From Lysinibacillus sp. B2A1 (GTDB lineage: Bacteria; Bacillota; Bacilli; Bacillales_A; Planococcaceae), in assembly GCA_002973635.1 (NCBI GenBank), contig CP027224.1:1250501-1314500 (forward strand): 64,000 nucleotides of DNA. The letters are read 5' to 3'. The notes under the pieces were generated by a model. That model saw only the letters and a program-made list of their open reading frames with translations. It did not search any database and had not been told where the DNA came from. The translations under genes were made by a program, and so were the position numbers. How positions within the stretch are numbered: the stretch's first letter is position 1; every line of letters begins with the position of its first letter. Shown in pieces: positions 1-64,000 of this stretch.

Positions 1-174
1 TGGTTCAGAAGCTACTACTAAGTTAAGATTTTTAGAAGCTGTTCCTGTAGAACCAGAATCTTTGCCCTCGTCTTTTGATTTTTCAGACGAATCTCCACCG
101 AAGCCACATGCAGCAAGTACTAAAGAAAATACTGCAAGAACTGTTAGTAATAAAAACTTTTTGTTTTTATTCAT
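1..174 (-). CDS. Peptide ABC transporter substrate-binding lipoprotein, N-terminal part (OppA-like)
   Basis: This gene is cut by the window edge and only its first 58 codons are visible. The translation begins with a lysine-rich n-region, then a hydrophobic stretch ending in the lipobox L-A-A-C, so the mature protein would be a lipid-anchored extracellular protein. A Ser/Gly/Lys/Asp-rich linker follows, then NLNLVVASEP, which resembles the first beta strand of OppA/DppA-type peptide-binding proteins. The start is an ATG at 172-174 preceded by a strong AAGGGGG ribosome site. The lipoprotein call is firm; the oligopeptide-binding assignment rests only on the short mature N-terminus and is an inference. 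Confidence 0.75.
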   Translation of the reverse strand, partial: MNKNKKFLLLTVLAVFSLVLAACGFGGDSSEKSKDEGKDSGSTGTASKNLNLVVASEP

Positions 175-1066
175 GTAAATCCCCCTTATACAATTTTAAG
201 CCTTCTTTGAAGCTCCTATTTAATATACCAAAAAAATCATTGTGCACAAAATAAAAAAGATTCAAATTTATATAGTATTATCTGACATCTAATAGAATAA
301 TAAATTTTTTCGATTTATCACATTAACAAGTGAAAGTGGTTAATTGATAATAATTTGATGTTTTTGTATTATCTATATCAAAAATAAAACAAAAACAAAA
401 AAATGACATACTATACCGAAAATTCCTATTCTTTTGATAATATCAATGGTATTTGAAAAATGATTCAAAAGTCATAGATGTGAGCTATTAAGAGAATTGT
501 ATGGATTTGTAGAAAATATTTGTAAAACTAAGTGATTTAGTTTCTTATTCAGGTAATTTTTTGTAATTTCCTATGTCGAAACATGAATACTTTTATCTAT
601 TATTGATATATAAGAATCTTGTTTTGTATTTATCTAAGATTCTTTGTTTTGATGCTGAAAAAAGAAGAAGTAAAGTAAATGTATGAAAAAATGTGCCTTT
701 TTTAAGAAATAATTGTATTGGATGGGCAGTGTTTTTAATAAGAGAAATTCTCTTGAAATAATTTATGGAGTGTTTGAATATGCAACGATGTATGTAAAAA
801 TGACATAAATCATCATTTATCTACATATAGGATTTGGTATCTATTAAATGGTAGAAATAGTTATATTCAAGGTGTTTTTAAACGGTTGTTTTGTGGAGAA
901 GTTCATTTGTCTTGCTTAGAAGGAAAGTGCCTGCATATAGTTATTATAACAATCTGGATTAAAGTCTATGAGCTATATGATCAACAGCAAACTCAGTTAT
1001 CATTAATGTGCTATTGGCGAATTTTGTAAATGAGAAACGGGTAGGAAAAGGTTTATTGATAAATAA
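175..1066. other. AT-rich gene-free stretch
   Basis: About 890 bases with no convincing gene on either strand. They contain the upstream region of the minus-strand lipoprotein gene. Two small palindromes stand out: TTGATAATATCAA at 434-446 and TTTGAA-N6-TTCAAA at 453-470. Either could bind a regulator of the lipoprotein gene, but nothing confirms this. The remainder has no recognisable RNA, repeat or coding signal. Confidence 0.5.
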
Positions 1067-1099
1067 AGCAGTGCATTTTTTGTTTTAAAATGCACTGCT
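1067..1099 (-). terminator. Rho-independent terminator of the chemotaxis receptor gene
   Basis: AGCAGTGCATTTT pairs exactly with AAAATGCACTGCT across a short loop, just past the stop codon of the minus-strand receptor gene. On the minus strand it is followed by a T-rich run (TTTATTT). Confidence 0.8.
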
Positions 1100-1106
1100 A
1101 CCATGT

Positions 1107-2792
1107 TTACAGTTTAAATTGGCTAATTTGTGTTTGTAGATCAAAGGATTTTTCGCTTAAATCAGTAGCAACCTGGTTTATTTGTTGCATCGTAGCAGCT
1201 TGTTCTTTGCTAGATTCAGCAACAATTTGTGTATGGGCTGCGCTAGCAGAGGCGCCATTTGCAATCTCAGCGACAGATGCAGCGACCTGTTCTGCACTAG
1301 CAGATATTTCTTCAGAGGTAGCAGATATATCTTCAATTTGATCAGTCATAGTATTAATAGCTTCTACAATGGCTTCAAAAGCTGTTCCGGCATGACCTAT
1401 CATTTTTACACCATCTGCTACAGATTGTAGACCACTCTCAACAGCTTTCTCTACATTTTGCGTATCTCCTTGTATTTCTTGCGTTAAATTGACAATTTTA
1501 TTGGCAGATTGCTTTGATTCTTCGGCTAATTTACGAACCTCATCAGCCACTACAGCAAAGCCTTTCCCATGCTCACCAGCCCGTGCTGCTTCTATTGCAG
1601 CATTTAGTGCTAATAAATTCGTTTGTTCCGTGATAGCTGTAATGACCGTAGTGATGTTGCTAATTTCTTCAGATTGTTTGCTTAATTTCTGAACAAGATT
1701 ATTAATCATTTGAGTAGAGTCATAGATGACATTCATTTGTTGTTGAGCTTCATTTGCAGTAGTACTACCGTTATTGGCTAATTCCGTTGTTGTGACAGCG
1801 TTTTGATGTAGTTGTTGGGTTGCTTCTGCTATTCGCTGAACCCCTACTGCTGTTTCATCCATAGCATGTGCACTCTCATTTGCAGCAATGGTAGCAGCAG
1901 AAGCTACGTTTGCTGTTTCAGTTATACTTCTAGTGACTTCATTAGCTGAAGCAGAAATTTCTTCAGTAGAGGCAGAAAGCTCTTCAGCGGAAGCCGTTAA
2001 ATGTTCTGTGTTACCTTGTATATGAGTTAACAAGTTCCGTAAGCTGTTTTTCATTGTGTTAAATGCGGTAGAAAGCTGACCTATCTCATCTTTAGACTGA
2101 TGGCTAATATCTTCATGATATAATTCACCATTTGCTATGTTATTGGCTGCGATAACTGTTAATTTTAAAGGCTTGGAAATAGTACGCTGCACATACAACA
2201 TTAGTAATATGCCTATGATTAATCCTAGAAGAATAGCAATAATCGAGATTATTTGTGAATTGGCTACGGCTTGTTTCGATTCTTTCGTTACAAGATCAAG
2301 CTGGTTCTTTTGGTAGCTTACAATTTTTTCAGATACTTCTAGTAGCCCTTTGTTCGCTTGTTCAACCTCCCTATTTACTTTTTGTAAAGCCTCTTCAAGT
2401 TTTCCAGCATTATGAAGTGCCAGAGCTTCATCCGCCGCTTTATTAAAAGCATCATTATATGTATTTAAATCCTTCGCATAAGTATCCATTTCCGATGAAT
2501 CGGATTTTTGCATAATTTCATTTACATGCTCATCTAGCATTCCAGCATATTTAGAGAAATTTTCCTGGTTAGTTGCTTTATCTTCAATAAATATTGCGCG
2601 AATAAAAAGACCTTGCATTGCTAGTTCAAATTGAATATTATCCGCTAATTCTACTAGGGCGACACGATTTTCAAGTGCATTTTCAACCTTTCTTTCGATG
2701 TTGGTAAACTGAAAAAACATGATTAACAAAGAAATAATTAGGGTGAGGATGATTGTGAAAAAACCAAAGCTTAACTTTCTGCCTACAGTCAT
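1107..2792 (-). CDS. Methyl-accepting chemotaxis protein
   Basis: A transmembrane chemoreceptor that would pass ligand binding to the CheA/CheW array. Of 561 residues, the first hydrophobic helix is about 8-28, an extracytoplasmic all-helical region of four-helix-bundle type covers about 30-180, a second membrane helix is about 181-203, a HAMP domain about 205-257 and the cytoplasmic coiled-coil signalling domain about 265-561. The strongly conserved hairpin tip containing [19 protein letters not shown] lies near residues 388-406. Ala/Ser/Glu-rich heptads around it contain candidate methylation sites. The start ATG at 2790-2792 has a GGAAAGGGCG ribosome site about 10 bases upstream. It is a single-gene unit with its own terminator. 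The ligand cannot be told from sequence. TTGACT (2864-2869, complement) and TAAATT (2840-2845, complement), 18 bases apart, may be its promoter. Confidence 0.95.
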
Positions 2793-3233
2793 AGAGATAC
2801 GCCCTTTCCAAAATACAAATATAATTTTTTTTATACTTAAATTTAGCCTTTTAGAAAGGTGGAAGTCAATAACACGTTATATAAACAGTACAGATTATTC
2901 ATAAGTTTTTTAAACGCTATTATAATAAGGAACATTTGCTGTGAAAAAAGAGTAGGAGAAAGAAAAATTTAATACAGCTATAGTAAGGATTGCGTGGTGA
3001 TTAAAATAAAGAAGGAATACGATACTTCACATATCCTACTCCCTCTTTACTTTGTATAGAAAAACAAACTGGTCAAGGTAATTTTGTGTAGAAAATTTGC
3101 AATACTATGGATGAGTTCTGCACATAAAACTTTAGTTTCGTCATAGTAAATAGATTCTCTAATAAGTTTCCTTTGACGTATTTCATTAAAAAGATCATCT
3201 TGATTCCTAAAAGCATTTTTTTGAACATCAAGT
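2793..3233. other. Intergenic region with an orphan open frame
   Basis: This stretch separates the receptor gene from rqcH. Its 2793-2900 part is the upstream region of the receptor gene. On the minus strand, 3047-3241 is an uninterrupted frame of about 64 codons with protein-like composition (for example NAFRNQDDLFNEIRQRK), ending in TAA. It overlaps the end of rqcH, has no start codon or ribosome site in the expected place and matches nothing I recognise. It may be the eroded tail of a lost gene. Confidence 0.3.
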
Positions 3234-4928
3234 TTATGATTGTTTTTTTAACTGTAAAATAACAGTTTCATCTGGATCAATGAATAAAGTTTTTTGTTCA
3301 AAATAAATAACAAATCCGGGTTTAGCTCCATTTGGTTTTTTTACCTGACGGATTTCTGTGTAATCTACTGGAACAGAAGAGGAGTCCCTTGCTTTTGAAA
3401 AATAGGCAGCCAGTGTTGCCGCTTCACGTAGAGTAGTTTCGTCTGGTTCACTCATATGAATCACTACATGTGAACCTGGAATATCTTTTGTATGGAGCCA
3501 AATATCTGTGCGTTTAGCTATTTTAAATGTCAGCATATCGTTTTGTTTATTATTTTTCCCTACAGATATCGCTACACCTGTTGAAGATACATACCGTTCT
3601 GGTTCAGGCTTAGCATGTTTTTTCTTTTTTCGAGCATGACGTAATTTTAAATAGCCTTGTTCTGCTAACTCTTCACGGATTTCTTCAATATCACTTGGCG
3701 CTGCTTGTTGAACCTGCTGTGCGAGCATTTCAAAATACGAAATCTCGTCCTTCGTTTTTTCTAACTGTTCCTGAACCATAATAAGTGCATTTTTAGCCTT
3801 TGTATATTTTGTATAGTAGCTTTGTGCATTTTCAATTGGTGTCTTACGTTCACTGACTGGTATAGTGATTTCCTCTCCAGTTTCACTATAGTAGTTCGTG
3901 ACAGTGACTTCCTTTACACCCTTTTCGAATGCATACATATTTGCCATTAGCAGTTCACCATATAATTGAAACTGGTCAAGCCTTGAGGCATGCTCATAGT
4001 CTTTATTAAGCTTTTTAATTTTTAATGTCAGCTTATCAATTTCATTTTGCAGCCATCTCTCTAAATCACCAGCCTGTTGTTTAACACGATCTCTCTCAGC
4101 ACGTGCAAAAAATACACGATCAAGTAGCTCATGCACATTTGAATAGTTGGTAACAATTCCTTGTAAATGTGTTAAAGCGATTGGGGAGTAGTAAGTTTTA
4201 TTATTTGCTATTACATACATTGGTTGTGTTCCACCATGTTGGAAGGAAGCAATAAAATTTTGAAAGCAATCAACCATATCTTTTGTATCCTTTAATCGGA
4301 ACAGTAATTCCTCAGCATGTAACGGTGAGAAGCCCATAAATTGAGAAACAATATCCTTAGCAGATTTTGTTTCAGAGAAAAAGTTTGTTAACTGTTCAGC
4401 CGTTACGGTAAGTGGGTGCCATTTATTTTGAGCTGGAGGAGCAATATAAGGCTGACCGGGTAGCACTGTGCGGAAACTATTCACAGAAGGTGGCAGATGC
4501 TTTAAGCTATCGACTATTTTTCCCTGCTCCTTATCGATTAATAATAGATTACTATGACGCCCCATAATTTCAGCGTGGAGCTCCCTTATGATAGGGTCGC
4601 CAATTTCATTTTTACTTTCAATTTCTACTATTATAATGCGATCAAAATCATGCTGTTTAATAGAAGAAATAAAACCACCATCTAAGTGCTTTCGTAATAG
4701 CATACAAAACATTGGTGGTTCTGCAGGATTTTCAATGGATTGCTCTGTAAGATGAACACGCGAATAAGAAGAATGAATTGAAAAAAGTAATTTATGATTA
4801 CTTCCATTCGCACGAATGTGAAGTACAACCTCCTGTGCATTCGGTTGATGTATCTTAGTAATCCGACCTGTTACCAATTGTTGTAGGTCTGCTGTCATTG
4901 AGTAAGTAAATAAGCCATCAAATGCCAT
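3234..4928 (-). CDS. rqcH: Ribosome quality-control factor RqcH (Rqc2/NEMF family, YloA/FbpA)
   Basis: RqcH binds peptidyl-tRNA-obstructed 50S subunits with RqcP and adds C-terminal alanine tails that mark stalled peptides for degradation. The protein shows the NFACT-N domain (starting MAFDGLFTYSMTADLQ), the conserved DFDRIIIVE segment holding the Asp-Arg pair, helix-hairpin-helix and long charged coiled-coil regions in the middle, and the C-terminal NFACT-R domain with DIWLHTKDIPGSHVVI. An open frame extends 29 codons further upstream, but the family starts at MAFDG and an AAGAGGA ribosome site lies 8 bases before the ATG at 4926-4928, so this start was chosen (564 residues, close to the B. 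subtilis length). It is divergent from yloC; in B. subtilis the calcium ATPase gene yloB lies between them and is absent here. Older annotation calls this family fibronectin-binding protein. Confidence 0.95.
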   Translation of the reverse strand: MAFDGLFTYSMTADLQQLVTGRITKIHQPNAQEVVLHIRANGSNHKLLFSIHSSYSRVHLTEQSIENPAEPPMFCMLLRKHLDGGFISSIKQHDFDRIIIVEIESKNEIGDPIIRELHAEIMGRHSNLLLIDKEQGKIVDSLKHLPPSVNSFRTVLPGQPYIAPPAQNKWHPLTVTAEQLTNFFSETKSAKDIVSQFMGFSPLHAEELLFRLKDTKDMVDCFQNFIASFQHGGTQPMYVIANNKTYYSPIALTHLQGIVTNYSNVHELLDRVFFARAERDRVKQQAGDLERWLQNEIDKLTLKIKKLNKDYEHASRLDQFQLYGELLMANMYAFEKGVKEVTVTNYYSETGEEITIPVSERKTPIENAQSYYTKYTKAKNALIMVQEQLEKTKDEISYFEMLAQQVQQAAPSDIEEIREELAEQGYLKLRHARKKKKHAKPEPERYVSSTGVAISVGKNNKQNDMLTFKIAKRTDIWLHTKDIPGSHVVIHMSEPDETTLREAATLAAYFSKARDSSSVPVDYTEIRQVKKPNGAKPGFVIYFEQKTLFIDPDETVILQLKKQS

Positions 4929-5197
4929 ATGATTTCCTCTTTCCAACGATATAAATCTGCTTGGTACTTTCGTATTTGTTGTAGTTTCATAATGCATCGG
5001 TGTCTCATGTTTCATTTAGGTAGCACAAATGCACTATTCTAATGTTTATCATAGCATTTTTTGGGTGAATATTAAAATATAGCTTCAGATGTGGTAGAAT
5101 TAGCTTTTGCTCTATTGATTTTTTTAAGGTGAGACGTCATAAATGGCAGAGCTTATGTTATAATAATCCCAGTATGCAAAGAAAGGTGTGACGAACC

Positions 5198-6073
5198 TTG
5201 GTGCGTAGTATGACTGGTTTTGGCAGAGGTGTCACAACAACAAGGGACTTTCAATTAACTGTAGAAATGCGCTCGGTCAACCATCGTTTTTTAGAAATTC
5301 ATGCAAAATTTCCGAAAGAATGGCTTGAAGCAGAAATTTTTGCAAAGAAATTAATTTCACAAGCTTTGTCACGCGGCAAAATTGATGTGATGGTTTATGT
5401 GAAGGATTTAGAAAATGTTGAGCAATCTATTGAAATTAATTGGTCATTAATTGAAGCGTATCGTAAGGCAAAAGAGGAATTAGCAAAAAAAGTACCGCTA
5501 GAAGAAAAATGGACGATGCAGGAGTTGCTCTCACTTGAACAAGCACTTGTCCAGGAAAAACCACAGCTTACACCTGAGGATTTACTAAGTGCTGTGGAAA
5601 TGGCGGTTACGCAAGCAATTGAGCAATTGATTCAAATGCGTGAGCGTGAGGGGCAAGAGCTGCAGGATGTTGTCGTACAATATAAGGAGCAGTTAACGGA
5701 ACAGGTGAACCAGATTCGTTCATTCTCCTCACTAGCTGTAGAAAAATATCGTACACGATTATTGGAACGGATTGCTGAAATAGCAGATGGCGAGTTGCTC
5801 GAGGATCGCTTACTTGCAGAAGTAGCGATATTTGCAGAACGGGTGGACATTACCGAAGAATTGGACCGCTTAGATAGTCACTTTATTCAACTGGATGAAA
5901 CGTTATTAGAAACGATTTCAATCGGGCGTAAATTAGACTTTTTAATGCAGGAGATTCATCGTGAAATTAATACGATTGGCTCCAAAAATCAATCTACAGA
6001 GGCCGCCGTAGCAGTAGTTCAAGCGAAGACAATTTTAGAAAAGATGCGTGAGCAGGTTCAAAATATTGAATAG
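5198..6073 (+). CDS. yloC: YicC/YloC family endoribonuclease
   Basis: A 291-residue protein of the YicC family, known as endoribonucleases linked to small-RNA turnover and stationary-phase survival. It has the family's N-terminal signature (V)RSMTGFGRG and the C-terminal block with REINTIGSKNQ. The likely start is the TTG at 5198, with AAAGGTG about 8 bases upstream; the GTG at 5201 is an equally readable alternative. An extended -10 like element (TGTTATAAT, 5156-5164) lies upstream. It opens the long plus-strand operon. In B. subtilis remA follows it directly; here only 42 bases separate it from gmk, so remA is absent at this place. Confidence 0.93.
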   Translation: MVRSMTGFGRGVTTTRDFQLTVEMRSVNHRFLEIHAKFPKEWLEAEIFAKKLISQALSRGKIDVMVYVKDLENVEQSIEINWSLIEAYRKAKEELAKKVPLEEKWTMQELLSLEQALVQEKPQLTPEDLLSAVEMAVTQAIEQLIQMREREGQELQDVVVQYKEQLTEQVNQIRSFSSLAVEKYRTRLLERIAEIADGELLEDRLLAEVAIFAERVDITEELDRLDSHFIQLDETLLETISIGRKLDFLMQEIHREINTIGSKNQSTEAAVAVVQAKTILEKMREQVQNIE

Positions 6074-6115
6074 CCAATTGCATCTGTTATAAATTAAGGG
6101 AGATATAGAGAATAA

Positions 6116-6733
<618 letters not shown>

Positions 6734-6737
6734 ACCC

Positions 6738-6965
6738 ATGTTATACCCATCAGTAGATGCATTAAAAAAAGAAATCGATTCAAAGTATTCTTTAGTTAGT
6801 CTAGCATCAAAACGTGCTCGTCAAATGCAGGAAGAACAAGATACTGAACGCTTACACAAGTATGTTTCTCATAAATATGTAGGAAAAGCACTTGAAGAAG
6901 TAGCGGCAGGTGTACTTACAAAGGTATCACAGGATGAGTCAACTGTGTACGAAGACGAAATCTAA
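6738..6965 (+). CDS. rpoZ: DNA-directed RNA polymerase omega subunit
   Basis: The small omega subunit, which helps assemble and stabilise RNA polymerase by holding the beta-prime subunit. At 75 residues it starts MLYPSVDALKKEIDSKYSLV and carries the conserved SKRARQMQ helix and a VGKALEEV segment, typical of Firmicutes omega. The gene follows gmk after 4 bases with a GAGAGGAGA ribosome site, the usual gmk-rpoZ arrangement. Confidence 0.96.
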   Translation: MLYPSVDALKKEIDSKYSLVSLASKRARQMQEEQDTERLHKYVSHKYVGKALEEVAAGVLTKVSQDESTVYEDEI

Positions 6966-7039
6966 CATTGATGTAAAATAGCTATTGCCCAATTAATGTT
7001 AAAGTCTTGCAGTGGATTTTTGATTATACAGAATGCCGA

Positions 7040-7070
7040 AAGCTCCCGGGGAATGATCCTTTGGGAGCTT
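7040..7070 (+). terminator. Hairpin between rpoZ and coaBC, possible weak terminator
   Basis: AAGCTCCC pairs with GGGAGCTT around a 15-base loop. No strong T-run follows, only TATCATTT, so it may attenuate or stabilise the transcript rather than fully stop it. Confidence 0.5.
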
Positions 7071-7095
7071 ATCATTTGAAAGGACGATATTATGC

Positions 7096-8106
7096 ATGAA
7101 TAAAAATATTTTACTTTGTGTTTCAGGTGGTATAGCGGTTTATAAGGCAGTCGCTCTTGTTAGCAAGCTTTCGCAGGCAGGAGCGAATGTAAAAGTCATT
7201 ATGACAGAATCCGCAAGACAATTTGTAAATCCATTGAGTTTTCAAGTGATGTCCAAAAATGATGTCTTTTTCGATACATTTGATGAAAAGGATTCTAGCG
7301 TTATTGCCCATATTGATTTAGCGGATTGGGCAGATTTAGTGTTAGTTGCACCTGCTACAGCCAATATTATAGGAAAACTGGCAAATGGCATTGCTGATGA
7401 TATGGTAACGACAACCTTGCTAGCCACTACTGCACCTGTTTGGATAGCACCTGCTATGAATGTGCATATGTACGACCATCCAGCTGTTATACGGAATTTG
7501 GCGCAGCTTGCATCAGATGGTTATCAATTTATTGAGCCTTCAGAAGGATTTTTAGCATGTGGTTATATCGGTAAGGGACGTTTAGAGGAGCCAGAAAAAA
7601 TTACAGCGATTGTCCAAGAGTATTTTTCAGAAACAGCAAAGAAGCTCGCCGGAAAAACTGTAGTTATTACAGTAGGGGCAATCTATATGCCAGTGGACGA
7701 ACAACATGTGATCAGTACGTATGCAAACGGAAGAATTGGTAAGGCGTTAGCACGAGAGGCAAAGGTACTTGGAGCAACAACCATCCTTTTTGATGAAAAC
7801 GATGCGAACGTGCATAAACTTTTGGCAAAACTTGAGGACTATAAAAAACAATATCCTCAGGCTATTTTCATCCATGCAGCTAATATGCCTGCAATCGAAG
7901 ATGCTCCAACATTATCGATTCAAGGAACAGCAGCAGTAACCTTTGGACAAAGGGTTATAGGTGAACCGATGTTAACCATTACATCTGATAAATGGATTGA
8001 TTTTAGTGACAAAGCAGAAATAAATGGACAACCTTTTGATACATCGAATGCTGAGCTATTTGCGAAAGCTTTATGGGCATTTATTATTAAAGGTGAGGAA
8101 CAATGA
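7096..8106 (+). CDS. coaBC: CoaBC with intact phosphopantothenoylcysteine decarboxylase domain and degenerate ligase domain
   Basis: CoaBC normally carries out two steps of coenzyme A synthesis. The N-terminal flavoprotein CoaC (about residues 1-170) decarboxylates phosphopantothenoylcysteine; here it keeps the catalytic His (about H72 in AHIDLADWAD), the PAMN motif (N122) and the active-site Cys in FLACGYIGKGRL (C155). The C-terminal CoaB half (about 184-336) begins with a recognisable LAGKTVVIT strand, but the family's G-P-T motif, the N-x-SSGKMG loop (here TYANGRIG) and the A-A-V-A-D-Y and lysine-rich loops are not found. The protein is also about 70 residues short of the B. subtilis one. 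The frame is clean, so this is divergence rather than a fresh frameshift. The stop overlaps the priA start by 4 bases. Decarboxylase function is likely; ligase activity is doubtful. Confidence 0.88.
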   Translation: MNKNILLCVSGGIAVYKAVALVSKLSQAGANVKVIMTESARQFVNPLSFQVMSKNDVFFDTFDEKDSSVIAHIDLADWADLVLVAPATANIIGKLANGIADDMVTTTLLATTAPVWIAPAMNVHMYDHPAVIRNLAQLASDGYQFIEPSEGFLACGYIGKGRLEEPEKITAIVQEYFSETAKKLAGKTVVITVGAIYMPVDEQHVISTYANGRIGKALAREAKVLGATTILFDENDANVHKLLAKLEDYKKQYPQAIFIHAANMPAIEDAPTLSIQGTAAVTFGQRVIGEPMLTITSDKWIDFSDKAEINGQPFDTSNAELFAKALWAFIIKGEEQ

Positions 8107-10520
8107 GTTATATAATTGCAGAGGTTATAGTGGATGTCTCAACATATCATGTGGATCGTCCATTTGATTATCAAGTGCCTGCAGAGTGGTCAAATGTTAT
8201 TGAAATGGGTTGTCGTGTAAAAGTACCATTTGGACCAAGAAATGTACTAGGTTTTGTAGTGGGATTAAAAAACGAAACAGAAGTACCCCTAAATAAAATT
8301 AAGGCAATTACACAAATATTAGATATAGAGCCTGTGTTAACAGAAGAAATGCTGTTAATGGCAAAGTGGTTAAAAAACGAAACAATTTGCTATGAAATTG
8401 ATGCCTTACAGGTCATGCTCCCGTCTGCACTGCGAGCAAAGTATGAAAAAATCATCATCATGCAGGAAGGACAGGCTGTGGCTATACCGAAAGAAGTGCA
8501 GGATATTTTTGGTAAGAGACAAAAGGCTAATTTCAAGGAATTTGAGAGTGCTGGTCTACTGCCTTTATTAAAACAGCTTATCACTGATCATATTGTTAGA
8601 CTTGAAAATATTGTGAAACAGCAGGGACATGTAAAAGAAATGCGTATGGTCAAAATTTCTGACAATCTAGAAGACCTAGAGAAAGCCATAGAAGGTGCAG
8701 CAAGAGCAGCCAAACAGCGCTTTTTGATTGAGTGGATGGGGAGGCATATGGGGGAAATCCTGACGCCGCAGCAAATCTATGAGGAAACAGCTGTGACCTC
8801 CTCAGTATTACAGGCAGTTATTGACAAAGGAGCTGCTCAATTTATCCAAGAAGAAGTGTATCGTGATCCTTTTACGAAGGAGGTTTCACGCACTTCATCC
8901 TTACAGTTGACAGAGGAACAGGACGTTGCATTAAAGGCAATTACTGCATCAATGGAGGAACGAGCTGGGAAAACCTTTTTACTGCATGGTGTAACTGGAA
9001 GTGGTAAAACGGAAATTTACTTACAAGCTATCCAAAAGGTTTTAGATGATGGTAAGGAAGCGATTATGCTGGTGCCTGAAATTTCATTAACACCGCAAAT
9101 GACGGAACGTTTTCGTAGTCGCTTTGGTGAGCTGGTTGCTGTCATGCATAGCGGGCTATCTGTTGGAGAGAAGTATGATGAATGGCGTAAAATTCAGCAG
9201 GGAAAGGTGAGCGTTGTTGTAGGAGCTCGTTCAGCTATTTTTGCGCCATTTACAAATATTGGTCTAATCATTTTAGATGAAGAGCATGAATCGACGTATA
9301 AGCAAGAAGATTCTCCACGATATCATGCAAGAGACGTAGCCATTTGGCGAAGTGAGTTTCACAAATGCCCTGTTATTTTAGGGAGTGCAACGCCTGCATT
9401 GGAATCATTTGCTAGAGCCAAAAAGGATGTATATACCTTGCTTACATTAAAGCAGCGTGCCTTGCATCAAGCGTTACCAACTGTTTTTATTGCTGATATG
9501 CGAGAGGAGCTTCAAAAAGGAAATCGTTCTATGTTTTCTGAGCAACTTGTTGAGGCAATACGTACGAGACTTGAGAAGCAAGAGCAGATGGTGTTGTTTT
9601 TAAATCGCCGTGGTTATTCCTCATTTGTGCTTTGTCGTGATTGTGGTACGGTTGTGCAATGTCCGAACTGTGACATTTCACTAACATATCATCGCACGTC
9701 TGAGAAATTAAAATGTCATTATTGCGGATATGAGGAGCGTGTTCCACAAATTTGCCCGCAATGTCAAAGTGAGCATATTCGCTACTTTGGCACAGGTACA
9801 CAAAAAGTGGAGGAAGAAATTTATAAGCTATTTCCTGAGGCAAGAGTGCTTCGAATGGATGTGGACACAACAAAGCAAAAAGGTGCGCATGAACAAATTT
9901 TACAGGCATTTGGAGAAGAACAGGCAGATATTTTGCTTGGCACCCAAATGATTGCAAAAGGGCTTGATTTTCCTAATATTACACTAGTAGGTGTTCTAAG
10001 TGCTGATACATCATTACATCTCCCAGATTACCGTGCAGCAGAGCGTACATTTCAGTTATTAACACAGGTTAGCGGCAGGGCTGGAAGACATAATAAGCAC
10101 GGAGAGGTTATTATACAAACGTATACTCCAGAGCATTATGCCATTGAGTTGGCACAAATACAGGACTACGAGCCATTTTATGAACGAGAAATGTTTTTAC
10201 GTCGTCGATCAAGCTATCCACCTTATTTTTTTGTTGCACTTGTTCAAATCTCTCATGAAGATGTTATGATGGCAGCGGAGTATGCCGGACGTGCGGCAGA
10301 ATGGCTGCGAGAAAATTTATCTAATCAAGTTACTATTATTGGCCCAACAACAGCAAGTATTAGTCGTCTTCAAAATAGATATCGCTATCAATGTTTGATA
10401 AAATATAAAATTGAACCAAATCTGATTGCTGTCTTACAGCGCCTTTTGGCAATGTATCGAGCAGAATGGATAAAACAGGGGATATTAATGACAGTAGATT
10501 TAGATCCGTCTACAATCTAA
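8103..10520 (+). CDS. priA: Primosomal replication-restart helicase PriA
   Basis: A superfamily 2 3'-5' helicase that recognises forked DNA and reloads the replisome through DnaD/DnaB/DnaI. At 805 residues it has the N-terminal 3'-fork-binding region with the conserved VDRPFDYQVP segment, Walker A GVTGSGKTEIY (about residue 295), a DEEH box, the helicase motif GSATPALES, and the paired-cysteine zinc module (CRDCGTVVQCPNCD ... CHYCG ... CPQCQ) between helicase lobes. QVSGRAGR is the late helicase motif. Its ATG overlaps the coaBC stop, indicating translational coupling. Reading stays open for about 66 codons past its stop, through repeat copy A, which is probably chance. Confidence 0.97.
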   Translation: MSYIIAEVIVDVSTYHVDRPFDYQVPAEWSNVIEMGCRVKVPFGPRNVLGFVVGLKNETEVPLNKIKAITQILDIEPVLTEEMLLMAKWLKNETICYEIDALQVMLPSALRAKYEKIIIMQEGQAVAIPKEVQDIFGKRQKANFKEFESAGLLPLLKQLITDHIVRLENIVKQQGHVKEMRMVKISDNLEDLEKAIEGAARAAKQRFLIEWMGRHMGEILTPQQIYEETAVTSSVLQAVIDKGAAQFIQEEVYRDPFTKEVSRTSSLQLTEEQDVALKAITASMEERAGKTFLLHGVTGSGKTEIYLQAIQKVLDDGKEAIMLVPEISLTPQMTERFRSRFGELVAVMHSGLSVGEKYDEWRKIQQGKVSVVVGARSAIFAPFTNIGLIILDEEHESTYKQEDSPRYHARDVAIWRSEFHKCPVILGSATPALESFARAKKDVYTLLTLKQRALHQALPTVFIADMREELQKGNRSMFSEQLVEAIRTRLEKQEQMVLFLNRRGYSSFVLCRDCGTVVQCPNCDISLTYHRTSEKLKCHYCGYEERVPQICPQCQSEHIRYFGTGTQKVEEEIYKLFPEARVLRMDVDTTKQKGAHEQILQAFGEEQADILLGTQMIAKGLDFPNITLVGVLSADTSLHLPDYRAAERTFQLLTQVSGRAGRHNKHGEVIIQTYTPEHYAIELAQIQDYEPFYEREMFLRRRSSYPPYFFVALVQISHEDVMMAAEYAGRAAEWLRENLSNQVTIIGPTTASISRLQNRYRYQCLIKYKIEPNLIAVLQRLLAMYRAEWIKQGILMTVDLDPSTI

Positions 10521-10523
10521 CTA

Positions 10524-10719
10524 TTTATCTTCATTCAGCAGAAGACTCCCACCTCTACAGGTGGTGAGATGAATGCGGTTTTGTTTCCTTTTCAGTGGGT
10601 GTCCAAACACCTACTGAATGAAGATAAAGCCTCTGGCGGATGTCACGGAATCGGAAAGGAGTTCTTTGTGCAAGCACAAAGCCGGTTCCGGACGCAATTA
10701 TGCCGAGGCATAATTGATT
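10524..10719 (+). repeat. Structured intergenic repeat, copy A (short form)
   Basis: Copy A fills the priA-def gap, where these genes are usually adjacent. It begins with a 15-base arm (10524-10538) pairing exactly with 10614-10628. Between them lie a CCACCT/AGGTGG hairpin (10549-10564) and a 12-bp hairpin with a CCAA loop (10591-10618). The latter competes with the outer arm for CTGAA, so two folds are possible. The core GGCGGATGTCACGG (10635-10648) follows. GGAATCGG pairs with CCGGTTCC around a CTTTGTGC/GCACAAAG hairpin (10664-10681), then comes GGACG. The element closes with a perfect 10-bp hairpin (10695-10716). It shares these blocks with copies B to E. It has no transposase and no inverted terminal repeats. 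Confidence 0.85.
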
Positions 10720-10820
10720 AGAAATGATGAAAGAATTATTGAACGGTTGTTTATCTAATATTGACATACAGAGTAGACAAGGCATAGAAGCCTGAAATAG
10801 TAGAAATGAGGAAACAGAAA

Positions 10821-11315
10821 ATGGCTATAAAAAAAGTTGTAGAACATCCAGCAAAGGTATTATCTACGCCATGCACAGAAGTTACAGAAATAAATGAAGA
10901 CATAATTACATTGCTAGATGATTTATATGACACAATGGTTGAATATGATGGGGTTGGTATTGCAGCTCCTCAAATAAATGTTGGCTTACGAGTTGCCATT
11001 GTTGAGCTTGGTGAGGAACGAGATATTTTAGAAATGATTAATCCAACTGTTATTGAGACAGACGGAGCGGAAATAGATATTGAAGGCTGCTTAAGCTTTC
11101 CGGGGTTATACGGTGAGGTTGAGCGCCCTGACTATGTGAAAATCGAAGCATGTGATCGTGAAGGACGCGTTTATGAACTCGAAGCTGGAGGCTTTGATGC
11201 ACGAGCTATTTTACATGAAATTGATCATTTAGATGGCGTATTATTCAATTCAAAAATCAAACGCATTGTCACAGAGGAAGAACTTGAGGCAATGTACGCA
11301 GAAGAGGAGGAGTAA
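10821..11315 (+). CDS. def: Peptide deformylase (type 1)
   Basis: Removes the formyl group from N-terminal formyl-methionine of new proteins, using a metal ion (usually Fe2+). All three motifs are present: GVGIAAPQ (motif 1), EGCLSFP with the metal-binding Cys (motif 2) and HEIDHLDG with the two metal-binding His and catalytic Glu (motif 3). The start was placed at [10 protein letters not shown] because the family begins there and GAGG precedes it; a frame five codons longer lacks a ribosome site. The result is 164 residues. It is followed after one base by fmt, the enzyme that adds the formyl group on initiator tRNA. Confidence 0.96.
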
Positions 11316-11316
11316 T

Positions 11317-12258
11317 ATGACGTCAATAATTTTTATGGGTACACCTGATTTCTCCGCACCCATTTTGCGTATGCTGCACCATGAAGGCTATGATATCAAA
11401 GCAGTTGTTACACAGCCTGATCGTCCAGTTGGTCGTAAGCGTGTACTTACGCCACCACCTGTAAAGGCTGCTGCTATTGAATTAGGCTTACCCGTTATAC
11501 AGCCAGAAAAGCTACGAGGCTCTGAGGAATTACAGCAAATCCTTGATTTACAGCCAGACCTAGTTATAACAGCAGCATTTGGACAAATATTACCGAAATC
11601 ATTACTAGAAGCACCACCGCTTGGATGTATTAACGTTCATGCATCACTTTTACCAAAATATCGTGGCGGTGCACCGATTCATCAAGCGGTTATTGATGGT
11701 GAAAAAGTTACAGGTGTAACAATCATGTATATGGCTGAAAAGCTTGATGCAGGCGATATTATATCTCAGAAGGCTATCCCAATCGAAGAGGACGACCATA
11801 CAGGTGGTCTATTTGATAAGCTGAGTGTAGTAGGTAGGGATTTATTAAAAGATACACTTCCTTCTATTATAAATAGAACAAATAGTCGAACGGTACAGGA
11901 TGAGGAACAAGTAACCTTTGCAAGTAATATTTCACGTGAACAAGAGCGTATCGATTGGACAAAGGATGCTGCAACTTTATACAATCAAGTGCGAGGTCTC
12001 CATCCATGGCCAGTAGCCTATACAACATTTGAAGATGGAAACTTTAAAATTTGGTGGGCAAAGGTTGGCAATACAAAGCATAATACTATTCCTGGTACAG
12101 TCGTTACCATTTCAAAGGATTATTTTGAAGTTGCGGCTGGAAATGGCACAACACTTGCACTATATGATGTTCAACCAGCTGGTAAAAAACGTATGATAGC
12201 TGAAGAATACTTACGTGGTACAGGTTCTAAATTACAGATTGGGGACCAGTTTAAATGA
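11317..12258 (+). CDS. fmt: Methionyl-tRNA formyltransferase
   Basis: Formylates initiator Met-tRNA from 10-formyltetrahydrofolate. The N-terminal Rossmann domain starts [16 protein letters not shown], with the conserved catalytic stretch [21 protein letters not shown] (Asn, His) and the SLLPKYRG folate-binding loop. The C-terminal OB-like domain contains the LHPWPVAYT segment. The start at 11317 has a GAGGAGG ribosome site and gives the expected length (313 residues); a longer frame running back into def has no such support. Its end overlaps rsmB by 4 bases. Confidence 0.97.
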
Positions 12259-13616
12259 GTAAAAAAAGCGTAGTAATTTGGGATGGAAATGTGCGTGATG
12301 CCGCACTTTCTATTCTTATAGCAGTAGATAAAAATCAAGCCTATAGTAATTTACTCTTAAGTGAAACGATAAAGCGACATAAAATTGAAGCGAAAGATCG
12401 AGCTCTTCTAACAGAAATTACGTATGGCACCCTACAATATAAAATGACACTTGATTATTATTTAGAGCCATTTATTCGTGGCAATGTAGATCATTGGGTG
12501 CGCTGGCTTTTACGATTATCTCTATATCAGATACATTATTTAACACGTATTCCGCCACATGCAGCAGTAAATGAGGCTGTAGAAATAGCCAAGCGACGAG
12601 GTCACCAAGGTATAGCCTCAATGGTTAATGGAATTTTACGTTCTGTTTTACGTCAAGGAGTAGCCTCTACAGATCAAATTACAAATCCAATTGAGCGTCT
12701 TTCCATTGAAACTAGTCATCCAGAGTGGTTAGTGCAACGCTTTGTGGATAACTATGGTATAGAAGTAGCAACTGAGATGTTACGAGAAAATAATGTACCA
12801 CCTGTGCAGACTGTCCGTGTTAATACGACAAAGGTAAATATCGAGGAAGCGATTGCCAGCTTAGAGGCAGAAGGCTTAACAGCTAAAAAAAGCGATATCA
12901 TGCCAGAATGCTTACATGTAACAAATGGTCAGCCTGCTCGAACAAAAGCATTCCAAGAAGGGCTGATTACGATTCAGGATGAAAGCTCAATGATTCCAGC
13001 AAATGTCTTACATCCATCCCCTGGTATGAGAGTTTTAGATATGTGTGCCGCACCTGGTGGGAAAACAACACATTTAGCAGAGATTATGAACAATGAGGGT
13101 TCGATTTTAGCAACCGATCTTCACCCACATAAATTAGATTTAATCGACCATAATACAGATCGTCTGGGAATTGATATAGTAGAAACTGCACCGATTGATG
13201 GCCGTAAAGCACCAGATTTTCTACAGCCAGAATCATTTGATGCTATTTTAGTCGATGCACCTTGTAGTGGTCTAGGTGTCATGCGTCGTAAACCAGATAT
13301 AAAATATACAAAGCGTGAAGAAGATTTAGAAAACCTTCAAAAAATACAATTGGCATTGCTCGATGCTGCAACAAAAGTATTGAAAATGGAAGGGAAGCTT
13401 GTGTACAGTACTTGTACAGTCGATAAAAAAGAAAATGAGGGTACTGTAAATGCCTTTTTAACAGCTCATCCTGAAATGGAAGCGATACAACTAGAATCTT
13501 TACCAACAAAATTAGCGGAAAAGCAAGCAAATGGCATGCTTCAAGTCTTTCCACAAGACTTTGGCAGTGACGGTTTCTTCGTTGCCGCCTTTCGTAAAAA
13601 AGGAGGATCCAACTAA
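12255..13616 (+). CDS. rsmB: 16S rRNA (cytosine-967-C5)-methyltransferase RsmB
   Basis: Methylates C967 of 16S rRNA with S-adenosylmethionine. The N-terminal NusB-like RNA-binding domain (about 1-150) is followed by the RsmB/Fmu methyltransferase domain. That domain has SAM motif [18 protein letters not shown], motif [10 protein letters not shown] with one catalytic Cys, and [12 protein letters not shown] with the other, the TC dyad typical of m5C methyltransferases. At 453 residues it has the expected length. It overlaps fmt by 4 bases and shares one base with the rlmN start, so translation is probably coupled along the operon. Confidence 0.96.
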
Positions 13617-14758
13617 TGGTGGATCAAGAGAAATTTAATGAACGAATCAACGATTTAGTTGATGAAGCGGAAGAAAAGCCTGTTCGACGCACAAAAAAAG
13701 ATAAGCCTAATTTAAAGGAATCTGTCTATTCTTTACAACCGAAGCAGTTAGAAGAGTGGTTAAAGGAAAATGGTGAAAAACCATTTCGTGCAGCACAAAT
13801 CTTTGATTGGCTTTACAATAAGCGTGTAAAGACATTTGCTGAAATGTCTAACCTTTCAAAGGGATTACGAGAAAAGCTTGAAGCAAGTTTCGCTTTAACG
13901 ACATTGTCAACCATTGTTCAGCAAGAATCCAAAGATGGTACGATTAAATTTTTATTTCAATTACAGGACGGCTATTCTATTGAAACAGTATTAATGCGTC
14001 ATGATTACGGTAACTCTGTTTGTGTGACAACACAGGTTGGATGCCGAATTGGCTGTACGTTCTGTGCCTCTACTTTAGGTGGTTTAAAGCGTCATTTATT
14101 AGCAGGAGAAATTGTGGAGCAAGTTGTCAAAGTTCAGCAGACATTAGATGAAATGGGAGAACGTGTCTCACATATCGTTATTATGGGAATTGGAGAGCCT
14201 TTCGATAATTATGATGCGATGATGAACTTCTTAAAAGTCATAAACCATGAAAAAGGATTAAATATCGGAGCGCGTCATATTACTGTTTCAACTTCAGGTA
14301 TTGTACCAAAAATTTATCAATTTGCGGATGAACAGCTTCAAATTAACTTTGCTGTATCTCTGCATGCACCGAATCAAGAGGCACGCCAAAAATTAATGCC
14401 AATCGCACGTGCTTATAAATTGGATGAATTGATGGAAGCTGTTCGATACTATACACAAAAAACTGGAAGACGTGTAAGTTTTGAGTATGGATTAATGTCA
14501 GGTGAAAATGATTCAGTAGAAATTGCAGAAGAATTATCTGCGTTAATAAAAGGAATTAAGTGCCATGTGAACTTAATTCCAGTAAACTACGTACCAGAAC
14601 GTGATTATGTGCGTACATCTCGTAGTCAAATTTTTGCTTTTGAAAAAACATTAAAGAAAAATGGTATTAACGTAACAATCCGCCGTGAGCAAGGCTCTGA
14701 TATTGCTGCTGCGTGTGGTCAATTACGTGCACAAGAGAGATCTGAAGAGACGAGGTGA
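13616..14758 (+). CDS. rlmN: 23S rRNA (A2503-C2)/tRNA (A37-C2) methyltransferase RlmN, radical SAM
   Basis: A radical SAM methyltransferase that methylates C2 of A2503 in 23S rRNA and A37 of some tRNAs. The [4Fe-4S]-binding CRIGCTFC motif (CxxxCxxC) is at about residues 143-150. [12 protein letters not shown] and the SLHAPN segment are typical of the family. The methyl-carrying Cys is in the C-terminal DIAAACGQL. The first 35 residues form a charged extension ([12 protein letters not shown]) that is longer than usual. The ATG overlaps the rsmB stop by one base. Confidence 0.96.
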
Positions 14759-14761
14759 CCA

Positions 14762-15514
14762 GTGTTGAAATACACAGTCGAAAGTGATATTGGGTTAAAA
14801 CGAGCAATTAATGAAGACCGTGCTGCATTTTTTAAACGTCCAGATGGACTTGCACTAGCACTCGTAGCGGACGGCATGGGTGGTCATAATGCTGGCGATG
14901 TTGCGAGTGATATGGCAATGAAACAAATGGAACATGTTTTTTTACAGGCAGAAGCACATCATTTTGCATCTACAACATCAAAAGAAGAGTGGTTATTACA
15001 AACAGTCACGCAACTGAATAAAAATATTTATGACTATTCTTTATCACATGAAGACTGTAAAGGAATGGGCACGACGTTTATTGCTGTGTTAATTGAAGAT
15101 AATCATTGCTTTATTGCACATATTGGTGATAGTCGGGTGTATTATTTCTTTGATGATGGTGCACAACAAATAACAAGAGATCATTCATACGTAAATGTTT
15201 TGGTTGAAAATGGTGAGATTAGTGAAGAGGAAGCCTTGACACATCCAAAGAAAAATTTCATCCTACGAGCTTTAGGCACAGAAGAAAGCATTAAACCAGA
15301 CTTTTATGAAGTGGATTTAGCATCAGAATCGTATTTACTCATTTGCTCCGATGGTTTAAGCAATAAATTAACAGTGTATGAAATGGCATCTATTATTACG
15401 TATCCAGATACCATAGAAGAAAAGGGAAGAAAACTTGTGGAATTAGCAAATGCCAGCGGGGGGGAAGACAACATCTCCCTCGTACTGCTCACTAGGCAAG
15501 ATGAGGAGGTGTAA
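14762..15514 (+). CDS. prpC: PP2C-type protein phosphatase PrpC
   Basis: A Mn2+/Mg2+-dependent Ser/Thr phosphatase that removes phosphates placed by PrkC, its neighbour. PP2C motifs are visible: NEDR near residue 19, VADGMGGHNAGDVAS holding the metal-binding Asp and Gly, MGTTFIAVL, AHIGDSRVY, LLICSDGLSNKL and SGGEDNISLVLL. At 250 residues it is normal for the family. GTG at 14762 and TTG at 14765 are both served by the GAGGTG ribosome site; GTG was preferred. It is three bases before prkC and is expected to share its transcript. Confidence 0.95.
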   Translation: MLKYTVESDIGLKRAINEDRAAFFKRPDGLALALVADGMGGHNAGDVASDMAMKQMEHVFLQAEAHHFASTTSKEEWLLQTVTQLNKNIYDYSLSHEDCKGMGTTFIAVLIEDNHCFIAHIGDSRVYYFFDDGAQQITRDHSYVNVLVENGEISEEEALTHPKKNFILRALGTEESIKPDFYEVDLASESYLLICSDGLSNKLTVYEMASIITYPDTIEEKGRKLVELANASGGEDNISLVLLTRQDEEV

Positions 15515-15516
15515 GA

Positions 15517-17493
15517 ATGCTTGTAGGAAAACGAATTAGTGACCGCTATAAAATTATTGAACTCATTGGTGGCGGAGGTATGTCCAATGTCTATTTGGCA
15601 CATGACATGATCTTAAACCGTGATGTAGCGATAAAAGTATTACGCTATGATTTCACAAATGAAGATGAATTACATCGACGTTTTCAACGTGAGGCACTTT
15701 CTGCTACAAGCCTTACACATCCAAATATTGTTAGTATATATGATGTAGGCGATGATGGAGATCTACATTATATTGTAATGGAGTATGTTCAAGGAAAAAC
15801 ATTAAAGCAGTACATACAGGAATATGCACCAATTTCTCCTGCTAGAAGTGTGCACATTATGAAGCAGTTGACGTCTGCTATTGCTAATGCCCATGAAAAT
15901 CACATTATTCATCGTGACATTAAGCCTCAAAATATTTTAATGGATGCTGAAGGAAATGTGAAAGTAACTGATTTTGGTATAGCAATGACGCTTAGTGCAA
16001 CATCCTTTACACAAACAAATTCTGTGCTCGGTACTGTACACTATTTATCACCAGAGCAGGCTCGTGGTGGTACAGCAACAAATAGGTCAGATATATATGC
16101 ACTTGGTATTGTATTATATGAATTATTGACTGGCGAATTACCATTTTCAGGTGAATCGGCTGTTTCGATTGCCCTGAAACATTTACAAGCAGAGACACCA
16201 TCTGTACGTGCATTTGATGCTACAATACCACAGAGCTTGGAAAATGTTGTGCTAAAAGCTACAGCAAAGGATGCTGCTCATCGTTATTCCACAGTAGAAG
16301 AAATGCAGGAAGATTTAGAAACAGTTTTATCACCTAATCGTATAAATGAGCCTAAATTTGCTATTCCATTTGATAATGATGCCACTAAGGCTATACCTAT
16401 TATAAAAGACCAAGCGCTACGAAATAATGAGGATTTAACGAAAACTAGAGCCATTGAACCAATTACACAATCAAAACCGAAACAAGACCCTAAAAAGACA
16501 ATTGACAAGGTAGAGCCTATTAAGAAAAAGAAAAAATGGCCGAAATATGTTGCTGTGTTATTTATTGCAGTAATTGTGATGTTCTTATACTTTTTATTTG
16601 CTACGGAGCTCTTTAGCCCGAAAAAGTTTGCTGTACCTAGTGTGACAGGTTTAACTGTTGAGGAAGCAGAGAAAAGATTAGAAGCAGAGGGCTTTGTTGT
16701 AGGTGATATAAAGTCACGTAATGATGAGGAAATTGAAAAGGATAAGGTGATTGAAACAGACCCAGCAGAAAAGGCAGAGCGTGTCAAAGGAACGGAAGTG
16801 GATATAATCGTCAGTCTTGGAGAAGAAATGACGAAACTTGATGATTATACAGGGCGACCATTTAGCCAAGTAGAAGCATTACTAAAGGACACATTTGCGG
16901 ATATAGACTTTGAAGAAGTTTATTCACAAGAGCCAGCTGGCACCATTACTGGTCAGGAGCCAATAGAAGGTACTGAAGTAATCGCCAAAGATACAACTTT
17001 ACTATTTAAAGTTAGTAAGGGAGTACAATTGGTTAAAGTGGGAAGTATTGTGAATTATACTAAGGCTCAAGCAGAAGCGTATGTAAAAGATAAAGGCTTA
17101 AAATTGCATATAGTTCGTGAAGAAAATCACAATACAATACCAGCGGGAAGTATTATTTCACAATTGACAAAAGCTGAAGCAGAAGTTGAGGTAGGTTCAA
17201 CAGTAAGTGTTATTTTAAGCAAGGGACCTGCTAAAAAGCCTGATAAACCTTTTGTCGAAACAATCAAAATTGAGTATAAACCAAATGAGGAAGGCTTAGA
17301 ACAAACCGTTCGAATTGAAATTCAAGATAAAACACATTCAATGGTAGATACGTATGACACATTTCCTATCACGGCTGATATTGAATACAAAATACAGCTT
17401 GTTATTGGGGAAGGTCAGGAAGCGGCCTATAAAATAATTCGTGATTCGGAAATCATTGCTTCACGTAAAATTAACTATGATGATATTAAATAA
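15517..17493 (+). CDS. prkC: Serine/threonine protein kinase PrkC with PASTA repeats
   Basis: A membrane eukaryotic-type kinase that senses muropeptides/lipid II through outside PASTA repeats. In B. subtilis it controls germination and phosphorylates several cytosolic proteins. The kinase domain (about 10-270) has the glycine-rich loop IGGGGMSNVY, VAIKVLR lysine, HRDIKPQN catalytic loop, DFGIA and SPEQARGG. A juxtamembrane Lys-rich stretch leads to one membrane helix near residues 343-366, then three PASTA repeats (about 372-437, 440-508, 509-576) and a C-terminal extension of about 80 residues. At 658 residues it fits the family. It sits between its phosphatase and the GTPase RsgA, a known PrkC substrate in B. 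subtilis. Confidence 0.96.
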   Translation: MLVGKRISDRYKIIELIGGGGMSNVYLAHDMILNRDVAIKVLRYDFTNEDELHRRFQREALSATSLTHPNIVSIYDVGDDGDLHYIVMEYVQGKTLKQYIQEYAPISPARSVHIMKQLTSAIANAHENHIIHRDIKPQNILMDAEGNVKVTDFGIAMTLSATSFTQTNSVLGTVHYLSPEQARGGTATNRSDIYALGIVLYELLTGELPFSGESAVSIALKHLQAETPSVRAFDATIPQSLENVVLKATAKDAAHRYSTVEEMQEDLETVLSPNRINEPKFAIPFDNDATKAIPIIKDQALRNNEDLTKTRAIEPITQSKPKQDPKKTIDKVEPIKKKKKWPKYVAVLFIAVIVMFLYFLFATELFSPKKFAVPSVTGLTVEEAEKRLEAEGFVVGDIKSRNDEEIEKDKVIETDPAEKAERVKGTEVDIIVSLGEEMTKLDDYTGRPFSQVEALLKDTFADIDFEEVYSQEPAGTITGQEPIEGTEVIAKDTTLLFKVSKGVQLVKVGSIVNYTKAQAEAYVKDKGLKLHIVREENHNTIPAGSIISQLTKAEAEVEVGSTVSVILSKGPAKKPDKPFVETIKIEYKPNEEGLEQTVRIEIQDKTHSMVDTYDTFPITADIEYKIQLVIGEGQEAAYKIIRDSEIIASRKINYDDIK

Positions 17494-17504
17494 GGGGGAA
17501 TTGG

Positions 17505-18389
17505 ATGGCGCAAGGCCAAATACGCAAAGCATTAAGTGGTTATTATTATGTCTATGATGGAGCTCAACTCATACAATGTCGAGGACGTGGGGTATTTCGC
17601 AATCGCGGGGAATCCCCACTCGTTGGCGACATGGTAGAATACACGCTTGAAACAGAGGGGTCAGATGGTACTATTCAAAAAATAATGGATCGCCAAAATG
17701 AATTAGTACGCCCTCCAATTGCTAATATTGATCAAGGCATTCTTGTGTTTTCTGTAAAAGAACCAAATTTTAATACAATTTTATTGGATCGATTTTTAGT
17801 TGTCTTAGAATCATTTCATGTTCACCCGATAATTTGTTTAACAAAAATGGACCTGCTAGAGGAACATGAACGTGAGGAATTGCAAGGCTATATAAAAGAT
17901 TATGAAAGCATGGGATATACTGTACTGCAAACCTATAAAGGGGAGGAAGAATTAATAGAACGGCTTCAGCCGATTTTAAAAGGAAAAACCTCTGTATTAG
18001 CAGGACAGTCTGGTGTTGGCAAATCAACACTGTTAAATACTTTAATTCCAGATTTAAATTTAAAAACAGGCATTATCTCACAAAGCTTAGGACGTGGAAA
18101 ACATACGACACGCCATGTAGAATTAATAGAGGTATGTGACGGTCTATTAGCAGATACACCTGGATTTAGTTCTTTTGATTTTGATGACATTGAAAAAGAA
18201 GAATTAGGCGGATGTTTCCCTGAAATGGTTCAAGTGGCGGAGGATTGTAAATTCAGAGGTTGTTTACATTTAAAGGAGCCAAAATGTGCAGTGAAGGTAG
18301 CTGTAGAGGCGGGAGAAATTCGTGAATACCGCTATAAGCACTACGAACAATTTATGCAAGAAATTATGGATCGAAAGCCGAGGTATTAA
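17505..18389 (+). CDS. rsgA: Ribosome small-subunit-dependent GTPase RsgA (CpgA)
   Basis: A circularly permuted GTPase that helps late maturation of the 30S subunit. An N-terminal OB fold (about 1-65) is followed by the permuted G domain in order G4 (TKMD), G1 (GQSGVGKSTLLN), G3 (DTPGFSSFD). A C-terminal zinc knuckle is seen in CKFRGCLHLKEPKC. At 294 residues it matches the B. subtilis protein. Its stop overlaps the rpe ATG. The link with prkC is conserved and functional in B. subtilis, where CpgA is phosphorylated. Confidence 0.96.
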   Translation: MAQGQIRKALSGYYYVYDGAQLIQCRGRGVFRNRGESPLVGDMVEYTLETEGSDGTIQKIMDRQNELVRPPIANIDQGILVFSVKEPNFNTILLDRFLVVLESFHVHPIICLTKMDLLEEHEREELQGYIKDYESMGYTVLQTYKGEEELIERLQPILKGKTSVLAGQSGVGKSTLLNTLIPDLNLKTGIISQSLGRGKHTTRHVELIEVCDGLLADTPGFSSFDFDDIEKEELGGCFPEMVQVAEDCKFRGCLHLKEPKCAVKVAVEAGEIREYRYKHYEQFMQEIMDRKPRY

Positions 18390-19060
18390 TGATGATACAA
18401 ATTGCACCATCAATTTTAGCAGCTAATTTCGCTAAATTAGGAGAAGAAGTAAAGGAAGTAGAAAAAGCGGGTGCCCAACTTATTCATATTGATGTAATGG
18501 ATGGTCATTTTGTGCCGAATATTTCCTTCGGCTCTATCGTATTAGACGCCATTCGTCCTTTAACTGATTTACCACTAGACGTACATTTAATGATTGAAAA
18601 TCCTGATCAATATATTGAACAATTCGCCAAAGCGGGAGCAGACTATATTACGGTACATGTTGAAGCTTGTCGCCATTTACACCGTACTATTCAATTAATT
18701 CGCTCATTAGGAGTCAAACCTGGTGTTGTGTTAAATCCGCATACACCGATAGAATCGATTCAACATATTTTAGAGGATATTGATATGGTGTTGTTTATGA
18801 CAGTGAATCCAGGCTTTGGCGGACAGCAATTCATCCATTCTGTGGTGCCGAAAATTGAAGCGTTAGCGGCTATTATTAAAGAGCGCAATCTTAATATTGC
18901 TATAGAAATAGACGGGGGCATTAATGCAGAGACAATTGTGCCTTGTGCAAAGGCAGGGGCGACAATTTTTGTAGCAGGCTCAGCAATTTATAGCAAAGAG
19001 GATCGTACAGCAGCACTTCAGGAAATTCTTGCTGCTGGTGAAGCAGCGATTAAAGGATGA
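18389..19060 (+). CDS. rpe: Ribulose-phosphate 3-epimerase
   Basis: Interconverts ribulose 5-phosphate and xylulose 5-phosphate in the pentose phosphate pathway. It is a TIM barrel with IAPSILAANFAKLG at the start, HIDVMDGHFVPNI with metal-binding His and Asp, DVHLMIENP, VNPGFGGQQF and EIDGGINAET (second catalytic Asp). Two ATGs in a row (18389 and 18392) are possible starts; the first overlaps the rsgA stop. The gene overlaps thiN by 4 bases. Confidence 0.96.
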   Translation: MMIQIAPSILAANFAKLGEEVKEVEKAGAQLIHIDVMDGHFVPNISFGSIVLDAIRPLTDLPLDVHLMIENPDQYIEQFAKAGADYITVHVEACRHLHRTIQLIRSLGVKPGVVLNPHTPIESIQHILEDIDMVLFMTVNPGFGGQQFIHSVVPKIEALAAIIKERNLNIAIEIDGGINAETIVPCAKAGATIFVAGSAIYSKEDRTAALQEILAAGEAAIKG

Positions 19061-19710
19061 CACTAGTTGTTGTTTGTGCTGGTGGTCCTAAAGAGGAGCT
19101 ATGTTCATTCGTTCCATTTACAAAGAAAGAGGATGTACTATTTATTGGGGCTGATCGAGGAGCACTATATTTAATCGAGCAAGGCATTACACCACATGCG
19201 ATTGTTGGAGATTTTGACTCTTTAACACATGAGGAATATGAGCTTGTAATGAAGCATACCAATGATAGACAACGATTTCAGGAAGAAAAAAATGAAACAG
19301 ATACTGATTTAGCACTGTTAAAGGCCTATACCTACCAACCATCGGAGATTGTACTCACAGGTGTTACTGGTGGACGCTTGGATCATTATGAGGCAGCAAT
19401 CCGCTCCATTTATCGTTTGCAAAGGGAGCATCCGCATATTGTCTTAAAGATTATGAATCATGCAAATCTATTACAATTTTTAATGCCAGGTACTCACACT
19501 ATTCAAGCAGATGAACAGTACCGTTATTTGTCTTTTTTTGCACATGAAGAACCGATTAAAAATGTTACATTAAGGCAAGTGAAATATGAAACAACCAATG
19601 AAGAAATTACTTTAGGTACATCCCGATTTACAAGTAATGAAATATTAGGTGATTCAGGGTCTATATCTTTCTCACAAGGCATATGTTTAATGATAAGAAG
19701 CATAGATTAG
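19057..19710 (+). CDS. thiN: Thiamine pyrophosphokinase
   Basis: Converts thiamine to thiamine pyrophosphate with ATP. The 217-residue protein contains the conserved GADRGALYLIEQGI and VGDFDSLT segments with acidic metal ligands, EKNETDTDLALLKA and GVTGGRLDHYEAAI, all typical of the TPK catalytic domain. The smaller C-terminal thiamine-binding domain ends the protein. It overlaps rpe by 4 bases and lies 18 bases before spoVM, the same order as in B. subtilis (yloS). Confidence 0.95.
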   Translation: MTLVVVCAGGPKEELCSFVPFTKKEDVLFIGADRGALYLIEQGITPHAIVGDFDSLTHEEYELVMKHTNDRQRFQEEKNETDTDLALLKAYTYQPSEIVLTGVTGGRLDHYEAAIRSIYRLQREHPHIVLKIMNHANLLQFLMPGTHTIQADEQYRYLSFFAHEEPIKNVTLRQVKYETTNEEITLGTSRFTSNEILGDSGSISFSQGICLMIRSID

Positions 19711-19728
19711 CGTGAGGAGGAGATAGTC

Positions 19729-19830
19729 CTGAAAGTCTATACTTTTCAGTTGCCAAAAGTTGTGAGTAGTATTACACGTACATGTATTAATCTTTTTAAA
19801 AAAGACAAGAAAGTAAAAAAATCCGACTAA
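19729..19830 (+). CDS. spoVM: Stage V sporulation protein SpoVM, small amphipathic peptide, CTG start
   Basis: SpoVM is a tiny amphipathic helix that recognises the positive curvature of the forespore membrane and anchors SpoIVA, so that the spore coat can assemble. The predicted peptide has 33 residues. Its beginning, (M)KVYTFQLPKVVSSITR, aligns with B. subtilis MKFYTIKLPKFLGGIVR, including the Pro that breaks the helix; the lysine-rich tail is longer. The position after thiN and before rpmB is the conserved one. No ATG, GTG or TTG exists in frame between the thiN stop and the peptide; CTG at 19729 sits 6 bases after a strong GAGGAGGAG ribosome site, so CTG appears to be the start. Many gene finders would miss it. 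Confidence 0.85.
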   Translation: MKVYTFQLPKVVSSITRTCINLFKKDKKVKKSD

Positions 19831-19848
19831 CTCTGGTCGGATTTTTTT
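19814..19848 (+). terminator. Terminator after spoVM
   Basis: The stem AAAAAAATCCGAC/GTCGGATTTTTTT overlaps the last codons of spoVM and ends in a T-run. It closes the long yloC-spoVM transcription unit. Confidence 0.9.
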
Positions 19849-19924
19849 CTGTTCCAGCGTTTGATATTTTCTATTAGACTGTTCGATTATTAGAATCTTT
19901 TTTATAGTTCTGAGCGAATAAATT

Positions 19925-19969
19925 TAAAGCCTCTATTCATTATGTTCAGTGTAATGAATAGAGGCTTTA
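19925..19969. repeat. Perfect 18-bp palindrome with 9-base loop
   Basis: The arms 19925-19942 and 19952-19969 are exact reverse complements (TAAAGCCTCTATTCATTA). It has no T-run, so it is not an ordinary terminator. The first arm contains AAAGCCTCT, the same word that opens the core of the intergenic repeats A, B, C and E, so it may be a reduced relative. Confidence 0.7.
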
Positions 19970-20031
19970 GCTGCTTGTTGCACTATATTTAAATGTACAA
20001 AGGCGGTTGGTAGTATGCCCAATTAGAAAGA

Positions 20032-20069
20032 AAAAAATCGATTTGCGCTATATGCCAAATCGATTTTTT
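20032..20069 (-). terminator. Terminator of rpmB
   Basis: AAAAAATCGATTT and AAATCGATTTTTT form a 13-bp stem around a 12-base loop just downstream of rpmB on the minus strand. It has T-runs on both strands, so it can also back up the spoVM terminator. Confidence 0.85.
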
Positions 20070-20080
20070 AGAAGCAGCGA

Positions 20081-20269
20081 TTAAACGCGCTCGATTTTAC
20101 CTGATTTTAATGCACGAGCAGAAACCCATACACGTTTTGGTTTACCGTCAACTAGGATACGAACTTTTTGAAGGTTAGCACCCCAAGTACGTTTGTTAGC
20201 GTTCATAGCGTGGGAACGGTTGTTACCAGTACGAGCTTTACGTCCAGTGATTACACATTGTTTTGGCAT
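20081..20269 (-). CDS. rpmB: 50S ribosomal protein L28
   Basis: A small basic protein of the large ribosomal subunit, 62 residues. It starts [27 protein letters not shown] (read across positions 20269-20189) and has the [19 protein letters not shown] segment typical of L28. It has only one cysteine, so it is the zinc-free form. TAAGGAGGG lies 8 bases before the ATG. It is a single-gene unit, antisense to the flanking operons as in B. subtilis. Confidence 0.97.
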
Positions 20270-20450
20270 GTTGTATTCCCTCCTTACTGTTAATGCTGAA
20301 AGATTATTATTTCAGTTCGGTATTTCACATACCATAATAATTTAACATACCATGACGTTCAGTGCAACAGTTTTCACATAACCTTTCAAGAAAAAAACCT
20401 TTACAGACAGAAAATTATTCCCTAATTTTACTTCATAAAGAGAAGGCTTC

Positions 20451-21191
20451 TTATTTTCCTCGATAGCCAAGCTTAGCTGACACATGTTTACCAGTTTCCA
20501 CTAGAGAATTTGTTAGGTTTTCAATATGTTCTGGAGAAACATTGAAGCTTACAAAGCCTATGCTTACGGCACCTACTACCTCGCCAAAACCATTTAGGAT
20601 GGAGACGGCAATAGAAGAGGTCCCTGCTGTTCTTTCTCCATGACTAATGGCAAATCCTTGTTGTCTTATGATGGCAAGTTGTGCCTCAAATTCAGTGATT
20701 TCTTCATGTGGCATAAGTTGCTCCATGATTTCTTTTCCTTGAGCAACAGGCATAGCAGCTAGAATAGCTTTATTTGCAGCACCTATATGCATTGGTATAC
20801 GAATTCCCAGCTGATCGTAAATACGGATTGGATTAGCAGCACTGTCTATTCTTTCAATAATAATCGTGTCTAATCCAGCAGGTTTACTTAAATAAACGCT
20901 TTCCTCTACTTTTCTTGCTAAACGCTCTAATTCAGGTCTTATTTTACTAATGTAATCCATCGTATCGTACACTTGTAAACCAAGCTCCATCCATATTGTA
21001 CCGAGTCGGTATTGTTTCGTCTGCTCGTCTTGCTCAATCATTCCTTGCTTAATCATTGCTTTTAAAATTCTATGTAATGTACTAAGCGGCAAATCACATT
21101 TTGCTGAAAGCTCTGATATGGACAAGCTGTTTTCACTTGTTTCAGAAGCTAAAACTTTAGCAATCGTCATTGCACGTTCTAATAATTGCAT
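20451..21191 (-). CDS. IclR-family transcriptional regulator
   Basis: A 246-residue DNA-binding regulator. The N-terminal winged helix-turn-helix (about 1-65, SISELSAKCDLPLSTLHRILKAM) is followed by the IclR effector-binding domain (about 70-246), with IGAANKAILAAMP and GFAISHGERTAGTSSIAVSI typical of the family. It is divergent from the amidinotransferase operon, so it probably controls that operon through the tandem inverted repeats at 21384-21421. The effector may be arginine, a methylarginine or a derivative; this is an inference from context. IclR members can be repressors or activators. Confidence 0.92.
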   Translation of the reverse strand: MQLLERAMTIAKVLASETSENSLSISELSAKCDLPLSTLHRILKAMIKQGMIEQDEQTKQYRLGTIWMELGLQVYDTMDYISKIRPELERLARKVEESVYLSKPAGLDTIIIERIDSAANPIRIYDQLGIRIPMHIGAANKAILAAMPVAQGKEIMEQLMPHEEITEFEAQLAIIRQQGFAISHGERTAGTSSIAVSILNGFGEVVGAVSIGFVSFNVSPEHIENLTNSLVETGKHVSAKLGYRGK

Positions 21192-21342
21192 ATCATTCCC
21201 ACCTCTCCTTCCTATTATTTTATTTTTATTCCTTGTCTGCGTCTAGCTCTATAATCACAGTATTGCCTTTACATTAGAAACATTATAAGTATTCAATTTT
21301 ATCGCAAAGATCAGTATAAATATAAAAAATTTTCTAAATATA

Positions 21343-21371
21343 TTGACAGTATAGCATAAAACACATATATT
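21343..21371 (+). promoter_or_regulatory. Sigma-A type promoter of the amidinotransferase operon
   Basis: TTGACA (21343-21348) and TATATT (21366-21371) are separated by 17 bases. Transcription would start near 21378, just before the operator pair and the ribosome site of the first gene. Confidence 0.8.
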
Positions 21372-21383
21372 TTTCTTATAAAC

Positions 21384-21421
21384 TTTCCTCTTAACGGAAA
21401 CGTTTTCCACTAAACGGAAAA
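21384..21421 (+). promoter_or_regulatory. Two tandem operator-like inverted repeats
   Basis: TTTCC-N7-GGAAA occurs twice in direct succession: TTTCC TCTTAAC GGAAA at 21384-21400 and TTTTCC ACTAAAC GGAAAA at 21403-21421. Both spacers end in TWAAC. The pair lies just downstream of the promoter and just before the ribosome site, a place suited to repression by the divergent IclR protein. IclR-family operators are typically short palindromes of this size. Confidence 0.7.
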
Positions 21422-21433
21422 GAGGTGAAAGGA

Positions 21434-22306
21434 ATGCATTATTGTTCATCAATGTATGCACCTTTAAAACACGTAATAGTAAAACATCCACAAGATGCTT
21501 TCCGAAGCCAGGATCATCTTAGAAATGAATGGAAAACATTTAACTACTTATCAGAACCTAATTTTGATGAGGCACTAAGAGAATATGCAGAATTTATTGC
21601 GATTCTTAAAAAGTATGTTGACAAAATTGATTATTTACCAGAATCAGAGAATGTAGGCTTAGACTCCCTTTATGCACATGATCCAGTCAAACTTACGCCA
21701 AAAGGAGCTATTATTTTAAAATCTGGTAAAACACTCAGACAACCTGAAGCTGCCGTTTATAAAGATTTTTTACAAGAAAAAGGTATTCCAATCATTGGCG
21801 AATTAACAGGGGATGCAGTTTCAGATGGCGGCGATATTGTTTGGCTTGATGATCAAACACTTGTTGTAGGGAGAGGGTATCGAACAAATGATGAAGCAAT
21901 TCGTCAGCTAAAGGAAATGACAGCTGATATCGTTGATGAATTTATTGTTGTACAACTTCCACATGATTTAGGAGAGGCAGAATGTTTACACTTAATGTCC
22001 TTTATTAGCATGGTTGATAAAGATCTGGCGGTCGTACATTCCCGATTAATGCCAGTATTCTTCCGTCAGCTATTAATCGAACGAGGTATTCAATTGATTG
22101 AGGTACCGAAAGATGAATACGACGGATTAGGCTGCAATGTGCTAGCACTAGCACCAAGAGTATGTATAATTCCACAAGAAAATCCAATAACAAAACAGCA
22201 GCTACTTGATGCAGGGGCTACCGTTTATGAATACAAAGGTAATGAGATCACAGTAAAAGGAACAGGTGGACCAACTTGTCTAACTTGTCCAGTGGTAAGG
22301 GGATAA
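21434..22306 (+). CDS. Amidinotransferase/dimethylargininase-fold hydrolase (DDAH/ADI-like)
   Basis: A 290-residue member of the guanidino-group-modifying superfamily (arginine deiminase, dimethylargininase, amidinotransferases). Visible catalytic features are YAHDP, the SDGGDIVWL substrate loop with acidic residues, the His in GEAECLHLMSF, and a Cys in the C-terminal GGPTCLTCP. It is too short for a full arginine deiminase and differs from the next gene, so substrate specificity is open: arginine, a methylated arginine or another guanidino compound. The ATG at 21434 was chosen because AGAGGTG lies 7 bases upstream; an in-frame GTG at 21425 lies inside that ribosome site. It is the first gene of a four-gene operon. 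Confidence 0.85.
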   Translation: MHYCSSMYAPLKHVIVKHPQDAFRSQDHLRNEWKTFNYLSEPNFDEALREYAEFIAILKKYVDKIDYLPESENVGLDSLYAHDPVKLTPKGAIILKSGKTLRQPEAAVYKDFLQEKGIPIIGELTGDAVSDGGDIVWLDDQTLVVGRGYRTNDEAIRQLKEMTADIVDEFIVVQLPHDLGEAECLHLMSFISMVDKDLAVVHSRLMPVFFRQLLIERGIQLIEVPKDEYDGLGCNVLALAPRVCIIPQENPITKQQLLDAGATVYEYKGNEITVKGTGGPTCLTCPVVRG

Positions 22307-22381
22307 AGTGAGGGAATGCTCTTCATCCCTCTGAATAGCAAGTACTGATAGTTATATAAGATATAAAAGGAGACGAGATAC

Positions 22382-23143
22382 ATGTTTAAAAATGTTATTG
22401 TAAAGAATCCAGGTAATAGTTTTGTAAACGGTTTAACAACAAGTGATTTAGGAAAACCAGTATTGGAGAAATTATTTGAACAACATGAAAAGTATGTGGA
22501 AGCGTTAAAAAAATGTGGCGTAGAAGTAACTCAGCTTCCTGCAAATGAGGCATTTCCAGATTCAACATTTGTAGAAGACACTGCTGTTTTAACATCTGAG
22601 TTTGCGATTATTTCAAATCCGGGTGCAGAGGCTCGCAATCGTGAAATAGAAGATATCGAACCAACGGTAAAGAAATTCTACGAGAAATTATATTATATTG
22701 AAGGTCCTGGAACACTAGATGGTGGAGATGTGCTACAGGCTGAAAAGAAATTTTATGTTGGTATTTCTGAGAGAACAAATGAAGAGGGAGCAAGACAATT
22801 TAAAGAAATAGTTGAAAAAGAGGGCTATGAGGCAACGATTATCCCACTAAAAGAATTCTTCCATTTAAAAACAGGGATTGCCTATGTGGGTCAAAATCGC
22901 ATGGTTCTTGCAGGTGAATTTATCGATCACCTAGCCTTTGCCTCCTATGAAAAAATTATCATTCCAAAAGAACATGAGTATTCAGCAAATTGTATTCAAG
23001 TGAATGATTATGTGATTATACCAGCCGGCTATCCAGAAACTAACCGTAAGCTAAATGATTTGGGCTATCAAACAATTGAGCTTGAGATGTCTGAATTCAG
23101 AAAACATGACGGTGGACTAAGCTGTTTATCGTTACGCTTTTAA
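22382..23143 (+). CDS. ddaH: Dimethylarginine dimethylaminohydrolase
   Basis: Hydrolyses N-omega-methylated arginines to citrulline and methylamines. At 253 residues it has the bacterial DDAH length. It shows FPDSTFVEDTAV (about 58-69), GPGTLDGGDVL with the substrate-binding Asp/Glu, the catalytic His in LKEFFHLKTG (about 162) and the catalytic Cys in the C-terminal GGLSCLSLRF (about 249). A strong AAAGGAG site precedes the ATG. The preceding gene encodes a second, distant member of the same fold, so the operon has two guanidino hydrolases. A strong hairpin separates it from the permease gene. Confidence 0.88.
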   Translation: MFKNVIVKNPGNSFVNGLTTSDLGKPVLEKLFEQHEKYVEALKKCGVEVTQLPANEAFPDSTFVEDTAVLTSEFAIISNPGAEARNREIEDIEPTVKKFYEKLYYIEGPGTLDGGDVLQAEKKFYVGISERTNEEGARQFKEIVEKEGYEATIIPLKEFFHLKTGIAYVGQNRMVLAGEFIDHLAFASYEKIIIPKEHEYSANCIQVNDYVIIPAGYPETNRKLNDLGYQTIELEMSEFRKHDGGLSCLSLRF

Positions 23144-23156
23144 TCAAATGTACAAC

Positions 23157-23193
23157 TACCCAATCAATTTATAAGGGATAAATTGATTGGGTA
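23157..23193 (+). terminator. Intercistronic 16-bp hairpin
   Basis: TACCCAATCAATTTAT pairs exactly with ATAAATTGATTGGGTA around an AAGGG loop, between ddaH and the permease gene. The following CTTTAATACTT has few consecutive Ts, so it may be a partial terminator or an mRNA 3'-end stabiliser that lowers permease expression relative to the hydrolases. Confidence 0.65.
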
Positions 23194-23257
23194 CTTTAAT
23201 ACTTGAAATATCAGAATATTTACTATTTTGAGGATATATGGAAAGTGGGGATGGAAT

Positions 23258-24676
23258 GTGAATAACGGAGAACAACTTTTAAACCGTTCAATGAAAAGCC
23301 GTCATTTATTGATGCTATCACTTGGCGGCGTTATTGGGACAGGCTTATTCTTAAATGTTGGCTATACAATCAATCAGGCAGGTCCCGGGGGAGCTTTAAT
23401 TGGGTATTTGTTTGGTGGTTTAATATTATATATGGTTATGAATTGTCTTGGAGAACTTGCTGTTTATATGCCTGTAACAGGATCTTTCCAAACCTATGCA
23501 ACACGTTTTATCAGCCCATCAGCTGGTTTCTCATTAGGATGGATGTACTTTGTTGGATCGGCAGCAACAGCAGGGGTCGAATTTACAGCTGCGGGAATTT
23601 TGATGCAGCATTGGTTTCCGAATGTGCCAATTTGGATCTGGTGTGCAGTGTTTATGGTTCTTCTATTTGTCTTAAATGCATTAACAACAAAGGGTTTTGC
23701 AGAAGCAGAATTCTGGTTTGCGAGTATTAAAGTCATTGCGGTCATAGCATTTATTATTATTGGGGGTGCTGCGATTTTTGGTTTGATTCCATTAGCGGAT
23801 CGCCCTACACCACATTTTTCGAATTTAGCACCTTCTGGGTTATTCCCAGCAGGAATAAGTATTATCTTTGTCACGATGATGAATGTTATCTTTTCTTATC
23901 AGGGATCTGAGCTTGTTGGTATTGCTGCTGGGGAAACGGAAAGTCCAGAAAAAAATATACCACGAGCAATACGGACGATTCTTTTTAGAATCATTGTTTT
24001 CTATATTGCTTCTATTATTGTATTGTCTGCGATATTCCCATCTTCTGAGCTGGGCTTATTAGAAAGTCCATTTGTCACGTTAATGAATTTAGCTGGTGTT
24101 CCATATGCTGCCGGTATTATGAATTTTGTTATTTTAACGGCTATTTTATCAGTAGGAAATTCATGCTTATATGCATCAACACGCTTGCTATGGTCGATGT
24201 CTAAAGAGGGAATGGCTCCAAAATTATTTGGACGTCTCACTAAAAATAAAGTGCCCTTGAATGCATTGATCTTTACGATGCTTTTCTCATTTCTCTCGCT
24301 CTTAACAAGTGTAATGGAAGCAGATGCAGTATTTGTTTTACTCATGTCTATTGCAGGAATATCCGTTACGATTTCCTGGATGGGAATATGTGCTTCTCAA
24401 TTGATGTTCCGCTATCGTTATGTAAAGGCTGGAGGGAATGTAGCAGATTTAAAATTTAAAACGCCATTTTATCCATTAATCCCAGTGTTTTGTATAAGCT
24501 TTTGCGTTATAATCCTTGCCTTTTTAGCATTCGATCCAACGCAAAGAATTGGTTTACTCTATGGTATTGGATTCTTTATCGCATGCATGATTTTCTACAA
24601 GGTTAAATTGAGTAAAACAAATACGGTTTCTTCTGAGCTGGAAATAACAGAACAAGAATCACTAGATAGACAATGA
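23258..24676 (+). CDS. RocE-like arginine/ornithine (basic amino acid) permease, APC superfamily
   Basis: A 472-residue integral membrane transporter with about 12 helices. The N-terminal SMKSRHLLMLSLGGVIGTGLFLNVGYTINQAGPGGALIG region is laid out as in B. subtilis RocE/RocC, as are LGELAVYMPVTGSFQTYATRFISP and LYASTRLLWSMSKEG. The GTG at 23258 was chosen (GGGGATGG upstream, family-like start NNGEQLLNRSMKSRH); a TTG ten codons earlier is possible. It probably imports arginine, ornithine or a methylated analogue for the operon. It is followed after 42 bases by a RocB-like gene. Confidence 0.85.
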   Translation: MNNGEQLLNRSMKSRHLLMLSLGGVIGTGLFLNVGYTINQAGPGGALIGYLFGGLILYMVMNCLGELAVYMPVTGSFQTYATRFISPSAGFSLGWMYFVGSAATAGVEFTAAGILMQHWFPNVPIWIWCAVFMVLLFVLNALTTKGFAEAEFWFASIKVIAVIAFIIIGGAAIFGLIPLADRPTPHFSNLAPSGLFPAGISIIFVTMMNVIFSYQGSELVGIAAGETESPEKNIPRAIRTILFRIIVFYIASIIVLSAIFPSSELGLLESPFVTLMNLAGVPYAAGIMNFVILTAILSVGNSCLYASTRLLWSMSKEGMAPKLFGRLTKNKVPLNALIFTMLFSFLSLLTSVMEADAVFVLLMSIAGISVTISWMGICASQLMFRYRYVKAGGNVADLKFKTPFYPLIPVFCISFCVIILAFLAFDPTQRIGLLYGIGFFIACMIFYKVKLSKTNTVSSELEITEQESLDRQ

Positions 24677-24718
24677 AATGCATTCGATCTTAAGAATTCG
24701 AATAAAGGAGACTTTTTT

Positions 24719-26323
24719 ATGAAAAATTATTATTGGGACTCACCTGAAAAATTAAGAGCATTGTTATGTGAAATTGTTAGCTGGGAAAGTAGAACACTAA
24801 CGAAAGGTGAGAATGAGTTTGCCTATAAATTAAAAAATATATTGCAAACGCTTTCTTATTTTCAAGATAATCCGCAATTCATTGAGCTACATGATGCAGG
24901 ACTTGGGCGTAATGCTGTAACAGCCTTGTATAAGCATCCAACTGCTACAGAGACAGTGGCACTAATTAGTCATTTTGATACTGTCCATACGGAGGAGTAT
25001 GGTGAGCTTGAACCTTTTGCCTTTTATCCAGAAGAATTAACGAAAAAGTTAATGGAGCCAAAATACAAAAAGGATTTACCTGAGACCGCAAGAATTGATT
25101 TAGAATCTGGTAATTATCTATTTGGCCGTGGAACGATGGATATGAAAATGGGACTTGCATTGCATATGCAATTAATTGAAAAAGCAAGCATTGAACAATG
25201 GCCCATTAATTTAATTTTAACAGCTGTACCTGATGAAGAAGTGAATTCGGCGGGGATGAGAGCGGCAGTTGTGGAGCTAGTCAGACTTCGTGAACAATAT
25301 GGTTTATCTTATAAACTATTTTTAAATAGTGAGCCTTCTTTTTCACAGGGACCTGCTGATATAAATGAATATATCTATTCAGGAACTATCGGTAAAATTA
25401 TGCCTGCCGCTTTATTCTATGGTAAAGAGACACATGTGGGAGAGCCATTAAAGGGGATGACCGCGAACTTTATTGCTTCTTATATGACACAGCATATGGA
25501 GTGGAATCCAATATTCCGTGAAACAGATCTTGGTGAGAGTACACCATTACCAGTATCCTTACAATTAAAGGATTTGAAAATGGAGTATTCCACACAAACT
25601 CCATATCGAGCGGCTGCTCTTTACAATGTGTTCCTATTAAAGAGAACTGCATCCGAAGTAATGGATATATTTGAGCAAGTAGCTTTAGAGGCTATGTCAG
25701 CTTGTAATCAGTCCTATCAACAAATTTGCGAACGAGAAAAAGTCAAAGGTGTTGGGGAGGTGAAAGTCCTGCGCTATGAGGCACTTTTGGAGCACGCAAT
25801 TCATAAACTAGGCGTCGAGGAAGTGGCATCCATAAAGCGACAGCTTCTAGAAAACAGTGTATGGGATGATCGTGAGAAATCCATCCGAATTGTGGATCAG
25901 CTAATGATTCGGTGTCAAGAACTTACGCCAGCAACTGTATTACTGTATGCTCCACCTTACTATCCTGCTATCAATTCATCGAATCATCCATTAGTAATTC
26001 AATCGATTGAATTGATGAAGAAAACAGCCGAAACATTTGATATTGAAGTAGAGCAAATTCATTATTTTAATGGTATTTGTGATTTGAGCTACGTGAACTA
26101 TTCAGATGATTCAAATGGATGGACTGCTTTTGAGCGCAACACACCTGTATATGGCGATACGTATAGTATTCCATTTGAAGCCATGTCTGCCTTACAAGGC
26201 CCTGTTCTGAATGTTGGTCCCTTCGGCAAGGACGCCCATCAAAAAACAGAAAGATTACATGTGGACAGTGCCTTTAAGGAAATGCCTGTGATGCTTGATA
26301 CTCTTATAAAGAGTCTATTTTAA
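24719..26323 (+). CDS. RocB-like M20-family peptidase/arginine utilization protein
   Basis: A 534-residue M20 metallohydrolase-fold protein resembling B. subtilis RocB. Metal-binding signatures are SHFDTVHTEEYGE, FGRGTMDMKMGLALHMQ and AVPDEEVNSAGMRAAV; a C-terminal GPFGKDAHQKTERLH segment carries a late His. RocB is needed for arginine utilisation in B. subtilis but its reaction is not clearly known. Here it closes the operon, before a clear terminator, after two guanidino hydrolases and a RocE-like permease, which supports a role in arginine-derived substrates. AAAGGAG precedes the ATG. Confidence 0.88.
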   Translation: MKNYYWDSPEKLRALLCEIVSWESRTLTKGENEFAYKLKNILQTLSYFQDNPQFIELHDAGLGRNAVTALYKHPTATETVALISHFDTVHTEEYGELEPFAFYPEELTKKLMEPKYKKDLPETARIDLESGNYLFGRGTMDMKMGLALHMQLIEKASIEQWPINLILTAVPDEEVNSAGMRAAVVELVRLREQYGLSYKLFLNSEPSFSQGPADINEYIYSGTIGKIMPAALFYGKETHVGEPLKGMTANFIASYMTQHMEWNPIFRETDLGESTPLPVSLQLKDLKMEYSTQTPYRAAALYNVFLLKRTASEVMDIFEQVALEAMSACNQSYQQICEREKVKGVGEVKVLRYEALLEHAIHKLGVEEVASIKRQLLENSVWDDREKSIRIVDQLMIRCQELTPATVLLYAPPYYPAINSSNHPLVIQSIELMKKTAETFDIEVEQIHYFNGICDLSYVNYSDDSNGWTAFERNTPVYGDTYSIPFEAMSALQGPVLNVGPFGKDAHQKTERLHVDSAFKEMPVMLDTLIKSLF

Positions 26324-26340
26324 TAGTAGTAGATTTATTG

Positions 26341-26380
26341 AGAGCGACTTATGCCTATATGGAAAAGTCGCTCTTCTTTC
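26341..26380 (+). terminator. Terminator of the amidinotransferase-rocB operon
   Basis: AGAGCGACTT pairs with AAGTCGCTCT across a 14-base loop and is followed by TCTTTC. Confidence 0.85.
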
Positions 26381-26476
26381 ATTGGCTTTTAGATAGGAGA
26401 ATTAGTTAATTTGTAACAGGTTTGATATGGTAAAATAAAAAAGGAAATTTAATTAAAAATAAACGGAGGGAAATAG

Positions 26477-27793
26477 ATGAAGAAATATATTATCACTTTG
26501 CTAATCGTTTTAGCTTTTTTAACAAATCCATTGTCATCTAAAGCGGAAGTACAGTGGGACGGGTCTCAAGTTGCGAAGGGGCAAACGGGAAAAATGACCT
26601 TTACAAAAGATGTAAAAGTATATAAGAAAAATGCAAATGGTACGTATAGCTCGATGACAGTTAAGCGCAACAACTATTTCCGTGTGTACGATATTGAAAA
26701 GTATGACAATAAAACGTTTTATTGGATGAGCTCGGGTTACCGTGTACAAGCAACAGATTTAGTTGTTTTTAAGAAAGTACCTCTAAACATACGCGCTTCT
26801 TTTTATGATAATCCTGGCTATATCAACATCAATGGTCAAGCCTCAAACTTAAACTATGGAACACATTATTTAAAAGGATTTGAATATGGGGCACCTAGTT
26901 ATGATATTGTTATTGGTGAAAATCTATACTACGATTATACGTACCCATCTGAGGGAAATATTAGAGGGGGCTATATTGATGCCACTGATATTCGCATTGC
27001 CGAAACAATAAAAAGAGATAAAGGACTCTATAAGCTAACAGCCGATACACGGCACTTAAGAGGTCCAATGGCTGGAGGAAATGCGGGAGGAAAATATTCA
27101 AAAGGAACTGTTTTTCAATCGTTAGGGCTTGAAATAAATGGATATCTTAGAATGCAAGAGCTTGGAACATGGGGAGAAGATTTTATTTTTACATATATTC
27201 CTGTAACATTACTCCAACCTGTGCAAGCTCAAGAGAAACGCTATATTCGATATGGTGTTATTGGTAAAGGTAATAAGTCAAGAGAGCTAAAGCGTTTTGA
27301 TGAAGTAATGTTATTGACGGAAAAAAATATGACAGCTTGGATTGAGATAGATGGGGAAACATATTATGTACCGAAAAAAGTCCTAGCTACCATAAAACCG
27401 AACGAATCACCGATTATTACATCATCATTCTTGCCAAATGATACGCTTCAGCAACTAGTATATACGAATGGTGTATATAAGAAAAAGGCTAATAATCGTT
27501 TTGAGGTGCAGAACAACAATCAGTTCATTGACTATCATGAAACAGAACAAACCTTTAATTATGAAAAGGATGGTATCAAATATATTTTTGATAAGCCAGT
27601 TACAGAAGGCTCAAAAGTGACTAAAATAGAGAACGGAATGAAAAATGAAGGGTTTGTTCGTGCCATTCATTACACATTCACAGAATCATCAGGTACGTTC
27701 GACAATGTTGTGGAAACGTCCTATGGTGAATTTTTTGCACCAGGCTATGGTTATATTAAGGGATATAGCAGCGAGCTAAGGTCTTATGAATAA
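26477..27793 (+). CDS. Secreted protein of unknown function
   Basis: I do not recognise this 438-residue protein. It has a clear Sec signal peptide (about 1-24, MKKYIITLLIVLAFLTNPLSS then KA-E cleavage site) and no later membrane helix, so it is probably secreted or loosely wall-bound. The mature part is rich in Tyr, Asn, Lys and Gly and in beta-type segments. The first 75 mature residues (TKDVKVYKKNANGTYSSM ... YWMSSGYRVQATDLVVF) look like an SH3-type fold, and a similar pattern (YIRYGVIGKGNKSRELKRFD ... YYVPKKVL) recurs near residues 255-310. No catalytic motif is evident. It is a single gene with its own ribosome site (GGAGGG) and terminator. Confidence 0.8.
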   Translation: MKKYIITLLIVLAFLTNPLSSKAEVQWDGSQVAKGQTGKMTFTKDVKVYKKNANGTYSSMTVKRNNYFRVYDIEKYDNKTFYWMSSGYRVQATDLVVFKKVPLNIRASFYDNPGYININGQASNLNYGTHYLKGFEYGAPSYDIVIGENLYYDYTYPSEGNIRGGYIDATDIRIAETIKRDKGLYKLTADTRHLRGPMAGGNAGGKYSKGTVFQSLGLEINGYLRMQELGTWGEDFIFTYIPVTLLQPVQAQEKRYIRYGVIGKGNKSRELKRFDEVMLLTEKNMTAWIEIDGETYYVPKKVLATIKPNESPIITSSFLPNDTLQQLVYTNGVYKKKANNRFEVQNNNQFIDYHETEQTFNYEKDGIKYIFDKPVTEGSKVTKIENGMKNEGFVRAIHYTFTESSGTFDNVVETSYGEFFAPGYGYIKGYSSELRSYE

Positions 27794-27835
27794 TCAAACC
27801 TTTGCTTTTTTTGCTTGAAGGGTGAAAATCTTAAT

Positions 27836-27881
27836 AAACAGGTGAGGAAAAAGAATAGTTTTTCCTCACCTGTTTAATTTT
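27836..27881 (+). terminator. Terminator after the secreted protein gene
   Basis: A 17-bp perfect stem (27836-27852 with 27859-27875, core AACAGGTGAGGAAAAA) with a six-base loop, followed by AATTTT. Confidence 0.9.
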
Positions 27882-27986
27882 AGGGCTTTGATTGCCCTAA
27901 CCCTCCATTTAGCTGTGACGTAACGATAAGTTGAATTAAAAAAAGTATGAATCGTACAAATGGCAACGAACAAAAAGTGATTATAA

Positions 27987-28133
27987 CTGAACAAGTCATG
28001 GGCTGATTTAGAACATATAGATGCTTCTAATAAAAATACCGAATTAGGGATAGCTATTGAAGATAAAAATTATTTGGGAAAGGATATGGGATGTCCAGCA
28101 ATGCAAGAGCAATCTTTTCCTATAAAAGAATAG
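27987..28133 (+). pseudogene. Remnant of a GNAT acetyltransferase
   Basis: This lies in a 490-base gap without intact genes (27876-28367). One frame reads ADLEHIDASNKNTELGI, AIEDKNYLGKDMG and a short tail before TAG. It matches the central strand and start of the acetyl-CoA loop of RimJ/RimL-type acetyltransferases (pattern I-D..N..AELGI.I.D..Y.GKG.G). There is no start codon or ribosome site, and stops flank it on both sides. A further 40 bases to about 28200 may be a decayed tail. The rest of the gap holds nothing recognisable except the upstream region of the next gene. Confidence 0.55.
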
Positions 28134-28367
28134 GATAAAATTGTAGGAGATTTAAGACGGGATTATTTAAAAGCTGATATATTGCGTTTCGTTTACGAAT
28201 GAGTATCCTTAAAAATAGAATTTACGAAGTCAAAAAAGTAATGAATGTGAATAGCAACTATTTTCAATTGTATTTCAACAATTTTTAGGATACTACTTGT
28301 ATTTTTTATTATTTAGACGATAAATATAGGAAATATTATTTACTAAAATGCAATAGGAGCGGACAGT

Positions 28368-29573
28368 ATGGAAAATCAAGAAAAACTTGCTCTCGCTATA
28401 CGTAAAGAAATGGTCTATTTTAATTTGAAGCGTATGCGGACAGTGGCATGGTCATTAATGTATGTATCAGCCGTCGTTACAATCATACATTATGGTGAGG
28501 TTTTCTTTTCAAAAACAGAAAGAGTGATGGTGCCAGCTTATATTGCGATTCATTTTATTTTGTTTTATATTGATTTGGCTGTTTTATTACTTATTAAAGA
28601 AAAGAAATTACATGTTACATTCTTAAACTTGCGCAAATATGAAATGATCCTACTTATGTATATTTATATAGTTTTATTGTTAATTACAGCTATCACAGTA
28701 ATGGATGTATATTATTTTAAGCATGCGGCTTTATATGAGGTGCTGTTTTTAATTATTTGTACGGTTTTCGCCATTTCTTTTCGTAAGATATATCCACTTG
28801 TTGTAGTAACAGCATTAGCAATTTTTATCAGTGCTTATTTGGGTAATGGAATATTAGGTGAAAGTATCAAAGTTTTCCTGCCGATGTCCCTTATTCTTCC
28901 GATAGGGTTCGTTATTCAGCATCATATCTACAAGGTTCAGAAACAATTTATAACGCAACATATTTTGTTGGGAGAAGAAATGACGAAATCCAAGCAATTA
29001 TCAAAATTATTAGCTGAAAAAAATAATGAACTGTTAGAGCAAGCACTTCGTGATTCGTTGACAAATCTTCCAAATCGACGAGCTTTTAATAACAAACTTA
29101 CGCAAATAGGGCAGCAGCTTCATAAAGCCAAAAACATAACAGTGATGATGATTGATATTGATTTCTTTAAAAATTTCAATGATTATTATGGTCATTTACA
29201 AGGTGATGAGGCATTAATCAAGGTTGCTGCTGTACTAGACGAAATTGCTGGAAAGTATAATGCGTTTGCTGCACGATGGGGAGGCGAAGAATTTGTAATT
29301 ATTAGCCAACATGCATCCAAATTTGCTGAGCATGTTTGTGAGGAAATTTTAGAGGAAGTCCGTAGTTTAAACATTCGTCACGAACATTCAAAAATAGCCG
29401 ATACCGTAACAGTCAGTATCGGAATGTGCCATGCCAAAATTTCAACTATTGAACAATTAGAAACATGCTGTGAATTAGCTGATCAAGCATTATATAAAGC
29501 AAAGCAAAACGGTCGTAACAACTTTTATGGCAAAAATGAATTATTCGATGAAGGTGTATTTCATCCTATATAA
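28368..29573 (+). CDS. Membrane-bound diguanylate cyclase (GGDEF domain)
   Basis: A 401-residue protein predicted to make cyclic di-GMP from two GTP. About six hydrophobic helices span residues 24-190 and form a membrane sensor without a recognised ligand domain. A short coiled-coil linker (about 195-230) leads to the GGDEF domain starting at DSLTNLPNRRAFNNKL. The active-site motif is GGEEF, an accepted active variant, in ARWGGEEFVII. The residues five places before it (YNAF) do not form the RxxD inhibitory site, so product inhibition of the usual kind is not expected. AGGAGCG precedes the ATG. It appears to be a single-gene unit. Confidence 0.92.
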   Translation: MENQEKLALAIRKEMVYFNLKRMRTVAWSLMYVSAVVTIIHYGEVFFSKTERVMVPAYIAIHFILFYIDLAVLLLIKEKKLHVTFLNLRKYEMILLMYIYIVLLLITAITVMDVYYFKHAALYEVLFLIICTVFAISFRKIYPLVVVTALAIFISAYLGNGILGESIKVFLPMSLILPIGFVIQHHIYKVQKQFITQHILLGEEMTKSKQLSKLLAEKNNELLEQALRDSLTNLPNRRAFNNKLTQIGQQLHKAKNITVMMIDIDFFKNFNDYYGHLQGDEALIKVAAVLDEIAGKYNAFAARWGGEEFVIISQHASKFAEHVCEEILEEVRSLNIRHEHSKIADTVTVSIGMCHAKISTIEQLETCCELADQALYKAKQNGRNNFYGKNELFDEGVFHPI

Positions 29574-29681
29574 TGCCATTAAACGTTGATACAGAGCGTT
29601 TTCATGCCCTCTTAGGTTGCTTATTGTATAACGAAAGTGTTACAATATAATTTAGTCAAAAAGAGCCAAGGGGGCATTTCT

Positions 29682-30044
29682 ATGTCAATTGAATTAAACA
29701 ATGAATTCGGCCAAATTGATATTTCAACAGATGTACTTGCACAAATTGCTGGTGGCGCTGCTGTAGAATGCTACGGTATTGTTGGCATGGCATCTAAACA
29801 TCAAATTCGTGATGGTCTAACTGATATTTTACGTAAAGAAAATTTTGCAAAAGGTGTTGTTATTCGACAGCAGAACGACGATTTACATATTGATATGTAC
29901 ATTATTGTTAGTTATGGTACGAAAATCTCGGAAGTGGCTTACCAAGTACAGTCTAAAGTGAAATATACAGTGGATAAAACGTTAGGTATGAGCGTAAAAT
30001 CTGTCAATATTTTTGTGCAGGGCGTTCGTGTAGCGAATGATTAA
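29682..30044 (+). CDS. yloU: Asp23/Gls24 family envelope-stress protein YloU
   Basis: A 120-residue Asp23-family protein, the same length as B. subtilis YloU. It has ISTDVLAQIAGGAAVECYGIVGM and the C-terminal VKSVNIFVQGVRV typical of the family. Family members are membrane-associated or envelope-stress proteins, and this one is paired with the fatty acid kinase FakA. A frame 15 codons longer exists, but AAGGGGGC sits 8 bases before the ATG at 29682. It lies 18 bases before yloV. Confidence 0.94.
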   Translation: MSIELNNEFGQIDISTDVLAQIAGGAAVECYGIVGMASKHQIRDGLTDILRKENFAKGVVIRQQNDDLHIDMYIIVSYGTKISEVAYQVQSKVKYTVDKTLGMSVKSVNIFVQGVRVAND

Positions 30045-30062
30045 GAGGAGGAACTAAATCGA

Positions 30063-31712
30063 ATGCAGTCTTTAGACGGAATAAAGTTTGCGGAAATGGT
30101 GCAAATGGGTGCGCATCACCTATTCCAAAATGCAAATTATGTTGATTCATTAAATGTATTTCCAGTGCCAGATGGCGATACAGGAACAAATATGAACTTA
30201 TCGATGACATCTGGCGCCAAGGAAACAGAGCATTCTGCCTCAGAGCATATCGGCAAAACAGCACAGGCTTTGTCAAAAGGTTTACTTATGGGAGCGCGTG
30301 GTAATTCTGGCGTTATTCTATCTCAGCTATTTCGAGGCTTTGGGAAGTTTATCGAAAAAGAGGCGACAATTGACGCAAAAGGATTTGCAGGTGCCTTCCA
30401 AGCTGGCGTAGATACGGCTTATAAAGCAGTCATGAAACCTGTTGAAGGTACGATTTTAACAGTTGCTCGTGAAGCGGCAAAAAAAGGCGTTGAAGTAGCT
30501 GAAACTGAAAACGATATCATTGCGGTGATGGAGGCATTTACAGCGGAAGCAAAAGCATCATTAGAGCGTACACCTGAGTTACTTCCAGTTCTTAAAGAGG
30601 TGGGTGTTGTTGATAGTGGTGGTCAAGGTCTTTTATTTGTATATGAAGGGTTTTTAGCTTCCTTGAAAGGCGAACCATTACCAGAGAAAAACGAAGCGAC
30701 GTTAGATGATCTAATTAATGCAGAACATCATAGAGCACAGGATTTCATGAATACAGCGGACATTGAGTTCGGTTATTGTACGGAAATTATGGTGCGCTTT
30801 GAGGAAGGCAAAGAGCCTTTTAGTGAAGAACAATTTAGAAATGAGTTAAACCCTCTTGGTGATTCTTTGCTGGTGATTTCAGATGAAGAAATTGCAAAAG
30901 TGCACATCCATTCTGAGCAGCCAGGTGCTGTTTTAGCAATGGGACAAAAATATGGTAGTCTTATTAAAATTAAGGTTGACAATATGCGTGAACAACATTC
31001 TGCAATTGTTGGTGAGGATCATAGAGCAACGACTACAGTCAAAAAGGTTGAAAAACATCCATATGCTATAGTAACAATTGCAATGGGTGAGGGCGTAGCT
31101 GAATTACTTCGTTCAATCGGTGCATCTTACGTAATTGAAGGTGGTCAAACAATGAACCCTTCAACTGAGGATATCGTGAAAGCAGTGCAAGAAATTGGTG
31201 CTGATAAGGTGTTAATTCTACCGAATAACAAAAATATTGTCATGGCAGCTGAACAAGCGGTTGAGCTTCTAGATATTGAAGCAGCAGTAGTACCTACTAA
31301 AACTATTCCTCAAGGGATGGCAGCTATTTTATCGTTCAATCCAGAAGCGACAGTTGGCATAAACCAAGCAGCAATGACAGAAGCGTTTGCTAACGTAAAA
31401 ACGGGGCAAGTAACTTATGCAGTGCGTGATACGTCTATAGATGGCATCCAAATTCATAAGGATGATTTCATGGCTCTTGCAGAAGGAAAAATTGTATTGT
31501 CTACACCAGCATTAAAAGATGCAGCTGAAAAGGTAATTACTGATTTAGTGGATGAAAATGCTGAAATTGTGACAGTTATTTATGGTGAGGATACAACAGA
31601 AGAAAGTGCCTCTGAGTTAGTAAAGTTTATTGAAGAGAACTATCCAGAGGTAGAAATTGAGTTATTTAATGGTAAACAAGGATTATATCCATATATTATT
31701 TCAGTAGAATAA
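30063..31712 (+). CDS. fakA: Fatty acid kinase catalytic subunit FakA (YloV)
   Basis: A 549-residue DhaL/DegV-like protein. FakA phosphorylates fatty acids held by FakB proteins so that exogenous fatty acids can enter phospholipid synthesis. The N-terminal DhaL kinase domain (about 1-200) has NVFPVPDGDTGTNMNLSM with its Asp residues for Mg-ATP, GARGNSGVILSQLFRGF and VDSGGQGLLFVYEG. The middle and C-terminal parts match the FakA domain (GTEDIVKAV-like segments, FNGKQGLYPYIISVE at the end). The partner lipid genes fapR-plsX lie 10 kb downstream. It is co-transcribed with yloU and ends in a terminator. Confidence 0.93.
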   Translation: MQSLDGIKFAEMVQMGAHHLFQNANYVDSLNVFPVPDGDTGTNMNLSMTSGAKETEHSASEHIGKTAQALSKGLLMGARGNSGVILSQLFRGFGKFIEKEATIDAKGFAGAFQAGVDTAYKAVMKPVEGTILTVAREAAKKGVEVAETENDIIAVMEAFTAEAKASLERTPELLPVLKEVGVVDSGGQGLLFVYEGFLASLKGEPLPEKNEATLDDLINAEHHRAQDFMNTADIEFGYCTEIMVRFEEGKEPFSEEQFRNELNPLGDSLLVISDEEIAKVHIHSEQPGAVLAMGQKYGSLIKIKVDNMREQHSAIVGEDHRATTTVKKVEKHPYAIVTIAMGEGVAELLRSIGASYVIEGGQTMNPSTEDIVKAVQEIGADKVLILPNNKNIVMAAEQAVELLDIEAAVVPTKTIPQGMAAILSFNPEATVGINQAAMTEAFANVKTGQVTYAVRDTSIDGIQIHKDDFMALAEGKIVLSTPALKDAAEKVITDLVDENAEIVTVIYGEDTTEESASELVKFIEENYPEVEIELFNGKQGLYPYIISVE

Positions 31713-32062
31713 TTCGATGCTACTTAGCAAATGAATAGATAAAGCAGTGCACAGTTCGTGTACTGCTTTTGTTTATGCTATAAGGAGAATAGAAGATAGT
31801 TACTGACTTACAGTAGCCATAAATAAACAACTCACTGTACGTACCTAGAGGACGATAAAATTGGAAATGCTGGAATATAAGCCTTTCGAGGCTACTGTAT
31901 GTAGAGAATGGACAATAAATAACAATATTCTCATCGTGTAAATTATAGTCGTGTAAATTTTCTGAAAGTTGATAAATTATTGCTTTACTTTTATAGTTAC
32001 TATCAAGCATGATATAAGTAAATGTAAATATTATTATATGGATAGAATAGAGGGGTGTTTGA
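31713..32062. other. Intergenic region between fakA and sdaAB
   Basis: It contains the fakA terminator and the upstream region of sdaAB. A 96-codon frame on the minus strand (31720-32010) has fairly protein-like composition, but it lacks a ribosome site and its end reads through the terminator hairpin, so it is not called as a gene. Confidence 0.5.
31741..31772 (+). terminator. Terminator of yloU-fakA
   Basis: AAAGCAGTGCAC pairs with GTGTACTGCTTT around AGTTC, followed by TGTTT. Confidence 0.85.
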
Positions 32063-32725
32063 ATGAAGTTTACTTCAGTATTTGATATTATTGGACCCGT
32101 TATGATTGGGCCTTCCTCCTCTCATACGGCAGGGGCAGCTCGTATTGGGCGTGTTGCTAGGGATCTATTTGGTAGACAGCCTAAGTGGGCTAAAATTCAC
32201 TTATATGGATCATTTGCTGAAACGTATAGAGGGCATGGAACAGATGTTGCATTAATCGGGGGCCTTTTAAATTTTGATACATTTGATGAGCGTATTAAAA
32301 TAGCTTTTGCTGAAGCCGAAAAAGCTGGGCTAGATTATGAATTTATCCCAGAAACTGCGAATACTGAGCATCCAAATACTGCACGTCTTGTCATAGGTGA
32401 TGATGAGGGAGAAATGTCTGTCGTTGGTATTTCTATTGGCGGCGGTAAAATTGAAGTAAGTGAAGTAAACGGTTTCAAGCTACGTTTAACTGGGGGAATG
32501 CCAGCCATTCTTGTAGTGCATGATGATCGGGCAGGCTGTATTGCCAATGTTGCTAATTGCCTAGCAATGCATGATGTCAATATCGGTCATATGGAGGTTT
32601 CACGTATTGAGAGAGGATTAATGGCTCTGATGGTAATTGAAGTCGATCAAAATATAGAGGAAAAAGTATTGCAACAAATTTCATTAATACCACATATTAC
32701 AAAGGTATCAAAAATTAACAATTAG
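32063..32725 (+). CDS. sdaAB: L-serine dehydratase, iron-sulfur-dependent, beta subunit
   Basis: With SdaAA it deaminates L-serine to pyruvate and ammonia. The 220-residue protein starts with the serine-binding region FDIIGPVMIGPSSSHTAGAARIG, followed by GGLLNFDTFDERI and a C-terminal ACT domain (about 148-220, LVVHDDRAGCIANVANCLAMHDVNI). GAGGGGTG precedes the ATG. It is followed after 13 bases by sdaAA, as in B. subtilis. Confidence 0.96.
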   Translation: MKFTSVFDIIGPVMIGPSSSHTAGAARIGRVARDLFGRQPKWAKIHLYGSFAETYRGHGTDVALIGGLLNFDTFDERIKIAFAEAEKAGLDYEFIPETANTEHPNTARLVIGDDEGEMSVVGISIGGGKIEVSEVNGFKLRLTGGMPAILVVHDDRAGCIANVANCLAMHDVNIGHMEVSRIERGLMALMVIEVDQNIEEKVLQQISLIPHITKVSKINN

Positions 32726-32738
32726 GGGGTGTCTTACT

Positions 32739-33647
32739 ATGGACGTATTGTTTCATAATGTTCGTGAACTTGTTCAACGAGCAGAGCAAGAGGGAAAACT
32801 AATTTCTGAAATTATGATTGAGCAGGAAATGTTAATAACGGGACGCTCGAGAGAAGAAATTATAGGGCAAATGGATCGTAATTTAAAGGTCATGGAGGAG
32901 GCTGTTGAACGAGGCTTAAAAGGCGTGCAGTCTGTGACAGGCTTAACAGGTGGAGATGCTGTATTACTTCAAACTTATATAGCACAAGGAAAATCTTTAT
33001 CTGGAGATTTATTATTAGATGCTGTCAGCAAGGCGGTTGCAACAAATGAGGTTAATGCGGCGATGGGAACAATATGTGCAACACCAACCGCAGGCTCAGC
33101 TGGGGTTGTACCAGGTACATTATTTGCTGTCAAAAATAAGTTAAATCCAACGCGAGAGCAAATGATTCGCTATTTATTTACTTCTGGTGCCTTTGGCTTT
33201 GTGGTTGCCAATAATGCCTCCATTTCTGGTGCTGCTGGTGGCTGTCAGGCAGAGGTTGGCTCAGCAGCAGGTATGGCTGCGGCAGCTATCGTTGAAATGG
33301 CTGGCGGTACGCCGCAGCAATGTTCTGAAGCATTTGCGATTACACTTAAAAATATGCTAGGCCTTGTTTGTGATCCTGTAGCTGGGTTAGTGGAAGTCCC
33401 ATGTGTGAAACGAAATGCAATGGGGGCCGCTAATTCACTTGTGGCAGCTGATATGGCCCTCGCAGGTGTCACAAGCCGTATTCCTTGTGATGAAGTAATT
33501 GGGGCGATGTATCGTATCGGACAATCTATGAGTCCTAATTTAAAGGAAACTGCCCGAGGTGGTTTGGCTGCGACACCTACAGGCAAAGCGATCAGTAAAG
33601 CCATTTTAGAAAATGGTGGATTACAGAGTATTAAAGCAATTCAATAA
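32739..33647 (+). CDS. sdaAA: L-serine dehydratase, iron-sulfur-dependent, alpha subunit
   Basis: The catalytic subunit, holding an oxygen-sensitive [4Fe-4S] cluster. At 302 residues it contains GTICATPTAGSAGVVPG, SGAAGGCQAEVGSAAGMAAAA and GLVCDPVAGLVEVPCVKRN, which provide the cluster cysteines and substrate loop. The GGGGGTG ribosome site and short spacing indicate co-expression with sdaAB. It supplies pyruvate from serine. A terminator follows. Confidence 0.96.
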   Translation: MDVLFHNVRELVQRAEQEGKLISEIMIEQEMLITGRSREEIIGQMDRNLKVMEEAVERGLKGVQSVTGLTGGDAVLLQTYIAQGKSLSGDLLLDAVSKAVATNEVNAAMGTICATPTAGSAGVVPGTLFAVKNKLNPTREQMIRYLFTSGAFGFVVANNASISGAAGGCQAEVGSAAGMAAAAIVEMAGGTPQQCSEAFAITLKNMLGLVCDPVAGLVEVPCVKRNAMGAANSLVAADMALAGVTSRIPCDEVIGAMYRIGQSMSPNLKETARGGLAATPTGKAISKAILENGGLQSIKAIQ

Positions 33648-33657
33648 GTTGCTGACT

Positions 33658-33695
33658 AAACATGCTATCTATTTATGGGGTAGCATGTTTATTTT
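33658..33695 (+). terminator. Terminator of sdaAB-sdaAA
   Basis: AAACATGCTA pairs with TAGCATGTTT across a 13-base loop and is followed by ATTTTAT. Confidence 0.85.
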
Positions 33696-33817
33696 ATCAC
33701 GATGGGTTAGTACTTTAGCACCCTCTACATACTTGGAAATAACATTCTCTTACGTTTCATTATTTTTGATAGTATGATATTTAATAAAAAAATTTAAATT
33801 GATTTTCTAACAAGGGT

Positions 33818-34690
33818 GTGAGTGAGGTAATGGATTTACGCAATTTAAAAACATTCCACGTTGTTTCGACTTATCTTAATTTTACCAAAGCAGCTCAACT
33901 ATTAAATTACAGTCAGCCAACGATTAGCCAGCAAATTAAGGCGTTAGAGGATGAGATAGGCCATACTTTAATCAATAGGATGGGAAAGAAAATGTTTCTT
34001 TCTCAAGTCGGAAAGATTTTAAAGGAGCATACAGATAAATTATTTAACATCCTAGAAGAAATGGAGGAGGATTTGAAAAATTTTGAAAAGCCTTATGGTC
34101 ATTTAACAATTGCCGCTCCAGAATTTTATTGTGGATATTATTTATCCCATATTATAGGTTCATTTTTAAAGCTATATCCACAGGTAAATTTAAAGCTTCT
34201 ATGTGCGAACAGTAAGGAAACAGCTGCACTTGTAAGCTCTAATCAGGCAGATTTAGGATTTGTAGCAGGAAAGCCTAATTATTCAGGTATAGAAGGAGTT
34301 CTACTTGAGGAAGAGGATTTAGTACTAGTCGGTAACCCTAATATTATAAAGGACAGAACAATTGAAGAAATATTTGATGAATACCCATTTATAACCTACG
34401 GATTGGATGATAATATAAGAAGTTGCCTTCGTGACATTCAATGTGATCCAAAAACAATTGTCGAATTTGGAAGTGAAGAGGCTATAAAAAGAGCGGCTGT
34501 GGGACAAGTGGGTTTAGCATTACTAAGTGATATATTGATAAAAAAGGAGGTAAATAAGGGAAGTCTTCAGGTGTTAAATCGTTTTCCTAAAAGGTTACCA
34601 ACATATTTGATTTATCCACATAATTCTAAGGAATTTAGTAATGTAAGTACGTTTATCGATTTAGTGAAAGATACTTGGCGAACGATTTAA
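33818..34690 (+). CDS. LysR-family transcriptional regulator
   Basis: A 290-residue regulator with the LysR winged helix-turn-helix (about 6-65: LRNLKTFHVVSTYLNFTKAAQLLNYSQPTISQQIKALE, read across 33833-33950) and a periplasmic-binding-like effector domain (about 95-290). The GTG at 33818 and the ATG at 33830 are both possible starts; family members usually begin MDLRNLKTF, and neither has an ideally spaced ribosome site. It lies upstream of, and in the same direction as, the YfcC-M20-epimerase genes and probably controls them in response to their substrate. A weak hairpin (34714-34750) ending GAGCGTTTTTATT may terminate it. Confidence 0.9.
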   Translation: MSEVMDLRNLKTFHVVSTYLNFTKAAQLLNYSQPTISQQIKALEDEIGHTLINRMGKKMFLSQVGKILKEHTDKLFNILEEMEEDLKNFEKPYGHLTIAAPEFYCGYYLSHIIGSFLKLYPQVNLKLLCANSKETAALVSSNQADLGFVAGKPNYSGIEGVLLEEEDLVLVGNPNIIKDRTIEEIFDEYPFITYGLDDNIRSCLRDIQCDPKTIVEFGSEEAIKRAAVGQVGLALLSDILIKKEVNKGSLQVLNRFPKRLPTYLIYPHNSKEFSNVSTFIDLVKDTWRTI

Positions 34691-34951
34691 ATATAAAAAT
34701 GAAATGACCATCGCTCTTTTCTGCAAATGTATTGTAGAATGGAGCGTTTTTATTATCAAATTTTTAATAACATAAATAGGAAAACATAGGAAATGTTCTT
34801 TATCTATATGTAAATTTATCAATAGTTACTATTAGAAATAGCAATTTTTTATTTTCGATACTATCACTTACAATTTAGAAGACGGAAATTTCAAAAAAAG
34901 GGGATGACGTTGTGGGAGAAATAAAAGCGTTTATAAAATGGGGGACTGCTT

Positions 34952-36367
34952 ATGGGTAAATTTGTAACTAAAAAAGATATAGAATTAAATGATCAACAGA
35001 AAGGAATAAATGTATATGTCTTAATATTTTGCCTTATCATTCTATCGGCTGTGTTGACGTATATCATTCCGGCAGGTGAGTTTCAACGAGAAGAATTGAA
35101 TGGGCGAGAAGTGATCCAGCCAGGGACCTTTACTTACACGGATATGAACCCAATAGGATTTTTGGATGTTTTTAGCAGTATTCATTCAGGTATGATGCAG
35201 GGTGCGAGTATTATTTTCTTTGTTTTAATTGTTGGAGGAACCTTTGGAATACTCTCAGCAACAGGGGCATTAGAATCGTTTATTGCAATGCTGTCAGTGA
35301 AAATGGCAAAGCGTGAGATGTTGATTATTCCCGTGTTAATGTTATTTTTCGCATGTGCAGGTTCATTAATGGGAATGTCTGATGAAACAATCGTTTATGT
35401 GGGTATACTTGTCCCACTTGCTATTGCTTTGGGCTTTGATGCTATTACAGGATTCGCTATTGTCATTCTTGGAGCATCAGTTGGCTTTTCAGCAGCAGTA
35501 ATGAATCCATTCACTGTCGGGATAGCGCAAGAAATAGCTGGACTGCCACTGTTCTCTGGCATTGCTTTACGTCTTATCATTTTTGTCATTTTATATGTCT
35601 CAGCTACCGTTTATGTCTATCGCTATGCTAGGAAGGTAAAAAATAACCCTTCACTCGGTTTCTATGGAAATTTTAAATTTGGCAATAAGGAGGGGCTTGC
35701 GAATCAGTCAATCAAGATGGAATTAAGTCATAAGCTCGTTATGTTAACATTTCTCTTGAATTTCGTTGTCCTGATGTATGGTGTCATAAAATTAGGATGG
35801 TATATTACTGAAATAGCTGGCTTGTTTTTATTATTTGGTATTTTAATGGGGCTTATTGGAAAGCTATCGCCATCTCGAATTGCTAATTCCTTTATGAAAG
35901 GTGCGGGAGATTTAATTGGTGGTGCATTAATTATTGGGTTAGCTCAAACGATTCTTGTAATTTTTAATAATTCCGGGCTTATCGATACTATTTTATATCA
36001 TACAGCCTCAATACTTGATACTATTCCTCCAGCATTAAATGCGGTAGGTATGTTTGTTTTCCAACTATTTTTGAATTTTTTGGTGCCATCAGGGAGCGGA
36101 CAAGCTGCCTTAACTATGCCTATCATGGCTCCTTTATCTGATATGATCGGTGTTACAAGGCAAACGGCAGTTCTTGCCTATCAATTTGGTGATGGTATGT
36201 CTAATATCATTTTTCCGACAGTCGGATTCCTTATGGCTGGACTCTCCATTGCAGGGATACCATGGGGAAAATGGATAAGGTGGATTCTACCTTTCATGTT
36301 ATTGCAGGTTACGGTTGCTGTTGTATCACTAATTATTGCGCAGATTATTCAGTATGGGCCGTTTTAA
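34952..36367 (+). CDS. YfcC family membrane transporter
   Basis: A 471-residue polytopic membrane protein with about 12 hydrophobic segments. It matches the YfcC/C4-dicarboxylate-carrier-like family: VLTYIIPAGEFQRE after the first helix, GALESFIA, GMSDETIVYVGILVPLAIALGFD, MNPFTVGIAQEIAGLPLFSG and a second-half FLVPSGSGQAALTMPIMAPL repeat. Family members are thought to move amino acids, peptides or carboxylates, but substrates are poorly known. The two following genes suggest an N-acylated amino acid, a dipeptide or a similar compound. It is 15 bases before the amidohydrolase gene. Confidence 0.88.
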   Translation: MGKFVTKKDIELNDQQKGINVYVLIFCLIILSAVLTYIIPAGEFQREELNGREVIQPGTFTYTDMNPIGFLDVFSSIHSGMMQGASIIFFVLIVGGTFGILSATGALESFIAMLSVKMAKREMLIIPVLMLFFACAGSLMGMSDETIVYVGILVPLAIALGFDAITGFAIVILGASVGFSAAVMNPFTVGIAQEIAGLPLFSGIALRLIIFVILYVSATVYVYRYARKVKNNPSLGFYGNFKFGNKEGLANQSIKMELSHKLVMLTFLLNFVVLMYGVIKLGWYITEIAGLFLLFGILMGLIGKLSPSRIANSFMKGAGDLIGGALIIGLAQTILVIFNNSGLIDTILYHTASILDTIPPALNAVGMFVFQLFLNFLVPSGSGQAALTMPIMAPLSDMIGVTRQTAVLAYQFGDGMSNIIFPTVGFLMAGLSIAGIPWGKWIRWILPFMLLQVTVAVVSLIIAQIIQYGPF

Positions 36368-36382
36368 AAAGGAGTTTTACTA

Positions 36383-37528
36383 ATGGAAATCATAAATTTA
36401 GAGTCTTTGACAAAAAGAGCAATTGAAGACAGAAGATATCTTCATCAATACCCTGAGCTTTCTGGTCAGGAATTTGAAACAAGTAAATTCATTCGAAATA
36501 GATTGATGGAGTTGAATATTGACATATTGTCTTTTGGACCACCTAGTGTTGTTGGATTAGTAAAGGGGTCAAAAGGTTCGAAAACTATAGCACTAAGAGC
36601 AGACATAGATGCGCTGCCGATTGTTGAAGAGGGAGAAAAAACATATATCTCTAAAAAACCAGGGATTGCTCATATGTGTGGTCATGATGGTCATACTGCA
36701 ATATTACTAGCTGTTGCTGAATGGCTATCGAGAAATGAGGTTGAACCAAATGTTGTACTCATATTCCAATCTGCAGAAGAAATCACACCAAGTGGAGCTG
36801 ACTTACTAATTAAACAAGGTATTTTAGAAGGAATAGATGCTATTTTTGGTATTCATTTATGGCAGGGTCTTGAAAAAGGAAAAATTGGGTTAACTCATGG
36901 GCCAATGATGGCTTCCATTGATGATTTTGAAATTGATATCAAAGGATACGGTGGCCATGGATCAATGCCTCATGAAACAATTGATCCCATCTATATTGCA
37001 AGCAGTTTAATCCAAGCCTTTCAAAGTATAATAAGCAGAAGCATAAATCCAATTGAAGCAGGAGTTATTACAGTAGGAAATGTTCAAGCTGGTACAACGT
37101 ATAATATTATCCCTGATTCAGCGAGATTAATAGGAACAATAAGAGCATTGACGCCAGAAACAGTCAATATCATTCAAACAAAAATGGTCAATTTAACAGA
37201 GGGAATATGTCAAGCTTTTGGTGCAGAAGGAAAGGTTCGTTTTATAATAGGCACCCCACCGCTTATAAATGATCCAAATGAGTCAAAATTTGTGGAAAAC
37301 ATTGTTTGCAGAGAATTTGGGCATGAAGTATTTGAATTGGTTAATCCAGTTATGGGAGGGGAGGATTTTTCCTATTATTTACAGAAAAAACCTGGTACCT
37401 TCATCTTTGTCGGTATGGGTGGAGAAAAGAGTCAATATCCACATCATCATCCAAAGTTTGATCTTGATGAAGATGTGTTTCCTGATGCGATAAAGTTATT
37501 TATTGAACTAGTAAATCATTATCAATAA
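36383..37528 (+). CDS. M20-family amidohydrolase (N-acyl amino acid/IAA-amino acid hydrolase type)
   Basis: A 381-residue metal-dependent amidohydrolase that would cleave an acyl or aminoacyl amide. Metal-binding motifs are HQYPELSGQEF, HMCGHDGHTAILL (Cys/His ligands and catalytic Asp), FQSAEE (catalytic Glu-Glu), GIHLW and a C-terminal HHHPKFDLDED with the last His ligand. The dimerisation lid (YGGHGSMPHETIDPIY) is in place. The substrate is inferred from the neighbouring transporter and epimerase. The ribosome site is AAAAGGAG. Confidence 0.93.
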   Translation: MEIINLESLTKRAIEDRRYLHQYPELSGQEFETSKFIRNRLMELNIDILSFGPPSVVGLVKGSKGSKTIALRADIDALPIVEEGEKTYISKKPGIAHMCGHDGHTAILLAVAEWLSRNEVEPNVVLIFQSAEEITPSGADLLIKQGILEGIDAIFGIHLWQGLEKGKIGLTHGPMMASIDDFEIDIKGYGGHGSMPHETIDPIYIASSLIQAFQSIISRSINPIEAGVITVGNVQAGTTYNIIPDSARLIGTIRALTPETVNIIQTKMVNLTEGICQAFGAEGKVRFIIGTPPLINDPNESKFVENIVCREFGHEVFELVNPVMGGEDFSYYLQKKPGTFIFVGMGGEKSQYPHHHPKFDLDEDVFPDAIKLFIELVNHYQ

Positions 37529-37560
37529 AGTATTTGCATGAAGTAGAAAGGATGTTAAAC

Positions 37561-38676
37561 ATGAGAATAAAGAAAGTTGAAGTGTTTGCTGCGCGATTAT
37601 TATTAAAAGAACCTTTTATCATTTCATATGTTCATTTAGATGATATGCCAACCATATTTGTAAGAATTGAAACGGATAAGGGGATAGTAGGATGGGGTGA
37701 GGCTGTTCCAGATCAAAATGTAACAGGAGAAACTTGGGAAAGTACTTATCAAATTATTAATCATGAATTAGCTCCATTAATTATAAATGAAGACCCATTT
37801 GCTATTGATCGCATTCATCAAAAATTTAATCATAAGATAAATGGCGTTCCTTCTGCAAAAGCTGCACTAGATATAGCTATCTATGATCTAATGGGAAAAA
37901 TTACAGGGCAGCCAGTATATCAATTAATTGGTGGGAAAACACATGAGGAGCTACAGGTTCCACGAGTAATTAGTATTAAAGATCCTCAGGAAATGGCGGA
38001 AGATGCACGGAGTTTTGTGGCAGCAGGTTTTAGGAATATAAAAATGAAGGTAGGTACCAACGCAGACACTGATATTGAACGAATCAAAGCTGTCAGAAAT
38101 GCTATAGGAAACACTATTCAGCTTCGTGTTGATGCTAATCAAGGCTGGAATAGAATTGAGGCATTAAAGGTAATACGCGAAACGACTGATTGTCATGTGG
38201 ATTGGTATGAGCAGCCAGTGAAGGCACATGATATAAGAGCTTTAAAAGAAATTAGATCTGTTGTAAATAATAAAGTAATGATTGATGAGGGTGTACATAA
38301 TATTTACGATTTAGTGAATGTTATTGAGATGCGAGCAGCTGATATGCTTAATATTAAACTAATGAAATCTGGTGGCATTTATCCTGCTTTAGCTTTAGCG
38401 AGTTTAGCAGAGGCAGCCGACATGCCATGTCAAGTTGGTTCGATGGTTGAATCAGCTATCGGTACAATGGCTGGAGCACATCTAGCGATGAGTAAAAACA
38501 TTATTCAAACAAATGAGATGGTCGGTCCCCTCATGTTTATAAAGGATGTGGCTAAGGTCCACTATAATGGAGATGTCATTCAATTTAGTAATAAGCCAGG
38601 ACTAGGCATAGAAGTAGATGAAGCATATGTAAATGAAATTACTCGTTTTTCCTGTGAAATTAACAAACCAGTATGA
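37561..38676 (+). CDS. Enolase-superfamily racemase/epimerase (dipeptide epimerase or N-acylamino acid racemase type)
   Basis: A 371-residue member of the muconate-lactonizing-enzyme subgroup. The family's catalytic lysines appear in IKMKVG (KxK) and in NIKLMKSGG; metal ligands appear in VDANQGW, WYEQPV and MIDEGVHN. These motifs fit L-Ala-D/L-Glu-type dipeptide epimerases and N-succinylamino acid racemases, which share scaffolds, so the exact substrate is open. The ATG at 37561 was chosen because AAAGGATG lies about 9 bases upstream; a longer frame reaches back to 37534. With the amidohydrolase it could invert and then hydrolyse N-acyl-D-amino acids or dipeptides. Confidence 0.88.
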   Translation: MRIKKVEVFAARLLLKEPFIISYVHLDDMPTIFVRIETDKGIVGWGEAVPDQNVTGETWESTYQIINHELAPLIINEDPFAIDRIHQKFNHKINGVPSAKAALDIAIYDLMGKITGQPVYQLIGGKTHEELQVPRVISIKDPQEMAEDARSFVAAGFRNIKMKVGTNADTDIERIKAVRNAIGNTIQLRVDANQGWNRIEALKVIRETTDCHVDWYEQPVKAHDIRALKEIRSVVNNKVMIDEGVHNIYDLVNVIEMRAADMLNIKLMKSGGIYPALALASLAEAADMPCQVGSMVESAIGTMAGAHLAMSKNIIQTNEMVGPLMFIKDVAKVHYNGDVIQFSNKPGLGIEVDEAYVNEITRFSCEINKPV

Positions 38677-38726
38677 TAGGAACATTTACATTTTTAAACA
38701 ATATGTAGAATAGAAATGTTGAAAGG

Positions 38727-38758
38727 CCCTACCTTCAATTTGAGGTAGGGATTTTTTA
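38727..38758 (+). terminator. Terminator of the YfcC-M20-epimerase operon
   Basis: CCCTACCT pairs with AGGTAGGG, extended by TCA/TGA, and is followed by ATTTTTTA. Confidence 0.88.
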
Positions 38759-38848
38759 GTGCATTTGAAAATGTTTATTGTAAGGAAAGACCGTAGATTT
38801 ATGATACAGTGTAAATGAAATAGCTATTAACTACATAGAACATTTAAC

Positions 38849-39203
38849 TTATCTTCATTCAGCAGAAGACTCCCACCTCTACATGTGGTGAGATGAAAGC
38901 GGTTTTGGTTCCTTTTCAGTGGGTGTCCAAACACCTACTGAAATAGCGGAACTCAGTCTAAGAACACCACGTCCAGTGGCAACGACTGAGTGACCAACAT
39001 CATGTTGACCTAAAGCCTCCGGCGGATGTCACGGATTTTCAAAGGAATGAATAAAAGGATGTTAGCCTAAAACCTTCGCATCCTGCGAAAACGGCTAACT
39101 GACCTGCATCGTGCAGGCCTGAGCACAATTCAAAATCCGGACGCATTGTTTATCTGTGCGAAAGCGAAGCGGCAGCTACAATTACGCCAAGGCGAAATTG
39201 ATA
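38849..39203 (+). repeat. Structured intergenic repeat, copy B (long form)
   Basis: Copy B starts like A (TTATCTTCATTCAG, hairpin CCCACCTCTACATGTGG, then the TTCAGTGGGTGT hairpin) but carries two extra modules. Module B1 has outer stem ACTCAGTC/GACTGAGT (38951-38958, 38984-38991), inner CCAC/GTGG and a second hairpin CAACAT/ATGTTG. The core GGCGGATGTCACGG (39021-39034) follows. CGGATTTT (39032-39039) pairs with AAAATCCG (39132-39139). These enclose module B2: outer GTTAGCC/GGCTAAC, inner TTCGCA/TGCGAA, second CCTGCA/TGCAGG. A TGTGCGAAAGCGAAGCGGC unit and the CAATTACGCC/GGCGAAATTG end hairpin close it 17 bases before the recG ribosome site. Confidence 0.85.
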
Positions 39204-39236
39204 TAGCCAGCATCATGAAAGGAGTTGTCGTACAAG

Positions 39237-41282
39237 ATGACTGATTTAACGAGTCCAGTCACCGGATTAAAGGGAATCGGGAAGGAAACTGCAGGACATT
39301 TAGAGGCATTAGGCATCGAGACGATAGCAGATTTATTATGGACGTTTCCACATAGGCATGAGGATTTTCGGTTAAAGGATTTGGCACAAACACCACATAA
39401 TGAGCGTGTTACCGTTGAGTGTAAAGTTGAACGTGAGCCGACAATATTGTTTTTAGGTCGCAATAAATCAAGATTACAGGTGACAGTGCTGGCAGGTCGC
39501 CATTTAGTAAAGGTTGTGTTTTTTAATCAAGGCTATTTAAAGCAAAAGCTTATTCCCGGAGCTATTATTACGGTCACAGGTAAGTGGGACAGAGGCAGAC
39601 AGGTAATCAATGGAACATCTGTTACATTTGGTCCAAAGACAGAGCAAGTTGACTTTGAGCCTGTCTATAGCTTAAAAGGCTTGATTCCGCAAAAACGATT
39701 TCGTAAATATATGCGACAGGCGTTAGATGACATTGGCGCAGAGATACTAGATGCTATTCCATTACATTTACAAGAGGCCTATAAGCTTGCTCCAATAGCT
39801 GATGGTCTTGAAGGAATTCATTTCCCTCTCGATGCTGAACATGCAAAACAGGCTAGACGACGCTTTGCCTATGAAGAGTTACTCTTCTTTCAGCTGCGAA
39901 TTCAAGCTTTACGTAAAATTAGAAAGGATAGTGAGCATGGTACCATTATACAATATGATTTACAAAAACTGCGTGCCTTCATTGCATCATTACCTTATGA
40001 ATTAACAGCTGCCCAAAAACGTGTGGTTAATGAAATTTGCAAAGATCTGAAGGAACCACATCGTATGAATCGTTTACTTCAGGGAGATGTAGGGTCAGGG
40101 AAAACGGTCGTTGCGGCAATCTGCCTTTATGGGGCTGTAACTGCAGGCTTTCAGGGAGCGTTGATGGCGCCGACAGAAATATTAGCAGAACAACATGCTG
40201 AAAACTTGGCTGAATGGTTTGAGCCGTTTGGTGTACGTGTTGCTTTACTATCTGGTTCAACAAAAACAAAAGAGCGCCGCTTACTTTTAGAGGAGCTTGC
40301 TAATGGAAGTATTGATATTTTGATTGGAACACACGCTCTGATTCAGCCGGATGTTATTTTTTGTAAACTTGGTTTTGTTATTACTGATGAACAGCATCGT
40401 TTTGGGGTTGAGCAGCGAAGAATCCTGCGTGATAAAGGGGATAATCCAGATGTGCTTTTTATGACGGCAACGCCTATTCCACGTACCCTTGCTATCACAG
40501 CGTTTGGAGAAATGGATGTTTCCATTATTGATGAAATGCCAGCAGGACGTAAGCAGATTGAAACGCACTGGATGAAAAAGGAGCAATTTGGCTCTGTACT
40601 GTCAAAGCTTGAAATGGAACTTGCTGCTGGTAGACAGGCTTATGCGATTTGTCCGCTCATCGAGGAATCAGATAAGCTTGATGTCCAAAATGCAGTTGAG
40701 ATTTATGAGCAGCTTGCCACGTATTTTAGCGGTAGATACCATGTTGGATTAATGCATGGTCGTCTGACAGCTGATGAAAAAGATGCTGTTATGCGTGCCT
40801 TTAGTGAGGGAGCAATAGATGTACTTGTCTCAACAACAGTGGTTGAGGTTGGGGTGAATGTACCGAATGCAACTTTTATGCTTGTTTATGATGCAGAACG
40901 CTTTGGGCTAGCACAATTACATCAGCTGCGAGGGCGTGTTGGACGTGGGGAGCACCAGTCGTATTGTGTATTACTAGCTGACCCAAAATCAGACGAAGGG
41001 AAAGAGCGAATGCAGTCAATGACGGAAACGAATGATGGATTCAGGCTGGCTGAAAAAGATTTGGAGCTACGGGGACCAGGAGATTTTTTTGGTCGGAAGC
41101 AAAGTGGTCTGCCAGACTTTAAAGTAGCAGATTTAGTGCATGATTATCGTATTCTTGAGACTGCGAGAAAAGATGCTATCGAGATACTTAAGACAGATGC
41201 TTTTTGGCATCATGATGATTATCAGGCTTTACGGGCAATGCTTGAACAGTCAGGAGTATTGCAAGGAGAACGTTTCGATTAA
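39237..41282 (+). CDS. recG: ATP-dependent DNA helicase RecG
   Basis: A branched-DNA translocase that regresses stalled forks and processes Holliday junctions and R-loops. The N-terminal wedge/OB region ([29 protein letters not shown]) precedes the superfamily 2 helicase domain with Walker [19 protein letters not shown] box, [13 protein letters not shown] and [15 protein letters not shown]. The C-terminal [16 protein letters not shown] hook is typical. The start is the ATG at 39237, reached by AAAGGAG at 39218-39224; an in-frame TTG directly next to that ribosome site is too close. At 681 residues it has the usual length. Repeat B lies immediately upstream. Confidence 0.96.
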
Positions 41283-41311
41283 TAATCATTCGGATGCTAT
41301 CAACGGAATGT

Positions 41312-41350
41312 AAGGACTTGTTTTGAAAACAGGTCTTGCATTCTTTTTTT
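41312..41350 (+). terminator. Terminator of recG
   Basis: AAGGACTTGTTTT pairs (with one bulge and a G-T pair) with AAAACAGGTCTT and is followed, after GCATTC, by seven Ts. Its 3' arm overlaps the -35 region of fapR. Confidence 0.7.
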
Positions 41351-41364
41351 ATAGTCTATATACT
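41336..41364 (+). promoter_or_regulatory. Sigma-A type promoter of fapR-plsX
   Basis: TTGCAT (41336-41341) and TATACT (41359-41364) with exactly 17 bases between. It lies directly before the FapR operator. Confidence 0.75.
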
Positions 41365-41368
41365 GATA

Positions 41369-41385
41369 TTAGTACCAAGTGCTAA
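41369..41385 (+). promoter_or_regulatory. FapR operator
   Basis: TTAGTACCAAGTGCTAA closely matches the known FapR box (TTAGTACCTRGTMYTAA type) and is an imperfect palindrome just downstream of the -10. FapR bound here would block fapR-plsX transcription until malonyl-CoA releases it, so the regulon is autoregulated as in B. subtilis. Confidence 0.85.
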
Positions 41386-41406
41386 TAACAACTAAAAAGG
41401 TGGCGA

Positions 41407-41976
41407 ATGATGTTGAGACGAACGAAAAAAGAGCGACAGCGACTATTATCTGAAACGATAGCTGAAAATCCATTCGTCACAGATGAACAGCTTGCAACAC
41501 AGTTTCAGGTGAGTGTCCAAACGATTCGTTTAGATCGCATGGAATTAGCAATTCCGGAATTGCGAGAGCGAATTAAAGATGTTGCTTCGAAAACCTATGA
41601 AAATGAAGTGAAATCACTTCCGATTGATGAAATAATCGGTGAAATTATTGATATTGAATTGGATAATCGTGCGTTATCTATTTTTGACGTAAAAGAAGAG
41701 CATGTTTTTCAGCGCAATGGCATCGCACGCGGACATCATTTGTTCGCACAGGCAAACTCATTAGCGGTAGCGGTTATTGATGATGAACTGGCATTGACAG
41801 TGCATTCGAATATAACATTTGTGAAACCTGTTAGAGCTGGAGATCGTGTTATTACAAAGGCAGTTGTTATCGCACGTGATGATGAAAATCATCGAACAAA
41901 AGTAGAGGTAACATCTACGGTTAATGGTGAAACTGTTTTTGTTGGTGAATTTGATATGTACCGCACGAAAGGTTAA
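41407..41976 (+). CDS. fapR: Malonyl-CoA-responsive lipid regulator FapR
   Basis: Represses fatty acid and phospholipid synthesis genes and is released by malonyl-CoA. The 189-residue protein has an N-terminal helix-turn-helix (about 20-50, [33 protein letters not shown]) joined to a hot-dog-fold effector domain with [29 protein letters not shown], the malonyl-CoA pocket region. It is nearly the length of B. subtilis FapR. Two ATGs in a row (41407, 41410) are possible starts; AAGGTGG lies just upstream. The operator in front shows autoregulation. Confidence 0.96.
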
Positions 41977-41987
41977 GGTGAACAACA

Positions 41988-42980
41988 ATGAAATTAGCGC
42001 TTGATGGAATGGGTGGAGACAACGCACCAAAATCAGTTGTTGAAGGTGCGCTATTGGCATTAGAGCAAATTCCAAATTTAGAGATACAATTATATGGTCA
42101 GCAAGAAAAGCTTGAGCCATTTTTAAAAATACATGACAGATTGACTGTTATACATTGTGAAGAAGTTGTGGAAGGAACTGACGATCCAGCACGCGCTGTT
42201 CGTCGTAAAAAGGATTCTTCTATGGCGAAAATAATGGATGCAGTGGAAGTAGGGAAAGCAGATGCATGTCTTTCTGCAGGCAATACGGGAGCTTTAATGG
42301 CAGGAGGCCTGTTTAAAGTCGGGCGAATTGAAGGGATTGCTAGACCTGCGCTTGCGACTACATTACCAACATTAGATGGTAAGGGTTTTTTAATGCTAGA
42401 TCTTGGGGCAAATGCTGATGCACGTCCTGAGCATTTATTGCAATATGCAATTATGGGTGATATTTATGCCAAAAAGGTAGGTGGCTTACAAAAGCCACGT
42501 ATTGGGTTGCTTAATATCGGCACTGAGGATAAAAAAGGGAATGAATTAACAAAAGCTGCTTTTGAACTGTTAAAAGAAGCGGATATAAACTTTATTGGCA
42601 ATGTGGAAGCACGTGATTTACTAGAAGGGGTAGCGGATGTTGTTGTAACTGACGGTTTTACAGGAAATATGGTGCTGAAATCGATTGAAGGTACAGCGGG
42701 CGCTTTATTTTCAATGCTGAAGGAAGCATTTATGTCTTCTACAAAAACAAAAATTTCCGCAGCCCTTATGAAAAATAATTTACGTGATTTGAAAAATAAA
42801 ATGGATTATACAGAGTATGGTGGTGCAGCTTTATTTGGCTTACAGGCACCTGTTATTAAGGCACATGGTTCATCCAATGCAAAAGCCATTTACAGTGCAA
42901 TTCGTCAAGCAAGTACAATGGTAGAGCATACAGTGATCTCAACGATTACAGAGACAGTACGTCACTTAGAAATTGATTAA
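41988..42980 (+). CDS. plsX: Phosphate acyltransferase PlsX
   Basis: Converts acyl-ACP to acyl-phosphate, the first step of phosphatidic acid synthesis with PlsY. The 330-residue protein starts [20 protein letters not shown] and has [50 protein letters not shown] and [19 protein letters not shown], all family hallmarks. It follows fapR by 11 bases. Its stop codon lies inside the first hairpin arm of repeat C, so the repeat abuts the gene. Confidence 0.97.
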
Positions 42981-43217
42981 CTTCTTTCAGTTGAAAGAAG
43001 TTAAAGCCTCCGGCGAATGCCATGGAATCGGAAAGGAGTTCTTAAAGGGTGTTAGCCTAAAACCATCGCATCCATGCGATAACGGCTAACTGACCTGCAT
43101 CGGTAAAAAACGCCACGTCCTGTGGCTTTACCGAAATGACCGACATCGTGTCGGCCCTCACGCAGGCCTAAGCACAAAGCCGATTCTGGACGCAATTATT
43201 CCGAGGCATAATTGATT
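42977..43217 (+). repeat. Structured intergenic repeat, copy C (nested form)
   Basis: Copy C separates plsX from fabD, genes normally adjacent. It opens with a perfect 12-bp hairpin (42977-43004), a different sequence from the opening of A, followed by the shared AAAGCCTCCGGCGAATGCCA core. GGAATCGG (43024-43031) pairs with CCGATTC (43180-43186). Inside is module C1: outer GTTAGCC/GGCTAAC, inner ATCGCAT/ATGCGAT, second hairpin CCTGC/GCAGG. The loop of this second hairpin is interrupted by a complete second module (43102-43161): GGTAAA/TTTACC, GCCAC/GTGGC, CCGACA/TGTCGG. The end is the CAATTATTCC/GGCATAATTG hairpin, 7 bases before the fabD ribosome site. Confidence 0.85.
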
Positions 43218-43236
43218 AAAAAGGGGTTAACGAAGA

Positions 43237-44190
43237 ATGACGAAAATAGCATTTATTTTTCCTGGTCAAGGCTCGCAGGCAGTAGGTATGGGGCAGGAGT
43301 TTGTTGAAAATTCAGCCGAAAGCAAGGCCTTTTATAATCGTGCAGATCAATCACTTGGCTTTGAACTATCGAAGCTTATGTTAGAGGGTCCTGCTGAGGA
43401 ATTAACATTAACATACCATGCACAGCCAGCTTTATTAACAACTGGTGTAATGGTTGCAGAAAAATTGCAGGCAGCAGGAATTACGCCAAATTATGCTGCT
43501 GGACATTCACTTGGAGAATACGGAGCACTAGTTATAGCAGGCGTGTTATCCTTTGAGGATGCAGTTTCTGTTGTGCATAAGCGTGGTCTATATATGAATG
43601 AAGCTGTGCCTGCTGGACAGGGGGCAATGGCAGCCATTCTTGGGATGGAGCTTGAGGGACTACATGAAGTAACTGAAAAAGTATCTGAAGCAGGTAATCC
43701 GGTTCAAGTAGCGAATGTTAACTGTCCAGGACAAATCGTTATTTCTGGTACAAAAGAAGGCGTTGAAAAAGCTTCTGTAGCTGCGAAGGAAGCAGGTGCA
43801 AAACGAGCAATTCCTTTAGTTGTTAGTGGTCCGTTCCATTCAGAGTTAATGCGTCCATCCTCTGATAAATTAGCAGCAACATTAGCAGCAATATCATTAT
43901 CAGAGCCTCAGATTCCAGTAATCGGTAATGTCATGGCAAAAGAATTAGAAAATGTCTCTGCTATTCAACAAGAATTAGTAGAACAAGTTTATAGTGCTGT
44001 ACAGTGGGAAGCTTCTGTGCGAGAAATGATTGCACAAGGTGTTGATGTCTTTATAGAATGTGGTCCAGGCAAAGTATTAAGCGGCCTAGTGAAAAAAATC
44101 GATCGCTCTGTTGCGACTTATTGTGTTTATGATGAAGCATCATTAGAGGCAGTGATAGAAGCGGCAAAGGAGTGGACAATTAATGCGTAA
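43237..44190 (+). CDS. fabD: Malonyl-CoA:ACP transacylase
   Basis: Loads malonyl groups onto acyl carrier protein for fatty acid synthesis. The 317-residue protein has [13 protein letters not shown] at the start, the catalytic Ser in [10 protein letters not shown], the conserved Arg region [12 protein letters not shown], the catalytic His in [10 protein letters not shown] and [11 protein letters not shown] near the end. AAAGGGG lies upstream. It overlaps fabG by 8 bases, so the two are probably translated together. Confidence 0.97.
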
Positions 44191-44929
44191 ATTAGAGGGT
44201 AAGGTAGCCGTTGTAACAGGTGCTTCGCGTGGAATAGGACGCGCTATTGCGTTGAAGCTTGCTGATGAAGGAGCTAAAGTTGTGGTTAACTATAGTGGCT
44301 CGCAGGCAAAGGCAGAAGAGGTTGTCACAATGATTCAAGAAAATGGCGGAGAGGCTATTGCCGTACAAGCGAGTGTGTCACAAACAGAGGAAGTTACAGC
44401 ATTAATGGATAAAGCGGTGAAGACATTTGGCTCACTTGATATTTTAGTGAATAATGCAGGAATCACACGTGATAACTTGTTAATGCGTATGAAGGAAGAC
44501 GAATGGGATGACGTGTTAGCTACAAATCTTAAAGGTGTGTTCCTTTGCACCAAAGCTGTAACACGTCAAATGATGAAGCAGCGAGCAGGACGCATTATTA
44601 ATATTTCTTCTATCGTTGGGGTTGCTGGTAATGCTGGACAGGCAAATTATGTAGCTGCCAAGGCTGGTGTAATTGGATTAACAAAAACAACAGCAAAGGA
44701 ATTAGCATCACGAAATATTTTAGTAAATGCGATAGCACCAGGATTTATCGAAACAGAAATGACGGATCAATTATCAGAAGAATTAAAGCAGGGAATGCTA
44801 ACTCAAATTCCTCTGGCAAAGCTTGGGCAGCCAGAAGATATTGCAAAGGCAGTGGCTTTTCTAGCTTCAGATGATGCAAATTATATGACGGGTCAGACAT
44901 TGCATATAGATGGCGGCATGGTGATGTAA
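44183..44929 (+). CDS. fabG: 3-oxoacyl-ACP reductase FabG
   Basis: An NADPH-dependent short-chain dehydrogenase that reduces 3-oxoacyl-ACP in fatty acid elongation. At 248 residues it shows the cofactor loop [27 protein letters not shown] (NAG motif), the catalytic Ser in ISSIVG and the YVAAK Tyr/Lys pair, with a C-terminal [13 protein letters not shown]. It overlaps fabD and precedes acpP, the classic fab cluster order. Confidence 0.97.
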
Positions 44930-44987
44930 ATTCAATTAGTCATCAATAAGTTTTTTTTGTATAATCATTTGAGGGGAGGTGAATGAT

Positions 44988-45224
44988 TTGTCTACAGTAT
45001 TAGAGCGCGTAACAAAAGTAATCGTGGACCGTTTAGGTGTTGAAGAAAGCGAAGTAACACTAGAAGCTTCTTTCCGTGATGATTTAGGTGCTGACTCATT
45101 AGACGTAGTTGAACTTGTAATGGAGCTTGAAGACGAGTTTGATATGGAAATTTCTGATGAAGATGCTGAAAAAATCTCAACAGTAGGTTCTGCAATTTCA
45201 TACATTGAAAGTAAAGTAAACTAA
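44988..45224 (+). CDS. acpP: Acyl carrier protein
   Basis: A small acidic carrier of growing fatty acids. The phosphopantetheine-accepting Ser is in [19 protein letters not shown] (about Ser 37). The 78-residue product ([16 protein letters not shown] after the initiator) aligns end to end with B. subtilis AcpP if translation begins at the TTG at 44988, 6 bases after GGGGAGGTG. An upstream in-frame GTG lies inside that ribosome site, and the nearby ATG at 44983 is out of frame, so TTG is preferred. Confidence 0.95.
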
Positions 45225-45230
45225 TTTCGT

Positions 45231-45332
45231 TTTAACTTTATTTAGCGCTTTAATAGATTTAGTCATAAATGCGGTTATCGTTTTTATTTAATATGTATGG
45301 GCTAGTTAAATAAAGTTAAAGCCTCTGGTAGA
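45231..45332 (+). repeat. Decayed intergenic repeat, fragment F
   Basis: A perfect 14-bp pair (TTTAACTTTATTTA at 45231-45244 with 45307-45320) encloses 62 bases including AAATGCGGTTATCG, like the ATGAATGCGGTTTTG segment of copies A, B and E. The right arm is directly followed by GCCTCTGG, the beginning of the shared core, after which similarity stops. It looks like a truncated relative. Confidence 0.6.
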
Positions 45333-45389
45333 AATTATTACTACTCTTTTTTCGTTAAAAGAGCAGATTTATATTGCTAAGATGTATTT

Positions 45390-45440
45390 AAAAGGGTGCG
45401 AAATGGTTCATTTTTTGAACTATCGTCGTCCCTTTTTTTG
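45390..45440 (+). terminator. Terminator of the fab cluster
   Basis: AAAAGGG pairs with CCCTTTT, with an inner GGTTCA/TGAACT hairpin, and is followed by a T-run. A smaller CTCTTTT/AAAAGAG hairpin lies upstream at 45343-45362. Confidence 0.7.
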
Positions 45441-45498
45441 TTTTGGAAAATAATTCGCAAAAAAACTTCCAAAACATTGTATTTAAGTTGAAATACTT

Positions 45499-45527
45499 TT
45501 GCATAAACGCCTTGAAAAAGGTACACT
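45499..45527 (+). promoter_or_regulatory. Promoter of rnc-smc-ftsY
   Basis: TTGCAT (45499-45504) and TACACT (45522-45527), 17 bases apart, about 40 bases before the rnc start. Confidence 0.65.
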
Positions 45528-45563
45528 AATACGGTAGAAACTATTAGGAAGGCAGATTGTTCA

Positions 45564-46328
45564 ATGGCTATGAAAAGAAAAGGAACTATGCAGAAATCTG
45601 GCGTACTTCCTGAAAAAGTACGCAATCAATTCGAGCTGTTACAGCATGAATTAAATATCACATTTATTAATAAAAATTTATTGTATCAAGCATTCACGCA
45701 TTCATCTTATGTGAATGAGCATCGCCGTAAATTGTTTACGGATAATGAGCGTCTTGAATTTTTAGGAGACGCGGTACTTGAACTGTCTGTTTCTAAATAC
45801 CTTTTTGAGAAATATCCTAATATGAGTGAAGGCGAGTTAACGAAGCTACGAGCATCTATTGTATGTGAGCCATCTCTTGTTATTTTTGCAAATGAATTAG
45901 GTTTTGGTCGTTTCGTATTACTAGGAAAAGGTGAGGAATTGACAGGTGGACGGGAACGCCCAGCGCTACTTGCTGATGTTTTTGAGTCATTTGTAGGTGC
46001 TCTTTATTTAGATCAAGATTTACAAACGGTCGTGTCATTTTTAGAACGTATCGTGTTCCCAAAAGTAGAAATCGGTGCTTTTTCGCATGTGATGGATTTT
46101 AAAAGTCAATTGCAAGAAATGGTACAACAAACAAATAACGGATTACTTCATTACGAAATTATTGATGAAAAGGGTCCTGCACATAACCGTACCTTTGTAT
46201 CAAGTGTTCTATTGAATGGACAGGAGCTTGGTATTGGTCGAGGGAAATCGAAAAAAGAAGCCGAGCAGCAAGCTGCACAGAGTGCAATGCGAACAATGCG
46301 TGAGCAAGCTGCGAAAGAGGAGGCTTAA
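45564..46328 (+). CDS. rnc: Ribonuclease III
   Basis: Cleaves double-stranded RNA in rRNA maturation, scRNA processing and mRNA decay. The 254-residue protein has the catalytic signature [21 protein letters not shown] (about 53-73), the second acidic site [14 protein letters not shown] and a C-terminal double-stranded-RNA-binding domain (about 173-245, [12 protein letters not shown] ... [18 protein letters not shown]). A basic N-terminal tail of about 20 residues precedes the nuclease domain. It lies three bases before smc. Structured repeat transcripts in this window could be its substrates. Confidence 0.97.
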
Positions 46329-46331
46329 TAA

Positions 46332-49300
46332 ATGTTCCTAAAACGACTAGAAGTGATTGGCTTTAAATCTTTTGCGGAGCGCATTGGAATTGATTTTGTA
46401 CCTGGTGTTACAGCAGTTGTCGGACCAAATGGCAGTGGGAAAAGTAATGTCACTGATGCTATTCGTTGGGTACTTGGGGAACAATCGGCAAAGTCGTTAC
46501 GTGGTTCTAAGATGGAGGATGTTATTTTTGCTGGCAGCGATTCTCGAAAGCAGCTAAATTTTGCGGAGGTAACATTAGTTTTAGATAATACAGATGAACA
46601 ACTTGCTTTTTCATATACAGAGGTCAGCGTAACAAGACGCGTATACCGTTCAGGTGATAGTGAATATTTATTAAATAACCAACAGTGTCGCCTGAAGGAT
46701 ATTACGGACTTGTTTATGGATTCAGGTCTTGGGAAAGAGGCATTTTCAATAATTTCGCAAGGCCGTGTTGATGAGATTTTAAATAGCAGACCCGATGACC
46801 GACGTTCGATTTTCGAAGAGGCAGCTGGCGTATTAAAGTACAAACTGAGAAAGAAAAAGGCAGAGCATAAACTTGTTGAAACAGATGAAAATTTATATCG
46901 TGTGTTAGATATATTACATGAATTAGATAGTCGACTTGAACCACTTGAAATTCAGGCATCAAGTGCAAGAGATTATGTGCAAATGTCTACAGAGTTAAAA
47001 GATTTTGATATCACTATACTTGTGCACGATTTAAAAAATTGTGCACAATCTTTGCATGCTCTTGAAGCTGAGTTCACAGAGTTATCTGAGACAGAGCAAA
47101 AACAAGCCCATTCCATTGCTACTGTTGAAAAACAAACAGCAAGTATTCGTAAACTGTTAAAGGAGCTCGATGACTACTTAGACACTACTCAAGCTGACTT
47201 TGTGAATGCGACAATGGAAGTCGAACGTTGGGATGGTCGTAAGGCACTGATGGCAGAGAAGCGGCAAAATGCATCTAATCAATTGCTACAATTGAACGCC
47301 TCATTAGAGGAAACAAAGGCTGAGGTAGAGGCTCTGATTTTACAAGAAGTAGAAAAAAAAGAGCTATTTACAGAGAAGCAACAAGACGTACAGGTGTTAA
47401 AACAGAGCATCAAGCAATTGGAACAATCATTAAATCGCTCTGTTACTGAAATTGAGCAAGAGATTGAAGAGCAAAAAAACCGCTATATTGACTCCTTAAA
47501 TGAAGAAGCAACGATTAAAAATGAATTAAAGAATATTGACCAGCAATTGGCACAGCAAAAAGTGATGGCAGCACGAATGTCAGATCAAACGGATGAAATC
47601 GGACAAGAGCTTGCGCAAAGTATTGCAGAAAAAGATAAGCTAATTGTGGCTCACAATATCACAACAAAGGAACTGCATGGAAAGCTTGAACAGTACGAAT
47701 CATTGCAAATAGAGCTTAAAAAGGTCAATACATCTTTTAATGAAAAGCAGGATATGCTTTATAAAGCTTATCAACACCAACAGCAGCTTAAGGCTAGAAA
47801 GGAAACATTGGCAGAGCTAGAAGCTGACTTTTCAGGTTTCTTCCAAGGTGTAAAAGAAGTATTACTTGCACGTGATAAAGGGGATTTGGTAGGTATTGAG
47901 GGGGCTGTCGCAGAATTAATCCAAGTAGATGGAAAATACTCTCAAGCGATTGAAACAGCCTTAGGTGCAGCTTCTCAACATATTGTGACCTCCGATGAGC
48001 GTCATGCCCAGCAGGCAATACATTGGTTGAAGCAAAAAAGAGCTGGTCGTGCGACATTTTTACCAAAGACAGTTATAAAATCACGTAAAATCAATCCATC
48101 TACAATTCAATTAGCAATAGAGCATCCTGCCTTTGTGCAAATGGCAGATGGACTTGTGACATTCCATGAGGATAATCGTACAATTGTTGAGAATCTTCTA
48201 GGCAATGTAATTGTTGCATCTAGCTTAGAGGGTGCGAGTCAAATTGCTCGATTATGCAGCTTCCGTTATCGTGTGGTGACACTTGATGGTGATATTGTTA
48301 ATGCAGGTGGTTCATTGACTGGTGGTGCAACGAAGCAACAATCTTCACTTTTTACAAGAAAGGCCGAATTAGATGGTCTAATTGTCAAATTAGAAGCTTT
48401 GGAAGCATCTATTTTTAGTGCAGAAAAGGCTGTTTCAGTGGAAAAGGAGAAGCTAGCAGCATTGCGAGATCAAGTAGAACAATTGAAACTTGAAGGTGAG
48501 CAGCTTCGAAAGGACGAATTACAACAGGCAAGTCGTATTCGGGAGCTTGAGGTTGTCGAGAAAAGCTTATCTGCACGTGTATCCTATGCATCAAATGAGA
48601 CACAAGATGTTAAGACACGAGAGGAAACACTTTTAGCTCAAAGGGAAGTGGCTACAAATCGTTTAACAACCCTTGCGACAGAGCTATTAGAGATTAATGG
48701 TACTGTTGAGCATCTTAGTAAAATAAAGCTACAGAGCGAAACGGAGAAAGATGTACTGCGTGAACAATTGGCAGAAAAACGCTCCCAATTAGCAGTTATC
48801 CAAGAGCAAATGTCACAAGTACAAATTGCTACAGCAGAAATAGCTTTGCAATTAAACAAAACTCAGCAAAAGATGAATAGTATTTCTCAGGAAATAATCT
48901 GGTTACAATCAGATGAGTCAACAAAACTGTTAAGTGATGAAGAAGTAGAGGAACAGGTTGCTACTTGGAAAGAGAGAAGAGAGTCGTTACAAAACACGAT
49001 TACTCAGAAAAAGGATGAAAAAGTAGCACAACAACAGCAACTTGCTGCTTTAGAGGAACAGCTTAAAGAATTGCAACGTATACATAAAGGTTACCTTGAA
49101 GCAATACGTGCAAATGAGCTAAAGCAGAGTCGCTTAGAATTTGAAATTAAAAGTTTTAATGAGCAGCTAGAGGAAAACTATCAGCTAATCCTTGAGGAGG
49201 CTGAGGAGATTGCGATAGAAATTATAGATGAAGAGCATATGCGTCGTAGAGTGAAGCTCTTGAAAAAATCAATTGAAGAGCTTGGTCCAGTTAATTTGGG

Positions 49301-49913
49301 TGCAATTGAAGAATATGATAGAGTGCTAGAACGTCATTTATTCTTAACAGAGCAACGTGAGGATCTGCTTGCTGCTCAGGAAACATTGCATGAAGCCATT
49401 AAAGAAATGGACGAGGAGATGACATTACGATTTAGCGAAACATTTTATGCTATACGTGATCAATTTAAACGTGTATTCCGTGAATTATTTGGCGGTGGGC
49501 AAGCAGATTTAGTATTATTGGAGCCTCAAAACCTACTTGAAACAGGTATAGAAATTGTGGCCCAACCTCCAGGGAAAAAATTGCAAAATCTAAGTTTGCT
49601 TTCTGGTGGTGAGCGTGCACTTACTGCCATCGCATTATTGTTCTCCATCTTAAATATACGACCTGTACCTTTCTGTATTTTGGATGAAGTAGAGGCTGCG
49701 TTAGACGAGGCAAATGTTGTTCGATATAGTCAATACTTGAAAAAATTTAGCCATGACACACAATTCATTGTTATCACGCATCGTAAAGGAACGATGGAGG
49801 GAGCAGATGTATTGTATGGAATTACAATGCAGGAGTCAGGTGTTTCGAAACTTGTATCAGTGAAATTAGAAGATGAACCCGTACTTGCGGAGCAAAGGAG
49901 CGAACAAGCATGA
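46332..49913 (+). CDS. smc: Chromosome segregation protein SMC
   Basis: The long ATPase of the SMC-ScpAB complex, loaded at ParB-parS sites, which aligns and condenses chromosome arms. In 1193 residues: N-terminal Walker A GPNGSGKSNVTDAIRW (about 32-47), two long Gln/Glu-rich coiled coils (about 170-500 and 680-1020), a central hinge (about 505-675, with LDGDIVNAGGSLTGGA), and the C-terminal ATPase half with signature LLSGGERALTAIALLF and Walker B FCILDEVEAALDEANV. Length and layout are standard. It overlaps ftsY by 4 bases. Confidence 0.98.
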   Translation: MFLKRLEVIGFKSFAERIGIDFVPGVTAVVGPNGSGKSNVTDAIRWVLGEQSAKSLRGSKMEDVIFAGSDSRKQLNFAEVTLVLDNTDEQLAFSYTEVSVTRRVYRSGDSEYLLNNQQCRLKDITDLFMDSGLGKEAFSIISQGRVDEILNSRPDDRRSIFEEAAGVLKYKLRKKKAEHKLVETDENLYRVLDILHELDSRLEPLEIQASSARDYVQMSTELKDFDITILVHDLKNCAQSLHALEAEFTELSETEQKQAHSIATVEKQTASIRKLLKELDDYLDTTQADFVNATMEVERWDGRKALMAEKRQNASNQLLQLNASLEETKAEVEALILQEVEKKELFTEKQQDVQVLKQSIKQLEQSLNRSVTEIEQEIEEQKNRYIDSLNEEATIKNELKNIDQQLAQQKVMAARMSDQTDEIGQELAQSIAEKDKLIVAHNITTKELHGKLEQYESLQIELKKVNTSFNEKQDMLYKAYQHQQQLKARKETLAELEADFSGFFQGVKEVLLARDKGDLVGIEGAVAELIQVDGKYSQAIETALGAASQHIVTSDERHAQQAIHWLKQKRAGRATFLPKTVIKSRKINPSTIQLAIEHPAFVQMADGLVTFHEDNRTIVENLLGNVIVASSLEGASQIARLCSFRYRVVTLDGDIVNAGGSLTGGATKQQSSLFTRKAELDGLIVKLEALEASIFSAEKAVSVEKEKLAALRDQVEQLKLEGEQLRKDELQQASRIRELEVVEKSLSARVSYASNETQDVKTREETLLAQREVATNRLTTLATELLEINGTVEHLSKIKLQSETEKDVLREQLAEKRSQLAVIQEQMSQVQIATAEIALQLNKTQQKMNSISQEIIWLQSDESTKLLSDEEVEEQVATWKERRESLQNTITQKKDEKVAQQQQLAALEEQLKELQRIHKGYLEAIRANELKQSRLEFEIKSFNEQLEENYQLILEEAEEIAIEIIDEEHMRRRVKLLKKSIEELGPVNLGAIEEYDRVLERHLFLTEQREDLLAAQETLHEAIKEMDEEMTLRFSETFYAIRDQFKRVFRELFGGGQADLVLLEPQNLLETGIEIVAQPPGKKLQNLSLLSGGERALTAIALLFSILNIRPVPFCILDEVEAALDEANVVRYSQYLKKFSHDTQFIVITHRKGTMEGADVLYGITMQESGVSKLVSVKLEDEPVLAEQRSEQA

Positions 49914-51151
49914 GTTTTTTTAAACGTTTAAAAGATAAGCTGATGGGTAATCCAGCAGAAGAAGAAAAAGTTGTAGAATTTAATGAAAATGAGGCTAGGA
50001 TTGCCGATGAGCAGAAGCTTGAGGATTCCGCAGAGCCTGCTCTTATCGAAACAACTGTAGAAGAGATTGACAAGGTAGAGACTTCAAAAACAGAGAGTCC
50101 TATTGAAACGGAACTTCCTGAATTAAAGGAGGAACCGGAGCAGCAAGAAGTGCAAGAGGTTGCGCTTGTGGAAGAGAAAAAACCTTCTGCATGGTCCATT
50201 ACACAAAAATTCAAAGCGGGTCTGGAAAAAACGCGAAATTCCTTTACCTCGAAAGTAAACGATTTAGTGGCACGTTATCGAAAAGTGGATGAGGATTTCT
50301 TTGAAGAGCTAGAAGATTTATTACTGCAGGCTGACGTTGGCTTTGAAACAGTGATGGAGCTAATGGAAAAATTACGTTTTGAGGTTCAACGAAAGAATAT
50401 TAAAGATACAAATGGCATCCAAGCAGTGATTTCTGAGAAGCTTGTTGAAATTTATGAGCAGGGTGAAGAAGATTTAATTGATTTAAACATGCAGCCCGAT
50501 GGTGAGCTAACAGTGATCTTATTTGTTGGAGTCAACGGCGTTGGGAAAACAACAACAATTGGTAAACTCGCACATCGTTTGAAATCGCAGGGTAAAACGG
50601 TTGTTTTGGCTGCGGGTGATACGTTCCGTGCTGGAGCCATCGATCAATTACAAGTATGGGGTGACCGTGTTGGCTGTGAAGTAATTAAACAATCAGAGGG
50701 TTCTGACCCAGCAGCAGTGATGTATGATGCTATTCGTGCAGCTAAAAATCGCAAAGCAGATGTGTTAATTTGTGACACAGCTGGACGTTTGCAAAACAAA
50801 GTCAATTTAATGAATGAGCTTGAAAAAGTACATCGTGTCATTTCGCGTGAAATACCAAATGCACCACATGAAGTATTATTGGCTTTAGATGCAACTACTG
50901 GCCAAAATGCACTTGTGCAGGCCCAAACGTTTAAGGAAGCGACAAATGTTACAGGAATAGTCTTAACGAAGCTAGATGGTACAGCAAAAGGTGGTATTGT
51001 CCTCGCAATCCGTAATAAATTACACATTCCTGTTAAGTTTGTAGGTCTTGGTGAGAAGATGGATGATCTTCAGCCATTTGATGCAGAACGCTATGTCTAT
51101 GGTTTATTTGCTGAAGGGTTAGATAAAGAATTACAATATAATGAGGATTAA
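49910..51151 (+). CDS. ftsY: Signal recognition particle receptor FtsY
   Basis: The membrane-associated SRP receptor GTPase that docks SRP-ribosome complexes at the translocon. The 413-residue protein has an acidic N-terminal A region (about 12-95, Glu-rich) for membrane and translocon contact, then the N domain and G domain: GVNGVGKTTTIGKLA (G1), DTFRAGAIDQL, CDTAGRLQNK (G3), TKLDGTAKGG (G4) and GLGEKMDDLQPF. It is coupled to smc by a 4-base overlap. In many Bacillales ylxM and ffh follow closely; here 480 bases with repeat D intervene. Confidence 0.97.
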   Translation: MSFFKRLKDKLMGNPAEEEKVVEFNENEARIADEQKLEDSAEPALIETTVEEIDKVETSKTESPIETELPELKEEPEQQEVQEVALVEEKKPSAWSITQKFKAGLEKTRNSFTSKVNDLVARYRKVDEDFFEELEDLLLQADVGFETVMELMEKLRFEVQRKNIKDTNGIQAVISEKLVEIYEQGEEDLIDLNMQPDGELTVILFVGVNGVGKTTTIGKLAHRLKSQGKTVVLAAGDTFRAGAIDQLQVWGDRVGCEVIKQSEGSDPAAVMYDAIRAAKNRKADVLICDTAGRLQNKVNLMNELEKVHRVISREIPNAPHEVLLALDATTGQNALVQAQTFKEATNVTGIVLTKLDGTAKGGIVLAIRNKLHIPVKFVGLGEKMDDLQPFDAERYVYGLFAEGLDKELQYNED

Positions 51152-51155
51152 CAGA

Positions 51156-51430
51156 TTTATCTTGATTGAGCAAATCTTTACTGAGAAACCGCAGCGTCAG
51201 GTACAGATTACTCCCACCTCTCTATATGTGGCGAGATGAATGCGATTTTTTTTCTATTCAATTGGCGTACAAACACCGCTGAAATAGAGGAACTCAGGCT
51301 AAAAATCTTCACATCTTGTGAAAACACCTGAGTGAACAGCATCGTGTTTGCCTAAAGCTTTAGGCGGATGTCAAGGATTAATGAGGTGCTTTCTAGTGAG
51401 CTCGAAAATTCTGGACGAATTTACTCTAGG
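51156..51430 (+). repeat. Structured intergenic repeat, copy D (diverged)
   Basis: The most diverged full copy, between ftsY and ylxM. It begins TTTATCTTGATTGAG (two changes from copy A) and then gains about 35 extra bases before ACTCCCACCTC and GAGATGAATGCG. Module D1: outer ACTCAGG/CCTGAGT (51292-51298, 51327-51333), inner TTCACA/TGTGAA with TCT loop, second hairpin around CATCG. The core follows as TAAAGC then TAGGCGGATGTCAAGGA; the partner TTCTGGACG is at 51409-51417. The final CAATTATGCC-type hairpin is not recognisable. The 140 bases after it hold no gene, then a promoter. Confidence 0.75.
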
Positions 51431-51569
51431 GTGCAATGGATAGTTATGTAATTTAGTTAGGTGAAACGCTCGTTTGTAAAATGGACATTTCATTGTTTAA
51501 AGGGAATGCTGCTATAGGTGAAAGATGCCTGAAAGCATTGAATGAAGGCTTTTAGACAAGGGAATTACC

Positions 51570-51599
51570 TTGACACAGACGGGCGCTTTTCGTTATGAT
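51570..51599 (+). promoter_or_regulatory. Promoter of ylxM-ffh
   Basis: TTGACA (51570-51575) and TATGAT (51594-51599), separated by 18 bases, about 34 bases before the ylxM start. Confidence 0.75.
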
Positions 51600-51632
51600 A
51601 CAAATGACTAAGGACAGGAGGAGAAACATTCG

Positions 51633-51968
51633 ATGCTACTTGAAAAAACAACACGCATGAACTTTCTCTTCGACTTTTATCAAGCATTATTAACAGATAA
51701 GCAACGAAGTTATATGGAACTGTATTATTTAGATGATAACTCACTTGGAGAAATCGCTGAACTATACGGAATTTCACGTCAAGCTGTTTATGATAATATT
51801 CGTCGAACAGAAGCGATGCTTGAAGAATATGAAGAAAAACTTTGTTTATTAGACAAATTTCAAAAACGTACACAAATGCTTGCACAGCTAACAGCAGGAA
51901 TAACAGGACAAAGCATGACGTCTGAAGAACAGCTGGCGCTTATTGAGCAGTTGAAAGAATGGGATTAG
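51633..51968 (+). CDS. ylxM: YlxM/p13-like DNA-binding protein, SRP-associated
   Basis: A 111-residue helix-turn-helix protein of the UPF0122 family, conserved next to ffh and reported to affect SRP function. It contains [42 protein letters not shown] (read across 51684-51810), a sigma-70 region-4-like helix-turn-helix, then a charged helical tail. The ATG has an AGGAGGAG ribosome site. It lies 12 bases before ffh. Confidence 0.94.
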
Positions 51969-51980
51969 GAGGCGAAAGCA

Positions 51981-53339
51981 ATGGCTTTTGAAGGATTAGC
52001 GGAACGACTCCAAGGAACGATCCAAAAGATTAAAGGTAAAGGCAAGGTATCGGAACAAGACGTTAAAGAAATGATGCGTGAAGTCCGATTTGCTTTAATC
52101 GAGGCGGATGTTAACTTAAAAGTAGTCAAAGAGTTCGTGAAAAAGGTCAGTGAACGATCAGTTGGTGTAGATGTTATGCAAAGCCTAACACCTGGCCAGC
52201 AAGTAATTAAAATCGTACAGGACGAATTAACGGAACTGATGGGTGGTGAGCAAAGCCCTATTAAATTTAATACAAAGCCCCCAACAGTAATTATGATGGT
52301 TGGCTTACAGGGCGCAGGGAAAACAACGACTACAGGTAAACTTGCAAATGTGTTACGTAAAAAATATAATCGTAAGCCACTACTAGTAGCAGCAGATATT
52401 TATCGCCCTGCGGCTGTTCAGCAATTACAAACATTAGGTAAACAGTTATCTCTTCCTGTATTTGCATTAGGCACTGATGTTTCTCCTGTAGAAATTGCAC
52501 GTCAGGCAATTGAACTGGCGAAAGAAGAGCATCATGATGTCGTTATTATCGATACAGCTGGTCGTTTGCATATTGACGAAGATTTAATGCAGGAATTAAA
52601 AGATATACGTGCGTTAAAAGAGCCAGATGAAGTATTCCTAGTTGTAGATGCTATGACAGGTCAGGATGCTGTAAATGTAGCAGAAAGCTTTAATGAAGCA
52701 ATTGGTATTACCGGAGTAGTTTTAACAAAACTTGATGGTGATACACGTGGTGGTGCGGCATTATCAATTCGTTCCGTTACTCAGAAACCAATTAAATTTG
52801 TTGGTATGGGCGAAAAAATGGATGCACTGGAACCTTTCCATCCAGAACGAATGGCGTCTCGTATATTAGGGATGGGTGATGTTCTATCGCTTATTGAAAA
52901 GGCTCAGGCAAATGTTGACGAAGCAAAGGCCAAAGAATTAGAGGAAAAATTTAAATCCCAAACCTTTACGTTTGATGATTTTGTTGAACAATTACAGCAA
53001 GTGAAGAAAATGGGACCTCTTGATGAAATTTTGAAAATGCTGCCTGGCGCAAATAAAATTAAAGGCTTAGACAATGTTAAAGTAGATGATAAACAAATGG
53101 GCCGTGTAGAAGCGATTATTTATTCCATGACAACGGCAGAAAAGACGAATCCAGAAATCATTAATGGCAGCCGTAAAAAGCGTATTGCAAAAGGCTCTGG
53201 AACGTCTATTCAAGAGGTGAATCGTTTATTAAAGCAATTCGATGAAATGAAAAAAATGATGAAGCAAATGACTGGAATGGCAAGTGGTAAAGGGAAGAAA
53301 AAAATGAAATTACCAGGCTTTGATTCATTGTTTAAATAA
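51981..53339 (+). CDS. ffh: Signal recognition particle protein Ffh
   Basis: The SRP54 GTPase that binds signal sequences and scRNA. The 452-residue protein has the N domain, the G domain with GLQGAGKTTTTGKLA (G1), DIYRPAAVQQL, DTAGRLHIDEDLM (G3), TKLDGDTRGGAAL (G4), GMGEKMDALEPFHPERMASRILGMGD and a Met-rich M domain (about 325-452, ending MKKMMKQMTGMASGKGKKK). It pairs with FtsY, encoded just upstream. The ribosome site GGAGGCG precedes the ATG. Confidence 0.98.
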   Translation: MAFEGLAERLQGTIQKIKGKGKVSEQDVKEMMREVRFALIEADVNLKVVKEFVKKVSERSVGVDVMQSLTPGQQVIKIVQDELTELMGGEQSPIKFNTKPPTVIMMVGLQGAGKTTTTGKLANVLRKKYNRKPLLVAADIYRPAAVQQLQTLGKQLSLPVFALGTDVSPVEIARQAIELAKEEHHDVVIIDTAGRLHIDEDLMQELKDIRALKEPDEVFLVVDAMTGQDAVNVAESFNEAIGITGVVLTKLDGDTRGGAALSIRSVTQKPIKFVGMGEKMDALEPFHPERMASRILGMGDVLSLIEKAQANVDEAKAKELEEKFKSQTFTFDDFVEQLQQVKKMGPLDEILKMLPGANKIKGLDNVKVDDKQMGRVEAIIYSMTTAEKTNPEIINGSRKKRIAKGSGTSIQEVNRLLKQFDEMKKMMKQMTGMASGKGKKKMKLPGFDSLFK

Positions 53340-53366
53340 TAATTTTTAGGTGTTAAGAAAAAACAC

Positions 53367-53395
53367 TTTACAAACAACCTAAACATTGATAATAT
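53367..53395 (+). promoter_or_regulatory. Promoter of rpsP-khpA
   Basis: TTTACA (53367-53372) and TAATAT (53390-53395) with 17 bases between; GGAGGTG follows before the rpsP start. Confidence 0.75.
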
Positions 53396-53433
53396 ACTAT
53401 CTTGTGTGAAACTTATTCGGAGGTGCTATTAAA

Positions 53434-53706
53434 ATGGCAGTTAAAATTCGCTTAAAACGTATGGGAGCTAAAAAGTCTCCTTTCTATCGTATCGTAGTTG
53501 CAGATGCTCGTTCACCACGTGACGGTCGTCAAATCGAAACAGTTGGTACTTACAACCCACTAACTCAACCAGCTACTGTAAACATCGATGAAGAGAAAGC
53601 TCTTAAATGGTTAGCTGACGGTGCAAAACCATCAGATACAGTGCGTAACTTGTTCTCAGAACAAGGTATCATGGAAAAATTCCATAACCAAAAATTCAGT
53701 AAATAA
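53434..53706 (+). CDS. rpsP: 30S ribosomal protein S16
   Basis: An early-assembling small-subunit protein. The 90-residue sequence ([39 protein letters not shown]) is a clear S16. Codon choice is more biased than in neighbours, as expected for a highly expressed gene. GGAGGTG lies 8 bases before the ATG. It is co-transcribed with khpA, 15 bases downstream. Confidence 0.98.
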
Positions 53707-53721
53707 TCGGGGGCGACGTTT

Positions 53722-53955
53722 TTGAAGCAGCTGATTGAAGCAATCGTTTTACCGTTAGTCGATTATCCAGAAGAAGTTCGTATTGAGACGGATGAAAATG
53801 CAAATCGAATTGTTTATAAACTTTTTGTTCATTCAGAGGATCGAGGGAAAGTCATAGGCAAGCAAGGGCGAGTAGCGAAAGCGATTCGTACAATTGTTTA
53901 TTCAGCGGCAGGTAGTCACCATCAAAAAAAGACCTACGTCGATATATTGGATTGA
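53722..53955 (+). CDS. khpA: KH-domain RNA-binding protein KhpA (YlqC)
   Basis: A 77-residue single KH-domain protein that, with KhpB/Jag in other Firmicutes, binds RNA and influences cell elongation. The GKVIGKQGRVAKAI segment holds the GxxG loop (GKQG) of a KH fold. It starts at TTG (53722) after a GGGGGCG site. In B. subtilis ylqD and then rimM follow; here ylqD is absent and 930 bases containing repeat E intervene. Confidence 0.95.
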   Translation: MKQLIEAIVLPLVDYPEEVRIETDENANRIVYKLFVHSEDRGKVIGKQGRVAKAIRTIVYSAAGSHHQKKTYVDILD

Positions 53956-54076
53956 TAGAAAAGATGTTCACGCTCTTTTACACGCGGCAAGCACAGGAGA
54001 GTCCTGATTGGTATGTTTACATGCATTTAGGAATTCGGGGTGGTCTTGAGCATGGAGCGTAAAATCTGGACTATGA

Positions 54077-54110
54077 AGGAGGGAGCTTGTCGGTTCCTTC
54101 CTTTTTTTAT
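54077..54110 (+). terminator. Terminator after khpA
   Basis: AAGGAGGGAGC pairs with GGTTCCTTCCTT through several G-T pairs around a short loop and is followed by six more Ts. The remaining bases up to repeat E (54111-54349) hold nothing recognisable. Confidence 0.75.
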
Positions 54111-54349
54111 CTTCTTTCATCTTTAGGGATGGGATGTTTAATGGGATGTTACCTGGTGCCTTGTGCCTCATAGGTATATACTTAAAGTAATTATATTGAG
54201 GAATAATTGAGCATAATGACATAAGAGATACTTTAGCTAAAACATCTTCTCCAAAATGTTCATCTGCTTTTTAGAGATAAGTGTGAGAATGGTTACTTTT
54301 TAACTCTGATTAGCAAGTAGCTTAAAGGAGGCAGTATGTTTTAACATTT

Positions 54350-54875
54350 TTTATCTTCATTCATCAGAAGACTCCCACCTCTACAGGTAGTGAGATGAAT
54401 GCGGTTTTGGTTCCTTTTCAGTGGGTATCCAAACACCTACTGAAATAGCGGAACTCATTCTAATAACGCCACGTTCTGTGGCAATTTATCTGTGCGAAAG
54501 CGAAGCAACAGCAACACGGTTTTAACTGTGCGAAAGCGAAGCAACAGCAACACGGTTTTATCTGTGCGAAAGCGAAGCGACAGCAACACGGTTTTATCTG
54601 TGCGAAAGCGAAGCGACAGCAACAACAACAACACACGACTGAGTGACCAACATCATGTTGCTGTCGCTGCGTTAGCACTACGCTTTCGCACAAAAAACAT
54701 CTGTTGGTCCAAAGCCTCTGGCGGATGTCACGGATATTCAAAGGAATGAATTGTGCGTGGACAATTCAAAATCCTGACGCATTGTTTATCTGTGCGAAAG
54801 TGAAGCGACAGCAACAAATGTTTTCTGTAGCGAAAGCAAAGCGGCAGCTACAATTACGCCAAGGCGAAATTGATA
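54350..54875 (+). repeat. Structured intergenic repeat, copy E (largest, with insertions)
   Basis: This 520-base copy lies directly before rimM, where ylqD sits in B. subtilis. The 5' part matches B closely (TTTATCTTCATTCA, CCCACCTCTACAGGTAG, TTCAGTGGGTATCC). Module E1 keeps outer ACTCATTC/GACTGAGT and inner GCCAC/GTGGC, but a four-unit tandem array (54485-54634) is inserted beside the inner hairpin. Its second hairpin CCAACA/TGTTGG is split by an insert flanked by AACATC repeats (54649-54654, 54696-54701) that holds an inverted array unit (54661-54692). The core GGCGGATGTCACGG (54720-54733), GGATATT/AAAATCC, two more array-like units and the CAATTACGCC/GGCGAAATTG hairpin follow. The end is 4 bases from the rimM ribosome site. 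Confidence 0.85.
54485..54634 (+). repeat. 36-base tandem repeat array inside copy E
   Basis: Four units begin TGTGCGAAAGCGAAGC at 54491, 54527, 54563 and 54599, exactly 36 bases apart, each ending CAGCAACA(CGG). Units 1-2 have GAAGCAACAGC, units 3-4 GAAGCGACAGC, and the last trails into CAACAACAACA. Further single units lie at 54790 and in copy B (39155). The array is in one frame open as RKRSNSNTVL-like repeats, but it has no start signal or conserved coding context. Confidence 0.85.
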
Positions 54876-54888
54876 TGAGGTGAAATTT

Positions 54889-55404
54889 GTGGAATGGTTT
54901 AATGTAGGTCGTATAGTCAATACGCACGGAATTCGTGGTGAGGTGCGTATATTATCAACAACAGATTTTGAAGAAGAACGATTTGCAGTAGGGAATAGGC
55001 TTGCAGCATTTAAAAAAGATGATAAAAAACCGACATGGGTAACAATTGTATCCGTACGTCGTCATAAAAACTTTATTTTATTATCTTTTGAAGGCATGGA
55101 CAATATTAATTTTGTAGAGCCTTTTAAAGAAGGTATGCTAAAAGTTACAAAAGACCAATTGTCAGATGATTTATTACAGGAAAACGAATTTTTCTTCCAT
55201 GAGATCATTGGCTGTGAGATTGTTTCTGAAGAAGGAGAAAAGATTGGTGTAGTGTCTGATATTCTTCAAACAGGTGCCAACGATGTATGGGTGGTAAAGG
55301 GTGCTAAAAAAGAGCATTACATCCCATATATCGAAGACATCGTCAAGGAGATTAATGTTGATGACAAGAAAATTGTGATTCATGTAATGGATGGCCTACT
55401 ATGA
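54889..55404 (+). CDS. rimM: 16S rRNA processing protein RimM
   Basis: Assists maturation of the 30S head by binding S19. The 171-residue protein has the N-terminal RimM barrel ([20 protein letters not shown]) and the C-terminal PRC-barrel ([20 protein letters not shown] ... [20 protein letters not shown]). The GTG at 54889 was chosen: GAGGTG is 6 bases upstream and the family begins with MxxWFNVG; an upstream in-frame GTG lies within that site. It overlaps trmD by 4 bases. Repeat E ends immediately upstream. Confidence 0.95.
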
Positions 55405-56132
55405 TGAATATTCATGTGTTAAGTCTGTTTCCTGATATGTTTACAGGCGTTTTTGGTGCTTCAATATTGAAGAAGGCGCAGGAAAAAGGCGCTGTTCAGC
55501 TAGAAGTTACTGATATTCGAACGTTTTCAGGGAACAAGCATAATCAAGTGGACGATTATCCTTATGGTGGTGGTGCAGGGATGGTATTAAAGCCAGAACC
55601 GATGTTTAGCGCTGTAGAGGAGATTACAGCTGGGAAAAATCCTCGAATCATCTTGATGTGCCCACAAGGAGAACGATTTACTCAAAGAAAGGCTGAAGAG
55701 CTAGCACAAGAAAAGGAGCTTGTTTTTTTATGCGGTCATTATGAAGGTTATGATGAACGCATTCGACAGCATCTTGTCACAGACGAAATTTCTATTGGAG
55801 ATTTCGTTTTAACTGGTGGAGAGCTAGGAGCTATGACGGTTATTGATAGTGTTGTACGATTACTACCTGGCGTTTTAGGGCAAGAGGAATCCCATATACA
55901 AGATTCATTTTCCACAGGCCTTTTAGAGCATCCTCATTATACGCGACCAGCTGATTTTCGTGGAATGAAAGTACCTGATATTTTACTATCAGGGAATCAC
56001 GCAAAAATTGAGCAGTGGCGTGAAGAGCAGTCACTCAAAAGAACATTGGAGCGTCGCCCCGATTTACTAGATAACTATCCATTAACAGATAAACAAAAAG
56101 TGTATATAGAAAAACTTAAAAAACAACCATAA
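55401..56132 (+). CDS. trmD: tRNA (guanine-37-N1)-methyltransferase TrmD
   Basis: Methylates G37 next to the anticodon to prevent +1 frameshifting. The 243-residue SPOUT enzyme has [49 protein letters not shown] and the trefoil-knot segment [30 protein letters not shown] (read across 55792-55880), with the catalytic Asp in [10 protein letters not shown] nearby. Two ATGs (55401, 55404) are possible starts; the first overlaps the rimM stop. Confidence 0.97.
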
Positions 56133-56240
56133 AGATGCTTGATTGCTGTTTATATTTGTGATAACATCTAATCTGTACTTCTATGTGAAGTACTGAATTA
56201 CGGTGTTCCGCTGTGGCATAGATTGCGTGCAAGAGCATCT
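56133..56240 (+). ncRNA. L19 ribosomal protein leader (autoregulatory structure)
   Basis: AGATGCTTG at 56133-56141 pairs with CAAGAGCATCT at 56230-56240, closing a multi-hairpin region that includes GTACTTC/GAAGTAC (56176-56191). Position, size and closing stem match the Firmicutes L19 leader, thought to let L19 control rplS expression. The rplS ribosome site lies just downstream. The call rests on recalled structure, not a covariance search. Confidence 0.7.
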
Positions 56241-56258
56241 GTCTAAGGAGAGAAAACA

Positions 56259-56603
56259 ATGTCAAACATTATTGCAGAAATTACAAAAGCTCAGCTTCGC
56301 ACTGATCTACCAGCTTTCCGTCCTGGTGATACTGTTAAAGTACACGTGAAAGTAGTAGAGGGTACTCGTGAACGTATCCAAGTATACGAAGGTGTAGTTA
56401 TTAAACGTCGTGGCGGCGGTATTAGCGAAACTTTCACAGTTCGTAAAATTTCTTACGGTGTAGGTGTTGAACGTACTTTCCCTGTACACACACCAAAAAT
56501 CGCTAACTTAGAAGTTGTACGTCGTGGTAAAGTACGTCGTGCTAAACTTTACTACCTACGTAACCTACGTGGTAAAGCTGCTCGTATTAAAGAAATTCGA
56601 TAA
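56259..56603 (+). CDS. rplS: 50S ribosomal protein L19
   Basis: A large-subunit protein at the 30S-50S interface. The 114-residue sequence has [25 protein letters not shown], the [31 protein letters not shown] core (56391-56482) and the basic C-terminus [27 protein letters not shown] precedes the ATG. It is preceded by the L19 leader and followed by a strong terminator. Confidence 0.98.
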
Positions 56604-56620
56604 TTATGGCTTAAAAGTGA

Positions 56621-56652
56621 GGGGCTTGTATTGCAAGCCCCTTTTCTTTTTG
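56621..56652 (+). terminator. Terminator of rplS
   Basis: GGGGCTTG/CAAGCCCC with a five-base loop and a TTTTCTTTTT tail. Confidence 0.92.
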
Positions 56653-56709
56653 CTTGTCATCTTAAAGAGCTATCATCTAAAATGAGGATAGACAAGGGGG
56701 CAAATCTCG

Positions 56710-57279
56710 ATGGAAAAACCAGTGAAGGAAAAGAATGAATTATGGGAATGGACGAAGGCACTTCTAATTGCATTTGCGATTGCAGCAGTTATTCGTTATT
56801 TTTTATTTACACCGATTGCAGTAGATGGTGAGTCTATGATGCCAACCCTTGAAAATGGCGACCGTATGATTGTGAACAAAATTGGTTATAAAATAGGAGA
56901 GCCGAAACGCTTTGATATAGTAGTGTTCCATGCTCCAGAGAAGAAAAACTATATTAAACGTGTTATTGGGCTGCCAGGAGAGACATTAGAATATAAAAAT
57001 GATCAATTATATATAAATGGTGAACCAATCGATGAGCCCTATTTAGATGCCTACAAATCACAAATTACTGAAGGTACATTAACAGAAGATTTTTCATTAA
57101 ATGATATTGATGCTTCCCTAAACGAGAATGTTATTCCAGAGGGCTTTGTGTTCGTAATGGGAGATAATCGTCGATATAGTAAGGACAGTCGTCATATTGG
57201 TCTTGTTGATCAAAAAGAGATTATCGGGAATACAAGCTTAATTTTCTGGCCGTTTAGTGATATAAAAATTGTAAAGTAA
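56710..57279 (+). CDS. sip: Type I signal peptidase
   Basis: Removes signal peptides from exported proteins at the outer face of the membrane. The 189-residue protein has one N-terminal membrane helix (about 15-34), the catalytic Ser in [14 protein letters not shown], the catalytic Lys in [13 protein letters not shown] and the conserved [16 protein letters not shown] box. It is the short single-helix Gram-positive form; which sip paralogue it is cannot be told. It lies in the rplS-rbgA interval, with its own ribosome site and a terminator behind it. Confidence 0.95.
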
Positions 57280-57285
57280 TGCAAG

Positions 57286-57315
57286 AAAGGGAGGACTTAC
57301 ACTCCCTTTTTCTTT
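57286..57315 (+). terminator. Terminator after signal peptidase gene
   Basis: AAAGGGAG/CTCCCTTT with an eight-base loop and a TTTCTTTT tail. Confidence 0.9.
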
Positions 57316-57334
57316 TAGTTTAGGAGGTATAGGT

Positions 57335-58213
57335 ATGACTATACAATGGTTTCCAGGGCATATGGCAAAGGCCCGAAGAGAAGTAACAGAAAAATTGAAG
57401 CTTGTTGATATTATATTTGAATTAATTGATGCCCGTTTACCATTATCCTCGCGTAATCCAATGATAGACGAAGTAATCAATCAAAAGCCACGTCTTCTTA
57501 TTTTAAATAAATCAGATATGGCTGATGAGCAGGAAACACGGAAATGGGTAGATTACTTTGCACAGCGTGGTCATAAGGCAGTGGCTATCAACTCTCTTGA
57601 AGGCAAAGGCTTACAATTGGTAACAAAAGCAGCACAAGAAATTTTAAAAGAAAAGTTCGAACGTATGAAAGCGCGTGGGATGAAACCTAGAGCAATCCGA
57701 GCGATGATTGTCGGCATTCCTAACGTAGGAAAATCAACCCTAATCAATCGCCTAGCTAAAAAAAATATTGCAAAAACAGGGAATACTCCAGGGGTAACAA
57801 AGGCTCAGCAATGGATAAAGGTTGGTAAGGAGCTCGAATTACTTGATACTCCAGGTATTTTATGGCCAAAATTCGAAGATCAGGAAGTAGGCTATAAACT
57901 AGCATTAACTGGTGCTATTAAAGATACCATTACAAATATGGAGGATTTAGCTGTCTATGGTCTGCGTTTTTTATCTATTCACTATCCAAAGCGCATGGAG
58001 GAGCGCTATGGCTTTGAATTTCTCCATGAAGATTTAGTGGAAACCTTCGACCATATCGGTAAGCTTCGTCGCGTCTTTGGACAAGGCGGCGAAATTGATT
58101 ATGACCAAGTAGCTCAACTAATCGTACGTGATATTCGAGGCTTACAATTAGGAAAACTAACATTTGATTTTGTAGATGAGCAACTGGAGAAAGAGGCATT
58201 AACAGAAGAATAG
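57335..58213 (+). CDS. rbgA: Ribosome biogenesis GTPase RbgA (YlqF)
   Basis: An essential assembly factor for the 50S subunit. The 292-residue protein is a circularly permuted GTPase: [15 protein letters not shown]4 [19 protein letters not shown]1 [26 protein letters not shown] and G3 [12 protein letters not shown], then a C-terminal helical rRNA-binding domain. It starts [16 protein letters not shown], typical of the YlqF/YawG group. AGGAGGT lies before the ATG. It follows rplS/sip and precedes rnhB, the conserved order. Confidence 0.97.
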
Positions 58214-58221
58214 AAGTTATA

Positions 58222-58254
58222 AACGGCTGTCGAAAATCTCGACAGCCGTTTTTA
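58222..58254 (+). terminator. Terminator of rbgA
   Basis: AACGGCTGTCGA/TCGACAGCCGTT stem, five-base loop, TTTAT tail. Confidence 0.92.
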
Positions 58255-58377
58255 TAACTTTTTATCTGGTTTTAGCAGAACTTTACTGTGCGTAAGTGAT
58301 TTATTAATATTTTTAGATTTTCACAAAAAATGTTATTAATTAACCTTTCGTCTTTATATCTATCTGCAAGGAAATGA

Positions 58378-58632
58378 GGAGCCTCTCTTAGCTATCAGTG
58401 GTATCAAAATACAACAAACAGAACAAGTGGAGGTACGCTCATCATGGAGCGACAAGTCCAACGTATGCAGTAGTTATTTGCCGATGTAGATAGACATCAT
58501 TGGAGTGCAGGTTATATTGCTGTGCTAGAGCGTGAAGGGATCGTGCTTGGAGATAATGGTCATTTCCGAACAAATGAGCCTGTGACACGTGCGCAGTTCG
58601 TGGCATTTTTATATCGTATTATGCAACAATAA
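58378..58632 (+). pseudogene. Remnant of a surface protein (Ig-like repeat end plus SLH domain)
   Basis: In one frame, 58378-58470 reads GASLSYQWYQNTTNRTSGG and on to a TAG (58471-58473). The pattern L-S-Y-Q-W-Y is typical of bacterial Ig-like repeats in surface proteins. The same frame continues LFADVDRHHWSAGYIAVLER, EGIVLGDNGHFRTNEPVTRA, QFVAFLYRIMQQ and a TAA, which is most of one S-layer-homology (SLH) domain, used to bind secondary cell-wall polymer. There is no start or ribosome site. It appears to be the scar of a large deleted SLH-anchored protein. The rest of the 580-base gap holds only terminators. Confidence 0.75.
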
Positions 58633-58693
58633 AATGTTATCAAGCTCTTGCTAGCATACAGGCAATTTTTTCAACGACATATAATTTTGTAAA

Positions 58694-58745
58694 AGGGCTG
58701 TAGGGAAATGCATTTCTTTCCTTACAAGCCCTATCTTTATTTTGT
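58694..58745 (+). terminator. Terminator-like hairpin before rnhB
   Basis: AGGGCT/AGCCCT with inner AGGGAAA/TTTCCTT pairing and a TCTTTATTTT tail, likely left from the lost surface-protein gene. Confidence 0.75.
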
Positions 58746-58798
58746 TATATAATTAAATAAACAAGCCGATATACATAAGAGAGATGAGGTAATACTAT

Positions 58799-59554
58799 AT
58801 GCAAACTATAAAAGAAATTACAATTGCTTTAAAAGCCGCTACAGCGCATGAACCTTGGATGGATAACGTGCAGCAAGATGGGCGAGCAGGCGTGCAAAAA
58901 GCGTGGCAGCAGTTTTTAAAGCGCATGGAAAAAAAGCAGCAATTACAACGGGAGCATGATGCGAAAATTGCATTTGACGCACAATTTGGCCAGCTAGTTG
59001 CAGGTATAGACGAAGCTGGGCGAGGTCCATTGGCAGGTCCTGTCGTTACTGCAGCCGTAATTCTACCTGAAAATTGTCAGGTATTGCTAGGCTTAAATGA
59101 TTCTAAACAACTGTCGAAAGAGACAAGAGAAAAAATGAGTAAGTTAGTAAAAGAGCATGCAATAAGCTATAGCATACATTTTCAAAATGCAAAAGTAATT
59201 GATGACATCAATATTTATGAGGCTACGAAACAATCAATGGTTGCGAGTATAGAGATGCTAAAAATTAAACCGAATTTTGTTATAGCAGATGCAATGACAC
59301 TGCCAATCAATTTGCCTCAGCAGTCGATTATTAAAGGGGACGCGCAAAGCTTAGCGATTGCTGCTGCTTCTATTTTGGCGAAAACAGCGCGTGACGAATA
59401 TATGGAGAAGCTTGCAAAAGAGTTTCCGCAGTATGGCTTTGAGCAACATGCAGGCTATGGCACAAAACAGCATTTAGAGGCACTTACTAAGTATGGACCG
59501 ACTATTCACCATCGAGCAAGTTTTGAACCGATAAAATCTATGATGAAGGGGTAA
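58799..59554 (+). CDS. rnhB: Ribonuclease HII
   Basis: Cleaves RNA in RNA-DNA hybrids and removes single ribonucleotides misincorporated in DNA. The 251-residue protein has an N-terminal helical domain (about 1-65) and the RNase HII fold with GIDEAGRGPLAGPVVTAAVIL (first acidic pair), LNDSKQLS, VIADAMTLPI (third Asp) and KGDAQSLAIAAASILAKTARDEYM. AGATGAGGT precedes the ATG. It lies four bases before ylqG. Confidence 0.97.
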   Translation: MQTIKEITIALKAATAHEPWMDNVQQDGRAGVQKAWQQFLKRMEKKQQLQREHDAKIAFDAQFGQLVAGIDEAGRGPLAGPVVTAAVILPENCQVLLGLNDSKQLSKETREKMSKLVKEHAISYSIHFQNAKVIDDINIYEATKQSMVASIEMLKIKPNFVIADAMTLPINLPQQSIIKGDAQSLAIAAASILAKTARDEYMEKLAKEFPQYGFEQHAGYGTKQHLEALTKYGPTIHHRASFEPIKSMMKG

Positions 59555-59558
59555 TGAT

Positions 59559-61457
59559 ATGACATCTACATCATTTAATCCGATTGCAGCACAAACACAA
59601 ACCCAAGCGCTATCAACGAATCAACCGTTAGCGATGAAACAGGGGCAATTATTTCATGGGACAGTTAAACAGCTATATCCAGATCAAATGGCAGAGATCC
59701 AAGTTGGTCAACAAAAGTTTATTGCTAAGCTTGAAGCGCCATTAAAAGCAGGAGACGCACATTTCTTTCAGGTGACAGGTACAAGCCCTCAAACGGAACT
59801 AAAAGTGGTTACAGGTCCTATGGTACAAACGGCTTCTTCTAGTCAACAAATCAATCAATTACTTGAATCAATGAATTTGCCAAAGACACCTGAAATGCAA
59901 CAGCTTCTAGCTCATTTTATGAAGGCAGAACTACCGATTTCAAAAGAACAGCTGATGCAGGCTGAAATGTGGTTAAAGGCCTTACCTGAAGGCATTACTA
60001 AAATGGATGCCCTGCAAGCTATTCAAAAAATGGTAGAGCTAAAAATGCCGATGACGAATGAGGTTTTTCAAGCACTAATTAGTGGGCAAAAAACTACAGG
60101 GATGAATTCCGTTATGGAAAACTTTACTCAACTTTTAGCAAAGGATACATCTTTACCAGAAAGCCTTAGGCAAAATCTAATGCAACAAGTACAGGCAATT
60201 GCGAAGCCATTTGAAGTAGAAACAGGTGGTTTAGTACTCGCTAAGTCCATTCAATTATTAACGAGTGAAGCTGCTTCTATGAGTGAAAAGATTCAAGCTT
60301 TGAATATTTTAAAAGAGGCAGGTATTGTATCTCAGCAAGCTACATTACAAAATTGGTCAAATCTTAACGAAGCCAAGTCTGTTCAAACAATTCAACCTCA
60401 GCAGGCTGGACAAGTTATTCAAGCAATTCTAACGACAAGCCCTGAAGATAAAAATCAGCTCATCAACGAGCTTAAATCTTGGACGGCCAACCAAAGCCTA
60501 TTAACGAATGAGCAAAAACAGCAAATTAATCAATTAATCGATAGACTAAACCAAATACCAGCTACTAAACAAACATTAGAGATTTTTGCGAGGCAGATGC
60601 AAGAACAACTCATGAAAGCATTTGCACAAAATGCTTCAGAGCGTTTATTCACACAAGATAGTAATGCTCTTTCAGCAAAGGATCATTTATTATCATTATT
60701 AAAAAATGATGCAACTACTTCTCTACAAAACGAAGCATGGATGAGAAATCTTATGAAAAGTAGCGTAGATTCCCCACAATCTTTGATTCAGCAAATAGTT
60801 ACACAAGCAGATGCACAGGTACAAAATTCAATGGATAATAAAGCGATGGAGCACGCTCTTAAAACGGTATTAAAGAATTTAGGTATTAGCTACGAGGCTG
60901 CGCTTAATAATAAATCTGCGGATTTACAAGTGATTGCACATCAATTAAAACCTCAGCTTCATACACTCTTGCAGGATGCACAAATTACACCTCAGTTGAA
61001 GGAAGCTGCAGAAATGTTAATGACACGTATGAATGGCATGCAGCTTGTATCGGGAGAGAATGGTCATCAGCATCAGCTTATTATGCAAGTACCGCTTGAA
61101 TTCTTCGGTAGAAAAATGGATGCAACACTACAATGGAATGGTCGCATGAAGGAAGATGGGAAAATTGATGCCAATTATGCGCGTATTTTATTTTATTTAC
61201 AAATGGAGTCAATGAAAGAAACTGTAATTGATATGCAGGTTCAAAATCGTGTCGTTACAGTGACGGTCTTTAATGAAAATCATAACATTGCTCCACTTGC
61301 AGAACCATTAAAAACAGCATTAAAAATTGGCTTGGCAGAAAAAAATTATCAACTATCAGGAGTATTTATTAAAGAATTTGAAAAAGCTAAACCTGAAAAA
61401 ATAACCGCTGTAGTAGAACAGCAGGAGGAACATAATGGGGTGGATTTCCGCGTATGA
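59559..61457 (+). CDS. ylqG: YlqG-like protein of unknown function, Gln-rich
   Basis: A 632-residue, Gln/Ala/Met/Leu-rich, mostly helical protein at the position of B. subtilis ylqG. Residues 30-85 form a small beta region (GQLFHGTVKQLYPDQMAEIQVGQQKFIAKLEAPLKAGD, read across 59643-59757), the middle (about 95-480) is helical, and the last 130 residues (QLIMQVPLEFFGRKMDATLQW ... YQLSGVFIKEF) look like the C-terminal domain of FliK-type hook-length-control proteins. The next gene is FlhB-like, the FliK partner family, which supports a remote relation to type III export control. The function is not known. Confidence 0.8.
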   Translation: MTSTSFNPIAAQTQTQALSTNQPLAMKQGQLFHGTVKQLYPDQMAEIQVGQQKFIAKLEAPLKAGDAHFFQVTGTSPQTELKVVTGPMVQTASSSQQINQLLESMNLPKTPEMQQLLAHFMKAELPISKEQLMQAEMWLKALPEGITKMDALQAIQKMVELKMPMTNEVFQALISGQKTTGMNSVMENFTQLLAKDTSLPESLRQNLMQQVQAIAKPFEVETGGLVLAKSIQLLTSEAASMSEKIQALNILKEAGIVSQQATLQNWSNLNEAKSVQTIQPQQAGQVIQAILTTSPEDKNQLINELKSWTANQSLLTNEQKQQINQLIDRLNQIPATKQTLEIFARQMQEQLMKAFAQNASERLFTQDSNALSAKDHLLSLLKNDATTSLQNEAWMRNLMKSSVDSPQSLIQQIVTQADAQVQNSMDNKAMEHALKTVLKNLGISYEAALNNKSADLQVIAHQLKPQLHTLLQDAQITPQLKEAAEMLMTRMNGMQLVSGENGHQHQLIMQVPLEFFGRKMDATLQWNGRMKEDGKIDANYARILFYLQMESMKETVIDMQVQNRVVTVTVFNENHNIAPLAEPLKTALKIGLAEKNYQLSGVFIKEFEKAKPEKITAVVEQQEEHNGVDFRV

Positions 61458-61756
61458 GTGAAGAAAAATTTACTCGAAAAGAGGCTATCGCGCTCACATA
61501 TAAGCTAGGACGTTTTGATAGTCCAAAAGTCGTTGCAAAAGGAAAAGGGAAAATAGCAGAAAATATTTTAGCACGAGCAAATGAGCACAATGTGCCGATT
61601 TATGAGGACCCTAACCTTGTTCAATTACTTGGGCAATTGGATTTAAATGAGTCGATTCCTGAAGAATTGTACCAAGCTGTCGCTGAAGTTTTTGCATTTA
61701 TTTATCATTTAGATCAACAACATGCACAAAAAAATAGAAAAGATAAAGAATTCTGA
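61454..61756 (+). CDS. ylqH: FlhB C-terminal domain-like protein (YlqH)
   Basis: A 100-residue stand-alone homologue of the cytoplasmic domain of FlhB/EscU, the type III export substrate-specificity switch. AIALTYKLGRFDSPKVVAKGKGKIAENILARANEHNVPIYEDPNLVQLLGQLDLNESIPEELYQAVAEVFAFIY spans 61487-61711. The membrane part and the self-cleaving NPTH motif are missing; RKEAIALTYK stands in the NPTHxAVALxY place. It overlaps ylqG by 4 bases, suggesting they act together. Confidence 0.9.
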   Translation: MSEEKFTRKEAIALTYKLGRFDSPKVVAKGKGKIAENILARANEHNVPIYEDPNLVQLLGQLDLNESIPEELYQAVAEVFAFIYHLDQQHAQKNRKDKEF

Positions 61757-61837
61757 TAGTTTGAAAAATCTGTTTTAGTACACGAAGTAGAAAAAAGCGT
61801 CATAATAAGAGAGAAAATTCGAACAAAAGACAAAGTG

Positions 61838-61866
61838 TAGACTTTATCAGAATCTTTCGTTAGAAT
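61838..61866 (+). promoter_or_regulatory. Possible promoter of sucC-sucD
   Basis: TAGACT (61838-61843) and TAGAAT (61861-61866), 17 bases apart, about 50 bases before the sucC start. The -35 is weak. Confidence 0.45.
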
Positions 61867-61918
61867 AGATTATGTTAGTAAAACAATTTTATGCAAATGT
61901 TTGATGGGAGGATGTATT

Positions 61919-63079
61919 ATGAATATCCATGAATATCAAGGGAAAGAGATTCTGAGAAAGTATGGTGTAGCTGTACCAAATGGAAAAGTTGCTTTTTCCC
62001 CTGATGAGGCAGTGAAAGTAGCGAAGGAACTTGGCTCTAATGTAACGGTAGTCAAGGCGCAAATTCATGCAGGTGGACGTGGTAAAGCAGGTGGTGTAAA
62101 AATCGCTAAAAACCTTGACGAGGTGCGTACGTACGCAAAGGAATTACTAGGTAAAATTTTAGTGACTCATCAAACAGGTCCTGAAGGAAAAGAAGTAAAA
62201 CGCTTATATATTGAAGAGGGTTCTGATATTCAAAAAGAGTACTATTTAAGTTTAGTATTAGACCGCGCAACATCCCGTGTTACAATGATGGGATCGGAAG
62301 AAGGCGGTATGGATATTGAAGAAGTAGCGGAAACAAATCCGGAAAAAATCTTCAAGGAAGTAGTAGATCCTGTTGTTGGATTAACAAGTTTCCAAGCACG
62401 TCGTATGGCGTTTAATATGAATATTCCAGCAAACCTGGTAGGGAAAGCTGTTAAATTAATGTTAGGTTTATATCAAGCATTTATCGACAAAGATGCATCA
62501 ATTGTTGAAATCAATCCGCTTGTTGTTACTGGACAAGGCGATGTAGTGGCACTAGATGCTAAATTCAATTTTGATGCCAATGCATTATATCGTCATAAAG
62601 ATATTGTCGAATTGCGCGACTTTGATGAAGAGGATGCAAAGGAAATCGAAGCATCCAAATATGACCTTAGCTATATTTCACTAGATGGCAACATTGGCTG
62701 CATGGTTAATGGTGCGGGTCTTGCTATGGCTACAATGGACACAATTAGCTATTACGGCGGAAGCCCCGCTAACTTCCTTGATGTAGGTGGCGGTGCAACA
62801 GCTGAAAAAGTAACAGAGGCTTTCAAAATTATCCTTTCTGATCCACATGTAAAAGGTATTTTCGTAAACATTTTTGGCGGAATTATGAAATGTAACATTA
62901 TTGCTGAAGGTGTGGTAACAGCTGCTAAAGAAATTGGCTTAGCTGTGCCGTTGGTTGTACGTTTAGAAGGTACAAATGTAGAACTTGGAAAAGAAATTTT
63001 AAATGCATCTGGTTTAAACATCGTTGCAGCGGATTCGATGGCTGACGGTGCACAAAAAATTGTGGGACTAGTAGGCTAA
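61919..63079 (+). CDS. sucC: Succinyl-CoA synthetase (ADP-forming) beta subunit
   Basis: With SucD it converts succinyl-CoA to succinate with substrate-level ATP formation in the TCA cycle. The 386-residue protein begins [17 protein letters not shown] and has an ATP-grasp domain ([44 protein letters not shown]) and a C-terminal CoA-ligase domain ([32 protein letters not shown]). An in-frame extension of 6 codons exists upstream, but GGGAGG lies 7 bases before the ATG at 61919. It lies 17 bases before sucD. Confidence 0.98.
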
Positions 63080-63096
63080 GGAAGGCAGGGAGAATA

Positions 63097-63999
63097 ATGG
63101 CTGTATTTATTAATAAAGATACGAAGGTAATTGTACAAGGGATTACAGGCGAAACGGCGCTTTTCCATACAAAACAAATGCTTGAGTACGGTACTAAAAT
63201 CGTAGCAGGTGTAACACCTGGTAAAGGTGGTCTTGAAATTGAGGGAGTACCTGTATTTAATACAGTAGCAGAAGCAGTAGCTGCAACAGGTGCAACTACA
63301 TCAGTTATTTATGTGCCAGCTCCATTTGCAGCAGATGCAATTCTAGAAGCTGTAGATGCTGAATTAGAATTAACAATCTGTATAACAGAACATATACCTG
63401 TCCTTGATATGGTAAAGGTTAAACGTTATATGGAAGGTAAAAAAACCCGCCTAGTAGGACCAAACTGTCCAGGTGTTATTACAGCAGATGAATGTAAAAT
63501 TGGTATCATGCCTGGCTATATTCATACAAAAGGACATGTAGGGGTGGTTTCTCGCTCTGGAACATTAACATATGAGGCAGTTCATCAATTAACACAAGAG
63601 GGTATTGGTCAAACTACGGCTGTAGGTATTGGTGGAGACCCTGTCAATGGTACAAACTTTATCGATGTATTAGAAGCTTTCAATAATGACCCAGAGACAT
63701 ATGCAGTTGTTATGATTGGGGAAATCGGTGGTACTGCAGAAGAGGAAGCTGCTGAATGGATTAAAGCAAATATGACGAAACCTGTCATTGGCTTTATCGG
63801 TGGACAAACTGCACCTCCAGGAAAACGTATGGGCCATGCTGGTGCCATTATTTCTGGTGGTAAAGGAACAGCCGCTGAAAAAATTAAGGCTATGAATGCA
63901 GCTGGTATTGAAGTAGCTGAAACACCATCTGTCATTGGTGAAACGCTTATTAAAGTAATAAAAGAAAAAGGGCTATACGAAAAGTGTAAAACCCATTAA
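63097..63999 (+). CDS. sucD: Succinyl-CoA synthetase (ADP-forming) alpha subunit
   Basis: The CoA-binding and phosphohistidine subunit. The 300-residue protein has the Rossmann CoA-binding region ([30 protein letters not shown]), [24 protein letters not shown] and [11 protein letters not shown]. The phosphorylated His is in [14 protein letters not shown] near residue 248. The complete gene ends one base before the window edge. AAGGAAGGCAGGGAG precedes the ATG. Confidence 0.98.
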
Positions 64000-64000
64000 A

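Follow-up and report, generated by a model that had tools for sequence, protein, structure and literature searches.

The closest described systems are of three kinds, and a catalogued RNA family must be set beside them. The bcr1-bcr3 repeats of Bacillus cereus are called MITE-like in the accessible part of PMC3446304, which places them often in UTRs and operon gaps, while the available portion of PMC6542083 links BCR mobility to a TTTAT motif with no known enzyme and gives 11 to 130 copies of bcr1. The IS200/IS605 family, as far as the accessible text of PMC4227781 goes, makes no target duplication and is specific for T-rich sequence on the 5' side only; excerpts of PMC2993954 give TTTAA (or TTTAAA) and TTAT as the targets of IS605 and IS606, whose mini-elements keep about 100-150 bp of each end. 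REP elements, moved by RAYT (TnpA_REP), are palindromic, intergenic and multi-copy, and are described with a 5' foot. Finally, Rfam RF01690, Bacillaceae-1, is catalogued as a small RNA gene.

The window, by which we mean the whole 64-kb stretch of Lysinibacillus sp. B2A1 DNA that was analysed, contains five repeats, each a copy of a small mobile DNA element rich in hairpins, hereafter the carrier, with swappable hairpin modules. The carrier resembles bcr1-bcr3 in its TTTAT target and in the lack of an enzyme, a comparison made by description and not by sequence; unlike the carrier, the first bcr was reported to be restricted to the B. cereus group. Like mini-IS605 and mini-IS606, the carrier has a T-rich left flank, no fixed right flank and no target duplication at clean sites; unlike them, it holds internal nested modules, has no autonomous partner that we could find and places the pairing partner of its flank 3' of the hairpin. 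It shares the palindromic, intergenic, multi-copy habit of REPs, but it is larger, has a T-rich target and a putative guide 3' of the hairpin in place of the 5' foot, and is not found beside the 20 RAYT-like genes checked. As for Bacillaceae-1, what Rfam lists as an RNA gene is here a multi-copy module, nested, exchanged in place and without an RNA-type wobble preference.

The carrier and its modules

The carrier is separate from the three-stem module that recurs within it. This module is RF01690, with four matches in the window at or above the gathering cut-off (35 bits; Table 1), whereas the carrier itself (core plus end hairpin) gave no Rfam match at gathering level within the window. Bacillaceae-1 is the part that was already known; no paper describing the carrier was found in a literature search that lay outside the subscription-only bcr papers. 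Plasmids, phages and viral contigs gave no carrier match, the viral scan being of one exact pattern. When five loci were searched against Rfam at E up to 1, a match to rli49 (26.3 bits, cut-off 40, E 0.35) and one to SCARNA6, the latter in locus L250 and away from the carrier, were both taken as chance. The sub-threshold rli49 match adjoins and partly overlaps the carrier in locus L222.

The carrier core has 74 matches in the 5.5-Mb genome (at most two mismatches allowed; 0 in a reversed control), and RF01690 has 94, 93 of them above its cut-off. Across the bacterial order the carrier model matches in 166 of 261 genomes and 13 of 19 sampled genera, and Bacillaceae-1 was not found in 8 of 32 genomes of the genus, while some others hold at least 112 copies. 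The smallest carrier is about 133 nt long. Two subfamilies can be told by their flank, subfamily 1 lying 3' of TTTAT and subfamily 2 3' of TTTAA. Modules are nested within one another's hairpins, and Bacillaceae-1 sits in at least two kinds of repeat. An origin from a tandem array was rejected, the 36-nt units alone being tandem.

Table 1. Parts of the five carrier copies, in window coordinates
Feature	Position	Strand	Basis
Target flank TTTAT of copy A	10524..10528	+	sequence; site empty in G001
Copy A carrier, 190 nt, between priA and def	10529..10718	+	carrier-rear model (R1) match 10626-10718, 109 bits; absent in G001
Copy B carrier, 350 nt, upstream of recG, flank CTTAT	38853..39202	+	sequence, RF01690, gene families, R1
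Bacillaceae-1 module, copy B front	38942..39008	+	RF01690, 64.6 bits
Bacillaceae-1 module, copy B core hairpin	39051..39117	+	RF01690, 74.7 bits
36-nt hairpin unit before right-end hairpin, copy B	39145..39180	+	boundaries by eye
Copy C carrier, 236 nt, directly after plsX stop codon, before fabD, flank ATTAA	42981..43216	+	sequence
Bacillaceae-1 module, copy C core hairpin, third hairpin split by nested module	43041..43107	+	RF01690, 40.8 bits
Second Bacillaceae-1-like module, 58 nt, in loop of first module's third hairpin, copy C	43102..43159	+	sequence, ssDNA fold
Copy D decayed carrier, flank TTTAT, between SRP54-type GTPase gene (ftsY) and ylxM	51161..51441	+	sequence, R1
Bacillaceae-1 module, copy D	51283..51350	+	RF01690, 55.2 bits
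Copy E carrier, 520 nt, before rimM, flank TTTAT	54355..54874	+	sequence; site empty in G003 and G014
Bacillaceae-1 module, copy E, interrupted by 36-nt units	54444..54707	+	sequence by eye, repeats
Two 36-nt units before right-end hairpin, copy E	54781..54851	+	boundaries by eye

These results bear on an initial annotation of the window, made from its letters. The five copies and all the stems that it quoted are present in the sequence, but a family of five is far too small and the statement that no named family resembles it fails for the module, a known Rfam match existing for this part and none for the carrier. A covarying core stem turns out to be a difference between the two subfamilies. 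The recurring module placed between core and end is real, yet it does not occur once in every copy: copy A is a short carrier without it, and a chimera of a subfamily 1 front (CTTCATTC) with a subfamily 2 rear (CGGAATCGG..., ATTATGCCGAGGCATAATTGAT); copy B holds two modules and one 36-nt unit, a unit missing at the corresponding position from the G001 form of copy E; copy C has one, interrupted by the 58-nt second module in a hairpin whose uninterrupted form, CCTGCATCGTGCAGG, is seen in copy B; and copy D has a single one. Copy D does not lack its end, as had been claimed, since the R1 model detects its rear and end, in decayed form, at 51354-51441 (35.8 bits). In copy E the one module is broken up by 36-nt units, direct ones at about 54485-54624 and one inverted at about 54660-54701; it was seen by eye only, being unreported by the Rfam and R2 models.

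Insertion sites, folding and orientation

Mobility of the carrier is shown by orthologous sites that are empty in related genomes. Its insertions lie 3' of TTTAT or TTTAA and end in AATTGAT, with no duplication at the three clean empty sites (a slash marks the junctions): (i), the copy E site, empty in G014 and in G003 (ATTTTTTAT/ATGAGG, against ATTTTTTAT/CTTC...TTGAT/ATGAGG when filled) and occupied in G001 by a copy without Bacillaceae-1; (ii), a site at window position 7012, empty in G006 (TGTTAA/CGTCTGC) and filled in G022 and G024; (iii), one G001 insertion (TTTTAT/AGCAAAA in G003, TTTTTAT/CTTC...TTGAT/AGCAAAA when filled). At the copy C site, 8 of the 20 genomes examined carry the element and 12 do not, and the modules differ between species. 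Direct repeats lie on both sides of copy C (TTGATTAA) and across the ends of a decayed G001 copy (TTAATTT), and a target duplication could explain either. Among 38 parsed elements position -3 of the 5' flank is T in 37, position -4 in 38 and position -5 in 32, and the 3' flank is unspecific, bearing in mind that the parser itself required -2 to be A and -1 to be A or T, and that a few of the 38 are the same site in different genomes.

Hairpins lie near both carrier ends, a front hairpin and a local end hairpin, and the minimal element with its flank, folded as single-stranded DNA, forms two hairpins (z -11.9). The local end hairpin is Watson-Crick in 650 of 711 cells (79 rows); the fold of locus L045 pairs the end with the core instead, and the right-end sequence can pair either locally or with upstream GCCTCCGGCG, each arrangement being partly supported. 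An internal ATAAA/TTAAA, complementary to the flank and lying 3' of the front hairpin, can pair with the flank and so extends this hairpin.

Elements between oppositely pointing genes follow the replication fork in 32 of 41 cases (p 0.0004, two genomes), and orientation with the fork is reported for the IS200/IS605 family in the accessible text of PMC5371812. Where both neighbouring genes oppose the fork the split is 5 to 5, and taken overall the bias (61 of 74 and 59 of 69) is no stronger than the one the flanking genes show (p 0.48 and 0.26).

We consider it probable that the carrier is a non-autonomous mobile element with mosaic modules, which enters single-stranded DNA at the replication fork as IS200/IS605 elements do. 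It would be moved by a transposase supplied in trans, the strand as written would be the transferred strand and would lie in the lagging-strand template, and pairing of the flank with the internal ATAAA/TTAAA would guide target choice. The larger copies are mosaics: parts of their hairpins are taken up or substituted by Bacillaceae-1, nested Bacillaceae-1 and 36-nt units. From species to species these modules come and go at a given site, probably through recombination among copies and template switching at palindromes. Stems would then change in step because complementarity between palindrome arms is maintained in the DNA itself, through hairpin recognition or arm-to-arm copying.

Paired changes in the stems

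The description of a structured family whose stems differ while pairing and loops are kept is borne out by both-sided changes above shuffles. In the Bacillaceae-1 alignment pairing holds in 96.4% of cells, and 14 of the 18 pairs show changes in both partners, neither value being reached in any of 500 shuffles; the carrier rear is 96.8% paired (0 of 500 shuffles as high) with 12 of 27 pairs changed on both sides (14 of 500), although both structures were drawn from the same sequences or their consensus, which favours them in the test. The count of further pair types was not above shuffles (131 of 500 as high for Bacillaceae-1, 366 of 500 for the carrier rear). The initial annotation went on from compensatory change to selection on structure, and here the paired changes are real but selection as RNA is unsupported: one-sided changes in Bacillaceae-1 helices 1 and 2 give 11 G.U against 16 A.C, while tRNAs of the same loci give 15 against 0. 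Because these changes show no preference for G.U over A.C, unlike those of tRNAs, it is more likely that the Bacillaceae-1 stems are maintained as palindromes in DNA than as RNA on this strand; 138 of their 227 both-sided changes cannot go via G.U. Carrier helices 2 and 3 lie between Bacillaceae-1 and tRNAs (24 G.U, 13 A.C), which leaves room for some RNA-level selection, and the carrier long-range stem has 77 against 45.

The paired change could also be mainly mutational, arms correcting each other by template switching with no need for structural selection. This is a lesser but serious possibility, compatible with the fork-entering element that we prefer. Wobble intermediates are few and transversion-type double changes many, unusual flank bases are matched in the internal arm at loci L260 (TTTCAC/GTGAAA), L261 and L250 (by eye), and minimal hairpin and module alternate at one place in copy E; yet loops and right-end sequence are conserved too, mismatches occur at this same position in certain copies (L270, L277), and the process is inseparable here from recognition of single-stranded DNA.

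We find it rather unlikely that the family is a transcribed structured RNA (a small RNA or a 5' or 3' UTR element), its stems kept by RNA-folding selection and its spread secondary. Such a reading would account for the strong paired change, the conserved loops and the G.U excess of the carrier, and it agrees with the location of copies between co-directional housekeeping genes, with the 'Y' that Weinberg et al. 2010 gave Bacillaceae-1 as an RNA (PMC2864571, in the part accessible) and with the transcription of about half of the B. cereus bcr repeats (excerpts of PMC3446304). It is at odds with the wobble counts of Bacillaceae-1, with the nesting of this module inside other repeats and with its uneven presence among genomes of the genus.

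The mobiliser and what the elements mean

No mobilising enzyme for the carrier was found. Y1 and TnpB loci were searched for carrier ends by motif, the carrier scan covering Y1 loci other than L378-L404, and 21 were searched by the carrier model with filters off (best E 0.65). Intact IS200-like elements have ends unrelated to the carrier, no autonomous element sharing its ends was found, and a clear parental insertion sequence, which would have told against the initial annotation, did not emerge for what is nonetheless a mobile element. Y1 (PF01797, E 0.001) is absent from 11 of 32 genomes of the genus, five of which hold at least 109 Bacillaceae-1 copies, and carrier and Y1 presence show no association (261 genomes, p 0.17). 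An early hypothesis saw in the core a scaffold for TnpB guide RNA; it was abandoned, as comparison by eye with the regions 3' of nine TnpB genes showed no relation. An independent carrier copy lies beside a TnpB gene (L154), another inside a TnpB remnant (L159), and a third 1.4 kb from a Y1 fragment (L135).

In a bolder version, which we regard as improbable, a fork-coupled single-stranded element would move without a transposase of its own lineage, its hairpins would be landing sites for other modules, and on insertion the inner arm would be copied from the target flank, rewriting the guide. Still less probable is a REP-type element moved by RAYT. The carrier is indeed short, palindromic and intergenic, a Y1 protein of about 190-260 residues and RAYT-like appearance is encoded in many genomes of the order (usually once per genome), and Bacillaceae-1 lies within 1.5 kb at two of eight Y1 gene or fragment loci of the genus (L135 also with a carrier core); the Y1 matches at those two loci are fragments, however, carrier and Y1 presence are not associated, and none of the single-copy, RAYT-like Y1 genes of 20 genomes from other genera has a carrier within about 2.5 kb, with one weak Bacillaceae-1 match among them. 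That Bacillaceae-1 acts as an RNA of the opposite strand, where A.C mismatches would read as G.U, is scarcely credible: A.C exceeds G.U over all pairs on this strand (48 to 16, or 31 to 14 without three helix-end pairs), but some of this surplus comes from the third hairpin, which is misread wherever a copy has an insert in it, the counts are 16 to 11 (p 0.44) without that hairpin and the outermost pair, and the published model is on this strand.

If the bolder version is true, Bacillaceae-1 would be a hairpin module inside other repeats and not an RNA gene. For at least one genus, what is catalogued as an 'RNA family' proves to be a DNA module that is mobile and nested. The case illustrates clearly that compensatory changes of textbook appearance do not have to reflect RNA function, and the balance of G.U and A.C in one-sided changes offers a simple check for other multi-copy candidate RNAs. 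The carrier is widespread and inserts beside housekeeping genes with no known enzyme, which makes its mobiliser a concrete search target.

The repeat, its modules and their distribution

The composite repeat, read from the sequence in five copies within the 64-kb window, consists of a carrier, a core with an end hairpin, and of modules held by its larger copies. The recurring structured module is present as the initial annotation described it (an outer stem plus two hairpins, the inner one with a TCC loop and the second with a CATC loop), but it is not nameless, being identified by an Rfam search of the window as Bacillaceae-1 (RF01690). The carrier matches nothing in Rfam at gathering level in the window, and at E <=1 five loci that hold carriers give only two sub-threshold matches, judged chance, one partly overlapping a carrier. 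In its minimal parsed form (~133 nt) it comprises a front hairpin, the core GCCTCYGGCGGATGTCA, a core hairpin and the right end AATTAYGCC..GGCRWAATTGAT. One such minimal element with its flank (L045) is predicted to form two long hairpins as single-stranded DNA (-43.8 kcal/mol, z -11.9), with a similar predicted fold as RNA (z -10.7).

Modules and other structured features, in window coordinates
Feature	Position	Observation
Bacillaceae-1 module	38942-39008	RF01690 match
Bacillaceae-1 module	39051-39117	RF01690 match
Bacillaceae-1 module	43041-43107	RF01690 match
Bacillaceae-1 module	51283-51350	RF01690 match
36-nt units	39145-39180	conserved GAAAGC..AGCG centre
36-nt units	54485-54624	conserved GAAAGC..AGCG centre
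36-nt units	54781-54851	conserved GAAAGC..AGCG centre
Ribosomal protein L19 leader	56200-56241	RF00556, 36.2 bits, at gathering limit

In its own genome (5.5 Mb, single contig), the carrier core has 74 matches (<=2 mismatches; control 0) and RF01690 has 94, 93 over cut-off. Of the 32 genus genomes, 8 have no RF01690 match and the highest count is at least 112, and a model of the carrier built from 20 sequences finds it in all 32, including those eight. Of 261 genomes and 19 genera sampled across the order, RF01690 is found in 202 and 17, the carrier in 166 and 13. Bacillaceae-1 is also housed by another long palindromic repeat unrelated to the carrier (GTTGATTGGAG...GGAAATCAAC), in the own genome (L002-L008, L014-L023; several times paired, ~480 bp apart) and elsewhere; in other genera (L169, L173, L174, L181, L189, L194, L197) the module adjoins terminator-like hairpins or sits in other GC-rich repeats. 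A carrier lies directly 3' of rplQ (named by eye) in three species of one genus (L254, L257, L274), where it has the stem TTTAATTTGAATC/GATTCAAATTAAA and is the sole carrier scored in the genomes G139, G104 and G131.

Nesting was counted by regular expression for seven features in 38 parsed elements, giving lower bounds: Bacillaceae-1 stands in front in at least 12 and in the core hairpin in at least 14, is nested in at least 8, and the third hairpin holds an inverted 36-nt unit in at least 9; 17 elements matched none of the seven. One hairpin arm tends to be occupied or replaced by modules. Another genus (L183) also has core modules of the GTTAGCC...GGCTAAC subfamily, so the two-module layout is probably not recent. 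Among related 36-nt units the outer stems vary and pairing is kept (TGTATC/GATACA, TGTAGC/GCTACA, TGTACC/GGTACA). GCGAAAGC and GCGAAGC are unusually stable DNA mini-hairpins.

Filled and empty sites, target and orientation

Copy C lies in the plsX-fabD gap, precisely at the stop codon of plsX (window 42976-42981), whose TAA ends the target. Of 25 genus genomes searched, 20 were compared: an element immediately follows plsX in eight, badly decayed in one of them, and is lacking in 12. Content varies among the filled sites, for example a bare carrier in a 156-nt gap (G003), Bacillaceae-1 in front (G014), both modules and a further nested one (G024) or 36-nt arrays (G006). G001 (aligned blocks mostly 90-95% identical) lacks copy A and has four elements or decayed elements without window counterpart. 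The copy E site is empty in G003 (ATTTTTTAT^ATGAGG; ^, junction) and G014 (ATTTTTAT^ACGAGG), filled elsewhere (ATTTTTTAT^CTTC...AATTGAT^ATGAGG), and in G001 holds a form without Bacillaceae-1, its front stem completed by TGAAGAT. An insertion of G001 is matched exactly by an empty site in G003 (TTTTAT^AGCAAAA), and the site at window 7012 is empty in G006 (TGTTAA^CGTCTGC). These three empty sites reveal no target duplication beyond two-base ambiguity; two other sites may have one, with TTGATTAA on either side of copy C and TTAATTT on either side of a decayed copy in G001.

The 38 elements are the distinct ones among 57 parsed records, although a few represent one site in several genomes. In the 5' flank, with one mis-parsed record (L048) included, T stands at -5 (32/38), -4 (38/38) and -3 (37/38), followed by A and then by T (26) or A (12), where A at -2 and the choice of A or T at -1 were requirements of the parser; the 3' flank has no comparable base preference. 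Where the core-adjoining arm was recognised, TTAT is accompanied by ATAAA or ATAA (11) and TTAA by TTAAA (6), the mis-parsed record excepted; the arm went unrecognised in 20 records, many of which have a module at that place. Odd flank bases are mirrored by the inner arm at L260, L261 and L250 (e.g. TTTCAC with GTGAAA), and the inner arm is mismatched to the flank at L270 and L277.

Replication was oriented from dnaA at position 1 in the own genome and from a contig start resembling DnaA, by eye, in G014, with the GC-skew sign of the sequence stretches covered switching from the 3.25 to the 3.5 Mb bin (3.35 Mb used) and from the 2.5 to the 3.0 Mb bin (2.85 Mb used), respectively. The fork direction is shared by 61 of 74 elements in the own genome and by 59 of 69 (out of 70 matches) in G014, and flanking genes share it nearly as often (113/146, p 0.48; 105/134, p 0.26). 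Of 41 elements between reading frames (called mechanically) that point in opposite directions, 32 follow the fork (p 0.0004); of 10 between frames that both run against it, 5 do. This is in part like the lagging-strand insertion of IS608 and ISDra2, as described in the available excerpts of PMC5371812 and PMC6006769.

Upkeep of the stems

Paired change is strong: cells changed on both sides of a pair number 92 in the Bacillaceae-1 alignment (21 in shuffles) and 58 in the carrier rear alignment (20 in shuffles); in neither does the count of further pair types exceed shuffles, and wobble intermediates are rare. Counts of G.U versus A.C are only indicative, because related copies are not independent: for the module (155 matches, 110 full-length without gaps, 79 distinct), the per-pair sum is 11 versus 16 in helices 1 and 2 with the outermost pair left out, 14 versus 31 without the three helix-end pairs, and 16 versus 48 over all pairs, the third hairpin being distorted by inserts. 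Eleven distinct tRNAs of the same loci show 15 versus 0 in their acceptor and T stems (p 0.0001 against 11/16). Moreover, 138 of 227 both-sided module changes are unable to pass through G.U. These counts favour complementarity of Bacillaceae-1 being kept up in DNA. Carrier counts (96 distinct rows out of 103) are 24 versus 13 in the core helices (p 0.01 against tRNA) and 77 versus 45 in the long-range stem; the carrier may be under some RNA-level selection.

Relation to known mobile elements

Intact IS200-like genes of the own genome have ends that differ from the carrier's. Genes or fragments of Y1 (PF01797) occur in 21 of the 32 genus genomes and bear no relation to copy number there; across the 261 genomes, 116 have both carrier and Y1, 50 the carrier only, 58 Y1 only and 37 neither (p 0.17). 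The 3' regions of TnpB genes are unrelated to the carrier, and Bacillaceae-1 lies within 1.5 kb of two of eight scanned genus Y1 loci, both adjoining fragments. Many order genomes also have a Y1 protein of ~190-260 residues, usually one per genome (L405-L424, L146), which from its look resembles a RAYT; such genes were rejected as the carrier's partner, no carrier being nearby in 20 loci. On these grounds the carrier is not filed as an IS200/IS605 element, though its insertion resembles that of one.

IS605 and IS606 use the targets TTTAA and TTAT, and their mini-forms retain 100-150 bp of each end (PMC2993954, in excerpt); the Bacillus cereus bcr repeats are tied to TTTAT and MITE-like, according to excerpts of PMC6542083 and PMC3446304. 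In behaviour, the level at which the two were set side by side, the carrier looks like a bcr1-like element from another lineage, with modular nesting in addition.
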